Assembly: GCF_964355755.1 (NCBI RefSeq)
Contig: NC_092675.1
Location: 8,278,312-8,342,311 of the forward strand
DNA: 64,000 nucleotides
From: Antedon mediterranea
Taxonomy: Eukaryota > Echinodermata > Crinoidea > Comatulida > Antedonidae
Direction of reading: 5' to 3'
Position 1 is the stretch's first letter, and the number at the start of each line of letters is the position of its first letter. Under the pieces are notes generated by a model. The model did not search any database. It was not told the origin of the DNA and was given only the letters and a program-made list of their open reading frames with translations. Positions 1-64,000 of the stretch are shown here, one piece after another. Made by a program: the position numbers and the translations under genes.

Positions 1-1371
1 GACGTGTAGCTGCAGATGTGCAAGAAACTTCGTTATATGACTTTAGAGTTGCGCAGCGCCAGTAAAGCACGATTTTACGAAATTTTATGGTTGCTCATAA
101 AGCTCATGAAACTTTACGAAAGTGTGTTTCATAATATGGAGCAACTTTTGCACATGAAAAAAATTGCGCGAGTACGCGTATTTGAAATTTCAAATTGCCC
201 AAAATTAATTTCTAATCAATTTCGCGTACATTTCAGGTCATTTTGAGCATTTCAAAATTGTCTACTTTGTTTGCGTTTTGCGCATGCACTTGTAAGCACA
301 GCTTGTAGCCTACAGAGCGTAGAAAAATGTTTTTTTGCAATTGATTTTTGTTTTTCATACCTTCTGTAATAGATTTCATTCATTTTGATGAACTTTTATT
401 GCAAATTAACGACGCACGTTAAACTTTAGAAATCGTGTGCTAAAGAATAGGTAATATAATGTAAATTTGTTAAAAAAAATATATACCTATTTTTATTCAG
501 TTATAGCTCCTAAGGATGGCTGGTTACCCCATTTTTAGATTTATTATGGAAGCTGATGAGTTGTAGATATCAATTCATGTACAATTTGTACCTACTGGTT
601 GTTTTGACGTCACCATATGGCCACTCGAATTGTTAAAATTGTATTAGTTAATCCAATTTAATAGAGCGCATCGCGCTAATCCGTTCTCCATTTTCTCCTA
701 AATTTTAATACGTTCTTTCTCAATCAATTCTTTTTCACATGAGTTACAAAGATTTTATTTTTTGTTACTTCATCATATAAAAATATTAGAATAATGTGAG
801 TTACTTAATTTCATCTTTACAGTATATTTTAATCTATTATAGCTCATCGGAATGAAAAGTGACCCACGTGATTAAAACTTATTATGGAAGCTGTTGAATT
901 GCAGATATTAATTCATAAAAATGTTGTCTATCTGATTTCATGACGTCATCATATGGCCAGTTAAATTTAAAAATTCAGATTTTCATCTCTTTCGTAAAAG
1001 TTCATCGCGTTTCAAATAAAGCGCATCTCAGTTTTATGTGCCCAAAATTCTTCAAATTTATATTAATGTAATTATTTAGATAAATATCTTCAAAAATAGT
1101 TATCTTTATATGTCAATTTGATGACGTCATCGTGTTAGAAATTGGATTTGAAAGAGGGGTCTCGTAATTTCATCTATTCTACGCTGTATATAACATGTAC
1201 AGTGTATTCTGTAAATACTGTAATAAGCTGACAGCACTGTAAACATATTTAATTCATGTCAATATCATAAGATGGCATAATAATTGTCGGCGTTCATATT
1301 TTAACGACTTATGTGCATGTTGCGTTTGCGCGGATAACCCGAACTCGTCAAAGTGACAAAGTCAAATCTAG
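1..1371 (+). mobile_element. Helitron2-like non-autonomous element, diverged copy, 5' end outside window
   Basis: The stretch ends in the 3' signature of the family described at 40,583-52,030: a GCGGATAA stretch, then a weakened hairpin around AACTCGTCAAAGTGAC, then CTAG at 1368-1371 followed by T. Internal landmarks also match that family: the TGACGTCATCATATGGCCAGTTAA block near 940-966, 'taatagagcgcat' near 660, and the GTCTCGTAATTTCA block near 1159. It has no coding capacity; the short ORFs are incidental. This is an older copy, because the hairpin has lost symmetry. Confidence 0.7.
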
Positions 1372-2277
1372 TTATTGGTTTATATTTTTCATTAATTTAT
1401 TTTGTAAACTATTTTTTTTCTATATCATTCGATTTTTTCATCGTTTTCTTAATATGTTTTATCTTCATTATACTTTATACCTGTACCATAATATACTGTT
1501 TACATAGTGTTTATATTATTTGTTTTATATAACATAACTGCCTATTGGAATGCATGATACAAAAGTAACGGTATGTTACTTCTGTGTAACATTTACGTTT
1601 ACCGTATAGAGTTAAAGAATAATATGGTTAATGTATTATGCATAAAGAGCCCGGAGAGTGAGCTGTATAGTTCCATTTGTTTACATTTTAAAATATGTGC
1701 TTTGGAAATACAGAAACACCCAAAAGAGAAAATGTCACGTGGTCGACACTGTTCCGTTTCCTGTACCACGAAAACTATTTAAAATTTGATATCATCTTTA
1801 CGTGGTGAAATATCCCCATATTTCTAACACAATTGATAGCATATCTTTTCACGTTATCGGTCGTTAACTTCATACATAAAATATGCTAATCGAGATTGCG
1901 CCCTGTATAACCTACCACTTTGTTGCAAAGTTCATTGTTGTTTTTGTACATTGTTGATCCATCTATTGGTACATGAGTTTTTAATGAAATAAAAAAAACA
2001 CTAATCCTGGTAACATATAATATTAGTGGTCATTCACTCAAATTTAAACAAATTATGTCGGCCTAGACGTCACATCATTCTTATGTTGGAAATTGTTAAA
2101 GAAGTAATCAATCTTTTACCTAGTAACGTCAGTGGTATATGTAGTTTTCCGAATTACACACGCCCGGTATACAGCATTCTCTCCGCATGATAAACGTGAG
2201 TTATTACTGTACATTTTATGTTTATCATGATAGGCCCACTGGTCCGAAATTTAGAATGTAAAATATCGAAATAGTAG
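1372..2277. other. Intergenic sequence, no gene seen
   Basis: AT-rich sequence between the Helitron-like tail and fold-back element FB1. I see no convincing ORF, RNA gene or repeat boundary in it. Confidence 0.5.
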
Positions 2278-2974
2278 AGGCTATATATGGTTTGACCTTG
2301 AAAAAATTCTAATAAAAGGTCTTTTGGTATTTTCTTGTAGCTTTAGGTGTCAATAATTACCAAAACATTTTTGCAGCCTTCTAGTTGCTGCGTTAGTGAG
2401 ATATTGAGGGTCAAAGGTCAGTGACCTTTTTGTGGCATTTGATGGCTCATAACTCCTCAACTCGTGGGTTTAAAAAGACAAATGTGGTTTCTACATCTAT
2501 GTTTTAGTGGTCAAACAACAAAATAAAGTTTTTGCAAATTTCGGGTTACTTGTGCCATTGGTCAGATAGTCGGGTCAAAGGTCATTGACCTTTATTCATT
2601 AATAACTACTGCTAGTGTAGGACCTGAGTAAGATTTGTATGCATTCAATTTAGGAGAGAATATCTCAACTGTTATAGGATAATTTGACCCCAAGGAACAA
2701 TATGGGATATGTGTCAAATTCGTTATCTGGGGCGAACATGCCCAAAATCGGGGTCAAAGGTTAGAAATGTGTGGTTCTTATATCTCGACAACCACTTGTC
2801 ATACAGATTTGCTTTTGGTGTCAAATTGTTCAGAATATACATATTTATATTCAGTCTAACACAACTTTTACCCCAAAAAATGATCGGAAATGCTTTTACT
2901 GACCTTTGACCAAAAAATGACCAAAAAAACACATTTTCGGGTTAAATTATTCCATAAAATGTCAATGGACACAC

Positions 2975-3530
2975 TGTATGGTATAAAATGAAAGCATATA
3001 CAATATGCTACCCATTGCTACCCAACTTGTATTGAACATTTTTTAATTAGGAATCTAATCTTATGGAAAATGTGCCTAATTTGATTACTTTTATACAAAA
3101 AATGAATATTTAGTAGCGTAATTGTTGTGCTTATTTATATAATGTTAAATAATTTTAAATAAGTGTTTGGAAGAACTATTTGGTATCAAATAAAAGCCCA
3201 TACAATATTCTATCCATTGCTATCCAACTTGTAATACAAATCTGTAATTATGATGCTACTTTGGTGAAAAATGTGCATATTTTATTGCTTTTTGACAAAA
3301 ATGGGTATACATTACCAGATAATTTATTTTGGTTTATTTATGATATTAAATAATTCAAATGTTTGAAAAGACATATTTGGTATCAAAGGAAAGCACATAC
3401 AATATGCTACCTAACTTGTATTTAATTATGTGATGTTATTTTTGGAAAATATGCATATATTTTATTAAATTTAGACAAAAATGAGTATAAATTAATGTAA
3501 GTTTAATTTGGGTGAAATAATTCTAGCGTT
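2975..3530 (+). repeat. Three imperfect tandem repeats of about 190 bp
   Basis: The block 'tggtatMaaa..aaagc.catacaatat.ctaYc' recurs at about 2979, 3182 and 3380, each followed by a related AT-rich stretch including a version of 'aaaatgtgcatattttattg'. Only the first unit is mirrored in the right arm of FB1, so copies two and three are specific to the left side. Confidence 0.65.
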
Positions 3531-3566
3531 GTATTAAAATGAAATATTTGGTACAAAAAAGAAAAG

Positions 3567-4598
3567 AATTAGTTGTAGTTTATTAAGTTCTTTATTTGGT
3601 AGACCAAACAAAATGGCATTGCAGTAGTCTAACCGTGATGTTATTAGTGCATGGACAAGTTTAATAAGCGAGGAGTGGGTTAAGGATTTGCGAATTGATC
3701 TTATGTTACGAAGGTGGTAGGTATCAGATTTACTAATGTTGTTGATATGTCTGGACATAATCATTGCTGAGTCAAATACAACTCCGATATATCTAACCTC
3801 TAACGATGATGTGATTGATGTTTCTAGCAATGGCCAATTTTTGAATAAATAAATAAGATTTCTGTTTTACCAGGGTTAAAAAGAGCATGTTTTTAGTTAG
3901 CCAATCCTGAACATCAACAACACAAGCTTCGATAACCGACTTCGCCTCATTAAACTCTGCTGAATTAGAGCTGATGTATCATCTGCGTACACATGATATT
4001 GGACACAATGTCTCTTAATGATATCACTCATGGGCGAGGTGTAAACTAAAAACAATACTGGACCCAGTATTGATCCTTGAGGAACACCGCATTTCAGGTT
4101 GATAGAGGTGGATTTGACATTACCAATCTGGACCTGCTGCTTCCTAGAAGACAAATATGACTTGAACTAATTTAGAGCAGATCCACGGATACCAATAGAC
4201 GAGAGTCTTGCAATAATAATGGAATAGTCCATGGTATCAGAAGCTGCCGACAGGTCGAGGTACACAGAAAAAAGACAATTACCTTTATCCAGAGCTAAAA
4301 TAATATCATTATGCACCTTGAGAATGGCTGACTCTGTACTGTGGCGCTTTCTATATGCTGATTGAAGAGGGTCGAACAGATTATTGTCGTCAAGAAAATG
4401 TATGAGATCTAAAGCAACGCATTTCTCAAGGATCTTAGATAAGAAAGCGACATTAGAAATAGATCGAAAATTTGCCATGCAAGCATGTGAAGGCGTCTTT
4501 AAAATAAGTGTAACTAGACCCAACTTCAAATCATCAGGAAAGGTCGTACCAGTTGATAAAGATAAATTAATAATAATTCTAAATACTGAAGTCAATTA
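3567..4598 (-). pseudogene. LINE reverse transcriptase fragment (CR1/L2-like, Jockey superfamily)
   Basis: On the minus strand three consecutive reading frames (4595-4167, 4154-3897, 3830-3534) give reverse transcriptase motifs in the expected order: a fingers region with QSAYRKRHSTESA, a 'YLDLSAA' motif A variant, [10 protein letters not shown], then the catalytic YADD box, then the thumb region ending in LDYCNAILFGLP. Frames are interrupted by stops and small indels, and both ends stop abruptly at FB1 repeats. It is a dead fragment lacking endonuclease and 3' end, carried inside the FB1 loop. Confidence 0.85.
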
Positions 4599-5490
4599 TG
4601 CACATTTTCCATAAAGTTATATTCCTAATTAAAAATGTTTAATACAAGTTGGGTAGCAATGGGTAGCATATTGTATATGCTTTCATTTTATACCATACAG
4701 TGTGTCCATTGACATTTTATGGAATAATTTAACCCGAAAATGTGTTTTTTTTGGTCAAAGGTCAGTAAAAGCATTTCCGGTCATTTTTTGGGGTAAAAGT
4801 TGTGTTAGACTGAATATAAATATGTATATTCTGAACAATTTGACACCAAAAGCAAATCTGTATGACAAGTGGTTGTCGAGATATAAGAACCACACATTTC
4901 TAACCTTTGACCCCGATTTTGGGCATGTTCGCCCCAGATAACGAATTTGACACATATCCCATATTGTTCCTTGGGGTCAAATTATCCTATAACAGTTGAG
5001 ATATTCTCTCCTAAATTGAATGCATACAAATCTTACTCAGGTCCTACACTAGCAGTAGTTATTAATGAATAAAGGTCAATGACCTTTGACCCGACTATCT
5101 GACCAATGGCACAAGTAACCCGAAATTTGCAAAAACTTTATTTTGTTGTTTGACCACTAAAACATAGATGTAGGCACAACATTTGTCTTTTTAAACCCAG
5201 GAGTTGAGGAGTTATGAGCCATCAAATGCCACAAAAAGGTCACTGACCTTTGACCCTCAATATCTCACTAACAAAGCAACTAGAAGGCTGCAAAAATTTT
5301 TTTGTATTTATTCACACCTAAAGCTACAAGAAAATACCAAAAGACCTTTTATTAGAATTTTTTCAAGGTTACATAGGATAAATGTCACATATAGCCTGTA
5401 CTAAAAGTAGACTGTAATATTTGTTTTATTTTTCCAGACAGACACGCGTCAATCCCACTAAACGTTTAAGTTATTGTTATATTACCATAA

Positions 5491-5682
5491 TATAATCGAA
5501 TCCAACTAACCTTACACAGTGTTAAATTGTTTTAATATTAGTACCTATATATATATATATGTAGCCTAACCCTGGATTATATTTAACAGTTTAATTCTGT
5601 ATCTTGTAACCTACCAGAGAATCTTCCAAATCGTGGTGATGGTGGAAGAGGAAGATTTTGTTCAGCTAGACCTGATGGCAAT
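5491..5682 (+). pseudogene. Orphan duplicate of chitin-binding gene exon 2 start
   Basis: This segment parallels 8851-9012: the same 'taatcgaatccaacta..ttacacagtgttaaatt' intron sequence, the same 'ctaccag' splice acceptor, then an exon-like stretch beginning at 5618 that encodes a Gly/Arg-rich linker and FCSARPDG, the start of a peritrophin-A domain. Homology stops after about 65 coding bases and a stop codon follows at about 5698. It lies upstream of the gene's promoter, so it is best read as the remnant of a tandem gene duplication, not as an alternative exon. Confidence 0.75.
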
Positions 5683-5829
5683 TTAGTCCATGGGATTTAG
5701 CTAAAAAATGACCGTTTTCTCACACAAATTGCAAGAAAAGGTTTTTTTGATGAAATGTGCTCTTTAGACCCTACTGAACACATTTATCAACGTTAGGACA
5801 TTTTTCGATAACGGGAAGTAGTAAATTAG

Positions 5830-6330
5830 CATAATTAAAAATGGCCGCCATTGTTAATAACGTACTCTGTATCTTGGAAACCGCTAGTCACAGATACTTA
5901 ATTATGGTGTTAAAATCGTTAGAATATATGTTTTTATATTCACTGTAATCAAAAAGTTTGTCCAAAAAAGAATGGAAGTGCTATTTCTAACATTATTGAC
6001 CTTTGACCTTGAATTCTCATATCTCAGCAACCACTAATCGGAGATATACAAATTAGGGCTTAAATTGTTCATAAACTACATGTTTATATCCAGTCTAATG
6101 GCATGTTTTTGCAAAAAAATGGCGGATTCTAACATTATTGACCTTTGACCTTGATTTATCATATCTTAGCAACCACTAATCTAAGAGACACACAATATGG
6201 CTCAAATTATTCAAAAACTGCATATTTATATTTAGTCTAATGGCATGTTTTTGCAAAAAATTCTAACATTATTGACCTTTGAACTTTGCACTACATAAAA
6301 TTGCATAACTTTGAAAATATTGTACATATG
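5830..6330. repeat. Solo arm-type repeat units with TGACCTTTGACCT
   Basis: Two to three tandem units of about 135 bp, each with 'aacattattgacctttgaccttga', 'atatcttagcaaccactaat' and 'agtctaatggcatgtttttgcaaaaaa', repeat at 5985-6270. They resemble units in the FB1-FB3 arms, but I see no inverted partner here. Confidence 0.6.
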
Positions 6331-7290
6331 AAATTATTGTTCAGAACATACATGTTTCTATAGAGTCCAATGACACATTATGTCCAATAATGGCCTACCT
6401 ATTGTATGGTTAGTAACATTTGAACTATATTTGAATAAGGATTTTTAAACCTATTATACCTATTTTTTAATCAGTGCAATTTAAATAAATGTGTGCTGCT
6501 GTGCGTTTTGAGTGAGATGTTTATTAATGCAGTTCGCAGTGGCCATACAATCATCCTTCTCAACGTTCTGAACTTGAATTGTGGGATCACTTTTGGTCAT
6601 GTTAGCAAGCAATTGCCTGTGCCAAGATCTGGTTTTGCAAATATCGAACTTTATTTTCATTAAACATTCTTACATTTCCTAATTTCTCTAATTATATTAT
6701 TTCTTATTTTCTTTCTAAGTTTTTTTCTCCTTTTTTGAAAGCATCTTCTCTTTGAGAAATCATATTTTGCTAGTCATCCATGAATTGGAATTACTATGCG
6801 TTTTAACTTAAGGAAATAATGTATCAATGCTATAAGGCGTAGTTTCATAAAAATTAGCCTGGACATTTTGGTTATTGAGGACACCTTTCCAACTCTGATT
6901 GAATCCACCTCTCATTATCTATGTATTGGTACGAAGATTTTTCCGTGATTTTGTCGTAATCTTTTACCTGGAAACCCATATTTTACCCAGATAGTTGGTC
7001 ATTTACTTCAACACATATTTTGAAGACGAATTCTTACAAAAGAACCTAATGCTGTTTTGTCTACCTTATTGTATAATTAAACTGTAATAAACATATTTAG
7101 TGACGCAAATAACGCAAGTAATATGTATAATAATACCATTAATAAAATCATTCTTCACACTTAAATGATTTATTATACCGTTTCCAAAAACGTAAATTCT
7201 TACATATGTTACATATATTTTTGTCCACATATGTTTGTTTTAATCCCTACCTGGAAACGTAATAAGATGCCATTCACTCTACTAAAAGAC
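6331..7290. other. Upstream intergenic region of the chitin-binding gene
   Basis: AT-rich sequence without recognised genes or repeats. It is the candidate upstream regulatory region of the gene starting at 7383, but I see no identifiable site besides the TATA box listed separately. Confidence 0.4.
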
Positions 7291-7297
7291 GAATGGT

Positions 7298-7305
7298 TAT
7301 AAAAG
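7298..7305 (+). promoter_or_regulatory. TATA box
   Basis: TATAAAAG lies 85 bases before the start codon at 7383. The sequence about 27 bases downstream (near 7323-7326, TCAT) is a plausible initiator, giving a 5' leader of about 58 bases. Confidence 0.65.
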
Positions 7306-7382
7306 GAGCCGTTACTCTGGTATCATACACATTGATAAGTTTTGATTCTCTTGATAAGTGACCTGCAACTTACAAACACAAG

Positions 7383-9389
7383 ATGTTACTCCTCAAGAAC
7401 AGCCTGTTCTTTCTATTTGTAGTTATCGGAGTTGCTCATGTCCGAGCATTCCCTCAAACTCAAAGTAAGTTCTCTGTATATTTATTTTTCATTTTGATAC
7501 CATACCGCTACAATCCAGACTAAGTATAGTTATGCCATTATTACGATGTTTGGTGTTGTTTAAATTTAGTTCAGCTCATTAACAATAGTGCGATTTAAAC
7601 TTGTAAAAGTGCACTATCAATTGGAAGTGCTCTATGGTATCAATTAGGATAGTTGATTTACTTTAATAGTCTTTAAAACTTAATTTTAGTTTCTTGTTTG
7701 CTTATAAATAGTAATTGTTTATAGTTCCATGACTTAAAGAGACAGTGAACCTCTATAACTCACAATTTTATTTTATTTATTTTATGTCTTCAGGCAATGT
7801 GGCCAAGGATTACCAATAGTGAATTAATCACTGTCCTATCAGATAGGTGGTAATCCCCCTGATACAGGGGCTATTGTGTGAACCAGTTCACCGGGGTAAC
7901 CCCCTACTCTTTTTCGAATAATGAACTGGGTTTCTTTAAAGTACACACAGGTTATAACTGTGTACACTGGACCTACGGTTTATAGTCCTTATCCGAGAAG
8001 ACTTGTTCCACCACCAGAACTAGGAGCGAGTCGGCCTCGAACCCTCGCCGATGTTGTTGTTGGCTCTTTAGGTACAGTAAACGGCGCCCCTGCCTTAACC
8101 GCTCGGCCATATGACTCACTCAATCTAGAAGTTACAGTAATCTAAATTAGCCTTCCGTCTGTCTAAAATGTTATGTGTATAATATTGATATATATTTTTT
8201 TTTTTAGCATGTGATGTTTTTTAATAATTGCGAATTGTGGCATAACTTCATTTCTGGTGTCCAATATAATATATAGTATTGTTTGTCTGGTAATGTCTTA
8301 AAGATGTATACTTATACTGAATGCTTTTTTCATTCTTTTTTTCAATAGTAATATTAAAATAAAATAAACAAAACAAAATATTTCGTGACTTCGCCATGTT
8401 CGGTCGTATAATTAGGTGATCATTAAGAATAAAATGATCACCTATTGTTATTGTATGAAATCTTTATTGGTTATCCGCAACTTTTTTATTGTAACTTTAA
8501 AAAAAATCATAATTTATATACGGGGTCGGTCGACCGTATATGGAATAAAAATGGCTTTTTGCACAAGAAATTACGCGCGCACGTGCAAATTAAATTTTAT
8601 ATTGCGAAAATCAATTTCTATTTTCTGCGCGCTTCAGGTCATTCTAAACATTTAAACATTTTCGATTGTTTACGTTGCCCACGCAGCTCGTAAGCAGCAA
8701 CAATTGATGTTTTGCTTTTCATACAATCTGTAGTAGATTGCATTAATTTGGATGGATTTTAATTGCAAAATAACGGCGCACGTACACCTTGAACTTAGAA
8801 TAATTGTGTGCTAAAAATTGGGTAATTAAATGCAAATTTGTTAAAAATATATAATCGAATCCAACTAATATTACACAGTGTTAAATTATTTTTATATTAT
8901 AATATTTAAATGTTTAATTCTGTATCTTTTAACCTACCAGAGAATCCGACAAATCGTGGTGGTGATGGTGGTGGAGGGGGAGGATTTTGTTCAGCTAGAC
9001 CTGATGGCTTTTACCGAGAACCTGGATTATGTAACCAGTACATTGCCTGTTCTGGAGGCTCGCAAGTAGCAACATTGTGTCAAGGAAACTTAGCCTTCAA
9101 TGAAGTTAATAACCAATGTGCTCAAAATGTTCCTGAGGGTTGTGAAGATTTTGCCGCCGGCGGTGGAGATCCGGAATGCAATGAACTTCCTGACGGTAAC
9201 CCTACTGTTAAAGACATCTGTACTGCTATTGCATTGTCGTGCAGTGGAGGTTTTACCACTTACCAAGTCTGTCCCGATGGGAAAGTATACGATAGTGTAA
9301 ATGAATACTGTGATTTTCCTTCCAATGTCCCAGGATCCTCGGATGCCAGCTTTGTGGCTAATAACATCTTTTCAGTCAAAGAAATTTAG
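7383..9389 (+). CDS. Secreted protein with two type-2 chitin-binding (peritrophin-A) domains
   Basis: Two exons: 7383-7464 and 8941-9389, joined across a phase-1 intron with donor AAA|GTAAGT and acceptor CTACCAG. The product is about 176 residues. Exon 1 encodes a hydrophobic signal peptide (MLLLKNSLFFLFVV then ...VRA). A Gly-rich linker leads to domain 1 with cysteine spacing C-13-C-5-C-9-C-12-C-7-C, the full six-cysteine CBM14 pattern. Domain 2 has C-13-C-6-C-9-C-12-C, but the sixth cysteine is missing: the usual VPGC position reads VPGS. Such proteins bind chitin in extracellular matrices, mucus or immune settings in invertebrates; the role here is not determinable. An unspliced start inside the intron at 8910 would lack the signal peptide and is rejected. 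Confidence 0.85.
7805..8130 (-). mobile_element. tRNA-derived SINE, copy 1 (intron of chitin-binding gene)
   Basis: Read on the minus strand from about 8125, the sequence begins with a tRNA-like head: A box TGGCCGAGCGGTTAAGGC (about 8093-8110) and B box GGTTCGAGGCC (about 8034-8044), resembling class II tRNAs (Leu or Ser type). A non-tRNA body follows whose core ('taaccccctact...gaactgggt.tcttaaagt') recurs in two other copies in this window. Head and body together define a tRNA-derived SINE. Confidence 0.8.
8413..8850 (+). mobile_element. Truncated Helitron2-like element (5' end preserved)
   Basis: It starts with the 5' hairpin TAGGTGATCATTAAGAATAAAATGATCACCTA, almost identical to the start of the element at 47,276. 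The body then parallels 340-480 in the copy at the window start ('ttgcaaaataacg.cgcacg', 'tgtgctaaa.a.tgggtaat'). No 3' hairpin or CTAG is present, so it is 3'-truncated inside the intron. Confidence 0.65.
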
Positions 9390-9640
9390 TAAGAAAGTTG
9401 AAAACCAACGTGATTTTGCTAATATTGTCTGCTTGATATTTTATGGTGGCGGTGAGATCTAACATATAAAATTGTTACTATCTAGATATCGTCAGTTCAG
9501 TCGATATAACATATTCACAATAGCGACTTTGGTAGTAGGTCAACGGATCTTTTCTCTCTTCACTCGTATTCTGATATGTCACCCTTAATAATTAATTTTT
9601 AACTCTTTGCCTTATTATATTGTTTTATTATTAATAAAGT
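9390..9640 (+). other. 3' untranslated region with polyadenylation signal
   Basis: After the stop at 9387-9389 the next AATAAA signal is at 9633-9638, preceded by an AT-rich leader. Transcription of the chitin-binding gene probably ends shortly after it. Confidence 0.5.
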
Positions 9641-9981
9641 ATGTAACCAGGTTAAATAAAGATTAATAAGGTGTAAAATAAATAAATATTGTGTATGGAT
9701 TCATTACTATTATTATACAGTTTTGATTTTTCTTTTCCATGTAACAACGAACAAAGAATCAAAGACATAACTCAAGTGTAATTGTAAAAAATGACAACGA
9801 CGAATCATTTGCGCAACATGAGACAATTGAGACAAATAGAAATATCTAGTCATTAAACCAATAACAAGTTAAGTATGTGGAGAATATATGACTTAAAACA
9901 TCGACAATCAAATTAAACATTTAGGATTGATTAAAATTGCTCACTGAATGTTATTTTTATTTTAATGATGATGACGACATT
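9641..9981. other. Intergenic sequence, nothing recognised
   Basis: AT-rich stretch between the chitin-binding gene and the Ty3/gypsy element. No gene or repeat structure seen. Confidence 0.4.
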
Positions 9982-9985
9982 ATAG

Positions 9986-10413
9986 TTTAGTAATTGTCGG
10001 CGCAACGGTAAAATAAAACAACTACTAAATGTATATAGTAAACTATGCAATTTATTCCAAGTGAATCAAGTGAGGATTCTCAATAAATAGATAAAATATA
10101 CAATATACAATGTTTGATAAGACAATGCAATAAAACGGTGTAGCTACATGACTAGTTGAGAAAAGAGTGTGTTAATAATGTGGTCAGTGCATGATAATAT
10201 TGGGCTTGGCCCATCTCATCTGACCAATTAGGATTAAGAGAATTAATGTGGTTTTCTGTTAGAGTCATTAACATTCTTAAAATCCATTAGCTATAAAAGT
10301 GAAGGTAACCTGTCAATGTGAGGTTAAATAAAGAGATATATAGAGGATGTATAAATAATCAAATTAAAAGTAAATGTTGAATTGTTTAAAAGCTATGTGG
10401 TAGGTTTGCTACA
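9986..10413 (-). repeat. 3' LTR of the Ty3/gypsy element
   Basis: 428 bp, beginning TGTAGC on the minus strand and ending ACTAAA. Its boundary was set by comparison with the other LTR and by the ATAG target duplication at 9982-9985. Confidence 0.9.
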
Positions 10414-10428
10414 GGAGCCCCCTTCCAG
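10414..10428 (-). other. Polypurine tract of the Ty3/gypsy element
   Basis: On the minus strand CTGGAAGGGGGCTCC directly precedes the 3' LTR. This is the expected position and composition for the plus-strand DNA primer. Confidence 0.7.
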
Positions 10429-10436
10429 TGAAAGAA

Positions 10437-13397
10437 TTAATGATAGAACAAGACAAAACGTTGAGGGAAATGAACATGTCTACCAGAACGAGTAGTACGG
10501 GGAGGGGTTGCCAAAATGGGTGAAGGGTTGTTTGGTTTGACTAGGGGTGATACTTGTAGCTTGGGAGTGAGGGTTTGCTCTTGGCTTTTAAATATATCAG
10601 TATCCAAATGAGCTACCTTTAAGCGATCAATACTGACTGTGTCCTGTCGACCATTTAGATCGAGAACAAAGTGTTTGTCTGTTCGACTTAATACCTTAAA
10701 TGGACCATCATATGGACGTTGTAAGGGTTTTCGAACAGAGTCCTTTCGAACAAAAACATGGGTACAATTAAATATTTCTTGATTGATATAGGATTTACGG
10801 TTAGAGTTGGTGCGGGTAGGGGTGGGACGTAGTTTACTCATATTATCACGCAATCTATCAATATAATCAGAATAATCACAATGTTCGAAGTTTGAATTAA
10901 AGAATTGTCCAGGTAATCTTAAAGTAGTGCCATAAACAAGTTCAGCTGCACTATGACCTAGATCAGCCTTAAAGGCTGTACGAATGCCTAAAAGTACTAT
11001 AGGTAAATGTTCTGTCCATTTAGTGTGATCATTATGTGCTTTGAGAGAACCCTTCAAATGTCGATGAAAATGTTCTACAAGTCCGTTCGCAATAGGATGG
11101 TATGCAGTTGTATGAATGTGCTTAGTTCCTAGTAAGTTGGCGAATGAATGAAATAATGCAGATTCAAATTGTCTTCCTCGATCTGTTGTAATGGTTGAAG
11201 GTATTCCGAATGAAGCGATCCATCGATTGACAAATGCGTGTGCGACAGTATTGGCTGTGATATCCGGAATAGGTACGGCTTCGGGCCATCGAGTAAAACG
11301 ATCGATACAAGTGAGTAAATAAGAAAAACCATTTGACGGGGGGAGAGGTCCAACAATATCTATATGTACATGGTCAAAACGGGCGTCAGGTGTAGAAAAG
11401 GTAGAGAGTGGCAAAACGGTGTGCCGGTGTACTTTGGACATTGAATGCATGTTTGAGATCATCGTCGTACATCACGATTGATTGCTGGCCATACAAAACG
11501 GTCAGTAATTAAACGTTGTGTTGCTCGTATACCAGGATGTGATAGCGAATGTAGAGTGTCAAATATTATGCGTCTGAATTCTTGTGGGATATATGGACGT
11601 GGATTGCCTTTGGAAATATCACAAAGAACTGTAGAGTTAGAAGTTGGAATTGGAAAGTTTTGAAATTGAAGTGAAGACGGTTGTTCAAGTAGCTTGTGCA
11701 ATTCATCGTCATTCTTTTGTGCAGCAGCAATAAGACTGAAATCAACAATGTTAGTTGTGTTGTGACTGAAAGTATTAAGTTCGATTCGCGACAATGCATC
11801 AGCTGCTGCATTAGCTTTTCCACTCACATGGCGTATGTCCGTTGTGAATTGAGATATGAAATCGAGATGACGGATTTCGCGTGGCGAGTGACGATTTGGT
11901 TTGGCGAGTAAAGCATACACAAGTGGCTTATGGTCAGTAAAAATATGAAATGAGCGTCCTTAAATTGAATGACGAAAATGTTTAACTGAAAGGTATGCCG
12001 CCAAAAGTTCACGACCAAATGTGCTGTATCGCGTCTGCGCTGGTTTCAACTTCTGTGAGAAAAATGAAATAGGTTGCCAATTGTTGGCAATGCGTTGTTG
12101 TAGTATACCCCCTATGGCCACATCCGAAGCGTCAACCATGATACTTAAAGGTGCATCTGGCTGCGGATGGGTGAGAAGTGTAGCACTTGCGAGTGCGACT
12201 TTAATATTATTAAATCCCAATAAAGCTGCGTCGGTCCATACCAGATCCTGTTTCTTACCACCTGCCCCAACAAGTAGAGCTGTGACAGGTTGTAAAATTT
12301 GGGCACACTGCGGTATAAATCGCCTATAAAAGTTATAAGTCCAAGGTATTCACGTAGTTTGCGTAAAGAAGTTGGTTGTGGAAAGTTTTGTATCGCTTCT
12401 ACCTTTACTTGAAGTAGTCGGATACCTTGCGAATCAACATGATGTCCAAGAAACTCGAGTGACGAAACTCCAAATTTGCATTTCGCTGGGTTGAGAACAA
12501 CGCCATACTCATTAAGACGTGTGAATAGTTGATGAAGATGAGTTTTGTATTCCTCGGCGTTGGAACTTGCAACAAGCAGGTCGGATCGTCGATATAAGCG
12601 TAGCAAAAATCCAATCCACGAGTTACCTGATCAATAAAACGTTGAAAAGTTTGAGCGGCATTGCGGAGGCCAAATGGCATTCTAACAAATTCAAAAAGTC
12701 CAAATGGTGTAGTAATTGCAGTTTTATGAACATCAGCAGGCTCAACTGGTATCTGATGGTAAGCTCGAACGAGATCAATCTTAGAAAATATAGTGGATCC
12801 GTGCAGAGATGCTGTAAAATCGTGCATGTATGGGATAGGATACCGATCTGCAACAGTAGCATTGTTCAATGCGCGATAATCCCCACAGGGACGCCAATCC
12901 CCAGGAGTTTTCTTAGGCACCATATGTAAAGGTGATGCCCAGTTACTTTTAGAGGGGCGTATAATTCCCAGCTGCATCATGTGTTCAAATTCATGTCTGG
13001 CTGTTTTGCAGCGGTCATGTGCGAGCCGTCGAGGATGTGACGAAATTGGTGGACCATGGGTCTGAATATGATGTGTCACATCGTGTTTTAGCGACGCTTC
13101 CTGATAACAAGGGCGTGTAATGTTTGTAAGAATGTAGTCCCAATTGGACTTAGCTTCAAGGGTGGTAAATATAAGACCGAGAGGCGAAGTTTTGGATGCG
13201 ACACCTTGAATACTCAGGTTGGTGGTAGTGTCAATGAGTCGTCGATTATTCATATCGACTAACAGTCCAAAATGTCTTAAAAAATCAGCCCCTATGATGG
13301 GGTGTGTGACGTCTGCAACAACAAATAACCATTGAGATGTTCGTCTCAAACCTAAGTCTAAGGTTACAGAGCGATGTCCATAAGTGTTGATAGATGG
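10437..13397 (-). pseudogene. Ty3/gypsy pol remnant (protease-RT-RNase H-integrase)
   Basis: Reading the minus strand downward from 13,397: the C-terminal part of the aspartic protease ([10 protein letters not shown]), reverse transcriptase with the YIDD catalytic box at about 12584-12595, an RNase H domain (start near 12,220, VDASDVAIGGIL), an integrase zinc-finger region with its two histidines (11,500-11,600), and an integrase core (11,462-10,437) that keeps D, D and E in HIDIVGP, TTDRGRQ and GLVEHFHR. Frame changes occur near 12,600, between 12,220 and 12,145, near 11,950 and near 11,460. The DTG-type protease active site and the cysteines of the zinc finger are not found. It cannot yield a working polyprotein. 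Confidence 0.88.
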
Positions 13398-14012
13398 ATG
13401 CGGGTATGACTATGATTTCTCATATCTCAAAAACTATTTCTACGTCGTCTTTTCACTTACGAAACATCCAAAGGATTCGAAACTTTATTAATGAGGCAGC
13501 AGCTAAACAACTTGTTCATGCTTTTGTCACTTCACGACTGGATATGGGAAACTCATTGCATGCTATATGGGCTACCACAAAAACAACTCCACAGGCTTCA
13601 GCTAATTCAAAATACAGCGGCACGAGTTGTTAAAGAACTACCAAGATATGCACACATATCAAATACCTTGGAAACTTTGCATTGACTTCCTGTTAGGTAC
13701 CGCATTGTTTTTAAAATATTACTCTTTGTTTTTAAGTCTATTAATGGCATGGCTCTTGAATATATTTCTGACATGCTTAGGATGTATGTTCCCAGACGGA
13801 ATCTGCGTTCTAGTGATACGCTGCTTCTACATCAACCAAAGTCTCACCACTCATGGGGAGACAGAGCTTTCACCGTTACTGCTCCTCGTCTATGGAATGC
13901 TCTACCGAGCTCTATCAGATTTTGCAAAACTGTTGATACTTTTAAAAAATTATTAAAAACACATTTATTCATTAAGGCATATGGAAATCATGAGGTTTCT
14001 TTAAAGTTGAGC
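13395..14012 (+). mobile_element. LINE 3' fragment nested in the Ty3/gypsy element
   Basis: Plus-strand reading frames encode the C-terminal part of a CR1/L2-like reverse transcriptase: 'FHLRNIQRIRN', 'LLYGLPQKQLHRLQLIQN', 'VPRRNLRSSDTLLL', 'APRLWNALPSSIRF' and 'TFKKLLKTHLF', spread over two frames (13,491-13,685 and 13,749-14,021). It interrupts the retrotransposon exactly between gag and protease; the missing protease N-terminus suggests that local sequence was lost at insertion. It resembles the LINE fragment in FB1. Confidence 0.85.
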
Positions 14013-14789
14013 AGGAGGTGAATGCCTACTACTCGATCGATTTCGATGTCGACTTGTGCTGCGACTTTGATATCTGTTGTGCCGTCGGTCAGATTTCAAG
14101 GAATTAACTTGTGTGGACAGTTGTTGAAACTGTTTTTGCAGGTTTTCAAGGGTCGTAGACAAGGCTGTATTGTCCGTGTGCACTTGTTGGCGCAGTTGCA
14201 GTTACAGAGACTTCAATAATTTTGTCAGCCAATGATGTCAAACTTCCCAGGTCCAACTCATCCTTGGTTGAAGCTAGGATAAGCTGTACATTAGTTGGGA
14301 GGCGACTTAAGAATAGTTGTTTCATAATTGAAGATTCGAGTGGCCTGTCGACTAAGAGTTGTAACATCCGTCGGTATAATTGCGACGGTTTCCTATCCCC
14401 AACTCCTCGGCCGTCAGGAGTTGGCGGAGGCGCTGTTGGTCGGAGTCAGTTTTCCGACGTATTAAGGTATCTTTCAAGTTCACATACCTGTTATCAGTAG
14501 GCGGGTTGAGTAGATCCCGAACTTCCTGCGCAATTTCAGGTTGCAATGATCCGACTAAGTAAGCGTATTTTGTAGCATCTACTGTAATCCCACGCGTTGT
14601 GAACTGTGCTTCCACTTGGGTGAACCACAATATCGGATCATTGGGCCAGTATGGAGGCAGTTTCAACGCTACAGAAGAAATTGGCCTGTTGACGGTTGCT
14701 GCGTCATGAGCGGGCACCACAGGTTGTTCCTGGTGCTGGGGTTGTGCTGGAGGTTGCGGTAGCTGTCGTTGTTGCTATTGTTCTTCCAT
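14013..14789 (-). pseudogene. Ty3/gypsy gag remnant
   Basis: The probable start codon is at 14789-14787 on the minus strand. It is followed within five codons by a TAG where glutamine codons dominate, so the frame is already closed. The capsid region is clear (LPPYWPNDPILWFTQVEAQF, 'TKYAYLVGSL', 'ADKIIEV'), in two overlapping frames (14,720-14,352 and 14,367-14,146) separated by a one-base shift near 14,390. A Ser/Arg-rich tail ends at 14,001-14,020 next to the nested LINE fragment; no zinc knuckle follows. Confidence 0.85.
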
Positions 14790-14871
14790 TTTAAGTTAAA
14801 TTTGGTATAAGAAAGTCGAGGGTCACCACTTTAGTATGGATGAATGACACTCTCAGTTCCATGCTTCTTTA

Positions 14872-14884
14872 GTCGGGGTCACCA
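14872..14884 (-). other. Primer-binding site of the Ty3/gypsy element
   Basis: On the minus strand TGGTGACCCCGAC begins one base after the 5' LTR. It is complementary to a tRNA 3' end reading GTCGGGGTCACCA, which correctly ends in CCA. The tRNA species was not determined. A second similar GGTCACCACTTTAG copy lies at 14,821-14,834, an internal duplication of about 55 bp. Confidence 0.75.
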
Positions 14885-14885
14885 C

Positions 14886-15313
14886 TTTAGTAATTGTCGG
14901 CGCAACGGTAAAATAAAACAACTACTAAATGTATACAGTAAACTATGCAATTTATTCCAAGTGAATCAAGTGAGGATTCTCAATAAATAAATAAAATATA
15001 CAATATACAATGTTTGATAAGACAATGCATTAAAACGGTGTAGCTACATGACTAGTTGAGAAAAGAGTGTGTTAATAATGTGGTCAGTGCATGATAATAT
15101 TGAGCTTGGCCCATCTCATCTGACCAATTAGGATTAAGAGAATTAATGTGTTTTTCTGTTAGAGTTATTAACATTCTTAAAATCCATTAGCTAGAAAAGT
15201 GAAGGTAACCTGTCAATGTGAGGTTAAATAAAGAGATATATAGAGGATGTATAAATAATCAAATTAAAAGTAAATGTTGAATTGTTTGAAAGCTATGTGG
15301 TAGGTCTGCTACA
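14886..15313 (-). repeat. 5' LTR of the Ty3/gypsy element
   Basis: 428 bp copy matching 9986-10413 apart from nine counted substitutions. It is followed on the plus strand by the target duplication ATAG at 15314-15317. Confidence 0.9.
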
Positions 15314-15317
15314 ATAG

Positions 15318-18295
15318 TAAAGTCTATTTTAGGTCGAAGTATTAAATCGAGAATTGTCTCAGTCGCATTGCTTTGAATAAGGTATGTATTCTAATAAGTA
15401 ATTTTCCTTTTTCAAACTTTATTATTTCAACATAATTTCTATTTGTCAAAATAGATCTATATATTGTTCACTTAAAGCAGGGAAAAGTAAATGTAATTTA
15501 ACTCTTCCCTGCTTAAAGAAAATGAAGAAATAAAAATCACAAAGTATACTTTACTGCATATTGATTATAAAAGAGACGTGACGTAACCGGGCTCCGGGCC
15601 AATACACAAGTTAAATCAAACTGGACTATAGAAACCATTGTGTAAAGGCCAACTCAGAAGCTAAATATAAACAAGGTAATTGCAGTATACAAAAATGTTT
15701 CAATAACATTTTAAATAGCACTTTGAATGATAGTAATGATAAATTGATGATTATTATTTTTGCATTATTGTTTGTTTTGGAGTTGGATAGACACACTCTT
15801 GGATATTTGTCATTGACAACTCTTTTCACGTCTTCGTGCTATTAGTTTATATTTCGCTGAAAAAAATAAATAAATAAGTATGTCCATTTTCTATTTCAAA
15901 ATAATAATAAAATCGTACCTTTCAACTACATTTTTCGACAATGGTGAAGAAAATAAATAGGAACTCTAAGTCTACTTCTGAGTTGTTTATGTATATAATA
16001 TCATATTTTGAAATAGTTTAATATAATTTTGTATTTATTTAATTAATCACAGTCTTGTGAAATACAAGACCAGCCAATTCTGGCTTATGAGTGAATATAT
16101 AGAATAACAATTATAAATAGACACGGATTAAAAACATCAAATAAAATAACTACGTTTAAACAGACTTACTACAAATAACCTCATTGTTTTCCTTTTTTTT
16201 TTCTTTTACCGAGTAGAAGGCGAAAAAAGTGTATATGTAAATAAATATGTTATAAACTACTTGTTAAAAACAATGGACTGGCATAAGGAGAGCAATTGAT
16301 AGGCACATTTAGCAACTGTAGAACAGTGGTTGCCATCACACATAAATTTGTTAGATCTGAAAAGGATATGATATGTAATGTTATACAAATAATGAATTTT
16401 TATGAGTGGAAATGTACAAATAACGTAATGAAGCGAATGATGAAAGGTTATATTTCCAAAAACACTTCACACAAAACGCTCCCCTGATGTATTTGTGTCC
16501 AATATCTGTCTTTTTCTATCCAATTGTATTTTGAGATACCTATAATGTAATATAGCCAGGAATATCTATGTCTCCCTCTATCCTATCCATGCCATCCCTT
16601 GATTGATTCAGGTCGGTCCTCGACATGGCTTGTTATTTTTCCTTTTAATAAATACTTCCTCATAAAGGCCAGATCCGGAAAACATGTATTTCTGTTCATC
16701 GTGTTCATGAGTCTTTATAGTAATATTCAACCGTGTTTCCGGGTTTAATACGTAACTGGAATATTTTAAACACACAATTTTAAATTATTCCTTAAAAGCA
16801 AAAAGGTTAATAAAACCTGAAATTATGCTGGTTTTCTAAAATAATGGTTGCCAACAACTAAAAAATGTTTATTTATGCGCTAGGCCTAGTAAAACTCCTT
16901 AATATTTGTATTATATATGTATTAAACTCACTTTTCTACCGTTTAATTTATTGCAATCATTATTTATCTACCTTTTTTTATTTTATTTCTGATAAAAATA
17001 AAAATGATAATATTATATGGATTTTTTAATGTATTGCATCATGGAAAATATTATGAAATTCAATCATATATATATTAATATGTATACGAATTCGCTGACT
17101 TGTCTACTATCGTAAGCATACTCAGGAAACATACAAAGCTTAAATTGGCAGGAAATTCTAACCTAACTATTTAATAGTTCCTGAAACAATCTACATGTAT
17201 TGTAACTAGTTTTAAAATGGAGGTAATACTTCTTATATGATGTGCGTGTGTGTCATTTGTGTGAAATTAATTCCAAAATATTGTATTGATAAAATTAAAA
17301 AATAGTAACTTTAATATTATTGATTTATCGATAGGTGTATTTTTTTAGTTATCTACAAAGTTAACTTTTTCTATATGTAACCATCATAAGTTTGTTTATT
17401 ACAAACACGATGAAACAACTATATATAGGCCTAAGCCTATTATATGTAGAAAAGTTGACAGGATCAACATTAAATTGTTCATCTTCAAATGTTTAACGGT
17501 GTCTCGGATAATACAATCCACTACGTCACACTTCACATTCAAATAAAATTAATACATTTAACAACAAAAATGTTCAAAATATAATAAGTTAATAATTTTC
17601 AGTTTTTCCGGTTGAATCATGGCCAAAAACGTTTTATGCCGGTTTAAAGAACGAGACATCGTGATCAAATAACTTTTAATTTGCACCACGTGACCAATTA
17701 TCACTATCATAGCCTACAGCTTAACAATAAATACACTTAACTATTGTTTGAACAGATAATAATATACACTGATAACAGTGAGTGATCATAGGAAACAACG
17801 TAAATATGCCTGCGGTTAATGATAAATTTACGATTAAACAATCTTCGTTGATTATAAATCGTATGATAGTAATTAAAACCTAGATTCAAGTTATACTTGC
17901 TATTTATTATACTAAGTATAAATGAAACAAATAAACACAATATTTAACTTGAAGGCGAACTTTCATTTTTTCAGAGAATGGTTTAGATTTGAATTTCATA
18001 TTGTATATACTGTATAACATTTTATTTGTAACATATTTTGTTGGCGATCGTGTTTTTTCCCCTCTTCTTCTTTTATTATTATCTTAAATCATTGCGGCTG
18101 CCGTCCTGGTCACTCAAGTTTCAATTTACATATTCATTAGGTTTAATTGACTTATCGACCAATAAGATTGTTTGAGCCAAATTTGACGGTCGGTTGCACT
18201 TACAGCATTTGCGTAGGCCTACTTTTGGTAGACTTCCGCAAAACAACGAAGTTACTATCTTCAAGAAGATAAGAAAAAGGTAGTACAATTATCAA
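15318..18295. other. Intergenic region upstream of the receptor phosphatase gene
   Basis: About 3 kb of AT-rich DNA with no gene, RNA or mobile element that I can support. The start codon of the downstream gene is at 18,296; no TATA box at a convincing distance was seen. Confidence 0.45.
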
Positions 18296-18353
18296 ATGGC
18301 CATCCTCAAAATATTTGTTTTGGTAATATTCTGTGTTTTTTCGGTTGTCAATG
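18296..18353 (+). CDS. RPTP exon 1: signal peptide
   Basis: ATG GCC opens a 19-residue hydrophobic leader (MAILKIFVLVIFCVFSVVN). The donor AATG|GTAAGT leaves phase 1, the phase used by nearly all extracellular module exons of this gene. Confidence 0.85.
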
Positions 18354-21300
18354 GTAAGTTGTTTTATTATTAGTATAAGCATCAGGTTACCGTGTAGTGT
18401 TAGCTTAGCTTATTAGATACAGTATGAGTGGTAGACGAGGCGAATATGATAATGTCTTCCTTGACCCAAACAACATGTGCCTCTACTAGCCTACTAAGGT
18501 ACTCTGATTTCAGCTTTGGTATATTCTCTGTTGAACCAGGAAATAAACTCAAAATTGTAATCAACGTCGTTTTCAAATTAAAGCTCTAAATGTTGGATCT
18601 AGTTTAAAATATAAATGTGTGGTCAAAAACTACAATATTTGTTTTATTGTTAATGTTATAAATATAACATTTTGCATAAATTAAATCAAAATAGAATTAT
18701 ATATGTTTTTGGATATTACATTGAGTGTTAGGCCTATATAATCGTTTAATTATTCGATATTAAGACCCTGTAGCACCACTTTATATTGACATTTCTTATT
18801 TCACAAAATTCGTTCTGCTAAATCACTGTATATACATCTTTTATCACTGTTTATTTACAACATTGCAAAATGACCTGATGCAAAACCTTGTAACCAGGGA
18901 AGAGTGTACTTTCATCTGCTGTTACTATGATTCCATATATAGATGAATCTACATGTCTATCATGAAAACAATTTAAAACATATAGTTTAAAATGTCATTA
19001 GTGAAATTCATGTCGAAGAAATACTATTATTGCAGAAATTGATTTTTTTATATACTTTTTATCGTGCAATAACACAAACAAATGTGATTTTTCAGAACAC
19101 AATTGTTTTACATGCTCATATTTATTCTTTGATGCTACATGAGGTTTTGCTACATGCACAATTTTGAAACCAAAATCAGTGTGAAATCCTAGAAAAGGTC
19201 ACCAAAACCATGACAAAACCTTGTATGCCATTTTAAAATATAAAATAATCCAAAATACGTATTAACAACAAAATTGTATTCATTATATTTTATCAAAAAC
19301 TGGGGTATTTTTACAATTCATTATTAATTTACAACACATAGGCCTATACAAAAAACATAAGACAAAGATTTTGTGTCCTGTAAATTTTGTGAGGTAATAG
19401 GTATATGGTAAAGATGAGAAAATCTTGAAGAAAAAAAATAATAAACTGTTATCATTCTGTTATTTGAACTTGGTGTAGATGGATTACTGTCTTTTGTATT
19501 ACTTTGGCTTCACATTACACTTACAGTATTTAAATCTGATATTCGATGCAGCACTTACACTATTTATATACTGTATCCTCATCCAGATGATAATATTGTA
19601 CACAAAATTATTATTTTTTTTTTATATAAAGAGAATGTTTTTTACATTTGTTTAAAGGTAATATTGCTGATCAAACATGTTTTACTAGTAAACCTGTTCG
19701 CTCACTTGGTCCCAAAGATGATGGTGCTTTTGTTGGTAGCTATATTGAGTATGTAGAAGATCCACAAACACTCAACGTAACATTGGGGCGGATACTGGAT
19801 ACTGGAGGTGGTGCTATCATACAAAAAGCAGATTCAGAACCATATGAAAGACATTTTAAAAACAAGCGCTATGTTTACAGGGAACTTTTGTCAGTAGAAA
19901 CTGGCACTCACAGAGTTGGTGCTTTCTTTTGTAATGTGACCGGGTTGAGAAATCAAACGTCACCATCATACATTCCTGTAATTATATTAGCAAAGGACGG
20001 TTAGTCTTTTTAAAATCCATTGATTGACATACCATCATAATTGTAATGAGATATAGTTCATTAATTGTAAACTAGTATTTTTTAACATACGTGTCAAGAC
20101 AGTTTTGTGAAACTGCCAGCTAGACCGGGACTTAGACTTATAATGTTTAATAATAATTGTAATACTAATTGTAATAATAATTGTAATTACATGTTATTGG
20201 CAAGAGTATCAAGTAATGTGACACTCACCCATTAAAAAATAGCATATTATTCAAGGCTGTGTTCGGACGTAAAATCAGTTTACATGTGTAACTTTACATG
20301 TGTAATTAGTGATCATTCGGACGATGAACAATTTACACGTGTAAAGGTCATATTTCATGCATCTCTTTACACTATTAAGGTCAAATTGCTCCTTATCTTG
20401 CGGTTAATCAGCTTGCGGTTTAAGGTGTAATTGAAAAATCCACCTCATGAGGTGGATTTTTGAAACAGCAAGTTTACCTCAAAATTTACACCACACGCGA
20501 CCATTACACGTGTAAATTTGTTCCGTCCGAACGGGCTCAAAGTGTTCACAACCAATTTGTATAGCATACAGTAACACAAGTCCTTTAGATTATTTTCTAT
20601 GTGTACAGTATATACTTTTTTTTTTCTATTATATTTTAGTGATAATCAGTAAAAATGATTAAAAAACTCGTAGTAATTGTTTTTGCAGCATATATAAAAC
20701 CTGAAAGGCAAACACAGACAGTCAGTTTTGGGGAAACTGCTACAATACAGATGACTTTAACGGAAGGTGATGCAGTTAACCTGAGATGGCGACTCAATGG
20801 AAATGTTATTGACATTTGGTCTGGTTCCAGCGATATCACAATTCCATATGTCACAAAAGACGACATTGGTATATATGAATGCTACCTAAATGACAGAAGA
20901 GACGAAAGTAAACATGCCATTGTAAGACTTATTGTACGAGGTATGTATTAAATTAATGAAGTTGTTTCACATTCTATTATATGGCTCTCATCTAAATTAT
21001 TAACACAATAAAATATGTCTTTGGTTGTTATTCTTCCTGACTAATGTTTTTCTTTTCATATTATTAGACTACAGTAGACTTCAATATTCATATTCTTGTG
21101 TGGAAAGAATCATATCGTATCTATCATACATCGTATTACTAAATTTGATCTAATCACCAACCATAATGAAAATCTGGTACATTTTTTCTACTACCAATTA
21201 TGTTTCCAGTTGACTGATTACAACATTTTTGGAGTACAGTACTTTAATACTTAAGACTATTTCCATCAAAGGTTACATAAATCATCATTAAAGCATTGTG

Positions 21301-24300
21301 ATACATTTCTTAATTTTCATAATTTATTCATTCATGTTTTTAATACTTTTTGCAGGTTGCTCAGCCTCTCATTATGGTACTGATTGTCAGAACTTCTGTC
21401 CTACATGTTATAATGGTGGTGTGTGTGATGATGTCTCTGGACTCTGTGTATGTCCACCAGGATTCAAAGGAGAAGACTGTAGTGAAGGTATAGAAAAATA
21501 CATGTGTCATTGATTAATAATGGTATTTTTAAAATTTGGTACCAAATAATATAATAGGGAGGTTTCGCAACCTTACGAATACGATAACGAAAACCGATAC
21601 CTCATACATTTGTGAAACTTTTGAGCTGATCCTCATTTCATATTCCTAAAGCGTATTCGTGTTGACGAATATCACCAGTCATATTCGTAACTAAAAAACG
21701 AGTATAGTTTTTGATCTATTTTGCACATTTTGCATTTGAATCGGGAATGATTCATGATTATAATATAATTATAGATTTATTGAAAGTAATTTACTAAAGT
21801 AATTTACTAAAATGCCAAGTAAATTTTGATAAATAGCAGTTTTTAAAGTCCTCACTCGCTTTGATGTTACGTTAGGCCTAGGCAGCCAAGCACCAAGCAA
21901 CACGTACTTGCGCTTCGCTCAAATTTACCGCAGTCATATTTTGGACGCGCCTCGATATTTCGTTGCCATGCGAAACAGATTTTTTTATGGCTTACGAAAA
22001 CGAATACGTGTGCGTGACGTATCCGTTTTCGTTATCGTATTCGTAAGATTGCGAAACCTCTCTATATTTTTTTGGATTGGCAACAATCTGCCCAACTAGT
22101 GCACTGTGTCACTTTCACAGTCCAAATACACTTGTTTGTTATTTGAAATAAATTTTGGAAAACCCACTCACCAATAGTACAGAGCAACATGAAACCTGTA
22201 AGTAATTAATATAAACAATTTATATTTGGTTTTATATTTTTATATAAGTGTGGAATCTCTTGGTTTTCGAGATTTAGATGCCTATGTTTGTTTGTTCCTC
22301 TATAATCTCTTTGAATTCATACAGGCTGAATTGTAGTTGTTGGCCAGACCAGTTTATACATTAATATTAATGATTGTTCAGATAGCAATTGCATTTTTAT
22401 AACACTTTTGTTAACATTTTATTATACCATATTTTTCTATGTATTTTTCTAAATTTGTTAAATGTCGGTTTTATTGTATCGTTGAAGTTGACAGGGGCTG
22501 GTCAAGCACATCACAAGATGACAGTTTTATACTTTTGCTTTTCCGCTACTCCCCTGTTATACTTATATGTTTGTTTTTTTTTTGCTATGTAGAAAGATTG
22601 ACAATAAAATACAATTCAGCCCACACTTGATATTATTTTGACGTTTAAAACTCTCACAGTATATGCTCTATTACAAATATTTTTGTAAAATCGTGACCTC
22701 ATGTTTTTTGCTGTGGTGGACATTTATTAGGATCGATTGTAGAAAATTTATTTATCTTAATTTTCTGGACCAGATCAGCTTTCTTTCTTCCATTAGTATT
22801 GTCAAATTTAAATCCTTAAGTCTGTACTCATATTTCTTAAATCGCTAACCAATATAGTTGATCTCTGTTTGGTCACAAACAAGGGAGACCAATAACTACC
22901 ACCATACTCAAGAGACGGTCTTATTATAGACCTATACAGACACATATATCCTTTGCTAATGTTTAAAAGATCTAAAAATAATGGTACTGTATACTTACTG
23001 TATTACACTACAGTATTATATTAACATTTTTATACCTATTACAATTATCAATGATGTTTCAAAAAATGTCCTGTTTCTGAGGGTATCTAGAAAACTCAGA
23101 TCTCAGATTTATCTGAGATTTCTTGATCTAGAAAACTCAGATATCTGACTTTTCTAGATCTAGAAAACTCAGTTATCAAGATCTGACTTTTCAGATCACC
23201 AAATGGATCATTCCATTATTATCAGAGGGTAGCTTGTTTGAAATACTACAGTATTATACGTTTTCTTACTAGGCCCTAGTAATAAAAATGATTGTAACTT
23301 GTAGTAGCAGCCTACAACTTAAATCATAAAGAAATACAGTATACACCTTTTAAAATGTAGTCTTGACATTTAGGCCTAGCCTTTAGGCCTAGCCTTTAGG
23401 CCTAGCCTTTAGGCCTAGCCTTTAGGCCTAGCCTTTAGGCCTAGCCTTTAGGCCTAGCCTTTAGGCCTAGCCTTTAGGCCTAGCCTTTAGGCCTAGCCTT
23501 TAGGCCTAGCCTTTAGGCCTAGCCTTTAGGCCTAGCCTTTAGGCCTAGCTAAGCAAACTCAATTCAAGGCTCAACGTGTCGGCGCTATCGTGATGTATCG
23601 CGAAGAGTAGGCTTGGTCCTAACCCCTGGTTTTAACGGTAACATGCACTGTATTTTCTTTATGATTTCAGCCATATGCCGCTTCTACATGTCACAATATT
23701 AGTAAGAAAACGTACACAGTAATCAGTTTTAATAATATTTTAGTATTTCAAATGACCTACCTTCTGATTAATAATGGAATGATTCAAATCATTTGATGAT
23801 CTGAGTTTTCTTGTTCCATTCTGGTACTAGAAAACTCAGATATATTTGAGACCTGAGTTTTCTAGATCTGAGTTTTCTAGACACCCTGTTTCTGATAATA
23901 AAAAACTAAAATTTATTGTGAAAATGGTATCTCAATTTACTAATACTATATTTAAAAAAAAAGTATTATTAAAATGTAAAATTTGTTTAATGATAGGTTG
24001 TGGAAATAACCATTGGGGAAGAACATGTGTCAATCTGTGTAGCAGTCGCAATCCTGGTTGTCCGGATCAAATGGGATGTGTTCCTGATCCATTAGGATGC
24101 TCTTGTATGGCTGGTTATAAAGATCTTGACTGCAAAGGAAGTAAGTAATATAATGCATTATTTCTTTAGGTTGGCAATAATACAATTTAAATAATATTTT
24201 TCTTTACGCTTTGCAAATGAGATTAAATTTGTAACTCTGTAGCAATTCTATTATACATTTACAAAAGGGAATAATTCAGTAATCACGCATTACGTGGTAT

Positions 24301-27300
24301 AGGTGTCATGTCAAATGTTCCAATTTTATCATTACTATATTTTGTAATAAAACATATGTGGCTACACTTTTTTCCAACTGCTCCCCTTGATGAAATAGTA
24401 ATATTTTTCACAATTAAAAGCAGATTTTTTCTAGATTTGTGTTTTTTTAAACAGCCATACAACCATAATTATATCTATTAAATAATGTATATTTTATTGT
24501 GGATAATTTTCTGACCTTGTGGAAAATAAATACAGTAGCAAGGATCTTATATTCTCACTTTACAAAATGTAATGTATAGTAGAATAAGCTCCAATATATT
24601 AACATTTTTTTATTTTAACAATAGTACAACATTAATATTTTGAGTGAATTATTGTAGGAGATCCATTGTTCAAATATTGTTACATATAGTACAACATGTA
24701 GTATTTTATACCATTTTAACAAGAATTCTATTCCACTTTAAAATATATATGCTTCATGTAGTACTAGTATGTACTGTTTAAAAAAAAAGTTATATTTGCT
24801 GAATTTAACCAACTAGATGGTACGCTCGCTTCGCTCGCGTACCATCTAGGTCGTGCCCACAGATGGTTCTCGAATACTATACACAGTAATTTCAGCGTCA
24901 CAAAACTGGCGATTTCAAATGTACGTAGGCCTACCGCAGGACTATAATACATTGTCATTTACAGAAACGGATAAATAGACACGATGATTTATGTAGTCAA
25001 CTAAAATTAGCACCCTGGGAATTACTTCCGAAGGAGAAACTTATCACAAAATGAGTCCAAATCAAATTTGGACTCATTTAAAGAAACCCAATGTGTGTTT
25101 TGTATGGGCTTTTTTATATTAGGGTTGAGGGATGGGAAAGCGGATAGGTACAAAGAGGAACAATTTTTAAATATATTCTTTATCCACTCAGTAACGAAAT
25201 ATTTGTTTCGTGTTTTATATGTAGGCCTATAAATAATATACCTCTAAATACAGTAAAACATTTGCGATTTAATACTTTGTTAAAACTGTCACTGTCATAA
25301 TCGATTGAAATATTAAAGTACATGTCACGATACACCACTACGACGTTTATTTTATTGGTAATTATTAATCAATTCAAACGTTGAGAAGGAACTGTCAGTA
25401 TAAAGTTTATTTGTATATAATAATGTGTTTATATATCTAACAGTAGATCCTATCCACAATCTCAGTAATAAAGTTTATCTGTATATATTTTTATATTACA
25501 TCTAACAGTACGAACATTCACAGTAAGAAATTCAAATGAGGACTAAAAATAGTTAAAAAATAGGTATTTACAGTATTGTCAAAGTATTGCAAGTTTATTC
25601 TCAAAGGGCCCATATCTTTACCTACCGTATGTGTTAAACCAAGGGCTCATAAATTTACCTACTTGTGTTAAACCAAACTCTGGCAGACTGAGAGATTGGG
25701 ATGTTCCATTCATCGCAAATCAATACATTTGTATAATCATATATTAAATCTATCAAAATAGTATTTTTTAAAGAAAATCGGCCTGTCTTCAACATTATGA
25801 TGGTGTACTCTAGCTGTTCAACCGGTTTTCAGCTATTAAAAACAATTATCGTAGGAGGAGATAGGAAAATGCGAAGCCTCCTCGCATTTTTGTGGCGGGT
25901 ATTTTTCAAGATGGACATCCATTAGACAGTGTATACCACCATCGGAAAACACCCCTATTTGGGGCAAATCGTTGAACCTAAATTCGTTTTAATCGTCAAT
26001 AACTAATTATCTAACTTAATTTAATAAGTAAACAGGGTTACATCAGGTGGTTAAAATCAGTACCGAAAGTACGAACCAACTTTATATACCATCGAGTAAA
26101 AATTCTAGAAGTAAGGCGCGATTTACCGAATTTTGCCCTTACGTAAATTTATATATAGATACAATTATTGCACATTAACATAGAGTTTTCATTTTTCGTA
26201 ATGAAATGTTTTATTTTTTAAATACCACTTAAAACTTACAAACAGCAAAACAATTGTGGTTATCATATTTTCCACAGCCTGTGGAACAGGGTATTATGGA
26301 TCAACATGTAGTGAACAATGTCACTGTGCTCCTGGTGTGACATGTGATCCAAGCAGAGGCTGTCCAGATGGACCATGTGAGGCTGGATATTCTGGAACAA
26401 ACTGTCAAGGTTTTAAGACTTATTTTTTTATTGAAGTAAAATGTTATCTGTGATTGAACCATTCTCATTCATTTATGATAAAAAAATTTCAGACAAACTA
26501 TGCTTACCTAATTATAGACTTCAAACATCAACATCAAATATTTGTTATTTATATACAAAAATATTAAATGGACTGGTAGAGTATTTTTTGTGCCTTACCT
26601 GTGTATATACAGACAAAAGCCTTTGTCTACGAAGTGAGAGATGCAATATGGAAAATAACACAATGGCTCATTGGTATATATTCCCACTTAAGTTTGAGCT
26701 TCCCAGACTGTAAATAGAACTTTTAACTAAAAACTTATCTGTTTATCCAGGTAAAGCAGCACTTACAAAGTACCAACACCAATGTTATGTTGTTTAATAA
26801 TTATTGACCATAATTTATTAAAATGAAAGTGATAATTTTGATGTTACTTCAGTTTCTTCATGACATGCACTGAAATTGTGTCTGTTGTTAAATATTTTAT
26901 TTAGTTCCTGACAGTTGCACTAATGGACGGTATGGGGAGCTATGTAAGTACCAGTGTCATTGTGATGATGATGGACCATGTGACAGAAACACAGGAAGCT
27001 GTAGTGATAGAAAATGTAAACATCTTTGGATAGGATCTGATTGCCAACTTGGTAAGCAATGCTGTTATCAATTTCCATTTGAACGTTCAGATTTTGAATA
27101 TTGTTATAAAAGACAAAACCTGTACAATCCTGTTTAAAGACGTATTGTCGCCCTGAAAAAATAAATAATTTTGTTGTTGAATATGCCATTTTAATGTCAC
27201 ATAGGCCTAATAGTTGTCCACTTTGACCAAAAATTGGATAAAAAAAAATTTGTTACCTGAAAAAACGGTAATTTAAAGCAAAAAAACATTCAAATTGGCT

Positions 27301-30300
27301 GCAATGGATTTTTGGTTGAATTTAACCATTTATTTACTCATTTTTATACAGAAGTAATTACCTTTATTAAAAATAACCTATTAATTTGATTAAATTAATC
27401 TTTATTTTTCATATTTTTGGGGGACAATGCATCTTTAACAAATTTACAAGATTTAGATATTTTGTAATGTTTTCTTAATTGCTAGTTTGTTTTACAGTTA
27501 CTAAATCTGTGAGATTTGAAAGCCTCTTTTCGGATTTTGGTTTATATTTTTTTTTCAGATGGAAGAACAAAAGTCACATTAGAAGATCCTTCTAGCAACC
27601 GAGGTGTAACATCAGTGACAATCACATGTATTGTCCAGGCTAATCCAATACCTAGTGATGAAGATATCCAAGTATTGCATGGTGATGATATTCTCGAGAA
27701 TGGTGTGTCTACTGCAACAGAATTGAGCTATACAAAGACCATAGTTTTTAGTAATATTACTATTGCAGAAGACGATGTTTTTAAATGTCAGGTGCAATCA
27801 AATATTTCTGGTGATGCACGAACTGAGAAAGTTGTAACAATTTATGGTAATTTTTTGGGATTTCAGGTTTATTTATATTTGATATATTGCTTTTGACTTT
27901 TAAAGACCACAGATAAAGGATAGTGGAAAAAACTCTTGAAATTGTTAATAATAAACCAAACTTTCGTTATACAGTACTTCAGCCTAAACTAAATACAAAT
28001 GACATTTTAATCTATAAATCAAACTTCAAAGTAATCTACAGCTAAACATTTTTTTTTCATTCAATTATTGTTTGAAGTAGATTTTTTTATTATTTGTTTT
28101 TCATATTGGCCAGAAATAAAAAAAAACACATTATTAAAGGTAGTGGCATACATTTTGATAAGCTAGATTCAATTTGTATTAATTATTTTCAGTTTTTAAT
28201 AACACTGTAAAATGTAATAAATAAATAAGTAAATAATGAAATAAATTTTAGAAAGTAAAGTTATTTCAAATAGAGGTTGAACGTTTAATTTAGTATCCAT
28301 TTTTTTTCAACATCAAATTTTGATTTCAGATCGGCCAGTAATGACAGTAAAACCCAGTGTGATAGCGTCAAATTCTACAGTTACAGTATCATGGAACGAA
28401 TGGACAAAATCAGAAAATAATGGAGATGGTCCTGTAATAGGATATTATGTCTGCTATAAACAAACTGGAGAGACCTGGGAATCATGCTCAAATACAGTTA
28501 CAGGGTTGTCAATTGTTTTCAATATTGATGGCGATAATAATGATGGTTTTCAACAGGGAGTAGAATATGAGTTTGGAGTGGCAGCCATACGGCCTGGAAG
28601 CCTAGGAAGTGGTATCATCAGCCCTTTGACACAATTCATTATTCCGTGTCTTCGTAAGTAAAACACCAAAGTTAATTGCATGAAATAAGAAAGTAGTGTA
28701 TTAAGGTTTCGCCATCCTAGTGATCTTTTCAAATGTATAGTTTAAAACCTCCCCAGAACCATTGCGATAATTTTGTAATATGTGTAAAATAAAACAAATT
28801 TGTATAAAGAACAAACATACAAATGCTATCTATAAATTGCCATTTTTATGTTCTTAATTGAAATAATTCAATTTCAAAATCAAGGAAAATTTACCTTTGT
28901 ATTTGTGTTTTTATAGCTCCTGTCATAGTGCCTTCCAATGTTCAAGTTTCTGTAGTTTCTGATAGTGAAATTGAAGTACAGTGGCAGGTAATAAAGCTTT
29001 ATGTGTTTTTTTTTCACATTCAGGACAAACAGTAAGAAGTAGAAGAATTAGTCTCACAGTGACAGCAATTATAGATTAACAATCTATTCTCCAAATAAAT
29101 ATACATTTGTTTCATTTTTTTGCTATGGAGTATAGATAGAAATAGCTAAGAATAAAACCCCTTTTACACCGCCGAGCTTATAACAAACCCGGGTCGTGTC
29201 CGGATAAATTTCCATTTCACACCTGATTCATTAACCCGGGAATGACACGGGTTTCGTGTATTTACACTGCAAAATACCAACCCGTGTAAATGTTCTAGAT
29301 CATTCGAAATATCGCCCTCTCACGCACGAAGAGAGACCCTAGTAACGGTTTGCTCATTATACCTCCTACAATTTTGTTTTATGGCAATACACACAAAAAT
29401 TGAATCTACTCGTGAAGAATAATATCTTGAAATAAAAATGAATAACAAATAATCATAAGTTTAATTTATTGAATAAGTGAATAAACAAAATCAATCTTAT
29501 CCTAATTTTATGTAAATTAAATACTATAGTGAGCGAGGATAGTAAACAAATGGGTAAAGATACGCTGAGCGTTTTACACCGCAAACACGGGTTCATCCCG
29601 GGTGCGTCCCGGGTTGACTTGACGCTGAATACATTCCGCATCACTTACCCGGGTGATTCAGCGACCCGGGTAACTTTTTACGTCGTTTACACCGGCCTAC
29701 ATTTCCGCATTTTTGCATCCCGGGTACGACTCGGGTTATACAATTCCGGATCAACTCCGCATTTTTACTGGCGGTGTAAATATACATGTTAAATGTGCCT
29801 ACTTTAGATCACAGAAAATTATAATAGGGAAGGTAAACCATCTTGTCAGTCATGTCACAATTCAATCATTGACAATGTTGAAACACGGACACATTAGTTG
29901 TCCATTTTCATCCCTCTTAGTCCAGGAGTATTAGACTTTGAGGTAGAAATAAATATGCTAAAGCTGAATTTTTCAGGATAGGTCCCTAATGTTGTCTGAA
30001 ACAACATACTAAAAGTCCCCGGGTTTCCCCATTGTGCTTCAACTCGATTGGGCCATTTTTCAAAATGGCGGCCATCTTAAAATTATTTACCATATGCTGA
30101 CAACCAGTAGGTGTAAGTAAACAATCTTGGTGTCAAAATACTCAGAAGACCCATATTTATATTCACTGTAATGAAAAAGTTTAACAAAAAATGGTCAGAA
30201 ATGCCTGTTTTGACCTTTGACCCTAAATTTGGATTATCTCAATATCTCATCAATGAATGGCCGTAGAGACTTCAAAGTTGTCCCAAATTATTCAGAATGC

Positions 30301-33300
30301 CCAACTTTCTATTCACTTTAATGAAAGAAAAATACCAAATTCCTTTAGAAACCTTCTATTTTGACCTTTGAACTATTGACCTAGACATATTTTAATTTTA
30401 TAGACATCTTGGTGATCGATAGGAGTACACAAGCGAAATTGCTGTCAAAATACTCAGAAGACCCATATTTATATTCATTATAATGGAAAAGTTTTTAAAA
30501 AAATGACCGGAAATGCATGTTTTGAACTTTGACCCTAAATTTGGATTATCTCAATATCTCATCAACGACTGGCCGTAGAGACTTCAAAGTTGTCCCAAAT
30601 TATTCGGAATGCCCAACTTTCTATTCACTTTAATGAAAGAAAAATACCAAATTCCTTTAGAAACCTTCTATTTTGACCTTTGAACCCTTGATATTGATAT
30701 TTTATACCAAAATTGTATAGAAATTTTGGTGATCTGATCGATAGGAATACATAAGGGAATTTGGTGTCAAAATACTCCAAAACACCCATGTTTCTGTTTA
30801 CTCTTATAGAAATAATGTACTAAATGCGATTGAAAGTGTTTTGACCTTTGACCTTAATCATTACATTTTAATGAGAATTAGACCCCATTTACACTTACGA
30901 TTTAGGCCGGCCCTGGGTCGGCCCTGGGTCGGCAATTGATAAGTGTAAATACTCCAAAAAGTTAGGCCGGCCCTGGGCCGGACGCAGATCTGGGCCACCT
31001 CTCCAGGTAGGTTCAGGAGCGGCTTTTACGTTTGGGCCGGCTTACGCAGTGAACCGTGAACAACGTTTGACCTTTTTATGAGGTTGTTGTTATGACGATC
31101 CGACATTCTCAGTACATACCTTCCTCCTTTTCGGGCGACAATTTGTTTTCTTCATTATATATTTAAATTTATTTTCAGACATCTTCTTTCAATAAAGTAT
31201 TCCTCCGCTTGTTTCGCATATACATAAAATATAGCCATATTATATATAAAACAGTGGGGTTCATTTTGTTTTTAATGGGACAAAAAACAACAATACAGTA
31301 CTATAAATATAAAACGGTCGGTTCGCGCGGAGAGTTGAATTGACGATCGAGAGAGAAAAATGTAAACAAACTGTACTTCGTATCCCAGCATGCAATGGTA
31401 CTTCCGATAAAATTATTTACGACCAGTAATCTGCGTCGGTAGTGTAAACGCTCTGGGCCGGCCTAAAAAGTAAATATTTGCAACCGGCCCAGGACCAACC
31501 CAGGACCGGCCCTAGACCCAAACGAAAGTGTAAATGGGGTCTTAGTCTTACTTCGTGCCTAGCTTACCTGTATAAACCGACAATAGCCCGTGCTCTCCAG
31601 AGGGAGGGCTTAGATGCAAAAATTTAAATTTAAGTTGACATAAAGACAGACAGAATCTAACAATTCATCAGTATGGCCATTGCCATGAGAGGTAAAATTC
31701 ATTCCAAATTGCTCAGATGCTAAACAGACAAACCAAGCCCCAATTTTAAGCTATATATATATATGATACATTTTACTGTCTGTTTGGGCTTTAGCCTGTT
31801 TTCACTTCTTTTATTCATTAGTAACCAAACAAATTTTATTATTTATTTATTCTTGAAATAAAGGTTAGAAATTAGTCCTCCAAAAAATGCCACGCCTTCT
31901 CTATATGGATAATGTCCATGTTTAAACTTTGGAGCTATACCAATTCTGAAATGTTCCTCTTCGGCAGTGCCATTTAATATATAGCAGAGACCACTACTGG
32001 TTGATAAGACACACACTTATTGGTAAAATTGTTGTTTTTTTTTCAATTGAGCTGCACTATTAAGTATTACATTTCTTTGTGTATATAGGTCTGGAGTACA
32101 TAATTCATCTTATAACATTTTTTAAATTGTCTAAAACTGCACACTGTACATAGTCACCCACCCAACCATTTATCAAGGTCTCAGTCTAAGTCTCATTTTA
32201 GACTCTAGTCATACCTCCGATTCTAATCTGATATGATGCAATTTAATTTTAAAAGAATTATTGCATTTATCTTTAAGATGTGAACATTTTTCTCTACGGT
32301 ATTTTTTCTAATCAAAATTCTCTAAAAATCGAAAATACTTCAGGACTATAATTATGATGGTTAATAAAATAAGGGCATGAAAATCTGTTGAAGACCATAA
32401 CAATTCTTTATAATCCATCTTGATAGATTTGTAAGAGTTTCATATTGTATTTTATTATTTAGGTGATTTGTCAAATGACACATTGTGACCCTTTGATACC
32501 TGAAATTATGGCCTCATATCTATATTGATGAATATTATTATTCGTCCATCGGACATTTTTTCTAGGCTGTTTCAGATAAATTTGACATCTCATGGCATGA
32601 TGAATGGTATGATATGTCCATCATGCTATTTGGGACTTAAATTATTAAATTATAATGTAGTGATTAAAGTCAAAGGTAAAAAAACATGGGTGTGGAATAT
32701 TTTGACAACAAATTCGCTTATGTATTCCTATCGATCACCAAGATTTCTATATAATTATGATATAAAATATTGTATTGTCCAGATCAATAGTTCAAATGGC
32801 AAAATAGGTGGTTTCAAAAGGCTTTTAGTATTTTTCTTTAACTACAGTGAATAGAGAGTTGGGCACACTGCTTAATTAAGGACAATTTTGAAGTCTCTAC
32901 GGCCAGCAGTTGATGCGGTATTGAGATAACCCAAATTTAGGATCAAAGTTATAAATTTTGAAACCAATTTCGTATCCTATCGATCACCAAGATGTCTATT
33001 AAAATAAATATGCCTACGTCAATAGTTCAAAGGTCAAAATAGAAGGTTTCTAAAGGTTTTTGGTATTTTTCTTTCATTAAAGTATAAATAGAAAGTTGGG
33101 CATTCCGAATAATTTGGGACAACTTTGAAGTCTCTACGTCAAAGTTCAAAACATGCATTTCCTATCATTTTTTTAAAAACTTTTCCATTATAATGAATAT
33201 AAATATGGGTCTTCTGAGTATTTTGACACCAATTTCGCTTATGTACTCCTATCGATCACCAAGATGTCTATAAAATTAAAATATGCTTAGGTCAATAGTT

Positions 33301-36300
33301 CAAAGGTCAGAATAGAATGTTTCTAAAGGAATTTAGTATTTTTCTTTCATTAGAGTGAATAGAAAGTTGGGCAATCTGAATAATTTGGGACAACTTTGAA
33401 CTCTCTACGGCCAGTCGTTGATGAGATATTGAGATAATCCAAATTTATGGTCAAAGGTCAAAACAGGCATTTCCGGTCATTTTTTTAAAAACTTCTCCAT
33501 TACAGTGAATATAAATATTGGTCTTCTGAGTATTTTGACACCAAAATTGTTTACTTACACCTACTGGTTGTCAAAATATGGTAAATAATGTTAAGATGGC
33601 CGCCATTTTGAAAAATGGCCCAATCAGGTTGAAGCACAACGGGGAAACCCGGGGACTTTTAGTATGTTGTTCCAGACAACATTGGGGACCTATCCTGAAA
33701 AATTCAGCTTTAGCATATTTATTTCTACCTTTGGCCCTTTTTTTGTCTAATACTCCTGGACTATCTGCAGATATGTTTTGTATATGCATTTTTTATCCAT
33801 TCACTTTGATCAATTTAAAATGATGGACAGCAAGTGTAATTAAATTGTTATCGACAAAACATGATAGCTGAAGAGTATTAACGATAACATTGAACAGAGG
33901 CACTTAAGTTTTAAATTCCAATTTGCATGCTATCCTTAAATAATTTATAAGCATCACAGCTTTGTTTTATTTCTACTTATTTAGCCAATAAGTATTAGTC
34001 CAGATAGATGTAATTCACTTAGTAAGTATACATTGAGATATACAAATGACAACATATCACATCAAACGAAAACCGTATTAGCAGCAGAAACCATGGAAGT
34101 CGTAAGTTCAATCATCAGTGATCTGGATCCTTGTACTGCATACGATGTCCGTGTTGCAGCTACTAATTCTGCTGGTGATGGACCTTTTTCTGATGTAGTT
34201 CTAATTAAAACAGATTCAGAAGGTAATGTACTATTCTAAAATACAAGTTTTATAAATCAGCAAATGGCAAAACACTGTGGTAATGGAAATCGATTTTGAA
34301 TTCAAGAAAACCTTATTTGTATTTTGCACTAAAAATGTTTTTTTACAATTAACAGTACAATTAATGATATGTAATAATTTTTACCTAAACTTATATATAT
34401 TACTAAACCAAAGTAAGAAGTTTATTCATATTTATTAAACTAGTACTTTCAACCATTTAATCAACATCATAAAAACATATTTGATAAAACATTGTTGTTA
34501 AAATATAGTTACATTTGTTGATTTAATAATGAAGACTGAATTATATTATAGAAGTAAATTTGTGAGGAATTACTTTTCTTTAGCATGATATTAATCTGGC
34601 CTTTTGTGAGGTAAGAGTTCGGTATTCCAATGTAAAATGTTTCTAATACAAAATAGAACAGAAGACAATTTTTAATTTTCATATCTTCATAACATTTTTC
34701 AATTAGTTCCCAATGCTGTCAAAAATCCCAATCTTGAGAGTGGAAACCGATCTATTACTGTAATGTGGGAAGCACCAGATTATGAGCATTGTCAGATTGA
34801 ACACTACAAACTAACATACCAACTTGAAAATCAGGGTTTATGCGGTGAAAATGAAGAAGCTTTTGAAGAAACTAAAACGGTAACAGAACTCAGCCACACC
34901 ATTGATAACCTTGAGCCGTATTCAAGATATATAATTGAAATCAGTGCTGTCACTCATCATCAAAGCAAAGAAGGACCAATAACAACCATCAATGCAACAA
35001 CTAATGAAGGAGGTTTGTAACCACTTTACTTCAACATTTTTAAATAATTGTCTCTGATAATAACAATGACATAGGAGGGAGCTTTCGTTCGCTGACATAT
35101 TATGTATGGTAGTGTAGACTAGGCTATGAATGAGGTAGGTGCCACCCGGAGAGGTAGAAATTCTCATATGACTTTTCTAGACCAGTTTTTTCTGGGGAAT
35201 CCAAATATATTGGGTAAACGGGCTGTAACCTGAGAACTTTCGCGTGAGGGCGCTTTTTTCAAAATGGCTGCCAGTTACAGTAGACTATGATATCTTGGCA
35301 ACCACTGGTCATAGAGAGTTGATTTTGGTGTCAAGTTGTTCGGAATGTACATGTTCCTATTTGATGTAATAGAACATTTTGTCAGAAAATGGCCGGAAAT
35401 ACCTCTATTGACCTTTGACCCAATATCTAACAGATATCATATCTTCGTAACTACTCGACACAGAAAGTTGTAATTGGTGTCAAACTTTCCAGAATATAGA
35501 TGTTTATATTCAAACTAATAGAACATTATCTGTAAAAATGACCGGAAATAACGTTACTGACCTTTGACCCAAAATGCAAGACATTTCTCCCATCTGATCA
35601 CGTTAATCTTGTCAATTAATTCATTTTGTGCCAATTGGAGGTTGACATTCTCATATTATTTTCTGGACCAGTTTTTCATGTGCAATCCGAATATATGAGA
35701 TAAATAAGCCATAACAAGGCCAAGAATTTAATTCTCTTTTACTACATACATGCTTCCCTTTAGTGTTTCAGACTGTATGTCGTGTATTAATCTTCAAGAT
35801 CGCTCACATCACTGCAATCTGAAAAGTCTTCATATTCATTATGTGTAAACAGTTCCTGGACATCAGTGGGAATCACTGTCTCAATCCATTTAGGCTCCAT
35901 TTGTTCGTTCCATCCATTGTGTGTACTGTTGTTGACAAAATCATTGACGTCTGCTGATTGCCATTCTTTAGTAATGAAGTTTGCTCTAAGTATATGAAAC
36001 TCAAGGGTCTGCTGACATAGTGGCAGTAATGATATATCTGTAATCTTGTTGTGTCTGGAAAACTTTCTGTTGAAGGTATCATATCTTGCTTGATTTACAC
36101 TTTTCCCCTTCACTCCATACAATAGTGAAACATACTCTTCAAATTCCTCATACAACTCTTTTGATGGAACATCTGACACTCCAAGGTTGCAGAATGCGTC
36201 AACAAATTTTGCTTTTGATTCCAGAAGCTTCCAGCAGGTACGTTTTCCTTTCCGAATGAAAGCGGAGTTATAATCGTTACCTGTGAAAGCATGGAATCCA

Positions 36301-39300
36301 ATAAGGGATGATTTCTGCGCTTTTGTTAAATCAATGTCACTCAATTTCAGTACCTTTCGGTATTTCCCAGTGTTTGTATCAATAATTACCCTCTGCCCAT
36401 CATCTATGATGAGATAGTGCAATGACTGGAATATCAATGTCTCCAGAATGGGAACGAATTATTGCTACGCCTTGATTGTTATTTGTTAAAGCATGCTTTG
36501 CATGCAGGATGACTTTCGTGTAGGCTTCTTCTTCCGGCTACTATTAAGCTCCGGAACCAATACAACATCTCAGTTAGTAACGTAGATGCATTCTTTGTAC
36601 GATGAAAAGTAGGTAACATCAATCCTCATATCTGTTAGAATGCTTTCTTTCTTTGACACTAGTACACAGCGAATAAGCTCAATCAATCTGGTCTTGTTCT
36701 CGCCGTTGGCAAGGAAATTGTTGAAATCACGGCCAACTTTGATATTGTTGAGCTTACAATTACTTTTGGTGCAATACCGCGTATGTTTCTCTCAACAGAC
36801 TTAATGCTTTTTGGCAGGTATGCATCGGTAACAATATCAACACGCTTGTATCCTTTAGGGATGCTGTTGAAAACCTTTGCTACAAGATCCTCGTACGTAT
36901 CAGGGTAAGATGTAAATGTTCTGATTAATGCCATCAAGTCAACAACATAGGCAATGACAGTAGCCTTTGCTGGCAGTGCCCGACCAGGATCTATAACATC
37001 TGTTGAACTTTCGATGAGAATTTCCATTAGGACACTTTTCTGAGTTGTTCGTCTTGTCCCATCTGCATTAGCAAGGCTTAGCGGGACAGGGGTAAGTGGA
37101 TACTCAAAGGCTTTCTTAAAGTCAATTATTCTACCATGCTTTGTTGAGGTGGCAAGAAGCTTTCCTAAAACATCCCGATTAGCTTATATTACTTTTACTT
37201 TCCCATTTGCCTTGATTTCTAGTTTCTTCCCACTATTCGAAAATAAAGTGAGATGATGTTATGGATCCTGGTCGAGCACTGCGAGAATCAGACGCGGTAT
37301 TGCACCAAAAGTAATTGTAAGCTCAAAAATATCAAAGTTGCCCCGTGATTTCAACAATTTCCTTGCCAACGGCGAGAACAAGACCAGATTGATTGAGCTT
37401 ATTCGCTGTGTACTAGTGTCAAAGAAAGAAAGCATTCTAACAGATATGAGGAGTGATGTTATTTACTTTTCATCGTACAAAGAATGCATCTACGTTACTA
37501 AACTGAGATGTTGTATTGGTTCCGGAGCTTAATAGTAGCCAAGAAGAAGCCGACACGAAACCCATCCTGCATGTAAAGCATGCTTTAACAAATAACAATC
37601 AAGGCGTAGCAATAATTCGTTCCCATTCTGGAGACATTGGCATTCCAGTCATTTCACTATCTCATTTCATAGATGATGGGCAGAGGGTAATTATTGATAC
37701 AAACACTGGGAAATACCGAAATGTACTGAAATTGAGTGACATTGATTTAACAAAAGCGCAGAAATCATCCCTTATTGGATTCCATGCTTTCACAGGTAAC
37801 GAGTATAACTCCGCTTTCGTTCGGAAAGGAAAACGTACCTGCTGGAAGCTTCTGGAATCAAAAGCAACATTTGTTGACACATTCTGCAACCTTGGAGTGT
37901 CAGATGTTCCATCAAAAGAGTTGTATGAGGAACTTGAAGAGTATGTTTCACCATTGTATGGAGTGAAGGGGAAAAGTGTAAATCAAGCAAGATATGATAT
38001 CTTCAACAGAAAGTTTTCCAGACACAACAAGATTACAGATATATCATTACTGCCACTATGTCAGCAGACCCTTGAGTTTAATATACTTAGAGCAAACTTC
38101 ATTACTAAAGAATGGCAATCAGCAGACGTCAATGATTTTGTCAACAACAGTACACACAATGGATGGAACGAACAAATGGAGCCTAAATGGATTGAGACAG
38201 TGATGCCCACTGATGTCCAGGAACTGTTTACACATAATGAATATGAAGACTTTTCAGATTGCAGTGATGTGAGCGATCTTGAAGATTAATACACGACATA
38301 CAGACTGAAACACTAAAGGGAAGCATGTATGTAGTAAAAGAATTAAATTCTTGGCCTTGTTATGGCTTATTTATCTCATATATTCGGATTGCACATGAAA
38401 AACTGGTCCAGAAAATAATATGAGAATGTCAACCTCCAATTGGCACAAAATGAATTAATTGACAGGATTAACGTGATCAGATAGGAGAAATGTCTTGCAT
38501 TTTGGGTCAAAGGTCAGTAACGTTATTTCCGGTCATTTTTACAGATAATGTTCTATTAGTTTGAATATAAACATCTATATTCTGGAGAGTTTGACACCAA
38601 TTACAACTTTCTGTGTCAAGTAGTTACGGAGATATGATATCTGTTAGATATTGGGTCAAAGGTCAATAGAGGTATTTCCAGCCATTTTCTGACAAAATGT
38701 TCTATTACATCAAATAGGAACATGTACATTCCAAACAATTTGACACCAAAATCAACTCTCTATGACCAGTGGTTGCCAAGATATCATAGTCTACTGTAAC
38801 TGGCAGCCATTTTGAAAAAAAGCGCCCTCACGCAAAAGTTCTCAGGTTACAGCCCGTTTACCCAATATATTTGGATTCCCCAGAAAAAACTGGTCTAGAA
38901 AAGTTATATGAGAATTTCTACCTCTCCGGGTGGCACCTACCTCATTCATAGCCTAGTCTAGTGGTAGTGATGATTAACCATAATATTAATAATTTTCGTT
39001 TTCATATGGAAATTAAATTAATTAACTTAATTTTTTAATTTTCGAAATTAATTTTTTTTCTTAAAATAAATTTTTTACTGGGTGGATGATGACCTATCAT
39101 AATTAACCATAATCTATATATAAATTTACGTAAGGGCAAAATTCGGTAAATCGCGCCTTACTTTTAGAATTTTTACTCGATGGTATATAGGGTTGGTTCG
39201 TACTTTCGGTACTGATTTTAACCACCTGATGTAACCCTGTTTACTAATTAAATCAAGTTAGATAATTAGTTATTGACGATTAAAACGAATTTAGGTTCAA

Positions 39301-42300
39301 CGATTTGCCCCAAATGGGGGTGTTTTCCGATCGTGGTATACACTGTCTAATGGATGTCCATCTTGAAAAACACCCGCCACAAAAATGCGAGGAGGCTTCG
39401 CATTTTCCTTTCTCCTCCTACGATAATTGTTTTTAATAGCTGAAAACCGGTTGAACAGCTCGAGTACAGCATCATAATGTTGAAGACAGGCCGCTTTTCT
39501 TTAAAAAATACTATTTTGATAGATTTAATATACGTTTATACAAATGTATTGATTTGCGATGAATGGAACATTCCAATCTCTGTTCCACAAGTGTCTATTC
39601 CCTCAGGCGTCGTAAAGGCAAGTACTGTATACTCATAACAGAAATTCAATCCATTTTTTTTTCAATCTGTGCTGCAGAGGTATATTATGTACAAATCTTT
39701 ATTATTGAATTTAAACCACCCACATCATCACCCTTCCCTTACTGGCATGAGTAGCGTTGTAAAGCCAGTAGAGGATAGGCCTACGGTGCATCAAATCCCC
39801 TTAACGCAGAACAACTTTGGTGGGTAGGGTAGGAACCAACTATGAATTGGCTCTAAGAAACAATTGAAAACCATTAGGCCTACTAATAAAGTTGAGTTAG
39901 ATAATTTAATTTTTATTGACGATTAAATCGATTTTATGATTTTCCCCGAATAGAGGTGGTTTTCACAAATTGTTTTATATTACATAAACATACACGTCGT
40001 AGTGATGTATCGTTACATGTACTGTACTATTTCAATCGACTAGGACGGTGATAGTTTCAACAAAGTATTACATAGCAATGTTTTACTGTGTTTAGTGATA
40101 TATTATTTGTAAAACATGAAAACAATTAATATTTCGTTACTAAATAGATAAAGAATATATTTAATATATTTAAAAATTGTTCCTCTTTGCACCCATCCTC
40201 TTCCCCATCCCTCACCCCTAATGTTACATACAAAACACAAATTAAGTTTGTTTAAATTTGACTTAAACAATTGGTCTCATTTTGTGACAAGTTTCTCTTT
40301 CGGAAGTAATTCTCAGGGTGCTAATTTTAGTTGAGTACATAAATCAGTGTCTATTTATTCGTTCCTGTAAACGACATGTATTATTTTACGTACATTTGAA
40401 ATCGCCAGTTTTTTAACGCTGAAATTATTATGTATTCGAGAACCATCTGTGGGCACGACCTAGATGGTACGCGAGCGAAGCGAGCGTACCATCTAGTATT
40501 AATAATTTTCGTTTTCATATGGAAATTAATAAATTTAATTAATTTTTTAATTTTTGAAAATTAATTTTTGTCTTAATATAAACTAGACATGAAACTCGTC
40601 ACTTTGACGAGTTAGTTATCCGCACCACGACAAACGCCACGTGCACGTCATACGTTGGAATATTGCACACAGATAAAGATTATGGCATTATGACAAGAAC
40701 TGAAGAATATGATATGCTGTTAGTGCTGAATTCTGTCAATTTTGTGTCATATAGTATATACATGCAAACACTACAGTATAATCTGTATACATATTACATA
40801 CAGTGTAGAATAGGTGAAATTACGGGAACCGCCATTTATTCCAATTTTTAACATGGCGACGGTATCAAAATGAAACACTTAGATAGCAATTTCAGAAGGA
40901 AATTATCTTAGGAACAACATATTAACGTGTAGAAGAAATTTAAATACGCAAAATATGAAAATACAACTTTTTTTATTCAACTGGCCATATGATGACGTCA
41001 CAACATCCGATTGGCAAAATGTTTACATGAATTCGTATCTACAATCCAATAGCTTCCAGAAAACGTTTTAATCGTGATTATCACATTTTATTCTTACGAG
41101 CTATTACAGAATAAAATTTACTGTAAAGATGAAATTAATGACCCACGTAATTGAAATTTTTAGGCATGATGACGTCATAAAAATTAAAATATTTTTATCT
41201 CATGCTAAAGAAAGTTGATTGACCTACACAATATATAAACATAGGAGAAAAAGGAATATAGATAAGCGTGATGCGCTCCATTGAATGTGATGAGCAATAA
41301 CGAAAGAGACAAAAATCCTATATTTTACATTCGTGTGGCCATACGGTGACGTCACAATGTTTTTTTAGCCTTATCGATGCATGATCCGTTATCTACAACT
41401 CATCAACTTCTAGATTTTGTAATAAAAATAAACGGTTCACGGTTTACTTTAGAAACTATGACTGTTTAAAAAAAGACAACATTTTGACGATTTTTTAAGC
41501 TTTTTCATAAAAAACGCGCATGAAATGTTTAATTCAACGTGTTCGTATGGCGTTATTTAAGTTGGAAAAGGTCTAAATTGTTTTCAAAATTACTAGGAAA
41601 GGCTTGAAAAATATAATTCAAAAGAAAAAAATATGTTTTTAACGCTACGTGCGCACCGCGTGCGTAAAAAATTGCGCGCCCGTGGAAATTTTTGACATGC
41701 TCAAAATGACAAGAAACGCATAAAAAGTTGATTAGAAATTAATTTTGCGCATTTTGAAATTTTAAATGCGCGTGCGCGCGTAACTTCTTGTGAAACATGC
41801 CATTTTTAATCCGTAGAAAGTTTGCCCCTGATATGACTTAAATTTTGTCAAAGTGTCAATACTAAATGACTTTTGGTTTTTAATCTATGATCAATCATTG
41901 AAATTCATAAAATTGCGCGTAAGTCACGTTGCGCAACTACGACGTCATTCAAAAATAGGAGGTGCACAACTTCACGTAAATGCCCATATGTTGTCAAAGT
42001 TATGAAATGTTATGTTTACACATTTTAGAGAAACGCGATCCACAAAAAGGAAGGATGGAAAGAAGAACTAGACATGAAACTCGTCACATTGACGAGTTAG
42101 TTATCCGCACCACGACAAACGCCACGTGCACGTCATACGTTGGAATATTGCACACAGATAAAGATTATGGCATTATGACAAGAACTGAAGAATATGATAT
42201 GCTGTTAGTGCTGAATTCTGTCAATTTTGTGTCATATAGTATATACATGCAAACAGTATAATCTGTATACATATTACATACAGTGTAGAATAGGTGAAAT

Positions 42301-45300
42301 TACGGGACCCGCCATTTATTCCAATTTTTAACATGGCGACGGTATCAAAATGAAACACTTGGATAGCAATTTCAGAAGGAAATTATCTCAGGAACAACAT
42401 ATTAACGTGTAGAAGAAATTTGAATACGTAAAATATAGATGCGCACCCTTTTAAATGTGATGAACTATTACGCAAAATATGAAAATACGTCTTTTTTTAT
42501 TCAACTGGCCATATGATGATGTCACAACATCCGATTGGCAAAATGTTTACATGAATTCGTATCTACAATCCAATAGCTTCCAGAAAACGTTTTAATCGTG
42601 ATTATCACATTTTATTCTGATGAGCTATAACAGATTAAAATTTACTGTAAAGATAAATATAAGTGACCCACGTTATTTACATTTTTAGACATGATGACGT
42701 CATAAAAATTAAAAAAATTTTTACTCATGGGTAAGATAGTTGATTGACCTAGAAAATTTCAAAATCTGGGTTAAAATGGAATACGGATAAGTGGAGAGGC
42801 GCTCTATTAAATGAGATGCGCTATGACGAAAGATACAAAAATCCTATATTTTATATTCGCGTGGCCATACGATGACGTCACAATGTCCCGTTTGCCATAT
42901 CAATGCATGATTCCTTATCTACAACTTATCATCTTCCTGGATATGTAATTTAAACAAAGTTCACCTCGTAGTTTAGAATCTATGATTGTTTAAAAAAAGG
43001 TATAATTTTGACAAATTTTTGAACTTTTTCCTCAAAAACGCACATAAATTATTCAATTCGACGTGCCCGTATGACGTAATTTGAAGTCGAAATTGTTTCA
43101 AATTTGGTAAAATTACTATAAAAGGCTTGAAAACATAAATCACGAGAGAAAAATTGTTTTCAACGCTACGTTCGCACCGCGCGCGTAAAAAAAAGCGCGC
43201 GCGTGGGAATTTTTTACATGCTTAAAATGACATGAAACGCGTAGAAAGTTGATTATAAATTGATTTTTCGCAATTTGAAATTTTAAACGCGCGTGCGCGC
43301 CTAACTTCGTGTGGAACATGCCATTTTTTCTCCATAGTCAGTTAGCGCAAGATATAACTTAAACTTTTTTTCAGTTTCAATTTAAATTGTTATATGGTTT
43401 TCGATCTATGTTAAATACGCGAAATTCGGAAAAACGCGCGTAAGTCATGTTGCGCAACTCTGACGTCATTCAAAAATAGGAGGTGCACAATTTCACGTAA
43501 ATGCCCACATGTTGACAAAGTTATGAAATGTTATGTTTACACGTTTTTGAGTTATGCGAGACACAAAAATGACAGAAAGAAAGAAGAATACAGAAAAAAA
43601 AAAAAAAAAAGATGATGAAACAGGACAGTTACAAGGAGTTATCCGCTCAATGCGGATAACTAACTAGACATGAAACTCGTCACATTGACGAGTTAGTTAT
43701 CCGCACCACGACACACGCCACGTGCACGTCATACGTTGGAATATTGCACACAGATAAAGATTATGGCATTATGACAAGAACTGAAGAATATGATATGCTG
43801 TTAGTGCTGAATTCTGTCAATTTTGTGTCATATAGTATATACATGCAAACAGTATAATCTGTATACATATTACATACAGTGTAGAATAGGTGAAATTACG
43901 GGACCCGCCATTTATTCCAATTTTTAACATGGCGACGGTATCAAAATGAAACACTTGGATAGCAATTTCAGAAGGAAATTATCTCAGGAACAACATATTA
44001 ACGTGTAGAAGAAATTTGAATACGTAAAATATAGATGCGTACCCTTTTAAATGTGATGAACTATTACGCAAAATATGAAAATACGTCTTTTTTTATTCAA
44101 CTGGCCATATGATGACGTCACAACATCCGATTGGCAAAATGTTTACATGAATTCGTATCTACAATCCAATAGCTTCCAGAAAACGTTTTAATCGTGATTA
44201 TCACATTTTATTCTGATGAGCTATAACAGATTAAAATTTACTGTAAAGATAAATATAAGTGACCCACGTTATTTACATTTTTAGACATGATGACGTCATA
44301 AAAATTTAAAAAAAATTTACTCATGCGTAAAATAGTTGATTGACCTAGAAAATGTCAAAATCTGGGTTAAAATGGAATACGTATAAGTGGAGAGGCGCTC
44401 TATTAAATGAGATGCGCTATGACGAAAGATACAAAAATCCTATATTTTACATTCGTGTGGCCATACGATGACGTCATAACTTCCGAGAGGTAAAAATTCT
44501 GCATGAATTTATATCTACAATTTATCTTCTTGCATAATAAGTTAAAACAAATTGGGGTCACCTTTGATCCTGACGAGCTATAATAGATTCAAAATAGGCA
44601 TAATTTTGACAATATTTTGTCACTTTTGCAACTAAAACGCATGCAAATGGTCTAAATCAACGTGTACGTATGACGTCATTTTAACTTGAAATGATGTCAA
44701 TCTTGTTTAAAATGACTACGAAAGGCTGGACACTCAAAATTCCAGAAAAAAAACATGGTTTTCATACTCCGTGCGCCCCTTACGCGTAAATTTTTTCGCG
44801 CGCGTGGGAATTTTTGACATGCTTAAAATGTCATGATCAGCGTAGAAAGTTGATTAGAAATTAATTTTGCGCATTTTAAAATTTTAAATGCGCGTGCGCG
44901 CGTAACTTCTTGTAAAACATGCCATTTTTAATCCATAGAAAATTTGCACTTGATATGACTTAAATTTTCACAAAGTGTCAAAACAAAATTACGTTTGGTT
45001 TTTAATCTATGGTCAATCATAAAAAATCATAAAATCGCGCGTAAGTCACGTTGCGCAACTCTGACGTCATTCAAAAATAGGAGGTGCACAACTTCACGTA
45101 TATGCCCATATGTTGACAAAGTTATGAAATGTTATGTTTACAAGTTTTTGAGATACGTGAGACACAAAAATGGGGGAGAAAGAAATAAGAAAAAAAAAAA
45201 GTAACAGGACGATTACAAGGAGTTATCCGCTACTAAGCGGATAACTAATAATACAGAAAAAAACTGTTGATCTCATACAATAACAAGGAGTTATCCGCTT

Positions 45301-48300
45301 GGTATACCAAGCGGATAACTAATTAGTTACTGGGTGGAAGAAATTTAGGCTTGTTTCAATACATACATTTTGGCCCATTGTCTATCTACTAATAGAAACT
45401 ATAGGCATGACTTTTATTGCTGACTTTCTGTCTATTTCTGATATTTTAAGGTGTGTATTGCTGAGTACACTAATGTTTAATCTTTTTTTTAACAGAGCCC
45501 CTTGATGGCCCAGAAGACATAGAAGGAATGATCACCATTAATGCAACTAATGAATTTCCTGGATCAATCACCATCAATTTTGGCTCAGTTTCCTGCCTAA
45601 AACGGAGAGGAGAAATTACAAACTATATTGTTCAAGTTGTTGATGAAGATGGAAATATAATTGGCCCAGAGAAAACATCCGCTCAACATGCAACAATTAC
45701 AGGAATTCACCCCTGTGAAACTGTGACGCCACACGTAGCTGCATGCACATTAGTTGGCTGTGGAGAATTTGCTACTGGGCCTGATATTACTATGAATACT
45801 GCAGGTAAGTATGCCACCTGTGCATTAAAAACAACCATATTACCTGTACATTTACATTTATCTTAAATTATAAAACTTTTTGTCTGTTAAAGTGAAAACT
45901 GTTTATTTCCTTCCTACATTGGAGGCTTTTAATTTACTGTACAATGTTGACATATATGTATGTGTATAAACGAAGCCACAGTGCTGACAAAACCAGTATA
46001 GGCTTTTGCTTAGTCAGGACAGGCTTCATGGGCAAATGTTTTACTTACAATGTCACTTTTCTTTTTTGTATTAATGTATCATTGAACGTACGTCTTTTTT
46101 TATTTTTTTATTTTTTACTGTAGCTCCTGGCAACGTCTCTGTTAAAGTTCAACATCATCAAAAAGTTAAAAAAATGAATGTGACTTGGTCAGTGCCTGAG
46201 GTAGTCTACTGCCCAATAGTTCTGTACCAGATAATGTATAGGAGAATATTACTTGATGGATGTCAAAAAGAATCACATGCATATACCATTAAAAGTGTTA
46301 ATGGTTCTACGACCAAGTATATACTAAAAGATCTACCTCCATTTTCTACTTACGAAGTGGTTGTATCAGCTGGAGTAAATAAAAGTGATAATGACGGTAT
46401 TATTTATGGATTTGGTAGAGCTGGTTTTAACACTACAAAACAACAAGGTAAGCGTAGGAGACATAATGATAACTGGGCTGGAACGTCCCATTGAAAGTTC
46501 GCTGTTGGAGTACCCGGGTCTAGAATATTATTTTATTGTTTGCATCCTAGAGTAAATTGAATATTAAATAATGATAATTCAATATTTTAACATTAAATTA
46601 TTTGATCATCAAGAATAAATAGATTTGAACTCGTCACAATGACGAGTTAGGCTATCACGCAACACATCGTAAAATACAGATGCTATTTATTAGGCTTAGC
46701 CTACAGTAAACTGCACCACAACAATTGTACAAACAGCATAGCAATGATCAAATTCAACAAGCGTCAACAGTTGACTGTATTGGCATTGTAAACGGTTTAG
46801 TTGACGATTAGTTTTTATTTTACACCACCCACGTTTATTTAATTATTTGAATATGGTGACATTTTCAAATTAAAAATAAAGTTCATGTGTCTGAAGGAGA
46901 ATGTTTTTAGTAATTGAAAATTGATATGCGCTCTATTGAATGTGACAAACTGTGCCGAAAGAGATAAAAATTCACACAATTTGAATATACAGTATAATGT
47001 ATACAAAAAAAATATTAAGCAATTTATCGTTAAAGATGTATTGTCCCCCTGAAAAATAATTGTTAACATTTTTTTTTTAATATGCCATTTTAATGTCGCC
47101 TAATAGTTATCCACTTTGACCAAAAATTGGATCTTAAAAAAAATTATTTACCTGAAAAAACTGTAATTTAAAGCAAAAAATTGTCAAATTGGCTGCCAGC
47201 CAAAAGATTTTTGATTGAATTTAACCATTTATTATGTTATTTTATAATTGAAAATATTATTTTGTTAGGTGATCATTTAGAATAAAATGATCACCTATTG
47301 TTATTGTATGAAATCTTTATTATTATTATTTTTTTTTAGTTATCCGCTTAGTAGCGGATAACTCCTTGTAATCGTCCTGTTTCATCATATTTTTTTTTCT
47401 TTTCTGTATTATTAGTTATCCGCTTAGTAGCGGATAACTCCTTGTAATCGTCCTGTTTCATCAAATTTTTTTTTTTTTTCTGTATTATACTTCTTTCTTT
47501 CTGTCATTTTTGTGCGTCGCGTTTCTCTAAAACGTGTAAACAGAACATATCGTAACTTTGTCAACACATCGACATTTACGTGAACTTGTGCACCTCCTAT
47601 TTTTGAATGACGTCAGAGTTGCGCAACGTGACGTACGCGCGATTTTATGAATTTCAATGATTGATCATAGACTAAAAACCAAACATAATTTTGTTTTGAC
47701 ACTTTGTGAAAATTTAAGTCATATCAAGCGCAAACTTTCTATGGATTAAAAATAGCATGTTTCACAAAAAGTTACGCGCGTACGTGCGTTTAAAATTTTA
47801 GGATGCGAAAAATCAACTTCTAATCAACTTTCTATGCGTTTCATGTCATTTTGAGCATGTCAAAAATTCCCACGCGCGCGAAAATTTTTACGCACGCGGT
47901 GCACACGTAGCGTTAAAAACATATTTTTTTCGCGTGATTTATGTTTTTTCAGCCTTTTCTAGTAATGTTACCAACTTTTAAACAATTTCGACTTAAAATT
48001 ACGTCATACGAGCACGTCGAATTACATAATTTGCACGCGTTTTTGGTGAAAAAGTTCAAAAATTTGTCAAAATTATGCCTATTTTTAAACAGTCATAGAT
48101 TCTAAACTACATGGAGAACTTTTTTTTAATTACATATTCTGGAAGTTGATGAGTTGTAGATATCGGATCATGCATTAATATGGGTAACCGGACATTGTGA
48201 CGTCATCGTATGGCCACGCGAATATAAAATATAGGATTTTTGTCTCTTTCGTCATAGCTCATCACATTTAATAGAGCGCATCTCCACTTATTCGTTGTCT

Positions 48301-51300
48301 ATTTTCACCCCGATTTTAATATATTCTAGGTCAATCAACTATCTTTTGCATGAATTAAAATTTTTTTAATTTTTTTAACGTCATCATGCCTAAAAATTTA
48401 AATTACGTTGGTCATTAATTTCATCTTTAAAGTAAATTTTAATCTGTTATACCTCGTAAGAATAAAATGTGATAATCACGATTAAAACGTTTTCAGGAAG
48501 CTATTGTATTGTAGATACAAAATCATGTGTAAATTGTGCCAATTGAATGTCGTGACGTCATCATATGGCCAGTTAAATAAAAAAAGTCGTATTTTCATCT
48601 TTTGCATTATATTTCATTACATTTAAAAGAGCGCGCATCAATATTTCACGTATTCAAATTTCTTCTACACGTTAATATGTTGTTGCTGAGATAATTTCAT
48701 TCTGAAATTTCTACTTTTGCATTTCATTTTGAAACCGTCAAGATGTTAAAAATTACAATAAAATACGGGTCCCGTAATTTCACCTATTTTACACTGTTTG
48801 TGATATGTATACAGATTGTACTGTGTATACTATATGACACAAAATAACAGAATTCAGAAATAACAACATATCATATTCTTCAGTTCAGGTCATAATGCCT
48901 TAATATTTTTCTGTGCGCAATATTGTAACGTATGACGTGCACGTGGCGTTTGTCGAGCGGATAACTAACTCGTCAAAGTGACGAGTTTCATGTCTAGTTC
49001 TTCTTTCCTTCTGTCATTTTTGTGCGTCGCGTTTCTCTAAAACGTGTAAACAGAACATATCGTAACTTTGTCAACATATCGACATTTACGTGAACTTGTG
49101 CACCTCCTATTTTTGAATGACGTCAGAATTGCGCAACGTGACTTACGCGCGATTTATGAATTTCAATGATTGATCATAGACTAAAAACCAAACATAATTT
49201 TGTTTTGACATTTTGTGAAAATTTAAGTCATATCAAGCGCAAACTTTCTATGGATTAAAAATAGCATGTTTCACAAAAAGTTACGCGCGCACGCGAGTTT
49301 AAAATTTTAACGTGCGAAAAATCAACTTCTAATCAACTTTCTATGCGTTTCATGTCATTTTGAGCATGTCAAAAATTCCCACGCGCGCAAAAATTTTTAC
49401 GCACGCGGTGCACACGTAGCGTTAAAAACATATTTTTTTCGCGTGATTTATGTTTTTTCAGCCTTTTCTAGTAATGTTACCAAATTTTAAACAATTTCGA
49501 CTTAAAATTACGTCATACGAGCACGTCGAATTAGATAATTTGCACGCGTTTTTGGTGAAAAAGTTCAAAAATTCGTCAAAATTATGCCTATTTTTAAACA
49601 GTCATAGATTCTAAACTACATGGAGAACTTTTTTTTAATTACATATTCTGGAAGTTGATGAGTTGTAGATATCGGATCATGCATTAATATGGCTAACCGG
49701 ACATTGTGACGTCATCGTATGGCCACGCGAATATAAAATATAGGATTTTTGTCTCTTTCGTCATAGCTCATCACATTTAATAGAGCGCATCTCCACTTAT
49801 TCGTTGTCCATTTTCACCCCGATTTTAATATATTCTAGGTTAATAAACATTCTTTTGCATGAATTAAAAATTTTTTAATTTTTTTAACGTCATCATGCCT
49901 AAAAATTTAAATTACGTTGGTCATTAATTTCATCTTTACAGTAAATTTTAATCTGTTAAACCTCGTAAGAATAAAATGCGATAATCACGATTAAAACGTT
50001 TTCAGGAAGCTATTGTATTGTAGATACAAAATCATGTGTAAATTGTGCCAATCGAATGTTGTGATGTCATCATATGGCCAGTTAAATAAAAAAAGTCGTA
50101 TTTTCATCTTTTGCATTATATTTCATTACATTTAAAAGAGCGCGCATCAATATTTCACGTACTCAAATTTCTTCTACACGTTAATATGTTGTTGCTGAGA
50201 TAATTTCATTCAGAAATTTCTACTTTTGCATTTCATTTTGAAACCGTCAAGATGTTAAAAATTACAATAAAATACGGGTCCCGTAATTTCACCTATTTTA
50301 CACTGTTTGTGATATGTATACAGATTGTACTTTGTATACTATATGACAAAAAATAACAGAATTCAGAAATAACAACATATCATATTCTTCAGTTCAGGTC
50401 ATAATGCCTTAATATTTTTCTGTGTGCAATATTCTAACGTATGACGTGCACGTGGCGTTTGTCGAGCGGATAACTAACTCGTCAAAGTGACGAGTTTCAT
50501 GTCTAGTCTTTTTATTGTTTCTGTACACTATTTTGTGTAACAATTATCTCAAAAAGTTTAATGTCAATGATTACCAAAATTTCAGAATATCTTTCAAATA
50601 ATATAACTTAATCCTAATGAGCTTTCCAGCGTGATCACTCATCCGTGACATCATTTATACGCCATTTTGTGAAATCACATTATCAATCATATCTCCATAA
50701 TTCATTATGACATATTAATGAAATTCACTACAGGTAAACTTCAGGTCAAGGGTAAAAATATTAGCAAATAAAAAGTTGCGCGTTTCAAGGTCATGCACGT
50801 GAAATCGCGCGTTAAAAATTTAAAACGCGCAAAATTAGGTTTTGATCAATTTAGAGCATGAATTAGGCCATTTGCGCGTTTCAAAAATTTACTGCGCAAA
50901 AATGCGTTTTTGTGCGCACGATTCTTAAAATGCGTAAAAAATAAAATTTGATGTATAAATCACATTCTACTCACAATCCTTAATACATTCACCAATTTTG
51001 AGTCCATTCCGACTTAAAATAACGCTATACGAGCACGTTAAAAATGACAAAATGCGCACACTAATTGTACAAAAGTGCTAAAAATGGTAAAAAATAAGAA
51101 CTTTTTAAAATGAATATAACTCTTCAGAATGGCAGATGACCCCCAATTTTTTTAACTTATTATGGAAGCCAATAAGTTGTAGATACAAATGTATATACAC
51201 ATTAGACGTACAAAATGGTATGACGTCATCAAATGGCCACTTGAATTTAAAAATTAGGAATTTTTATCTTTTTGTGTGGGTTATCACATTCAATAGAGCG

Positions 51301-54300
51301 CATCTCCGTTATTTGAGCCCGATTTTCGCACAACTTTTAGTATGTGCTTGCTCAATTAATTATTCTTCTAATGAGTTGTCAACATTTTTATTTTGATGAC
51401 GTCATCACGCGTAAAAACTTGAATAACCTAGGTCGTGTAATTTCAGCTACACCATACATTTGAATATCTTATAGCTCTTCAGAATTAAAGGTGACCTTGA
51501 AGATTATAACTTATTATGAAAGCTGATGAAAATTAGATATGAATTCATATTAAAATTAAGCCTATCGGATGTTGTGATGTTATCATATGGCCAGTTGAAG
51601 TTAAAAAGTAGTTTTTAAATTTCTTTATTCAAAGTTATACAAATTTCAAAGACCGCGCATTGCGCTTCTACGTGTCAAATTTTCTTCCAATCCTTATATT
51701 TATTTGCTCAATTCATTATCTTTCGAAATTGTCATCTTCGAGTTTATTTTGAAAATTCCATCATACCAAAAAATTAGAACACGATATGAGTCCCGTAATT
51801 TCACCTATGCTACACTGTATATAGATATACAGTATATACTGTACATATTGTATGAAACATAATAGGTAGAACTCAGCACTATAAGTGTATATGCATCATG
51901 TCATAGAATGGCGTACATCAACTTTTAACGATCGTATGTTAACGTACATGCATGTTTAAAAAATGTTAATTTGATTAAAATGATAAAAATGATCACCTAT
52001 AATTCGTCAAAGTGACGAATTAAATTCTAGTTTATATTTTTTTCTGTGTGAAGTGATTAACTTTTAAACTACAAAATAACCTATTCAAAGTCTGATTTAA
52101 ATAATCTTAATTTTTCCTGTTTTTGGAGGACAATACATCTTTGAATGTCAATGCTTAATCAAGCACCAATTAAAATGCTATAAAACTCCTGAACTGAAAT
52201 GTTAAAATTTATATAATTTCTACACACAAGCTGTTCGACTAGGATATGTTTCATTACAATTTATTTTCTATTTCTTTTAGCCCCTATAGCAGCACCAGAG
52301 AATGTTGCCTATGACACAATCAATGCTCGCTCATTCAATTTTACATGGGAAGAAATTCCATGTGGTTCTAGACAAGGTAGTATAGATAGATATATCTATG
52401 TATTGAAACATGGTAACAGTGAACCGAAGAAAGGTACAGTTGAAGGTGACCTATATGTAGTGTTAGATAATCTAAGCCCATGCACAACATATGATTTTAA
52501 AGTAAGAGGTGAAGGAACTGCTGGAAAAGGGCCTCAAGCAAACATTCAAGCAACAACTATATCTGAAGGTAAAGTTCTATTAGTTGTTTCTATGTTTATT
52601 GATCATCTATTGAATTCTTTGTTGCAAAGCTATAAACTAAATTTAACAATGAATGTCTAAAAGTAGTAGTTCAATAAGTTGAACATAGAATCAAAAATAT
52701 ATTAATTGCGTGCTTTATATTTTTTAAAATATTACAGCCATTTTGAATAATATATATTAATATATTGTTAATACAAATTTTGATTTCTTTTTATTGTATT
52801 TTTTATTTTTACTAGTACCAACAAAAGTAGGAAATGGATTAATTATAGAAGATGGATTAACCTTTGAATGGGACAGACCACGACCTTTGGCCTGTGAGAT
52901 AGTAAAATACTACATTGAAGCAAATTTGACCAACAAAGATATGTGCCATGCAAGCACAACTGATGATGCACTCAGTTTTGAAGAACAAGATACTAACATA
53001 GATTTATCAGATTTAGAACCGTATTCTGAGTACGTTGTCACTATTAGTGCTGAAACAGATGTAGGCATTGGTCCAGCATACATCCAGAATATTTCAACTC
53101 CAGAACAAGGTAAATATCAATAGTACTCCAATTTGGGTTATTATTCTCAAGAACAAGAAGGAAAATTGAGAAACAATAAGTTCTACAATAACCTCATGTT
53201 CAGAAAAAAAACCAAATTCACTTCACAGCCCTAATAGGGAGGTTGATATGTTGTAAAATGTATATATTTTATATATTTTTATTAGTATTAAACAAATGTT
53301 GGCTTGACCAAAATAGATAGAGTTACATAGAGTACAACAAAGCAGCTGACATTACGATACCATGTAACATGCTTTTGTTGATATGCAACTCAGAGTTGCG
53401 TTGAAGTAGTTTACAATACACATAACTCACACATGTAGTTCTTCAATGTAAATTTAAATCTTCAGTCCAGATTAATAACAAATCAAAAAAAAAGTTTATA
53501 ATTTATACAATATCAAAACCAACACAAATATGGCTATGATTGGCAAAAACACAAACACAATAGTTACTTTAGAATTTAAAGGTTTTTTAATTTGGTTTAT
53601 ATCCTTGTAGGAAATATTAACTAAAATGTCCTGTTCAGGTTAGTGATCTGCCATACTCTATGATCACTACAGTACAGTACTGTGGTCTGACATCACAGTA
53701 ACATTGTGTAATATAATTGCTACTCATATTCGAATTTAAAACCTTCCATTCGAAATCACTTTATGTAGTTTTTATAATTGTGTATTTTCATACATAGCTC
53801 CTCTAGCTGGTCCAAGGGACCTATTCAACACATCGTTGTCAAGTGAAAATGCTACTTTTAAATGGACTGAAATAGAATGTGGCTCCAGAAGGGGTTTTAT
53901 TAGAGGCTACAAATTCAGTATCCATACCACGGTTGGTGAAGAAGACATTCTCACTGATGATGATGTGACAGATCGTGAATATCATGTAACCAACCTTAAA
54001 CCATTTACTGAGTACATAGTCCGTGTAAGGGGATTTAATTCAATTGGTGACAGTGACAGCAAAGAATTAGGATTTATCACAAAAGAATCAAGTAAGTACT
54101 AATATATTTGTTTGAATATATCATTGTTTTAGTTTATTTCAAGAGATTTAAATCTAAAGCTTATAAACTGAAAACAACTGAACTAAAATGAACTAGTTGC
54201 TCAAGAGCACTTATGTTAACTTTTGATGTTAATTTGGATGGGTTTATTAAACATAAAATGTTAATAAAGAAAAAAATATGTTTGTTTTGGAAAATGTGTA

Positions 54301-57300
54301 ATATGTATTTAAAAAAAAGAAAAATGCAGTACTAGTAAAGTGTATAGGTAAATGATGAAAACAAAAAACAATGGAAAATATGATAATATGTAAAGAAATT
54401 AATACAACTTTTTAAAAAAAGTGCATGTAAACAGACAAAGTGTAATGAATCCACATAAAGAAGGAACCAGTGCGAGTCTGTTGGTTACGATACCATGAGC
54501 ATGATGTGATTCATAGTAGAATAAAAACAAGTGACCACGAGTTGTTTGTCAGCATCGAACTACTCGCTATTGGTTGCGTTTATGTGACACAATTATAAGT
54601 TTTCAGTTGCAGTTAGTTCATATAGTTCCGTAAAATGTCATTGCATAACTTTGAGTTAAGATCAGTTAGATACATAAATCGAATCGTCTTGATGTTGTGA
54701 CTTTATATATAGTGTGTTTAAAATTTTATCACAAATTGGTTTGATATTATTCTTGAAATTGATTAATTTAATTGCCAAAGTTTAAATTCAAAATCTTCTA
54801 TTAGCTCCTACAGTTCCACGAAATATTAATATCCTAAATACTGACACTGTGTCATTCCTGATTGAGTGGTCAAGACCAGAACCAGCCAATGGGATTGTCA
54901 TAAGCTACCAGCTAATCGTTGTAGGAAATGAGGAAGTTCTAATAGTGTATAACGTATCAGATGCAGAAAGGGACACACTTGCATTTAGTTATGAAGTCCG
55001 AGAACTTACACCTAACACAAATTACACAATTCAGGTATGAACATATAATTTATACTTAGAGTATATTATTTCAATATGGTTCAAAAACTAATTTCAATAA
55101 ATATTACCAATTATTAGTAATTCTAAAGTATTGATCAATCATAATTAATATGTGTTATATCAATGAATTATTAATTTTCTATACTGTATATCAAATTTTT
55201 TTTAAATCCAGTAAAAATTTTCACAAAAAGTTCCATTTTAGAAGGGCCACGAGGTGGCTTAAAAAATTGAAACGATAATTTAGCATTGTAAGCACCTTTG
55301 AACATGGTTTAATTTTGCTGAAAATGTGTGCGTCTTTTTTCGATCACAATAAATTTAATGTAAATCCTTTGTGAATTCTGGCAACACAACAAATGTTTGC
55401 TGTACTAATATGTAGTTCTAAAAAGAACTGTTTGCATTTGAATCAATATGTTGGAAGATCAAAGCATATTACTCACATCAGTATTTTTAAATACATACAC
55501 AGTGCACAAATAAGTTAAATATTGAAACTAAAGTTTTTTTTTATACATAATTATTTTAATTTGTTTCTATTTTTAAAGGCTGCTGCTTTCACATCTGTTG
55601 GTAGGGGACCTTTGAGTGATATCATTTATGTTTTGACTATTCCTGGTAGTAAGTTTATGTGCATAAGTTTTTATATTCTAGTACACATTTAAATAATAAT
55701 CTATAACAAATAATAAAGCTCCAATATTTTATTGTTGAAATATTATATTTATACTGGGCAACCTCTTCAGTCAAAGACTGGTCTCCCAGAGGGCCCAGTT
55801 ATGATCAGTGGCTGTGATGTACACTGGGTAACCCCCTACTTGTCTCGAAAGATGTACTAGGTTCTTAAAGTGGACATAAGCTAGATATGTACACTGTCCT
55901 TATCGAGAAGACTCGTTCTACCACCAGACCCATGCTGCGAGTGAGCTCTTAACTGCTCCACCACTCATTCACCCAACCGCCACTCACTTAACCGCCACTC
56001 ACTCACCCAACCGCCACTCACTCACCCAACCGCCACTTCACCCAACCGCCACTCACTCACCCAACCGCCACTCACTCACCCAACCGCCACGCAGTGCACG
56101 CACTCACCCAACCGCCACTCACTCACCCCAACCGCCACTCACTCACCCCAACCGCCACTCACTCACCCAACTGCCACTCACTCCCCCAACCGCCGCTCAC
56201 TCACCCAAACACCACACACTCACCCAACTGCCACTCACTCTCCCAACTGCCACTCACTCTCCCAACCGCCACGCACTCGCCCGACCGCCACGCACTCACC
56301 CGACCGACCGCCACTCACTCACCCGACCGCCACTCACTCACCCGACCGCCACTCACTCACCCAATCGCCACTCACTCACACAACTGTCACTCACTCAGCC
56401 TACCTATTGGTTATCTATTTATAACCTGCATGTGGTACCATGACACCAACTGTGTAATATTCCATAGTGTATTGCGTACATGTCATTTTTTCTTACCTTT
56501 AGAACCAGGTCCTGTTAGCAATTTTCAAATCAATAATACTGAAGAAAAGAGTGTAACAGTCTCATGGGGAAAGCCAAAAAACCCTAATGGAGAAATTCTC
56601 AAGTATACAGTGAGTAAATTATTAATATTGATTGTGTTTATTTTATTCAGTTGTATAGTATTATTTTATTTGATTAACAAGCACATTTAATTAAAAATGA
56701 ATGAAATATATATCATATTTTTTTCTTGCCTTTTGAATTATGCCCTACAATATATACTTAATTGTTTTGACCTAGGTCATGTGCATCGTTAATGTTTTTA
56801 AATGTGTATAGCACAAAATACAAACAGTCTGTTCTGTTTAACAGAAGTGTAAAAAGAAAGAAAGTGTTATAATAGAAATATAACACAACCAGACAAAATT
56901 GTCTGTTTATCATTAGTTAAAATATAGAATACTAGAAAAACTGTTTGAGCCTGATGCAGATATAACCGGAGAATGGATTGATGCAACAGAATGCAAGGGG
57001 GCATTGAATAAAAATTGCACGATAGAAGATCTGGAGCCTGCTACCAAGTATGCGATTGAAGTCTATGCCAGTACAGAGGCTGGAGATGGCAAGCACTTGA
57101 CCAAAAATACTACTACAGACACCCCTCCAGGTTAGATTAAAAATAAGAACTATATGATTACAATGGTGATTGGCTAACCTTCGAGAGATTCATATGAGAG
57201 TGTACGTGTTGCTTCTTATAGCCAAACATACGTGCCATTGTCTATATTATAAAAGTATTTTTGTATTTAATGTTGATTTCCATTTTTATGTTTCACTAGC

Positions 57301-60300
57301 TATATTGTAACTGTAACTACTAAATAATACTTTGATTTAAAATAAGCTCATTAGTTCAAATGTCTATTTCTACTCAAATGTATGTTTTCTTCTTAATATA
57401 GTTCCAAAACAACCAACGTTAAAAGTGGTGTCGACAACAGACTCAACTATTACAGTTGAGCTTTTCCCACTTGAAGATTTTATCTACATCAGGTTAGAAA
57501 AAAGGGAGCAATAAATATATATACATAAAAACTCTTTCAAAACCGGGATGATCTGAATACTGGAAACTATTTTACAATTACAATTTTCAAGGCTTCAAAT
57601 CATCTTATGCTTTACTATGTGAAATGCATTATGTAAATCAGCATTATGTTTGATTTTGAGTTGACTGTATATATTATTATGCAGTATAATACAGTACTGT
57701 ACCTTCTTCACCCCTGTTCAGGTGACAACCTCTGTTAAGGGGACACCTGTGAAATGAATGAGAGTCATTACAGGGCAGCACATACAGATTGAATTTGGTG
57801 CACTATTTCAGAATAATTAATCTTAAAGTGCAGTAGCTGTGTAACATGGCTACAAGTCACAGGCGATTGCAATGAATTAATTGAGTCTGCCAATGGTCTG
57901 TAGCACGCGTAGATGTTCCCTCTGTCTTGGACTTTGGACCCTTTTTAAAAACCGAAGATTTATCTGAATATACAGCATGCCTACTATACTCTCATTTAAA
58001 CTCAAATTGTAAATTTTACAATTTATTTCATACATATTCAATGCTAAATGTATTATGTGAAAAATTACAATTCAGATTTGTTTAAATATTAGTTTATTTT
58101 TCCTCTTCAGTAATTATGTAATACTTGTAGAAAAAGAAAGTAGTGCTAAACGTCGAAATGCGAAGGAAAAGCTAACACATAAAGATTCACCTGATAAGTA
58201 CATCAGTGCATCTTTTCCAAGAGATGAAGTGCCAGACCTTTTCATTATAGGAGATGGAAAAGTTCATAATGGTTATTACAATGCTCCCCTAAGCAAGGAC
58301 AACAAGTACTTTCTTTCTTTTAGAACTGATGATGCAATCGATGTAAGTTATATTTTTATACTGTTTAGAAAGAGTTTCATTGTTACTATATAATACATTT
58401 TGAAATATATACCTGGTAAGAGGTGAAATACAAGATTTGACATCCAAGAGAGAATGATATTTTTGTTAAGGGAATATATATTTCCCAAAGTGCAAGCTGA
58501 GAGAAATATATATTCCTGAGAGCAAAATATCATTCTTAAGGGTATGTCAAATCTTATATTTCACTGATATAAAAGGCAATCTGTTACATTATATAGCCAA
58601 CAACCAGTAGAATATTTGCTGGGTTGGCTAGCTAGGCCTCCTTTATGTAATAAGCCTGCCTAGGCATTGCATTCATCTTACCTTCCAAAGTATAAATGCA
58701 AAATAATTACTGATTAATGATTCCGTGGCAATAAAATATTCACTTAGGCCTACTACATTAACAGAAGAAATTCCATTAATAATTCTACACTTTACAGTAA
58801 TATAATGTATTATAGGCCTACTTTACAGTAATAATTAACAATTAGTTTTTTTCGAGCCGTATCACCGGATGTTCAGCTCGTGCTCATACCAGGTTACTAC
58901 CGTGAATTTTGACCAATCACAAACAGTCTTTCATTGCATCTATAGAGGGCGAATAACAAAATGAGGGCGCTGTGTATGCTGTATGTTTAAATAGTTTAGT
59001 TATTTTTGCAAACTTGCTTCATCTTCTTTCCAATGTTTTCAAAAGATATTTGTATTATATAATACATTGTTTATTGAAAGAAACTTTTTTTCAGGATGAA
59101 AGCCGCAGCGGAAAAGCAATTCAACGTAAGTGATAACATTTTGTTGATATATCAGGGAGAGTTAGACCACCACGATCAAATAATTCACGTTTTAGACTAT
59201 CTTTTGTTCCAAATGCTATTCATATTTTTAATTCGCGATTTAAGAGAAGTACCATACCTGTGCAGTATATTATAAATATTTTTGTGTAATTTGTTTTATA
59301 AGTATAATATGTTATATATGGTCTTTTTATATTTATGCCAAGGAAGACAATTTTCATAATGTAATTTTATTTATTTTATGACTAATAACATTTTATCTAT
59401 CTATCTATCTATTTTATATTTACCTTATTTTACAAAATAATGCTCCTCAATGTTTAATTGGTATATACAGTAGCGTGCAGTCTGGTTTTATGAATATACC
59501 AAGTTGTTTATACTGCATTTTGTACAGCAAGTACTTTTTTTAGCATTTTGTATTCCATAAGACACAATGAATGGCAGAGAAAATAATGCACTATGTAAAA
59601 AACAATGAGGCGTAAAGATACTGTATATACATAAACATTGAGGAAATATGTATACATTTCCTCCATGACATAAACACCACATGCACAGACAAATTTTTCT
59701 AAACCACCCCGTTATATACTGAAAATTTATTAATTGATTTTTACGATAAGATGAGAAAATATGTGAGAATGAGAAAAGTCACCCCAACCGAGATTCAAAA
59801 CCAGAATATATCATAAGTCTAATATGATTTTTATCATTTCATTCAACGATGTTATTTAATAATGATTACTATGTATATAAATTTCACATTAATTGATTCA
59901 ACAACAAACAAACATAGCAGTGTACACACATTGGACAAAAGTTGTAACAGTGTCTAAATTGTAAGCAAAATGATACCACTACACACTTTTAATTAGCATA
60001 CACATCTTGGAAATATGTTTTAATAATTTTAAACAAGAAATCATGAAAAATTACATTGATTTCCTTCATTCATATTCATCAATTTGGTATTAATTTCTCC
60101 ATGGTTATCTAAAGTTAGTTTTTGAAAAAAATAAGTGCACTCTTAAAAATGGCTGTACAGTATCTGCTTGGTTGTAATTTGTTATTTCATACAATAGTTA
60201 ACCAAAAAACACATGAATATTAAATATTTAATATGATTATTTTTTTACCTATTAGCTGGATCAAACGACACATCCATAGGCATGATTTTAGGAATATTGT

Positions 60301-63300
60301 TTGGTTTTATTGTGGCTGTTCTTGTTCTGGGTCTGGTCTGGTTTCTTAAATATAAAAGAAGGTAAAAAAATAAATTATATTATCAAATTCATTAATTTAT
60401 TTTAATTATTTATGTTTTGTTGATTCTAGGTAAGTTATTAAATCAACTTATATTTATGTGAGATCAGATTGATTGTTAAAATTAATATTTTTTTGTTGGT
60501 GATATAATGTTACATTACAATTAACATAAGTAGAAACATCTGACTTTATTTAAAGGAATTTTTAAAATAACTTTTTTTAAGGGAAAAAAATCCACCAAAA
60601 CCTATGCTTCCGATGTCAAAACTGAAAACAGGTATGTTATCATAAACCATGCTCAAAACATTAAATATACATCATGTTTTAAATAAAGTATTGGTAATAT
60701 TTGAAAAATATGACATGCAGTTGTAAGTAAGGAGAAAGATAAATAATCACATTAAATATACGTATGATAGGTATGATACATTTATATTTAATAAGATAAT
60801 AGGGAAAATTAAGAAGACTGCAAGGTCTTCTTAGGGCTAAGATTTTACATCAAAAAAGCATTGAAAAAAATGCAAGGATAAGCAACAGACTTTCCTAATT
60901 AATTTTATTATAGAAAGTAGACTACCTCATGTTCCATCAGAGGACACCATTGCTGATACCATAAACAGTTACACAAAGCCACCGTTAAAAGCAAAGCCAG
61001 AGAGTTCAAAGGCTACAAGAGTGCATCGACCTGTTAAAATAGAACATCTTGTAGCATATGTGAAAAAGAAGAGGATGGATAAAGAGGAAGGATTTCAAAA
61101 TGATTTTGAGGTATCGTATATTAGTACATCAATATTTTGAGTTAATTCTCATTGAAAAATATCCTTGCCATTTGATTGGTTACTTGTATATAACATTTCA
61201 TTCAGTATAAGCAACGTAATCATCTAGGTGTATAATAGTGTCAATTCAGATGGTTCATTCTCACAAAAAGTCTTCTAGTAATCCATCACCTTATTTGCCG
61301 TGCTATAAGGTAAAGGTATTTATATTTGTCCTCAAGCTTAACTGGAAACTGAGGAAATTCAGATTTGCCAGCAATACAGCGCCTACTAGATCAGCACTCG
61401 GGATACGATCCCCTACTCTTTGCAAATAGTGTACCAAGTTCTTTAACATGCACTATGTACACGGGACCAACGGCTTTACCTCCCATCCGAAGGACGAGGC
61501 AATGAGAGTAAAGCATCTTGCCTAAGGATACAGTTAGTATGGTTCAGATAGGTTCGAACCAATGCCTAATCTGATATTGTCATTACACCATCACTCCAAC
61601 ACCATATACTCCAGTATATACAGCACCCGCCGCGATTCCAGACTGTCTCCCATCCTCCGAACCGGGTCCAACATTGTTTAACTTTGATGGTCTGACGAGA
61701 ACCGGTGTTTCAACACTGTATGGCCGTATATAAAGATACCTATAAACTTCTATGGCTGTATAAATGCAGTAAAATGTTATAAAGTATATACCGTACATAA
61801 AGTTTCAGAGAGAACCAGCTGATAAATGGCAGTATTAAAAAACCAATCGATGCATTTTGATTTTTTTTTTGTTCAGTCTTTGCCGAATGAACAGATTCAC
61901 TCCTGGGATGTAGCTAAGAAATCTGAAAATAAAACAAAGAATCGTTATGGTAACATCGTTGCATGTAAGTTGAAATTAAGAAATATAGTAATAACCTATT
62001 CCAATAGGCGTGATGCTTCGGTTTTTTATTCTTTCTTATTTCTAATACCAGAATGTAATGTGTTTGTAATTTTGTTTTTTGTTTTACCTTAAGTGTAAAT
62101 ATAATAACTATTTACCTAATAGCTAATGTAAATATTACTGTAGTATAGCTACAGTAGATACACTAACATTCTCTGGAATACAGTGCTTCTTTAAATACTG
62201 TATTTCATTTTAATTTTATAAGTGCCCTAAGATTTTTTTTGGTATATGCCTACCTAAAAGTTTGTGACTATAATAAATAAACAAACAAATAGTACCATTT
62301 ACTGAAGTGAATAGAACTGTTTCACATGATATAATATAATGCTTAATATTTTCATTACTAATATTTGTTGGAATTGGAATAAATATATTTCTATGAATGG
62401 TGATGGATAAATACATTTTGCTTTTTAATTCAGGCGATAGTAGCTTCTAATATGGGTACTTCTCTTCTTCTCTTTGCTAATTATCTTGTAGATGATCATT
62501 GCCGTGTTGTTCTTGAACCTTTGCCTGGTGATCCACACTCAGATTATATCAATGCATGTTACATTGATGTAAGTCTCTTCTCTTTCCTAGAGAGTATTCT
62601 TTTTCAGGTCATGATCATGTCAAACTTATTCTACTAAAGTAATTAATTTTTTACTGGAATAATATTTTAGATTTTATTTCACGTTGAAGATTATGAGGCA
62701 ATTTCACTGCAGTAAACAATGTGTTTTTATGCCCAAGAGAGAGTCTTACTGATAAATATTTTACATAAACAGGTAAAAGATAGATACTGCAGTAGAATGA
62801 TTTTGGCATGATCCCTTACTATGTTCTGTAACTTTTATTTATGCATTTTCACTTGCATATAAGGTATGTATTATTAGTCATTTGTCATTTATACTATATG
62901 TGGAAAAATACCAAATTGTTTAAAGGAAAATCTAAATCCATAATTTGTAATATAATATAGCAACCAAAGAAATCAAAGTTGAGAAACAATTGAAGTATGT
63001 GTATGCTTACCAATATTCAATTCCTAAGTTTCTATACTATGGGCAAAAATAAACAACAAATTAATATTATTATATTATTATTTTTTAATACCTTATTCAT
63101 TTGTTTTATTATTGATTGAAAGAAAGAAAATAAATGTTTACGTTGAATTGAAAAAAAAAAATTGAAAAATTGAATTATGCAATGGTTTTGCTATTACCAA
63201 AACATACTAATAAAAACAAGATAAAGAGTCTAAAAAACTATTAATGTCAGTACATCCTCCTGAAATGTATGACAGAACCAATCGAAATACAATGTATAAT

Positions 63301-63408
63301 AACATACTTTAATCAGTATGGCATAGTTGAAAAATCATGTTGAACTTATTGTTGTATTTATTGTTTTGTAGGGCTACAAACAGAAAGTCGCTTACATTGC
63401 TACTCAAG
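18296..63408 (+). CDS. Tie-like receptor-type protein tyrosine phosphatase (30 exons in window, 3' end outside)
   Basis: The reading frame runs through 30 exons with matching GT-AG sites and phases, 5,473 coding bases, about 1,824 residues. Domains in order: signal peptide (1-19), Ig1 (20-133), Ig2 (134-217), four 8-Cys EGF modules (218-402), Ig3 (403-498), ten FN3 domains (about 499-1521), a receptor-phosphatase membrane-proximal module (1522-1639), one transmembrane helix (about 1647-1670), a basic juxtamembrane segment and the start of a PTP domain (from about 1692). From Ig1 to the first FN3 the order and motifs follow Tie1/Tie2, which carry three EGF modules, three FN3 domains and a kinase. 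The predicted role is a cell-surface receptor whose cytoplasmic side removes phosphate from tyrosine. The catalytic HCxxGxxR loop lies beyond the window, so activity cannot be judged. Start choice: the first ATG of a signal-peptide exon, context caaATGg. Confidence 0.88.
18354..19657 (+). other. Intron 1
   Basis: AT-rich, 1.3 kb, phase 1. No mobile element recognised. Confidence 0.6.
19658..19999 (+). CDS. RPTP exon 2: Ig-like domain 1
   Basis: 114 residues, phase 1 on both sides. Cysteines in DQTCF and AFFCN are spaced as in an Ig fold. The layout (LGRILD, basic KNKRYVYRELL stretch, then VGAFFCNV) is like the first Ig domain of Tie receptors. N-glycosylation sequons include NVT and NQT. Confidence 0.8.
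20256..20536. mobile_element. MITE with GTTCGGAC termini in intron 2
   Basis: The left end GGCTGTGTTCGGACG and right end CGTCCGAACGGGC are inverted repeats, continued inward by TTTACA(C/T)GTGTAA palindromes. The flanks TCAA on both sides may be a target duplication. A perfect inner palindrome AAAATCCACCTCATGAGGTGGATTTTT lies at about 20,434-20,462. Non-coding; superfamily not assigned. Confidence 0.65.
20689..20940 (+). CDS. RPTP exon 3: Ig-like domain 2
   Basis: 84 residues, phase 1 on both sides. It has the WRLNG strand and DIGIYECYL at the end of an Ig fold, but the first canonical cysteine position reads TIQMTL, so the usual disulfide cannot form. The exit motif RLIVRG followed by C matches the Ig2-EGF1 junction of Tie receptors. 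Confidence 0.8.
21356..21487 (+). CDS. RPTP exon 4: EGF module 1
   Basis: 44 residues with eight cysteines in the Tie-type EGF arrangement: HYGTDC, NGGVC, then CVCPPGFKGEDC. Phase 1 on both sides. Confidence 0.88.
21554..22065. mobile_element. MITE with about 40-bp terminal inverted repeats in intron 4
   Basis: The left end ATAGGGAGGTTTCGCAACCT continues through 'tacgaatacgataacgaaaac'; the right end is its reverse complement with few mismatches. About 512 bp, non-coding. The target duplication is unclear. Confidence 0.8.
22600..22980 (-). pseudogene. Degraded LINE reverse transcriptase tail
   Basis: On the minus strand the segment 22,960-22,860 encodes RPSLEYGGSYWSP, the typical post-RT RPxLEYxxxxWxP motif of CR1/Jockey-type LINEs. 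Further down (about 22,720-22,690) RGH-like residues fit the same C-terminal region after small frame changes. Heavily decayed. Confidence 0.5.
23081..23886. mobile_element. Mutator-like MITE (9-bp target duplication) in intron 4
   Basis: Termini GGGTATCTAGAAAACTCAGA (left) and its complement ending TCTAGACACCC (right) are inverted repeats. The flanks TGTTTCTGA (23,072-23,080 and 23,887-23,895) are a perfect 9-bp duplication, the size made by Mutator-like transposases. The subterminal regions repeat CTAGAAAACTCAGAT several times on both sides. It encloses a minisatellite. Confidence 0.82.
23371..23549 (+). repeat. 13-bp minisatellite (TAGGCCTAGCCTT)n
   Basis: About 13.8 nearly identical copies in a row, inside the Mutator-like MITE. 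The unit contains the palindrome AGGCCT. Confidence 0.95.
23997..24140 (+). CDS. RPTP exon 5: EGF module 2
   Basis: 48 residues, eight cysteines. HWGRTC and VPDPLGCSCMAGY correspond closely to the second EGF of Tie receptors (their FGRTC and PDPxGCSC). Acceptor GATAG, donor GGAA|GTAAGT, phase 1. Confidence 0.9.
24813..26159 (-). mobile_element. Non-autonomous Helitron, copy A (intron 5)
   Basis: On the minus strand it begins with TCTATATATAAATTTACG and ends with a hairpin (AGATGGTACGC / GCGTACCATCT around a GC-rich loop) and CTAG at 24,813-24,816. It lies between a host A (5') and T (3') without target duplication, the hallmark of Helitrons. 1,347 bp, no Rep/helicase coding. It matches copy B at 39,113-40,496 along its length. 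Confidence 0.88.
26278..26409 (+). CDS. RPTP exon 6: EGF module 3
   Basis: 44 residues, eight cysteines (CGTGYYGSTC, CHCAPGVTC, GYSGTNC), equivalent to the third Tie EGF. Phase 1 on both sides. Confidence 0.88.
26905..27051 (+). CDS. RPTP exon 7: EGF module 4
   Basis: 49 residues, eight cysteines (NGRYGELC, CHCDDDGPC, GSDC). Tie receptors have three such modules, so this is an additional one, perhaps a duplicate of module 3, with which it shares the CHC motif. Phase 1. Confidence 0.88.
27134..27438. mobile_element. MITE with TTAAAGAYGYATTGTC termini, intact copy (intron 7)
   Basis: The left end TTAAAGACGTATTGTCGCCC and the right end, complement of TTAAAGATGCATTGTCCCCC, are inverted repeats. 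A second copy at 47,030-52,144 is split by Helitrons. Confidence 0.75.
27559..27846 (+). CDS. RPTP exon 8: Ig-like domain 3
   Basis: 96 residues, phase 1. Typical C2-type pattern: TITCIVQANPIP, then AEDDVFKCQVQ. It sits after the EGF block, as in Tie receptors. Confidence 0.85.
28330..28653 (+). CDS. RPTP exon 9: FN3 domain 1
   Basis: 108 residues, phase 1. The core is VSWNEW, GDGPVIGYYVCYK, then EYEFGVAAIRPG. The GDGPI-like turn and the loop before the last strand parallel the first FN3 of Tie receptors. This is the last module with clear Tie-specific likeness. Confidence 0.85.
28917..28987 (+). CDS. RPTP exon 10: FN3 domain 2, first part
   Basis: Encodes PVIVPSNVQVSVV and EIEVQWQ. Donor CAG|GTAATA gives phase 0, splitting the FN3 domain after its tryptophan strand. 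Confidence 0.75.
29157..29784. mobile_element. MITE with TTTACACCGCC termini and many CCCGGG sites
   Basis: The left end CCCTTTTACACCGCC and right end GGCGGTGTAAA are inverted repeats. The inner part has repeated ACCCGGG motifs in both orientations. GC-rich compared with the surrounding intron, non-coding, target duplication not seen. Confidence 0.6.
29919..33762. mobile_element. Fold-back element FB2 (long inverted repeat)
   Basis: The left arm from 29,919 (AGTCCAGGAGTATTAGAC...) is repeated inverted at the right end, finishing at 33,762. The arms contain tandem units of about 300 bp: two on the left (from about 30,130 and 30,443), three on the right (from about 32,690, 32,960 and 33,230). 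Each carries a version of TTTTGACCTTTGACCC. The left arm is interrupted by a younger MITE. The loop, about 31,545-32,500, shows no gene. Confidence 0.8.
30881..31541. mobile_element. Harbinger-like MITE nested in FB2
   Basis: The termini GACCCCATTTACACTTACG and CGAAAGTGTAAATGGGGTC are inverted repeats, and the similarity continues inward through GGCCGGCCCTGGG stretches. TTA at 30,878-30,880 and 31,542-31,544 is a 3-bp target duplication, the size and sequence preferred by PIF/Harbinger transposases. 661 bp, non-coding. Confidence 0.85.
33985..34222 (+). CDS. RPTP exon 11: FN3 domain 2, second part
   Basis: Phase 0 in, phase 1 out. Encodes PDRCNSLSKYTLRY, LDPCTAYDVRV and NSAGDGPFSD. It carries the type A cysteine pair (C before the C strand and C in L.PC). 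Confidence 0.82.
34707..35012 (+). CDS. RPTP exon 12: FN3 domain 3
   Basis: 102 residues, phase 1. Core VMWEAPDYEHCQIEHYKL, a second cysteine in LCGEN, then LEPYSRYIIEI. This is the type B cysteine pattern. Confidence 0.85.
35787..37190 (-). pseudogene. FEN1/XPG-like (PIN-fold) nuclease gene, minus-strand copy
   Basis: Minus-strand coding sequence traced from about 37,190 to the stop at 35,787. The N-terminal block has VIAYVVDLMALIRT and RVDIVTDAY with a following K..ER, like the first acidic site and FD-G region of FEN1. The middle has NGENKTRLIEL, then an EEA-T motif, SGDID and TGNDYNSAF.RKGK, matching the order of acidic motifs in FEN/XPG nucleases. The tail is acidic (DFSDCSDVSDLED). Damage: frame breaks near 36,525 and 36,405, and tyrosine replaces aspartate in EEADT. 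I know related multi-copy proteins only as uncharacterised; function is inferred. Confidence 0.6.
37294..38289 (+). pseudogene. FEN1/XPG-like nuclease gene, inverted plus-strand partial copy
   Basis: This is the mirror copy in the right arm of FB3 and lacks the N-terminal third, which exists only in the loop on the other strand. ORFs 37,338-37,532 and 37,516-38,289 overlap in different frames. It keeps QEEADT but reads SGDIG and TGNEY where the other copy has SGDID and TGNDY, so two acidic positions of the presumed active site differ. Each copy has kept a motif the other lost. Confidence 0.6.
38970..40580 (+). repeat. Tandem duplication of about 130 bp, second unit interrupted by Helitron B
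   Basis: Unit 1 starts at 38,972 (TTAACCATAATATTAATAATTTTCG...). Unit 2 begins at 39,104 with TTAACCATAA, is cut by the Helitron, and resumes at 40,497 with TATTAATAATTTTCG. Unit 1 therefore shows the unoccupied target of the Helitron. Confidence 0.8.
39113..40496 (+). mobile_element. Non-autonomous Helitron, copy B (intron 12)
   Basis: Starts TCTATATATAAATTTACG at 39,113 and ends with the hairpin AGATGGTACGC...GCGTACCATCT plus CTAG at 40,493-40,496. The host A before and T after fit Helitron insertion. 1,384 bp, no protein coding, homologous to copy A in reverse orientation. Confidence 0.9.
40583..42067 (-). mobile_element. Helitron2-like tandem unit c1
   Basis: The minus-strand 3' end is at 40,583: GCGGATAACTAACTCGTCAAAGTGACGAGTTTCATGTCTAG. 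The 5' side begins abruptly with TTCTTCTTTCC right behind the CTAG of unit c2, lacking the 5' hairpin. Non-coding; it has repeated TGACGTCA words and runs of GCGCGC. Confidence 0.8.
42068..43663 (-). mobile_element. Helitron2-like tandem unit c2
   Basis: Same 3' hairpin and CTAG (42,068-42,071) as c1. Its 5' end carries the hairpin AGTTATCCGC..GCGGATAACT (43,637-43,661) and abuts the CTAG of c3 with a two-base spacer. About 1.6 kb, close in sequence to c1 and c3. Confidence 0.82.
43664..45322 (-). mobile_element. Helitron2-like tandem unit c3
   Basis: The 3' end CTAG is at 43,664-43,667. The 5' side has two successive hairpins with the same GTTATCCGC stem but different loops (45,221-45,246 and 45,289-45,320), a duplicated 5' terminus. 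It is outermost in this array; ordinary intron sequence resumes at about 45,327. Confidence 0.82.
45496..45804 (+). CDS. RPTP exon 13: FN3 domain 4
   Basis: 103 residues, phase 1. SCLKRRGEITNYIVQV and IHPCETVTPHV show the type A cysteine arrangement; two further cysteines (AACTLVGCG) are special to this domain. Confidence 0.85.
46124..46447 (+). CDS. RPTP exon 14: FN3 domain 5
   Basis: 108 residues, phase 1. VTWSVPEVVYCPIVLYQIMY with a second cysteine in DGCQKE and LPPFSTYEVVV: type B pattern. Confidence 0.85.
46618..46990 (-). mobile_element. Decayed Helitron2-like copy
   Basis: On the minus strand the 3' hairpin AACTCGTCATTGTGACGAGTT (46,628-46,648 region) is preserved, followed by a weakened CTA end. 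The segment near 46,920-46,975 matches the 'gcgctctattRaatg..gaaagaga.aaaaat' block of the family. Most of the body is lost. Confidence 0.5.
47338..48997 (+). mobile_element. Helitron2-like unit c4, nested in c6
   Basis: Two successive 5' hairpins AGTTATCCGCTTAGTAGCGGATAACT (47,338-47,363 and 47,414-47,439), a 1.5-kb body, and a 3' end with the CGTCAAAGTGACG hairpin and CTAG at 48,994-48,997. Confidence 0.82.
48998..50506 (+). mobile_element. Helitron2-like unit c5, tandem to c4
   Basis: Begins TTCTTCTTTCC directly after the CTAG of c4, as c1 does after c2, and ends with the 3' hairpin and CTAG at 50,503-50,506. Nearly identical to c4, so the duplication is young. Confidence 0.82.
52281..52568 (+). 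CDS. RPTP exon 15: FN3 domain 6
   Basis: 96 residues, phase 1. FTWEEIPCGSRQGSIDRY and LSPCTTYDFKV: type A cysteine pair. Confidence 0.85.
52816..53109 (+). CDS. RPTP exon 16: FN3 domain 7
   Basis: 98 residues, phase 1. FEWDRPRPLACEIVKYYI, second cysteine in KDMCHA, LEPYSEYVVTI: type B pair. Confidence 0.85.
53798..54091 (+). CDS. RPTP exon 17: FN3 domain 8
   Basis: 98 residues, phase 1. FKWTEIECGSRRGFIRGYKF resembles type A, but the second cysteine is replaced (LKPFTEYIVRV), leaving one unpaired cysteine. Confidence 0.85.
54805..55034 (+). CDS. RPTP exon 18: FN3 domain 9, first part
   Basis: FLIEWSRPEPANGIVISYQL then LTPNTNYTIQ. Donor CAG|GTATGA, phase 0. No cysteines, unlike the preceding array. 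Confidence 0.85.
55579..55648 (+). CDS. RPTP exon 19: FN3 domain 9, last strand
   Basis: Phase 0 in: AAAFTSVGRGPLSD, the usual FN3 ending. Two donors lie three bases apart (GTAGTA after 55,645 and GTAAGT after 55,648). The second is closer to consensus and is used here; the first would change G-K to E at the junction. Confidence 0.75.
55754..55965 (-). mobile_element. SINE, copy 2 (intron 19)
   Basis: Shares the core 'gggtaaccccctact...tactaggttcttaaagtg.acat' and 'ccttatcgagaagactcgttctaccaccaga' with the SINE at 7805. The tRNA-like head is eroded into the adjacent minisatellite. Confidence 0.65.
55959..56397 (+). repeat. About 19-bp minisatellite (CGCCACTCACTCACCCAAC)n
   Basis: Some 20 or more imperfect copies, much richer in C than the surrounding intron, starting inside the end of SINE copy 2. 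The long ORF through it is a by-product of the repeat. Confidence 0.9.
56503..56609 (+). CDS. RPTP exon 20: FN3 domain 10, first part
   Basis: PGPVSNFQINNTEEKSV then VSWGKPKNPNGEILKYT. Donor ACA|GTGAGT, phase 0. Confidence 0.83.
56917..57130 (+). CDS. RPTP exon 21: FN3 domain 10, second part
   Basis: Phase 0 in. LKYRILEKLF, IEDLEPATKYAIEVYASTEAG, ends TDTPP. Phase 1 out. Confidence 0.83.
57402..57492 (+). CDS. RPTP exon 22: membrane-proximal module, part 1
   Basis: VPKQPTLKVV, ITVELFPLED, IYI. Donor ATCAG|GTTAGA, phase 2. It starts the juxtamembrane FN3-like module found in several receptor phosphatases. Confidence 0.75.
58111..58342 (+). CDS. RPTP exon 23: membrane-proximal module, part 2
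   Basis: NYVILVEKE, a basic AKRRNAKEK stretch, YISASFP, LFIIGDGKVHNGYYNAPL and YFLSFRT. The GDG..ynGyyNapL motif is characteristic of the ectodomain segment next to the membrane in receptor phosphatases. The basic stretch could be a processing site, as such modules are cleaved in other family members; this is an inference. Confidence 0.85.
58423..58564. repeat. Long imperfect palindrome in intron 23
   Basis: GTGAAATACAAGATTTGACAT on the left pairs with ATGTCAAATCTTATATTTCAC on the right, with inner arms (AGAATGATATTTT / AAAATATCATTCT, AATATATATTTC / GAAATATATATT) pairing too. Probably a small fold-back MITE. Confidence 0.7.
59095..59125 (+). CDS. RPTP exon 24: short extracellular linker
   Basis: 31 bases encoding DESRSGKAIQ between the membrane-proximal module and the transmembrane exon. 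Supported by consensus splice sites (TTTCAG, C|GTAAGT) and phases (0 in, 1 out), but short. Confidence 0.65.
59150..59420 (+). pseudogene. LINE 3' fragment with (TCTA)n tail
   Basis: In one frame from 59,156 the sequence reads VRPPRSNNSRFRLSFVPNA, with AIHIFNSRFKRS next: the C-terminal motif of CR1-like LINE proteins. It is followed by an untranslated stretch and a TCTA microsatellite near 59,396. 5'-truncated. Confidence 0.55.
60256..60361 (+). CDS. RPTP exon 25: transmembrane helix
   Basis: SIGMILGILFGFIVAVLVLG and following LVWFLKYKRR: about 24 hydrophobic residues ended by a basic stop-transfer cluster. Sequon NDTS just outside. Phase 1 in, 2 out. Confidence 0.9.
60582..60631 (+). CDS. 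RPTP exon 26: juxtamembrane segment
   Basis: 50 bases encoding EKNPPKPMLPMSKLKT, a Pro/Lys-rich cytoplasmic stretch. Phase 2 in, 1 out, fitting both neighbours. Confidence 0.75.
60914..61110 (+). CDS. RPTP exon 27: juxtamembrane and PTP domain entry
   Basis: SRLPHVPSEDTIADTI, then RPVKIEHLVAYVKKKR and EEGFQNDFE. The RPV.i..l..yv stretch is the canonical lead-in to receptor phosphatase domain 1. Donor GAG|GTATCG, phase 0. Confidence 0.85.
61370..61600 (-). mobile_element. SINE, copy 3 (intron 27)
   Basis: Has 'cccctactctttgcaaatagtgtaccaagttctttaacatgcac', the same core as the other two SINE copies. On the minus strand it carries GGTTCGAACC (about 61,551-61,560), a B-box-like element. Confidence 0.65.
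61877..61964 (+). CDS. RPTP exon 28: PTP domain, KNRY loop
   Basis: SLPNEQIHSWDVAKKSENK then KNRYGNIVA. KNRY is the conserved phosphotyrosine-recognition loop. Phase 0 in, 1 out. Confidence 0.9.
62492..62568 (+). CDS. RPTP exon 29: PTP domain core
   Basis: With the split codon it reads YDHCRVVLEPLPGDPHSDYI, then NACYID: the conserved YDHxRV and DYINAxYI segment of PTP domains. Phase 1 in, 0 out. Confidence 0.92.
63372..63408 (+). CDS. RPTP exon 30: PTP domain, last exon in window
   Basis: GYKQKVAYIATQ corresponds to the GY....YIATQGP motif; donor CAAG|GTAAGA. The WPD loop and the catalytic cysteine follow outside the window. Confidence 0.9.
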
Positions 63409-63434
63409 GTAAGAAAATCTTGCTATATAGATGT

Positions 63435-63557
63435 AAGCTCTGTCTACACTACCAAACTAGTTTGACAAAAAAAGTGTGATGTGCCCAAATATGGTAGTAA
63501 TATACCCACATACATAGTATTTTTTGTCACATATATTTTGATAGTGTAGACAGCTTT
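63435..63557. mobile_element. Short MITE with GTCTACACTA termini
   Basis: The left AAGCTCTGTCTACACTACCAAA and the complement of TTTGATAGTGTAGACAGCTTT form inverted repeats around about 80 bp. Non-coding. Confidence 0.7.
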
Positions 63558-63565
63558 AGTATGGA

Positions 63566-64000
63566 TGTTGTTTCATTTCATTTCATTTCATTCATTTTAT
63601 TCATCAAAAAAACATAAAAATCATAAAACATGTCAAAGATAAAATGCATAAAAGATGAAAAGGATCAACAACAAAAGCTAAAAGCTTGTACAAGGTTGAA
63701 GACCTAAACAAACTAACTGCTAAAACTATAAAAGGATATATACAATATATTAACATATAAAAATAAAATAACAATGACATCGGCAGAAATTAAGATTTTT
63801 ACTTATTAATTAGATTCAACTTATACAATTTTTTAAAAACATTGATAGATTTTGCATTTTTAAAAGTCATATCTAAGTTGTTCCAGACATGAGGACCCGA
63901 AACAGCAATACTATGCCTTGCTGAAACTAGTCTTCGAAGAGGAGGTCGAAGTTTACATTTTCCTCTAGTATTGTACTTATGACCATTACCATCAGTAAAA
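63566..64000 (-). pseudogene. 5'-truncated LINE 3' end running off the window
   Basis: On the minus strand from about 63,990 the frame reads HKYNTRGKCKLRPPL, then SIAVSGPHVWNNL and FKKLYKLNL: the usual C-terminal motif set of Jockey/CR1-type LINE proteins. Its 3' end is a (TGAAA)n microsatellite, seen on the plus strand as TTTCATTTCATTTCATTTCA near 63,570. Confidence 0.75.

Follow-up and report, generated by a model that had tools for sequence, protein, structure and literature searches.

Receptor kinases are usually regarded as one family and receptor phosphatases as another, each with ligands of its own. A locus of the crinoid Antedon mediterranea raises the question whether one gene can join a Tie-type ectodomain to a receptor tyrosine phosphatase and, if so, where such a receptor belongs and what it may do. 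The stretch of DNA analyzed here, hereafter the window, comprises 64,000 nucleotides (G000:C6:8278312-8342311) of a 354 Mb genome, and its positions are counted from its first letter.

An open chain from head to phosphatase

Rebuilt exon by exon, the gene consists of 42 exons that form one open chain of 2308 residues with no stop inside. The window holds exons 1-30, from the start codon at 18296 to the end of the third exon of the first phosphatase domain (D1) at 63408. AG precedes each of these exons after exon 1, GT follows all 30, and the phases join. The remaining 12 exons lie downstream of the window, in 30 kb of flanking DNA of the same genome (G000:C6:8343822-8354980), and encode the rest of D1, all of the second phosphatase domain (D2) and the stop. 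The domain order is signal peptide, Ig1, Ig2, EGF1-4, Ig3, 11 FN3 domains (the last one membrane-proximal), transmembrane helix, juxtamembrane segment, PTP D1 and PTP D2. The exons in the window, with the evidence for each in brackets, are:

18296..18353, +, exon 1: start codon and signal peptide MAILKIFVLVIFCVFSVVN (donor score 5.8)
19658..19999, +, exon 2: Ig-like domain 1 (TIE2 alignment covers its end only)
20689..20940, +, exon 3: Ig-like domain 2, LIVR at its end (Pfam, TIE2 alignment)
21356..21487, +, exon 4: EGF-like 1, CVCPPGF (TIE2 alignment, motif)
23997..24140, +, exon 5: EGF-like 2, PDPLGCSC (TIE2 alignment, motif)
26278..26409, +, exon 6: EGF-like 3 (TIE2 alignment)
26905..27051, +, exon 7: EGF-like 4, one beyond the number in TIE2 (exon chain)
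27559..27846, +, exon 8: Ig-like domain 3 (by position; without Pfam match)
28330..28653, +, exon 9: FN3-1, NGDGPV turn (P0138 starts here, Met 28341)
28917..28987, +, exon 10: FN3-2, first part (joined to exon 11 in P0138)
33985..34222, +, exon 11: FN3-2, second part (exon chain, P0138)
34707..35012, +, exon 12: FN3-3 (exon chain, P0138)
45496..45804, +, exon 13: FN3-4 (exon chain, P0138)
46124..46447, +, exon 14: FN3-5 (exon chain, P0138)
52281..52568, +, exon 15: FN3-6 (exon chain, P0138)
52816..53109, +, exon 16: FN3-7 (exon chain, P0138)
53798..54091, +, exon 17: FN3-8 (exon chain, P0138)
54805..55034, +, exon 18: FN3-9, first part (P0138)
55579..55648, +, exon 19: FN3-9, second part (exon chain, P0138)
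56503..56609, +, exon 20: FN3-10, first part (Anneissia P0069, P0138)
56917..57130, +, exon 21: FN3-10, second part (P0138)
57402..57492, +, exon 22: membrane-proximal FN3, part a (Pfam, P0138)
58111..58342, +, exon 23: membrane-proximal FN3, part b, FIIGDGKVHNGYYNAPL (Pfam Fn3_PTPRU, P0138)
59095..59125, +, exon 24: 31 bases preceding the membrane helix (exon chain; sequence in P0138)
60256..60361, +, exon 25: transmembrane helix (exon chain, P0138)
60582..60631, +, exon 26: juxtamembrane 1 (exon chain, P0138)
60914..61110, +, exon 27: juxtamembrane 2 to start of PTP D1 (exon chain, P0138)
61877..61964, +, exon 28: PTP D1, KNRY (Pfam, D1 match)
62492..62568, +, exon 29: PTP D1, DYINA (Pfam, D1 match)
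63372..63408, +, exon 30: PTP D1 (exon chain)

Pfam recognized nine fn3 stretches, two PTP stretches (Y_phosphatase, E=1.4e-139) and, among the Ig domains, Ig2 alone, in a count made before FN3-10 was completed; the other domains were assigned from exon borders, with the start of Ig1 and the whole of Ig3 identified by position and weak similarity alone. The missing first half of FN3-10 was considered as a gene border or an exon loss, which was rejected when the half was located at 56503-56609 via the Anneissia protein P0069. An earlier note on this DNA had proposed 30 phase-compatible exons from 18296 to 63408, and our rebuilt exons have identical limits and are all in phase without a stop. 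The Tie motifs that it listed (LIVRxC, CxCPPGF, PDPxGCSC and the GDGP turn) were all recovered in the predicted chain, as LIVRGC at residue 214, CVCPPGF at 248, PDPLGCSC at 291 and NGDGPV at 529. The ending in a helix and a phosphatase was likewise confirmed, but the note covered part of D1 and no D2.

A 19-base tandem array of 22.6 copies (55961-56397), located in the intron between FN3-9 and FN3-10 and close to the small exon 20, is open in three + frames. The intron between FN3-3 and FN3-4 holds a large palindrome (35200-38875), probably a mobile element, whose main arms are 92-98% complementary and contain mirrored open frames. At 23369-23549, the 13-base array TTTAGGCCTAGCC is present in 13.9 copies with 100% matches. 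Frames that by eye resemble pieces of retroelement reverse transcriptase/integrase occur on the - strand at 3537-4595 and 10440-14774 and, within an intron of the D2-coding region, at G000:C6:8350717-8352197.

Residues 503-2308 of the chain are identical letter for letter to P0138 (1806 aa), a named Antedon mediterranea protein annotated as ‘receptor-type tyrosine-protein phosphatase mu-like’. The P0138 model opens only within FN3-1, at an internal Met, and omits exons 1-8, and therewith both signal peptide and head. This start would suit two adjacent genes that share a frame by chance, of which the first (exons 1-8) would encode a Tie-like head protein, soluble or short, and the second, beginning with exon 9, an FN3-PTP receptor; the heads without PTP found in some crinoid relatives would suit them as well. 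P0138 as annotated would, however, be a membrane receptor without a signal peptide. A simple hydrophobicity scan gave exon 1 a good score as a signal-peptide start but found no in-phase start exon of this kind in the intron of 483 bases that precedes FN3-1. Moreover, the relative P0072 is continuous from Ig2 via Ig3 to FN3-1, head and PTP occur together in one protein in P0035, P0139 and others, and the same order is present at a second locus of the same genome. We consider two genes highly unlikely. As predicted from the exon chain, one gene very probably encodes a type I receptor tyrosine phosphatase that comprises the Tie-type head, the FN3 stalk, the R2B-like FN3 domain, the helix, an intact D1 and a degenerate D2.

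The nearest crinoid heads are those of P0071 and P0072, both proteins without a PTP domain, and Anneissia P0069 ends after FN3-9 in a membrane helix and a short tail. Given this ending of P0069, the query gene or its relatives may also make a phosphatase-less form.

A Tie-type head and an R2B-like phosphatase

When the 586-residue ectodomain was compared with all solved structures, TIE2 was matched at E=3.1e-39 and the best non-Tie sequence at 4.8e-05. The TIE2 alignment spans the end of Ig1, Ig2 and EGF1-3; in it, five residues inserted in the TIE2 Ig2, which we take to carry angiopoietin contacts, have no counterpart in the crinoid. Across 30 aligned proteins, the LIVR-x-C pattern and many of the EGF cysteines are fully or almost fully conserved. 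Because both the TIE2 match and the Y_phosphatase match (1.4e-139) are this strong, a chance likeness is excluded.

The fold search was carried out with a predicted model of P0072 (mean pLDDT 83.5, pTM 0.47), a relative standing in for the query chain that is 83% identical to it over the head alone and 68% over 543 columns. TIE2 structure 4k0v ranked first (3.6e-20) and TIE2 structure 2gy5 fourth, with a low global TM of 0.3, as expected since the chain is flexible; most other rows are FN3 proteins, including receptor phosphatases. This model-based result supports, without proving, a Tie identity at the domain level. The head might instead represent a generic Ig/EGF arrangement of the MEGF or scavenger-receptor type: such EGF modules are common to many proteins, scavenger-receptor and other EGF proteins match weakly, and EGF-rich long frames elsewhere in the genome match too. 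We consider this extremely unlikely in view of the lead of TIE2 over the next match, about 34 orders of magnitude in a linear Ig2-EGF1-EGF2-EGF3 register, its first rank in the fold search despite the low TM, and the reptile TIE1 heads that appear in the same homology search and tree. The Tie-like head read by the earlier note is thus upheld by the gap between 3e-39 and 5e-5. The ectodomain has the Ig-Ig-EGF-Ig-FN3 order alignable to TIE2, and the cytoplasmic tyrosine kinase of the TIE class is replaced by a PTP, with no kinase match within the gene.

The phosphatase half was compared with vertebrate receptor phosphatases. D1 alone scores 319 bits against PTPRT, 318 against PTPRK and 290 against PTPRM versus 217 against PTPRB; with D1 and D2 scored together, the R2A phosphatases PTPRS and LAR lead along with PTPRA. 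D1 retains KNRY, DYINA, WPD and HCSAGVGRTG, including the signature of active phosphatases (KNRY, WPD, HCxAGxGR[ST]G), and is putatively active. In D2, WPS and a degenerate HCKNGMERCG are found, and D2 is probably inactive. Two features of R2B phosphatases are present, namely a membrane-proximal Fn3_PTPRU domain (Pfam, 29.3 bits versus a cut-off of 24.7) and a tandem D1-D2 with D1 closest to R2B; the N-terminal MAM domain of this class gave no Pfam match at E up to 0.1. By contrast, neither the FN3-only ectodomain nor the single PTP domain of the R3 class is seen, as the chain has two Y_phosphatase stretches. By its sequence, the phosphatase half is R2B/LAR-like and not VE-PTP-like. Kinship with VE-PTP (R3), a phosphatase that the earlier note brought up for comparison, is rejected on the D1 scores, the tandem PTP domains and Fn3_PTPRU.

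A tree of 87 D1 domains, built with a quick method, groups the query with the Tie-headed P0035 (brittle star) and P0139 (starfish; 61% D1 identity) at an SH-aLRT of 88, and places it in no starred set. These three fall within a 61-row main deuterostome group (support 92) that contains 42 of the 50 Tie-headed rows together with vertebrate PTPRK and PTPRM; the main mollusc group lies outside it. The other eight Tie-headed rows, several on long branches, are placed elsewhere, as is one vertebrate row. At least 17 gains or losses of the head are required on this tree.

Tie-type heads on kinases and phosphatases

Three homology searches were performed, the third being read from its best 120 of 2605 matches. 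Among the proteins listed, 151 have a Tie-type head, of which 56 carry a PTP, 30 a tyrosine kinase and 65 neither, with catalytic domains assigned at a similarity cut of 1e-10 (P0085 counts as neither despite its database PTP label). The proteins of other species are database predictions. The Tie-headed phosphatases listed come from all five echinoderm classes (crinoids, asteroids, ophiuroids, echinoids and holothurians), from hemichordates and from amphioxus, with one from a barnacle on a long branch; the searched active-site pattern is absent in 11 of the 56, in two of these by one Cys only. In Patiria, Asterias, Amphiura, Diadema and Branchiostoma, Tie-headed kinases are predicted alongside Tie-headed phosphatases, while no kinase was found among the crinoid head proteins in the matches listed. 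In the amphioxus proteins P0022, P0028, P0057 and P0061, a Tie-type head shares one chain, kinase or phosphatase, with Fibrinogen_C, the fold type of the receptor-binding part of angiopoietin. In our best explanation, which we hold with high confidence, the query is a predicted member of a family of receptor phosphatases with Tie-type heads that spans echinoderms, hemichordates and amphioxus. No earlier description of a Tie-headed phosphatase was found in the literature searched; the sea urchin phosphatome (PMC3045532) could hold one.

Pairs of kinases and phosphatases within one species or genus show how far their ectodomains agree. Of the 34 fifty-column windows that compare Asterias amurensis P0025 (kinase) with P0021 (phosphatase) up to column 1700, 27 show 80-96% identity; beyond this column, identity is less than 30%, with the break just before the membrane helix. 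The P0025 kinase domain scores 272 bits against TIE2 versus 235 against RET, leaving aside PDB row 9p9u, which is labelled EGFR and tops both kinase searches. Amphioxus P0057 (kinase) and P0022 (phosphatase), which come from contigs of equal length, are 75% identical over 1371 columns, helix included, and amphioxus pairs diverge after the helix; the P0057 kinase is accompanied by a SAM domain, and the kinase of its sister protein P0047 is FGFR-like. Patiria P0102 and P0149 have a common F5/8C-Tie-head-FN3 ectodomain (54% over 719 columns). Of 27 kinases set against phosphatases from their own genus, 11 scored below 300 bits, so that not every kinase has a close partner.

A tree of 73 heads (51 PTP, 22 kinase), built with a careful method, contains 12 changes of enzyme type, 10 of them forced by supported branches, and rejects a single kinase clade (AU p=8.8e-101). 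Four changes fall in asteroids and four in amphioxus. Eight are left without amphioxus, 10 without P0031, P0028, P0050 and P0036, and five without amphioxus, P0031, P0036, P0119 and P0120; all of these counts come from predicted proteins and give no direction.

This mixing of enzyme types could also arise if gene predictions had fused neighbors. Tie-headed kinases and phosphatases often come from contigs of equal length and hence probably from one contig, and the predicted Tie-headed kinase P0031 of Amphiura filiformis is visibly odd, with a reverse transcriptase and an endonuclease at its N-end; it is likely a partly chimeric model. Yet P0025 and P0021 stay alike along the ectodomain and diverge immediately ahead of the helix without any domain left over, the amphioxus pairs break after the helix, the changes recur in two groups and persist without the four proteins P0031, P0028, P0050 and P0036, and Pfam finds the phosphatase-type Fn3_PTPRU in two starfish kinases, P0025 among them. 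Fused predictions therefore appear a rather improbable source of the pattern. Our preferred explanation, to which we give high confidence as a whole, is that the ectodomain behaves as a cassette that would repeatedly have been transferred among genes for phosphatases, kinases and non-catalytic receptors. The domain shuffling suggested earlier, with a Tie-type head placed on a receptor phosphatase, agrees with the one-chain model, the TIE2 match, the relatives and the head tree; that the family is widespread, with heads on both enzyme types, goes beyond the reach of the earlier note.

In the Antedon genome, a second gene leading from a Tie head to a PTP was found at C6:26354011-26367395, within about 13 kb of raw DNA on one strand, comprising head (Ig1 by eye), FN3, D1 and part of D2. 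Among the 55 Ig2-type head matches listed, 18 have a listed PTP match before the next head within 60 kb (at 6.4-46.7 kb), 37 have neither enzyme among the matches listed, and 0 of the 55 has a listed kinase match within 60 kb downstream. Any listed PTP match within 60 kb was seen on the same strand for 25 of the 55 and on the opposite strand for 5 of the 55, the like-for-like partner of this control being 25 and not 18. The head, PTP and kinase lists hold best candidates (the gene at C6:26354011-26367395 is not among the 55), and some Ig2-type matches have no listed EGF exon beside them, so that neither the 37 nor the zero kinases is firm. Among the TIE-type kinase matches listed, none adjoins a head by eye; one exon, at C6:15052238, is 72% identical to the query kinase but is without a listed head in its vicinity. 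Tie-type head exons lie in groups at C5:7.6-8.1 Mb, C5:25.2-25.3 Mb, C6:26.2-26.4 Mb, C6:30.4-30.5 Mb, C3:13.1-13.2 Mb and C8:15.76-15.79 Mb, some on C5 and C6 with a PTP and some on C3 and C8 without a catalytic match among those listed.

Tandem Tie-headed paralogues were sought within 304 kb around the gene and none was found; a profile scan of the same 304 kb gave four weak EGF-type matches (E 2e-4 to 2e-3) at genome positions 8180282 and 8261916-8263220. About 35 kb past the last exon, on the + strand, lies a gene resembling a receptor kinase, with exons for a helix and a kinase domain (G000:C6:8389956-8393490; L014, L015). It has DFR and HLNICAEN where DFG and HRDLAARN are expected and is a probable pseudokinase by its motifs. 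As this sole kinase-like neighbor has no detectable head or FN3, a mirror kinase beside the query gene was rejected.

Possible function and known systems

What the sequences establish is the predicted architecture, the catalytic motifs, the spread of the family and, among predicted proteins, the occurrence of common ectodomains on kinases as well as phosphatases; ligand, cell type, substrates and activity of the query receptor we infer. The head and FN3 stalk would bind an extracellular or cell-surface partner, which would place an active D1 beside phosphotyrosine substrates, while D2 would serve regulation. In animals with both forms, one ligand may be read with opposite catalytic effect.

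The earlier note held that the receptor may antagonize a Tie kinase of the same animal. Direct antagonism through a common angiopoietin-like ligand would fit the species in which both headed enzymes coexist. A Tie-2-like kinase and a PTPRF-like phosphatase, called counterbalancing, are both reported on Asterias rubens coelomocytes; the passages of PMC13409769 concerned do not state a Tie head on the phosphatase or a common ectodomain. In the crinoid, however, the proposal is at odds with the zero of 55 listed heads with a listed kinase within 60 kb, the lack of a head beside the listed TIE-type kinase matches, the lack of a kinase among the crinoid head proteins listed, and an Ig2 without the TIE2 insert. 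A shared ligand and antagonism are only weakly suggested for this animal, and we deem the direct form unlikely. Since no listed head stands beside a listed kinase here, adhesion-type or ligand-gated dephosphorylation is more likely, and the headed non-catalytic receptors P0071, P0072 and P0069 are possible decoys.

The MAM domain takes part in the homophilic adhesion of R2B phosphatases. An adhesion-type phosphatase like PTPRM or PTPRK, whose ectodomain would bind homophilically or to a cell surface with no soluble ligand, is a possibility that we rate somewhat below even. It agrees with the R2B-like phosphatase half and the membrane-proximal FN3, and a diversified recognition at the cell surface would fit the large number of head copies that stand in tandem in the genome; against it stand the lack of a MAM domain in Pfam and the Tie-type N-terminal modules. 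For the family as a whole we somewhat favor the reading that the Tie ectodomain of ambulacrarians and amphioxus is an interchangeable cassette, passed on by repeated exon exchange around the helix, so that kinases (TIE-like in a starfish, FGFR-like in amphioxus) and phosphatases would be mirror receptors that answer the same cue with opposite sign, and that crinoids kept it on phosphatases and catalytically empty receptors.

If true, an ectodomain that both enzymes have in common and can exchange would amount to paired activating and inhibitory receptors in catalytic form. Starfish P0025/P0021 and amphioxus P0057/P0022 are ready test pairs for whether one ligand yields opposite outputs. The family also bears on the origin of the vertebrate Tie/VE-PTP system and of R2B phosphatases, since databases name such proteins PTPRM-like or PTPRF-like.

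Four known systems can be compared. PTPRB/VE-PTP is likewise an FN3-rich receptor phosphatase, but R3 receptors such as PTPRB combine FN3 repeats with one PTP domain (PMC5336234), and the query D1 scores far lower against PTPRB. The sea urchin SpTie1/2 (Stevens et al. 2010, cited by PMC12113024 and PMC13409769) resembles the query as a Tie receptor of an invertebrate deuterostome, but is described there as a receptor tyrosine kinase, whereas the query is a phosphatase. With TIE2/TEK and TIE1, the query shares the Ig-Ig-EGF-Ig-FN3 order, the EGF cysteine pattern, the LIVR-x-C junction and PDPxGCSC, and it differs in a tandem phosphatase in place of the kinase, four EGF domains versus three, about eleven FN3 domains and an Ig2 without the insert. 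With the R2B phosphatases PTPRK/M/T/U, it shares the best D1 matches, the tandem D1-D2 and the membrane-proximal Fn3_PTPRU; where these have a MAM domain, the query has, by Pfam, none, and carries a Tie-type head and many more FN3 domains.
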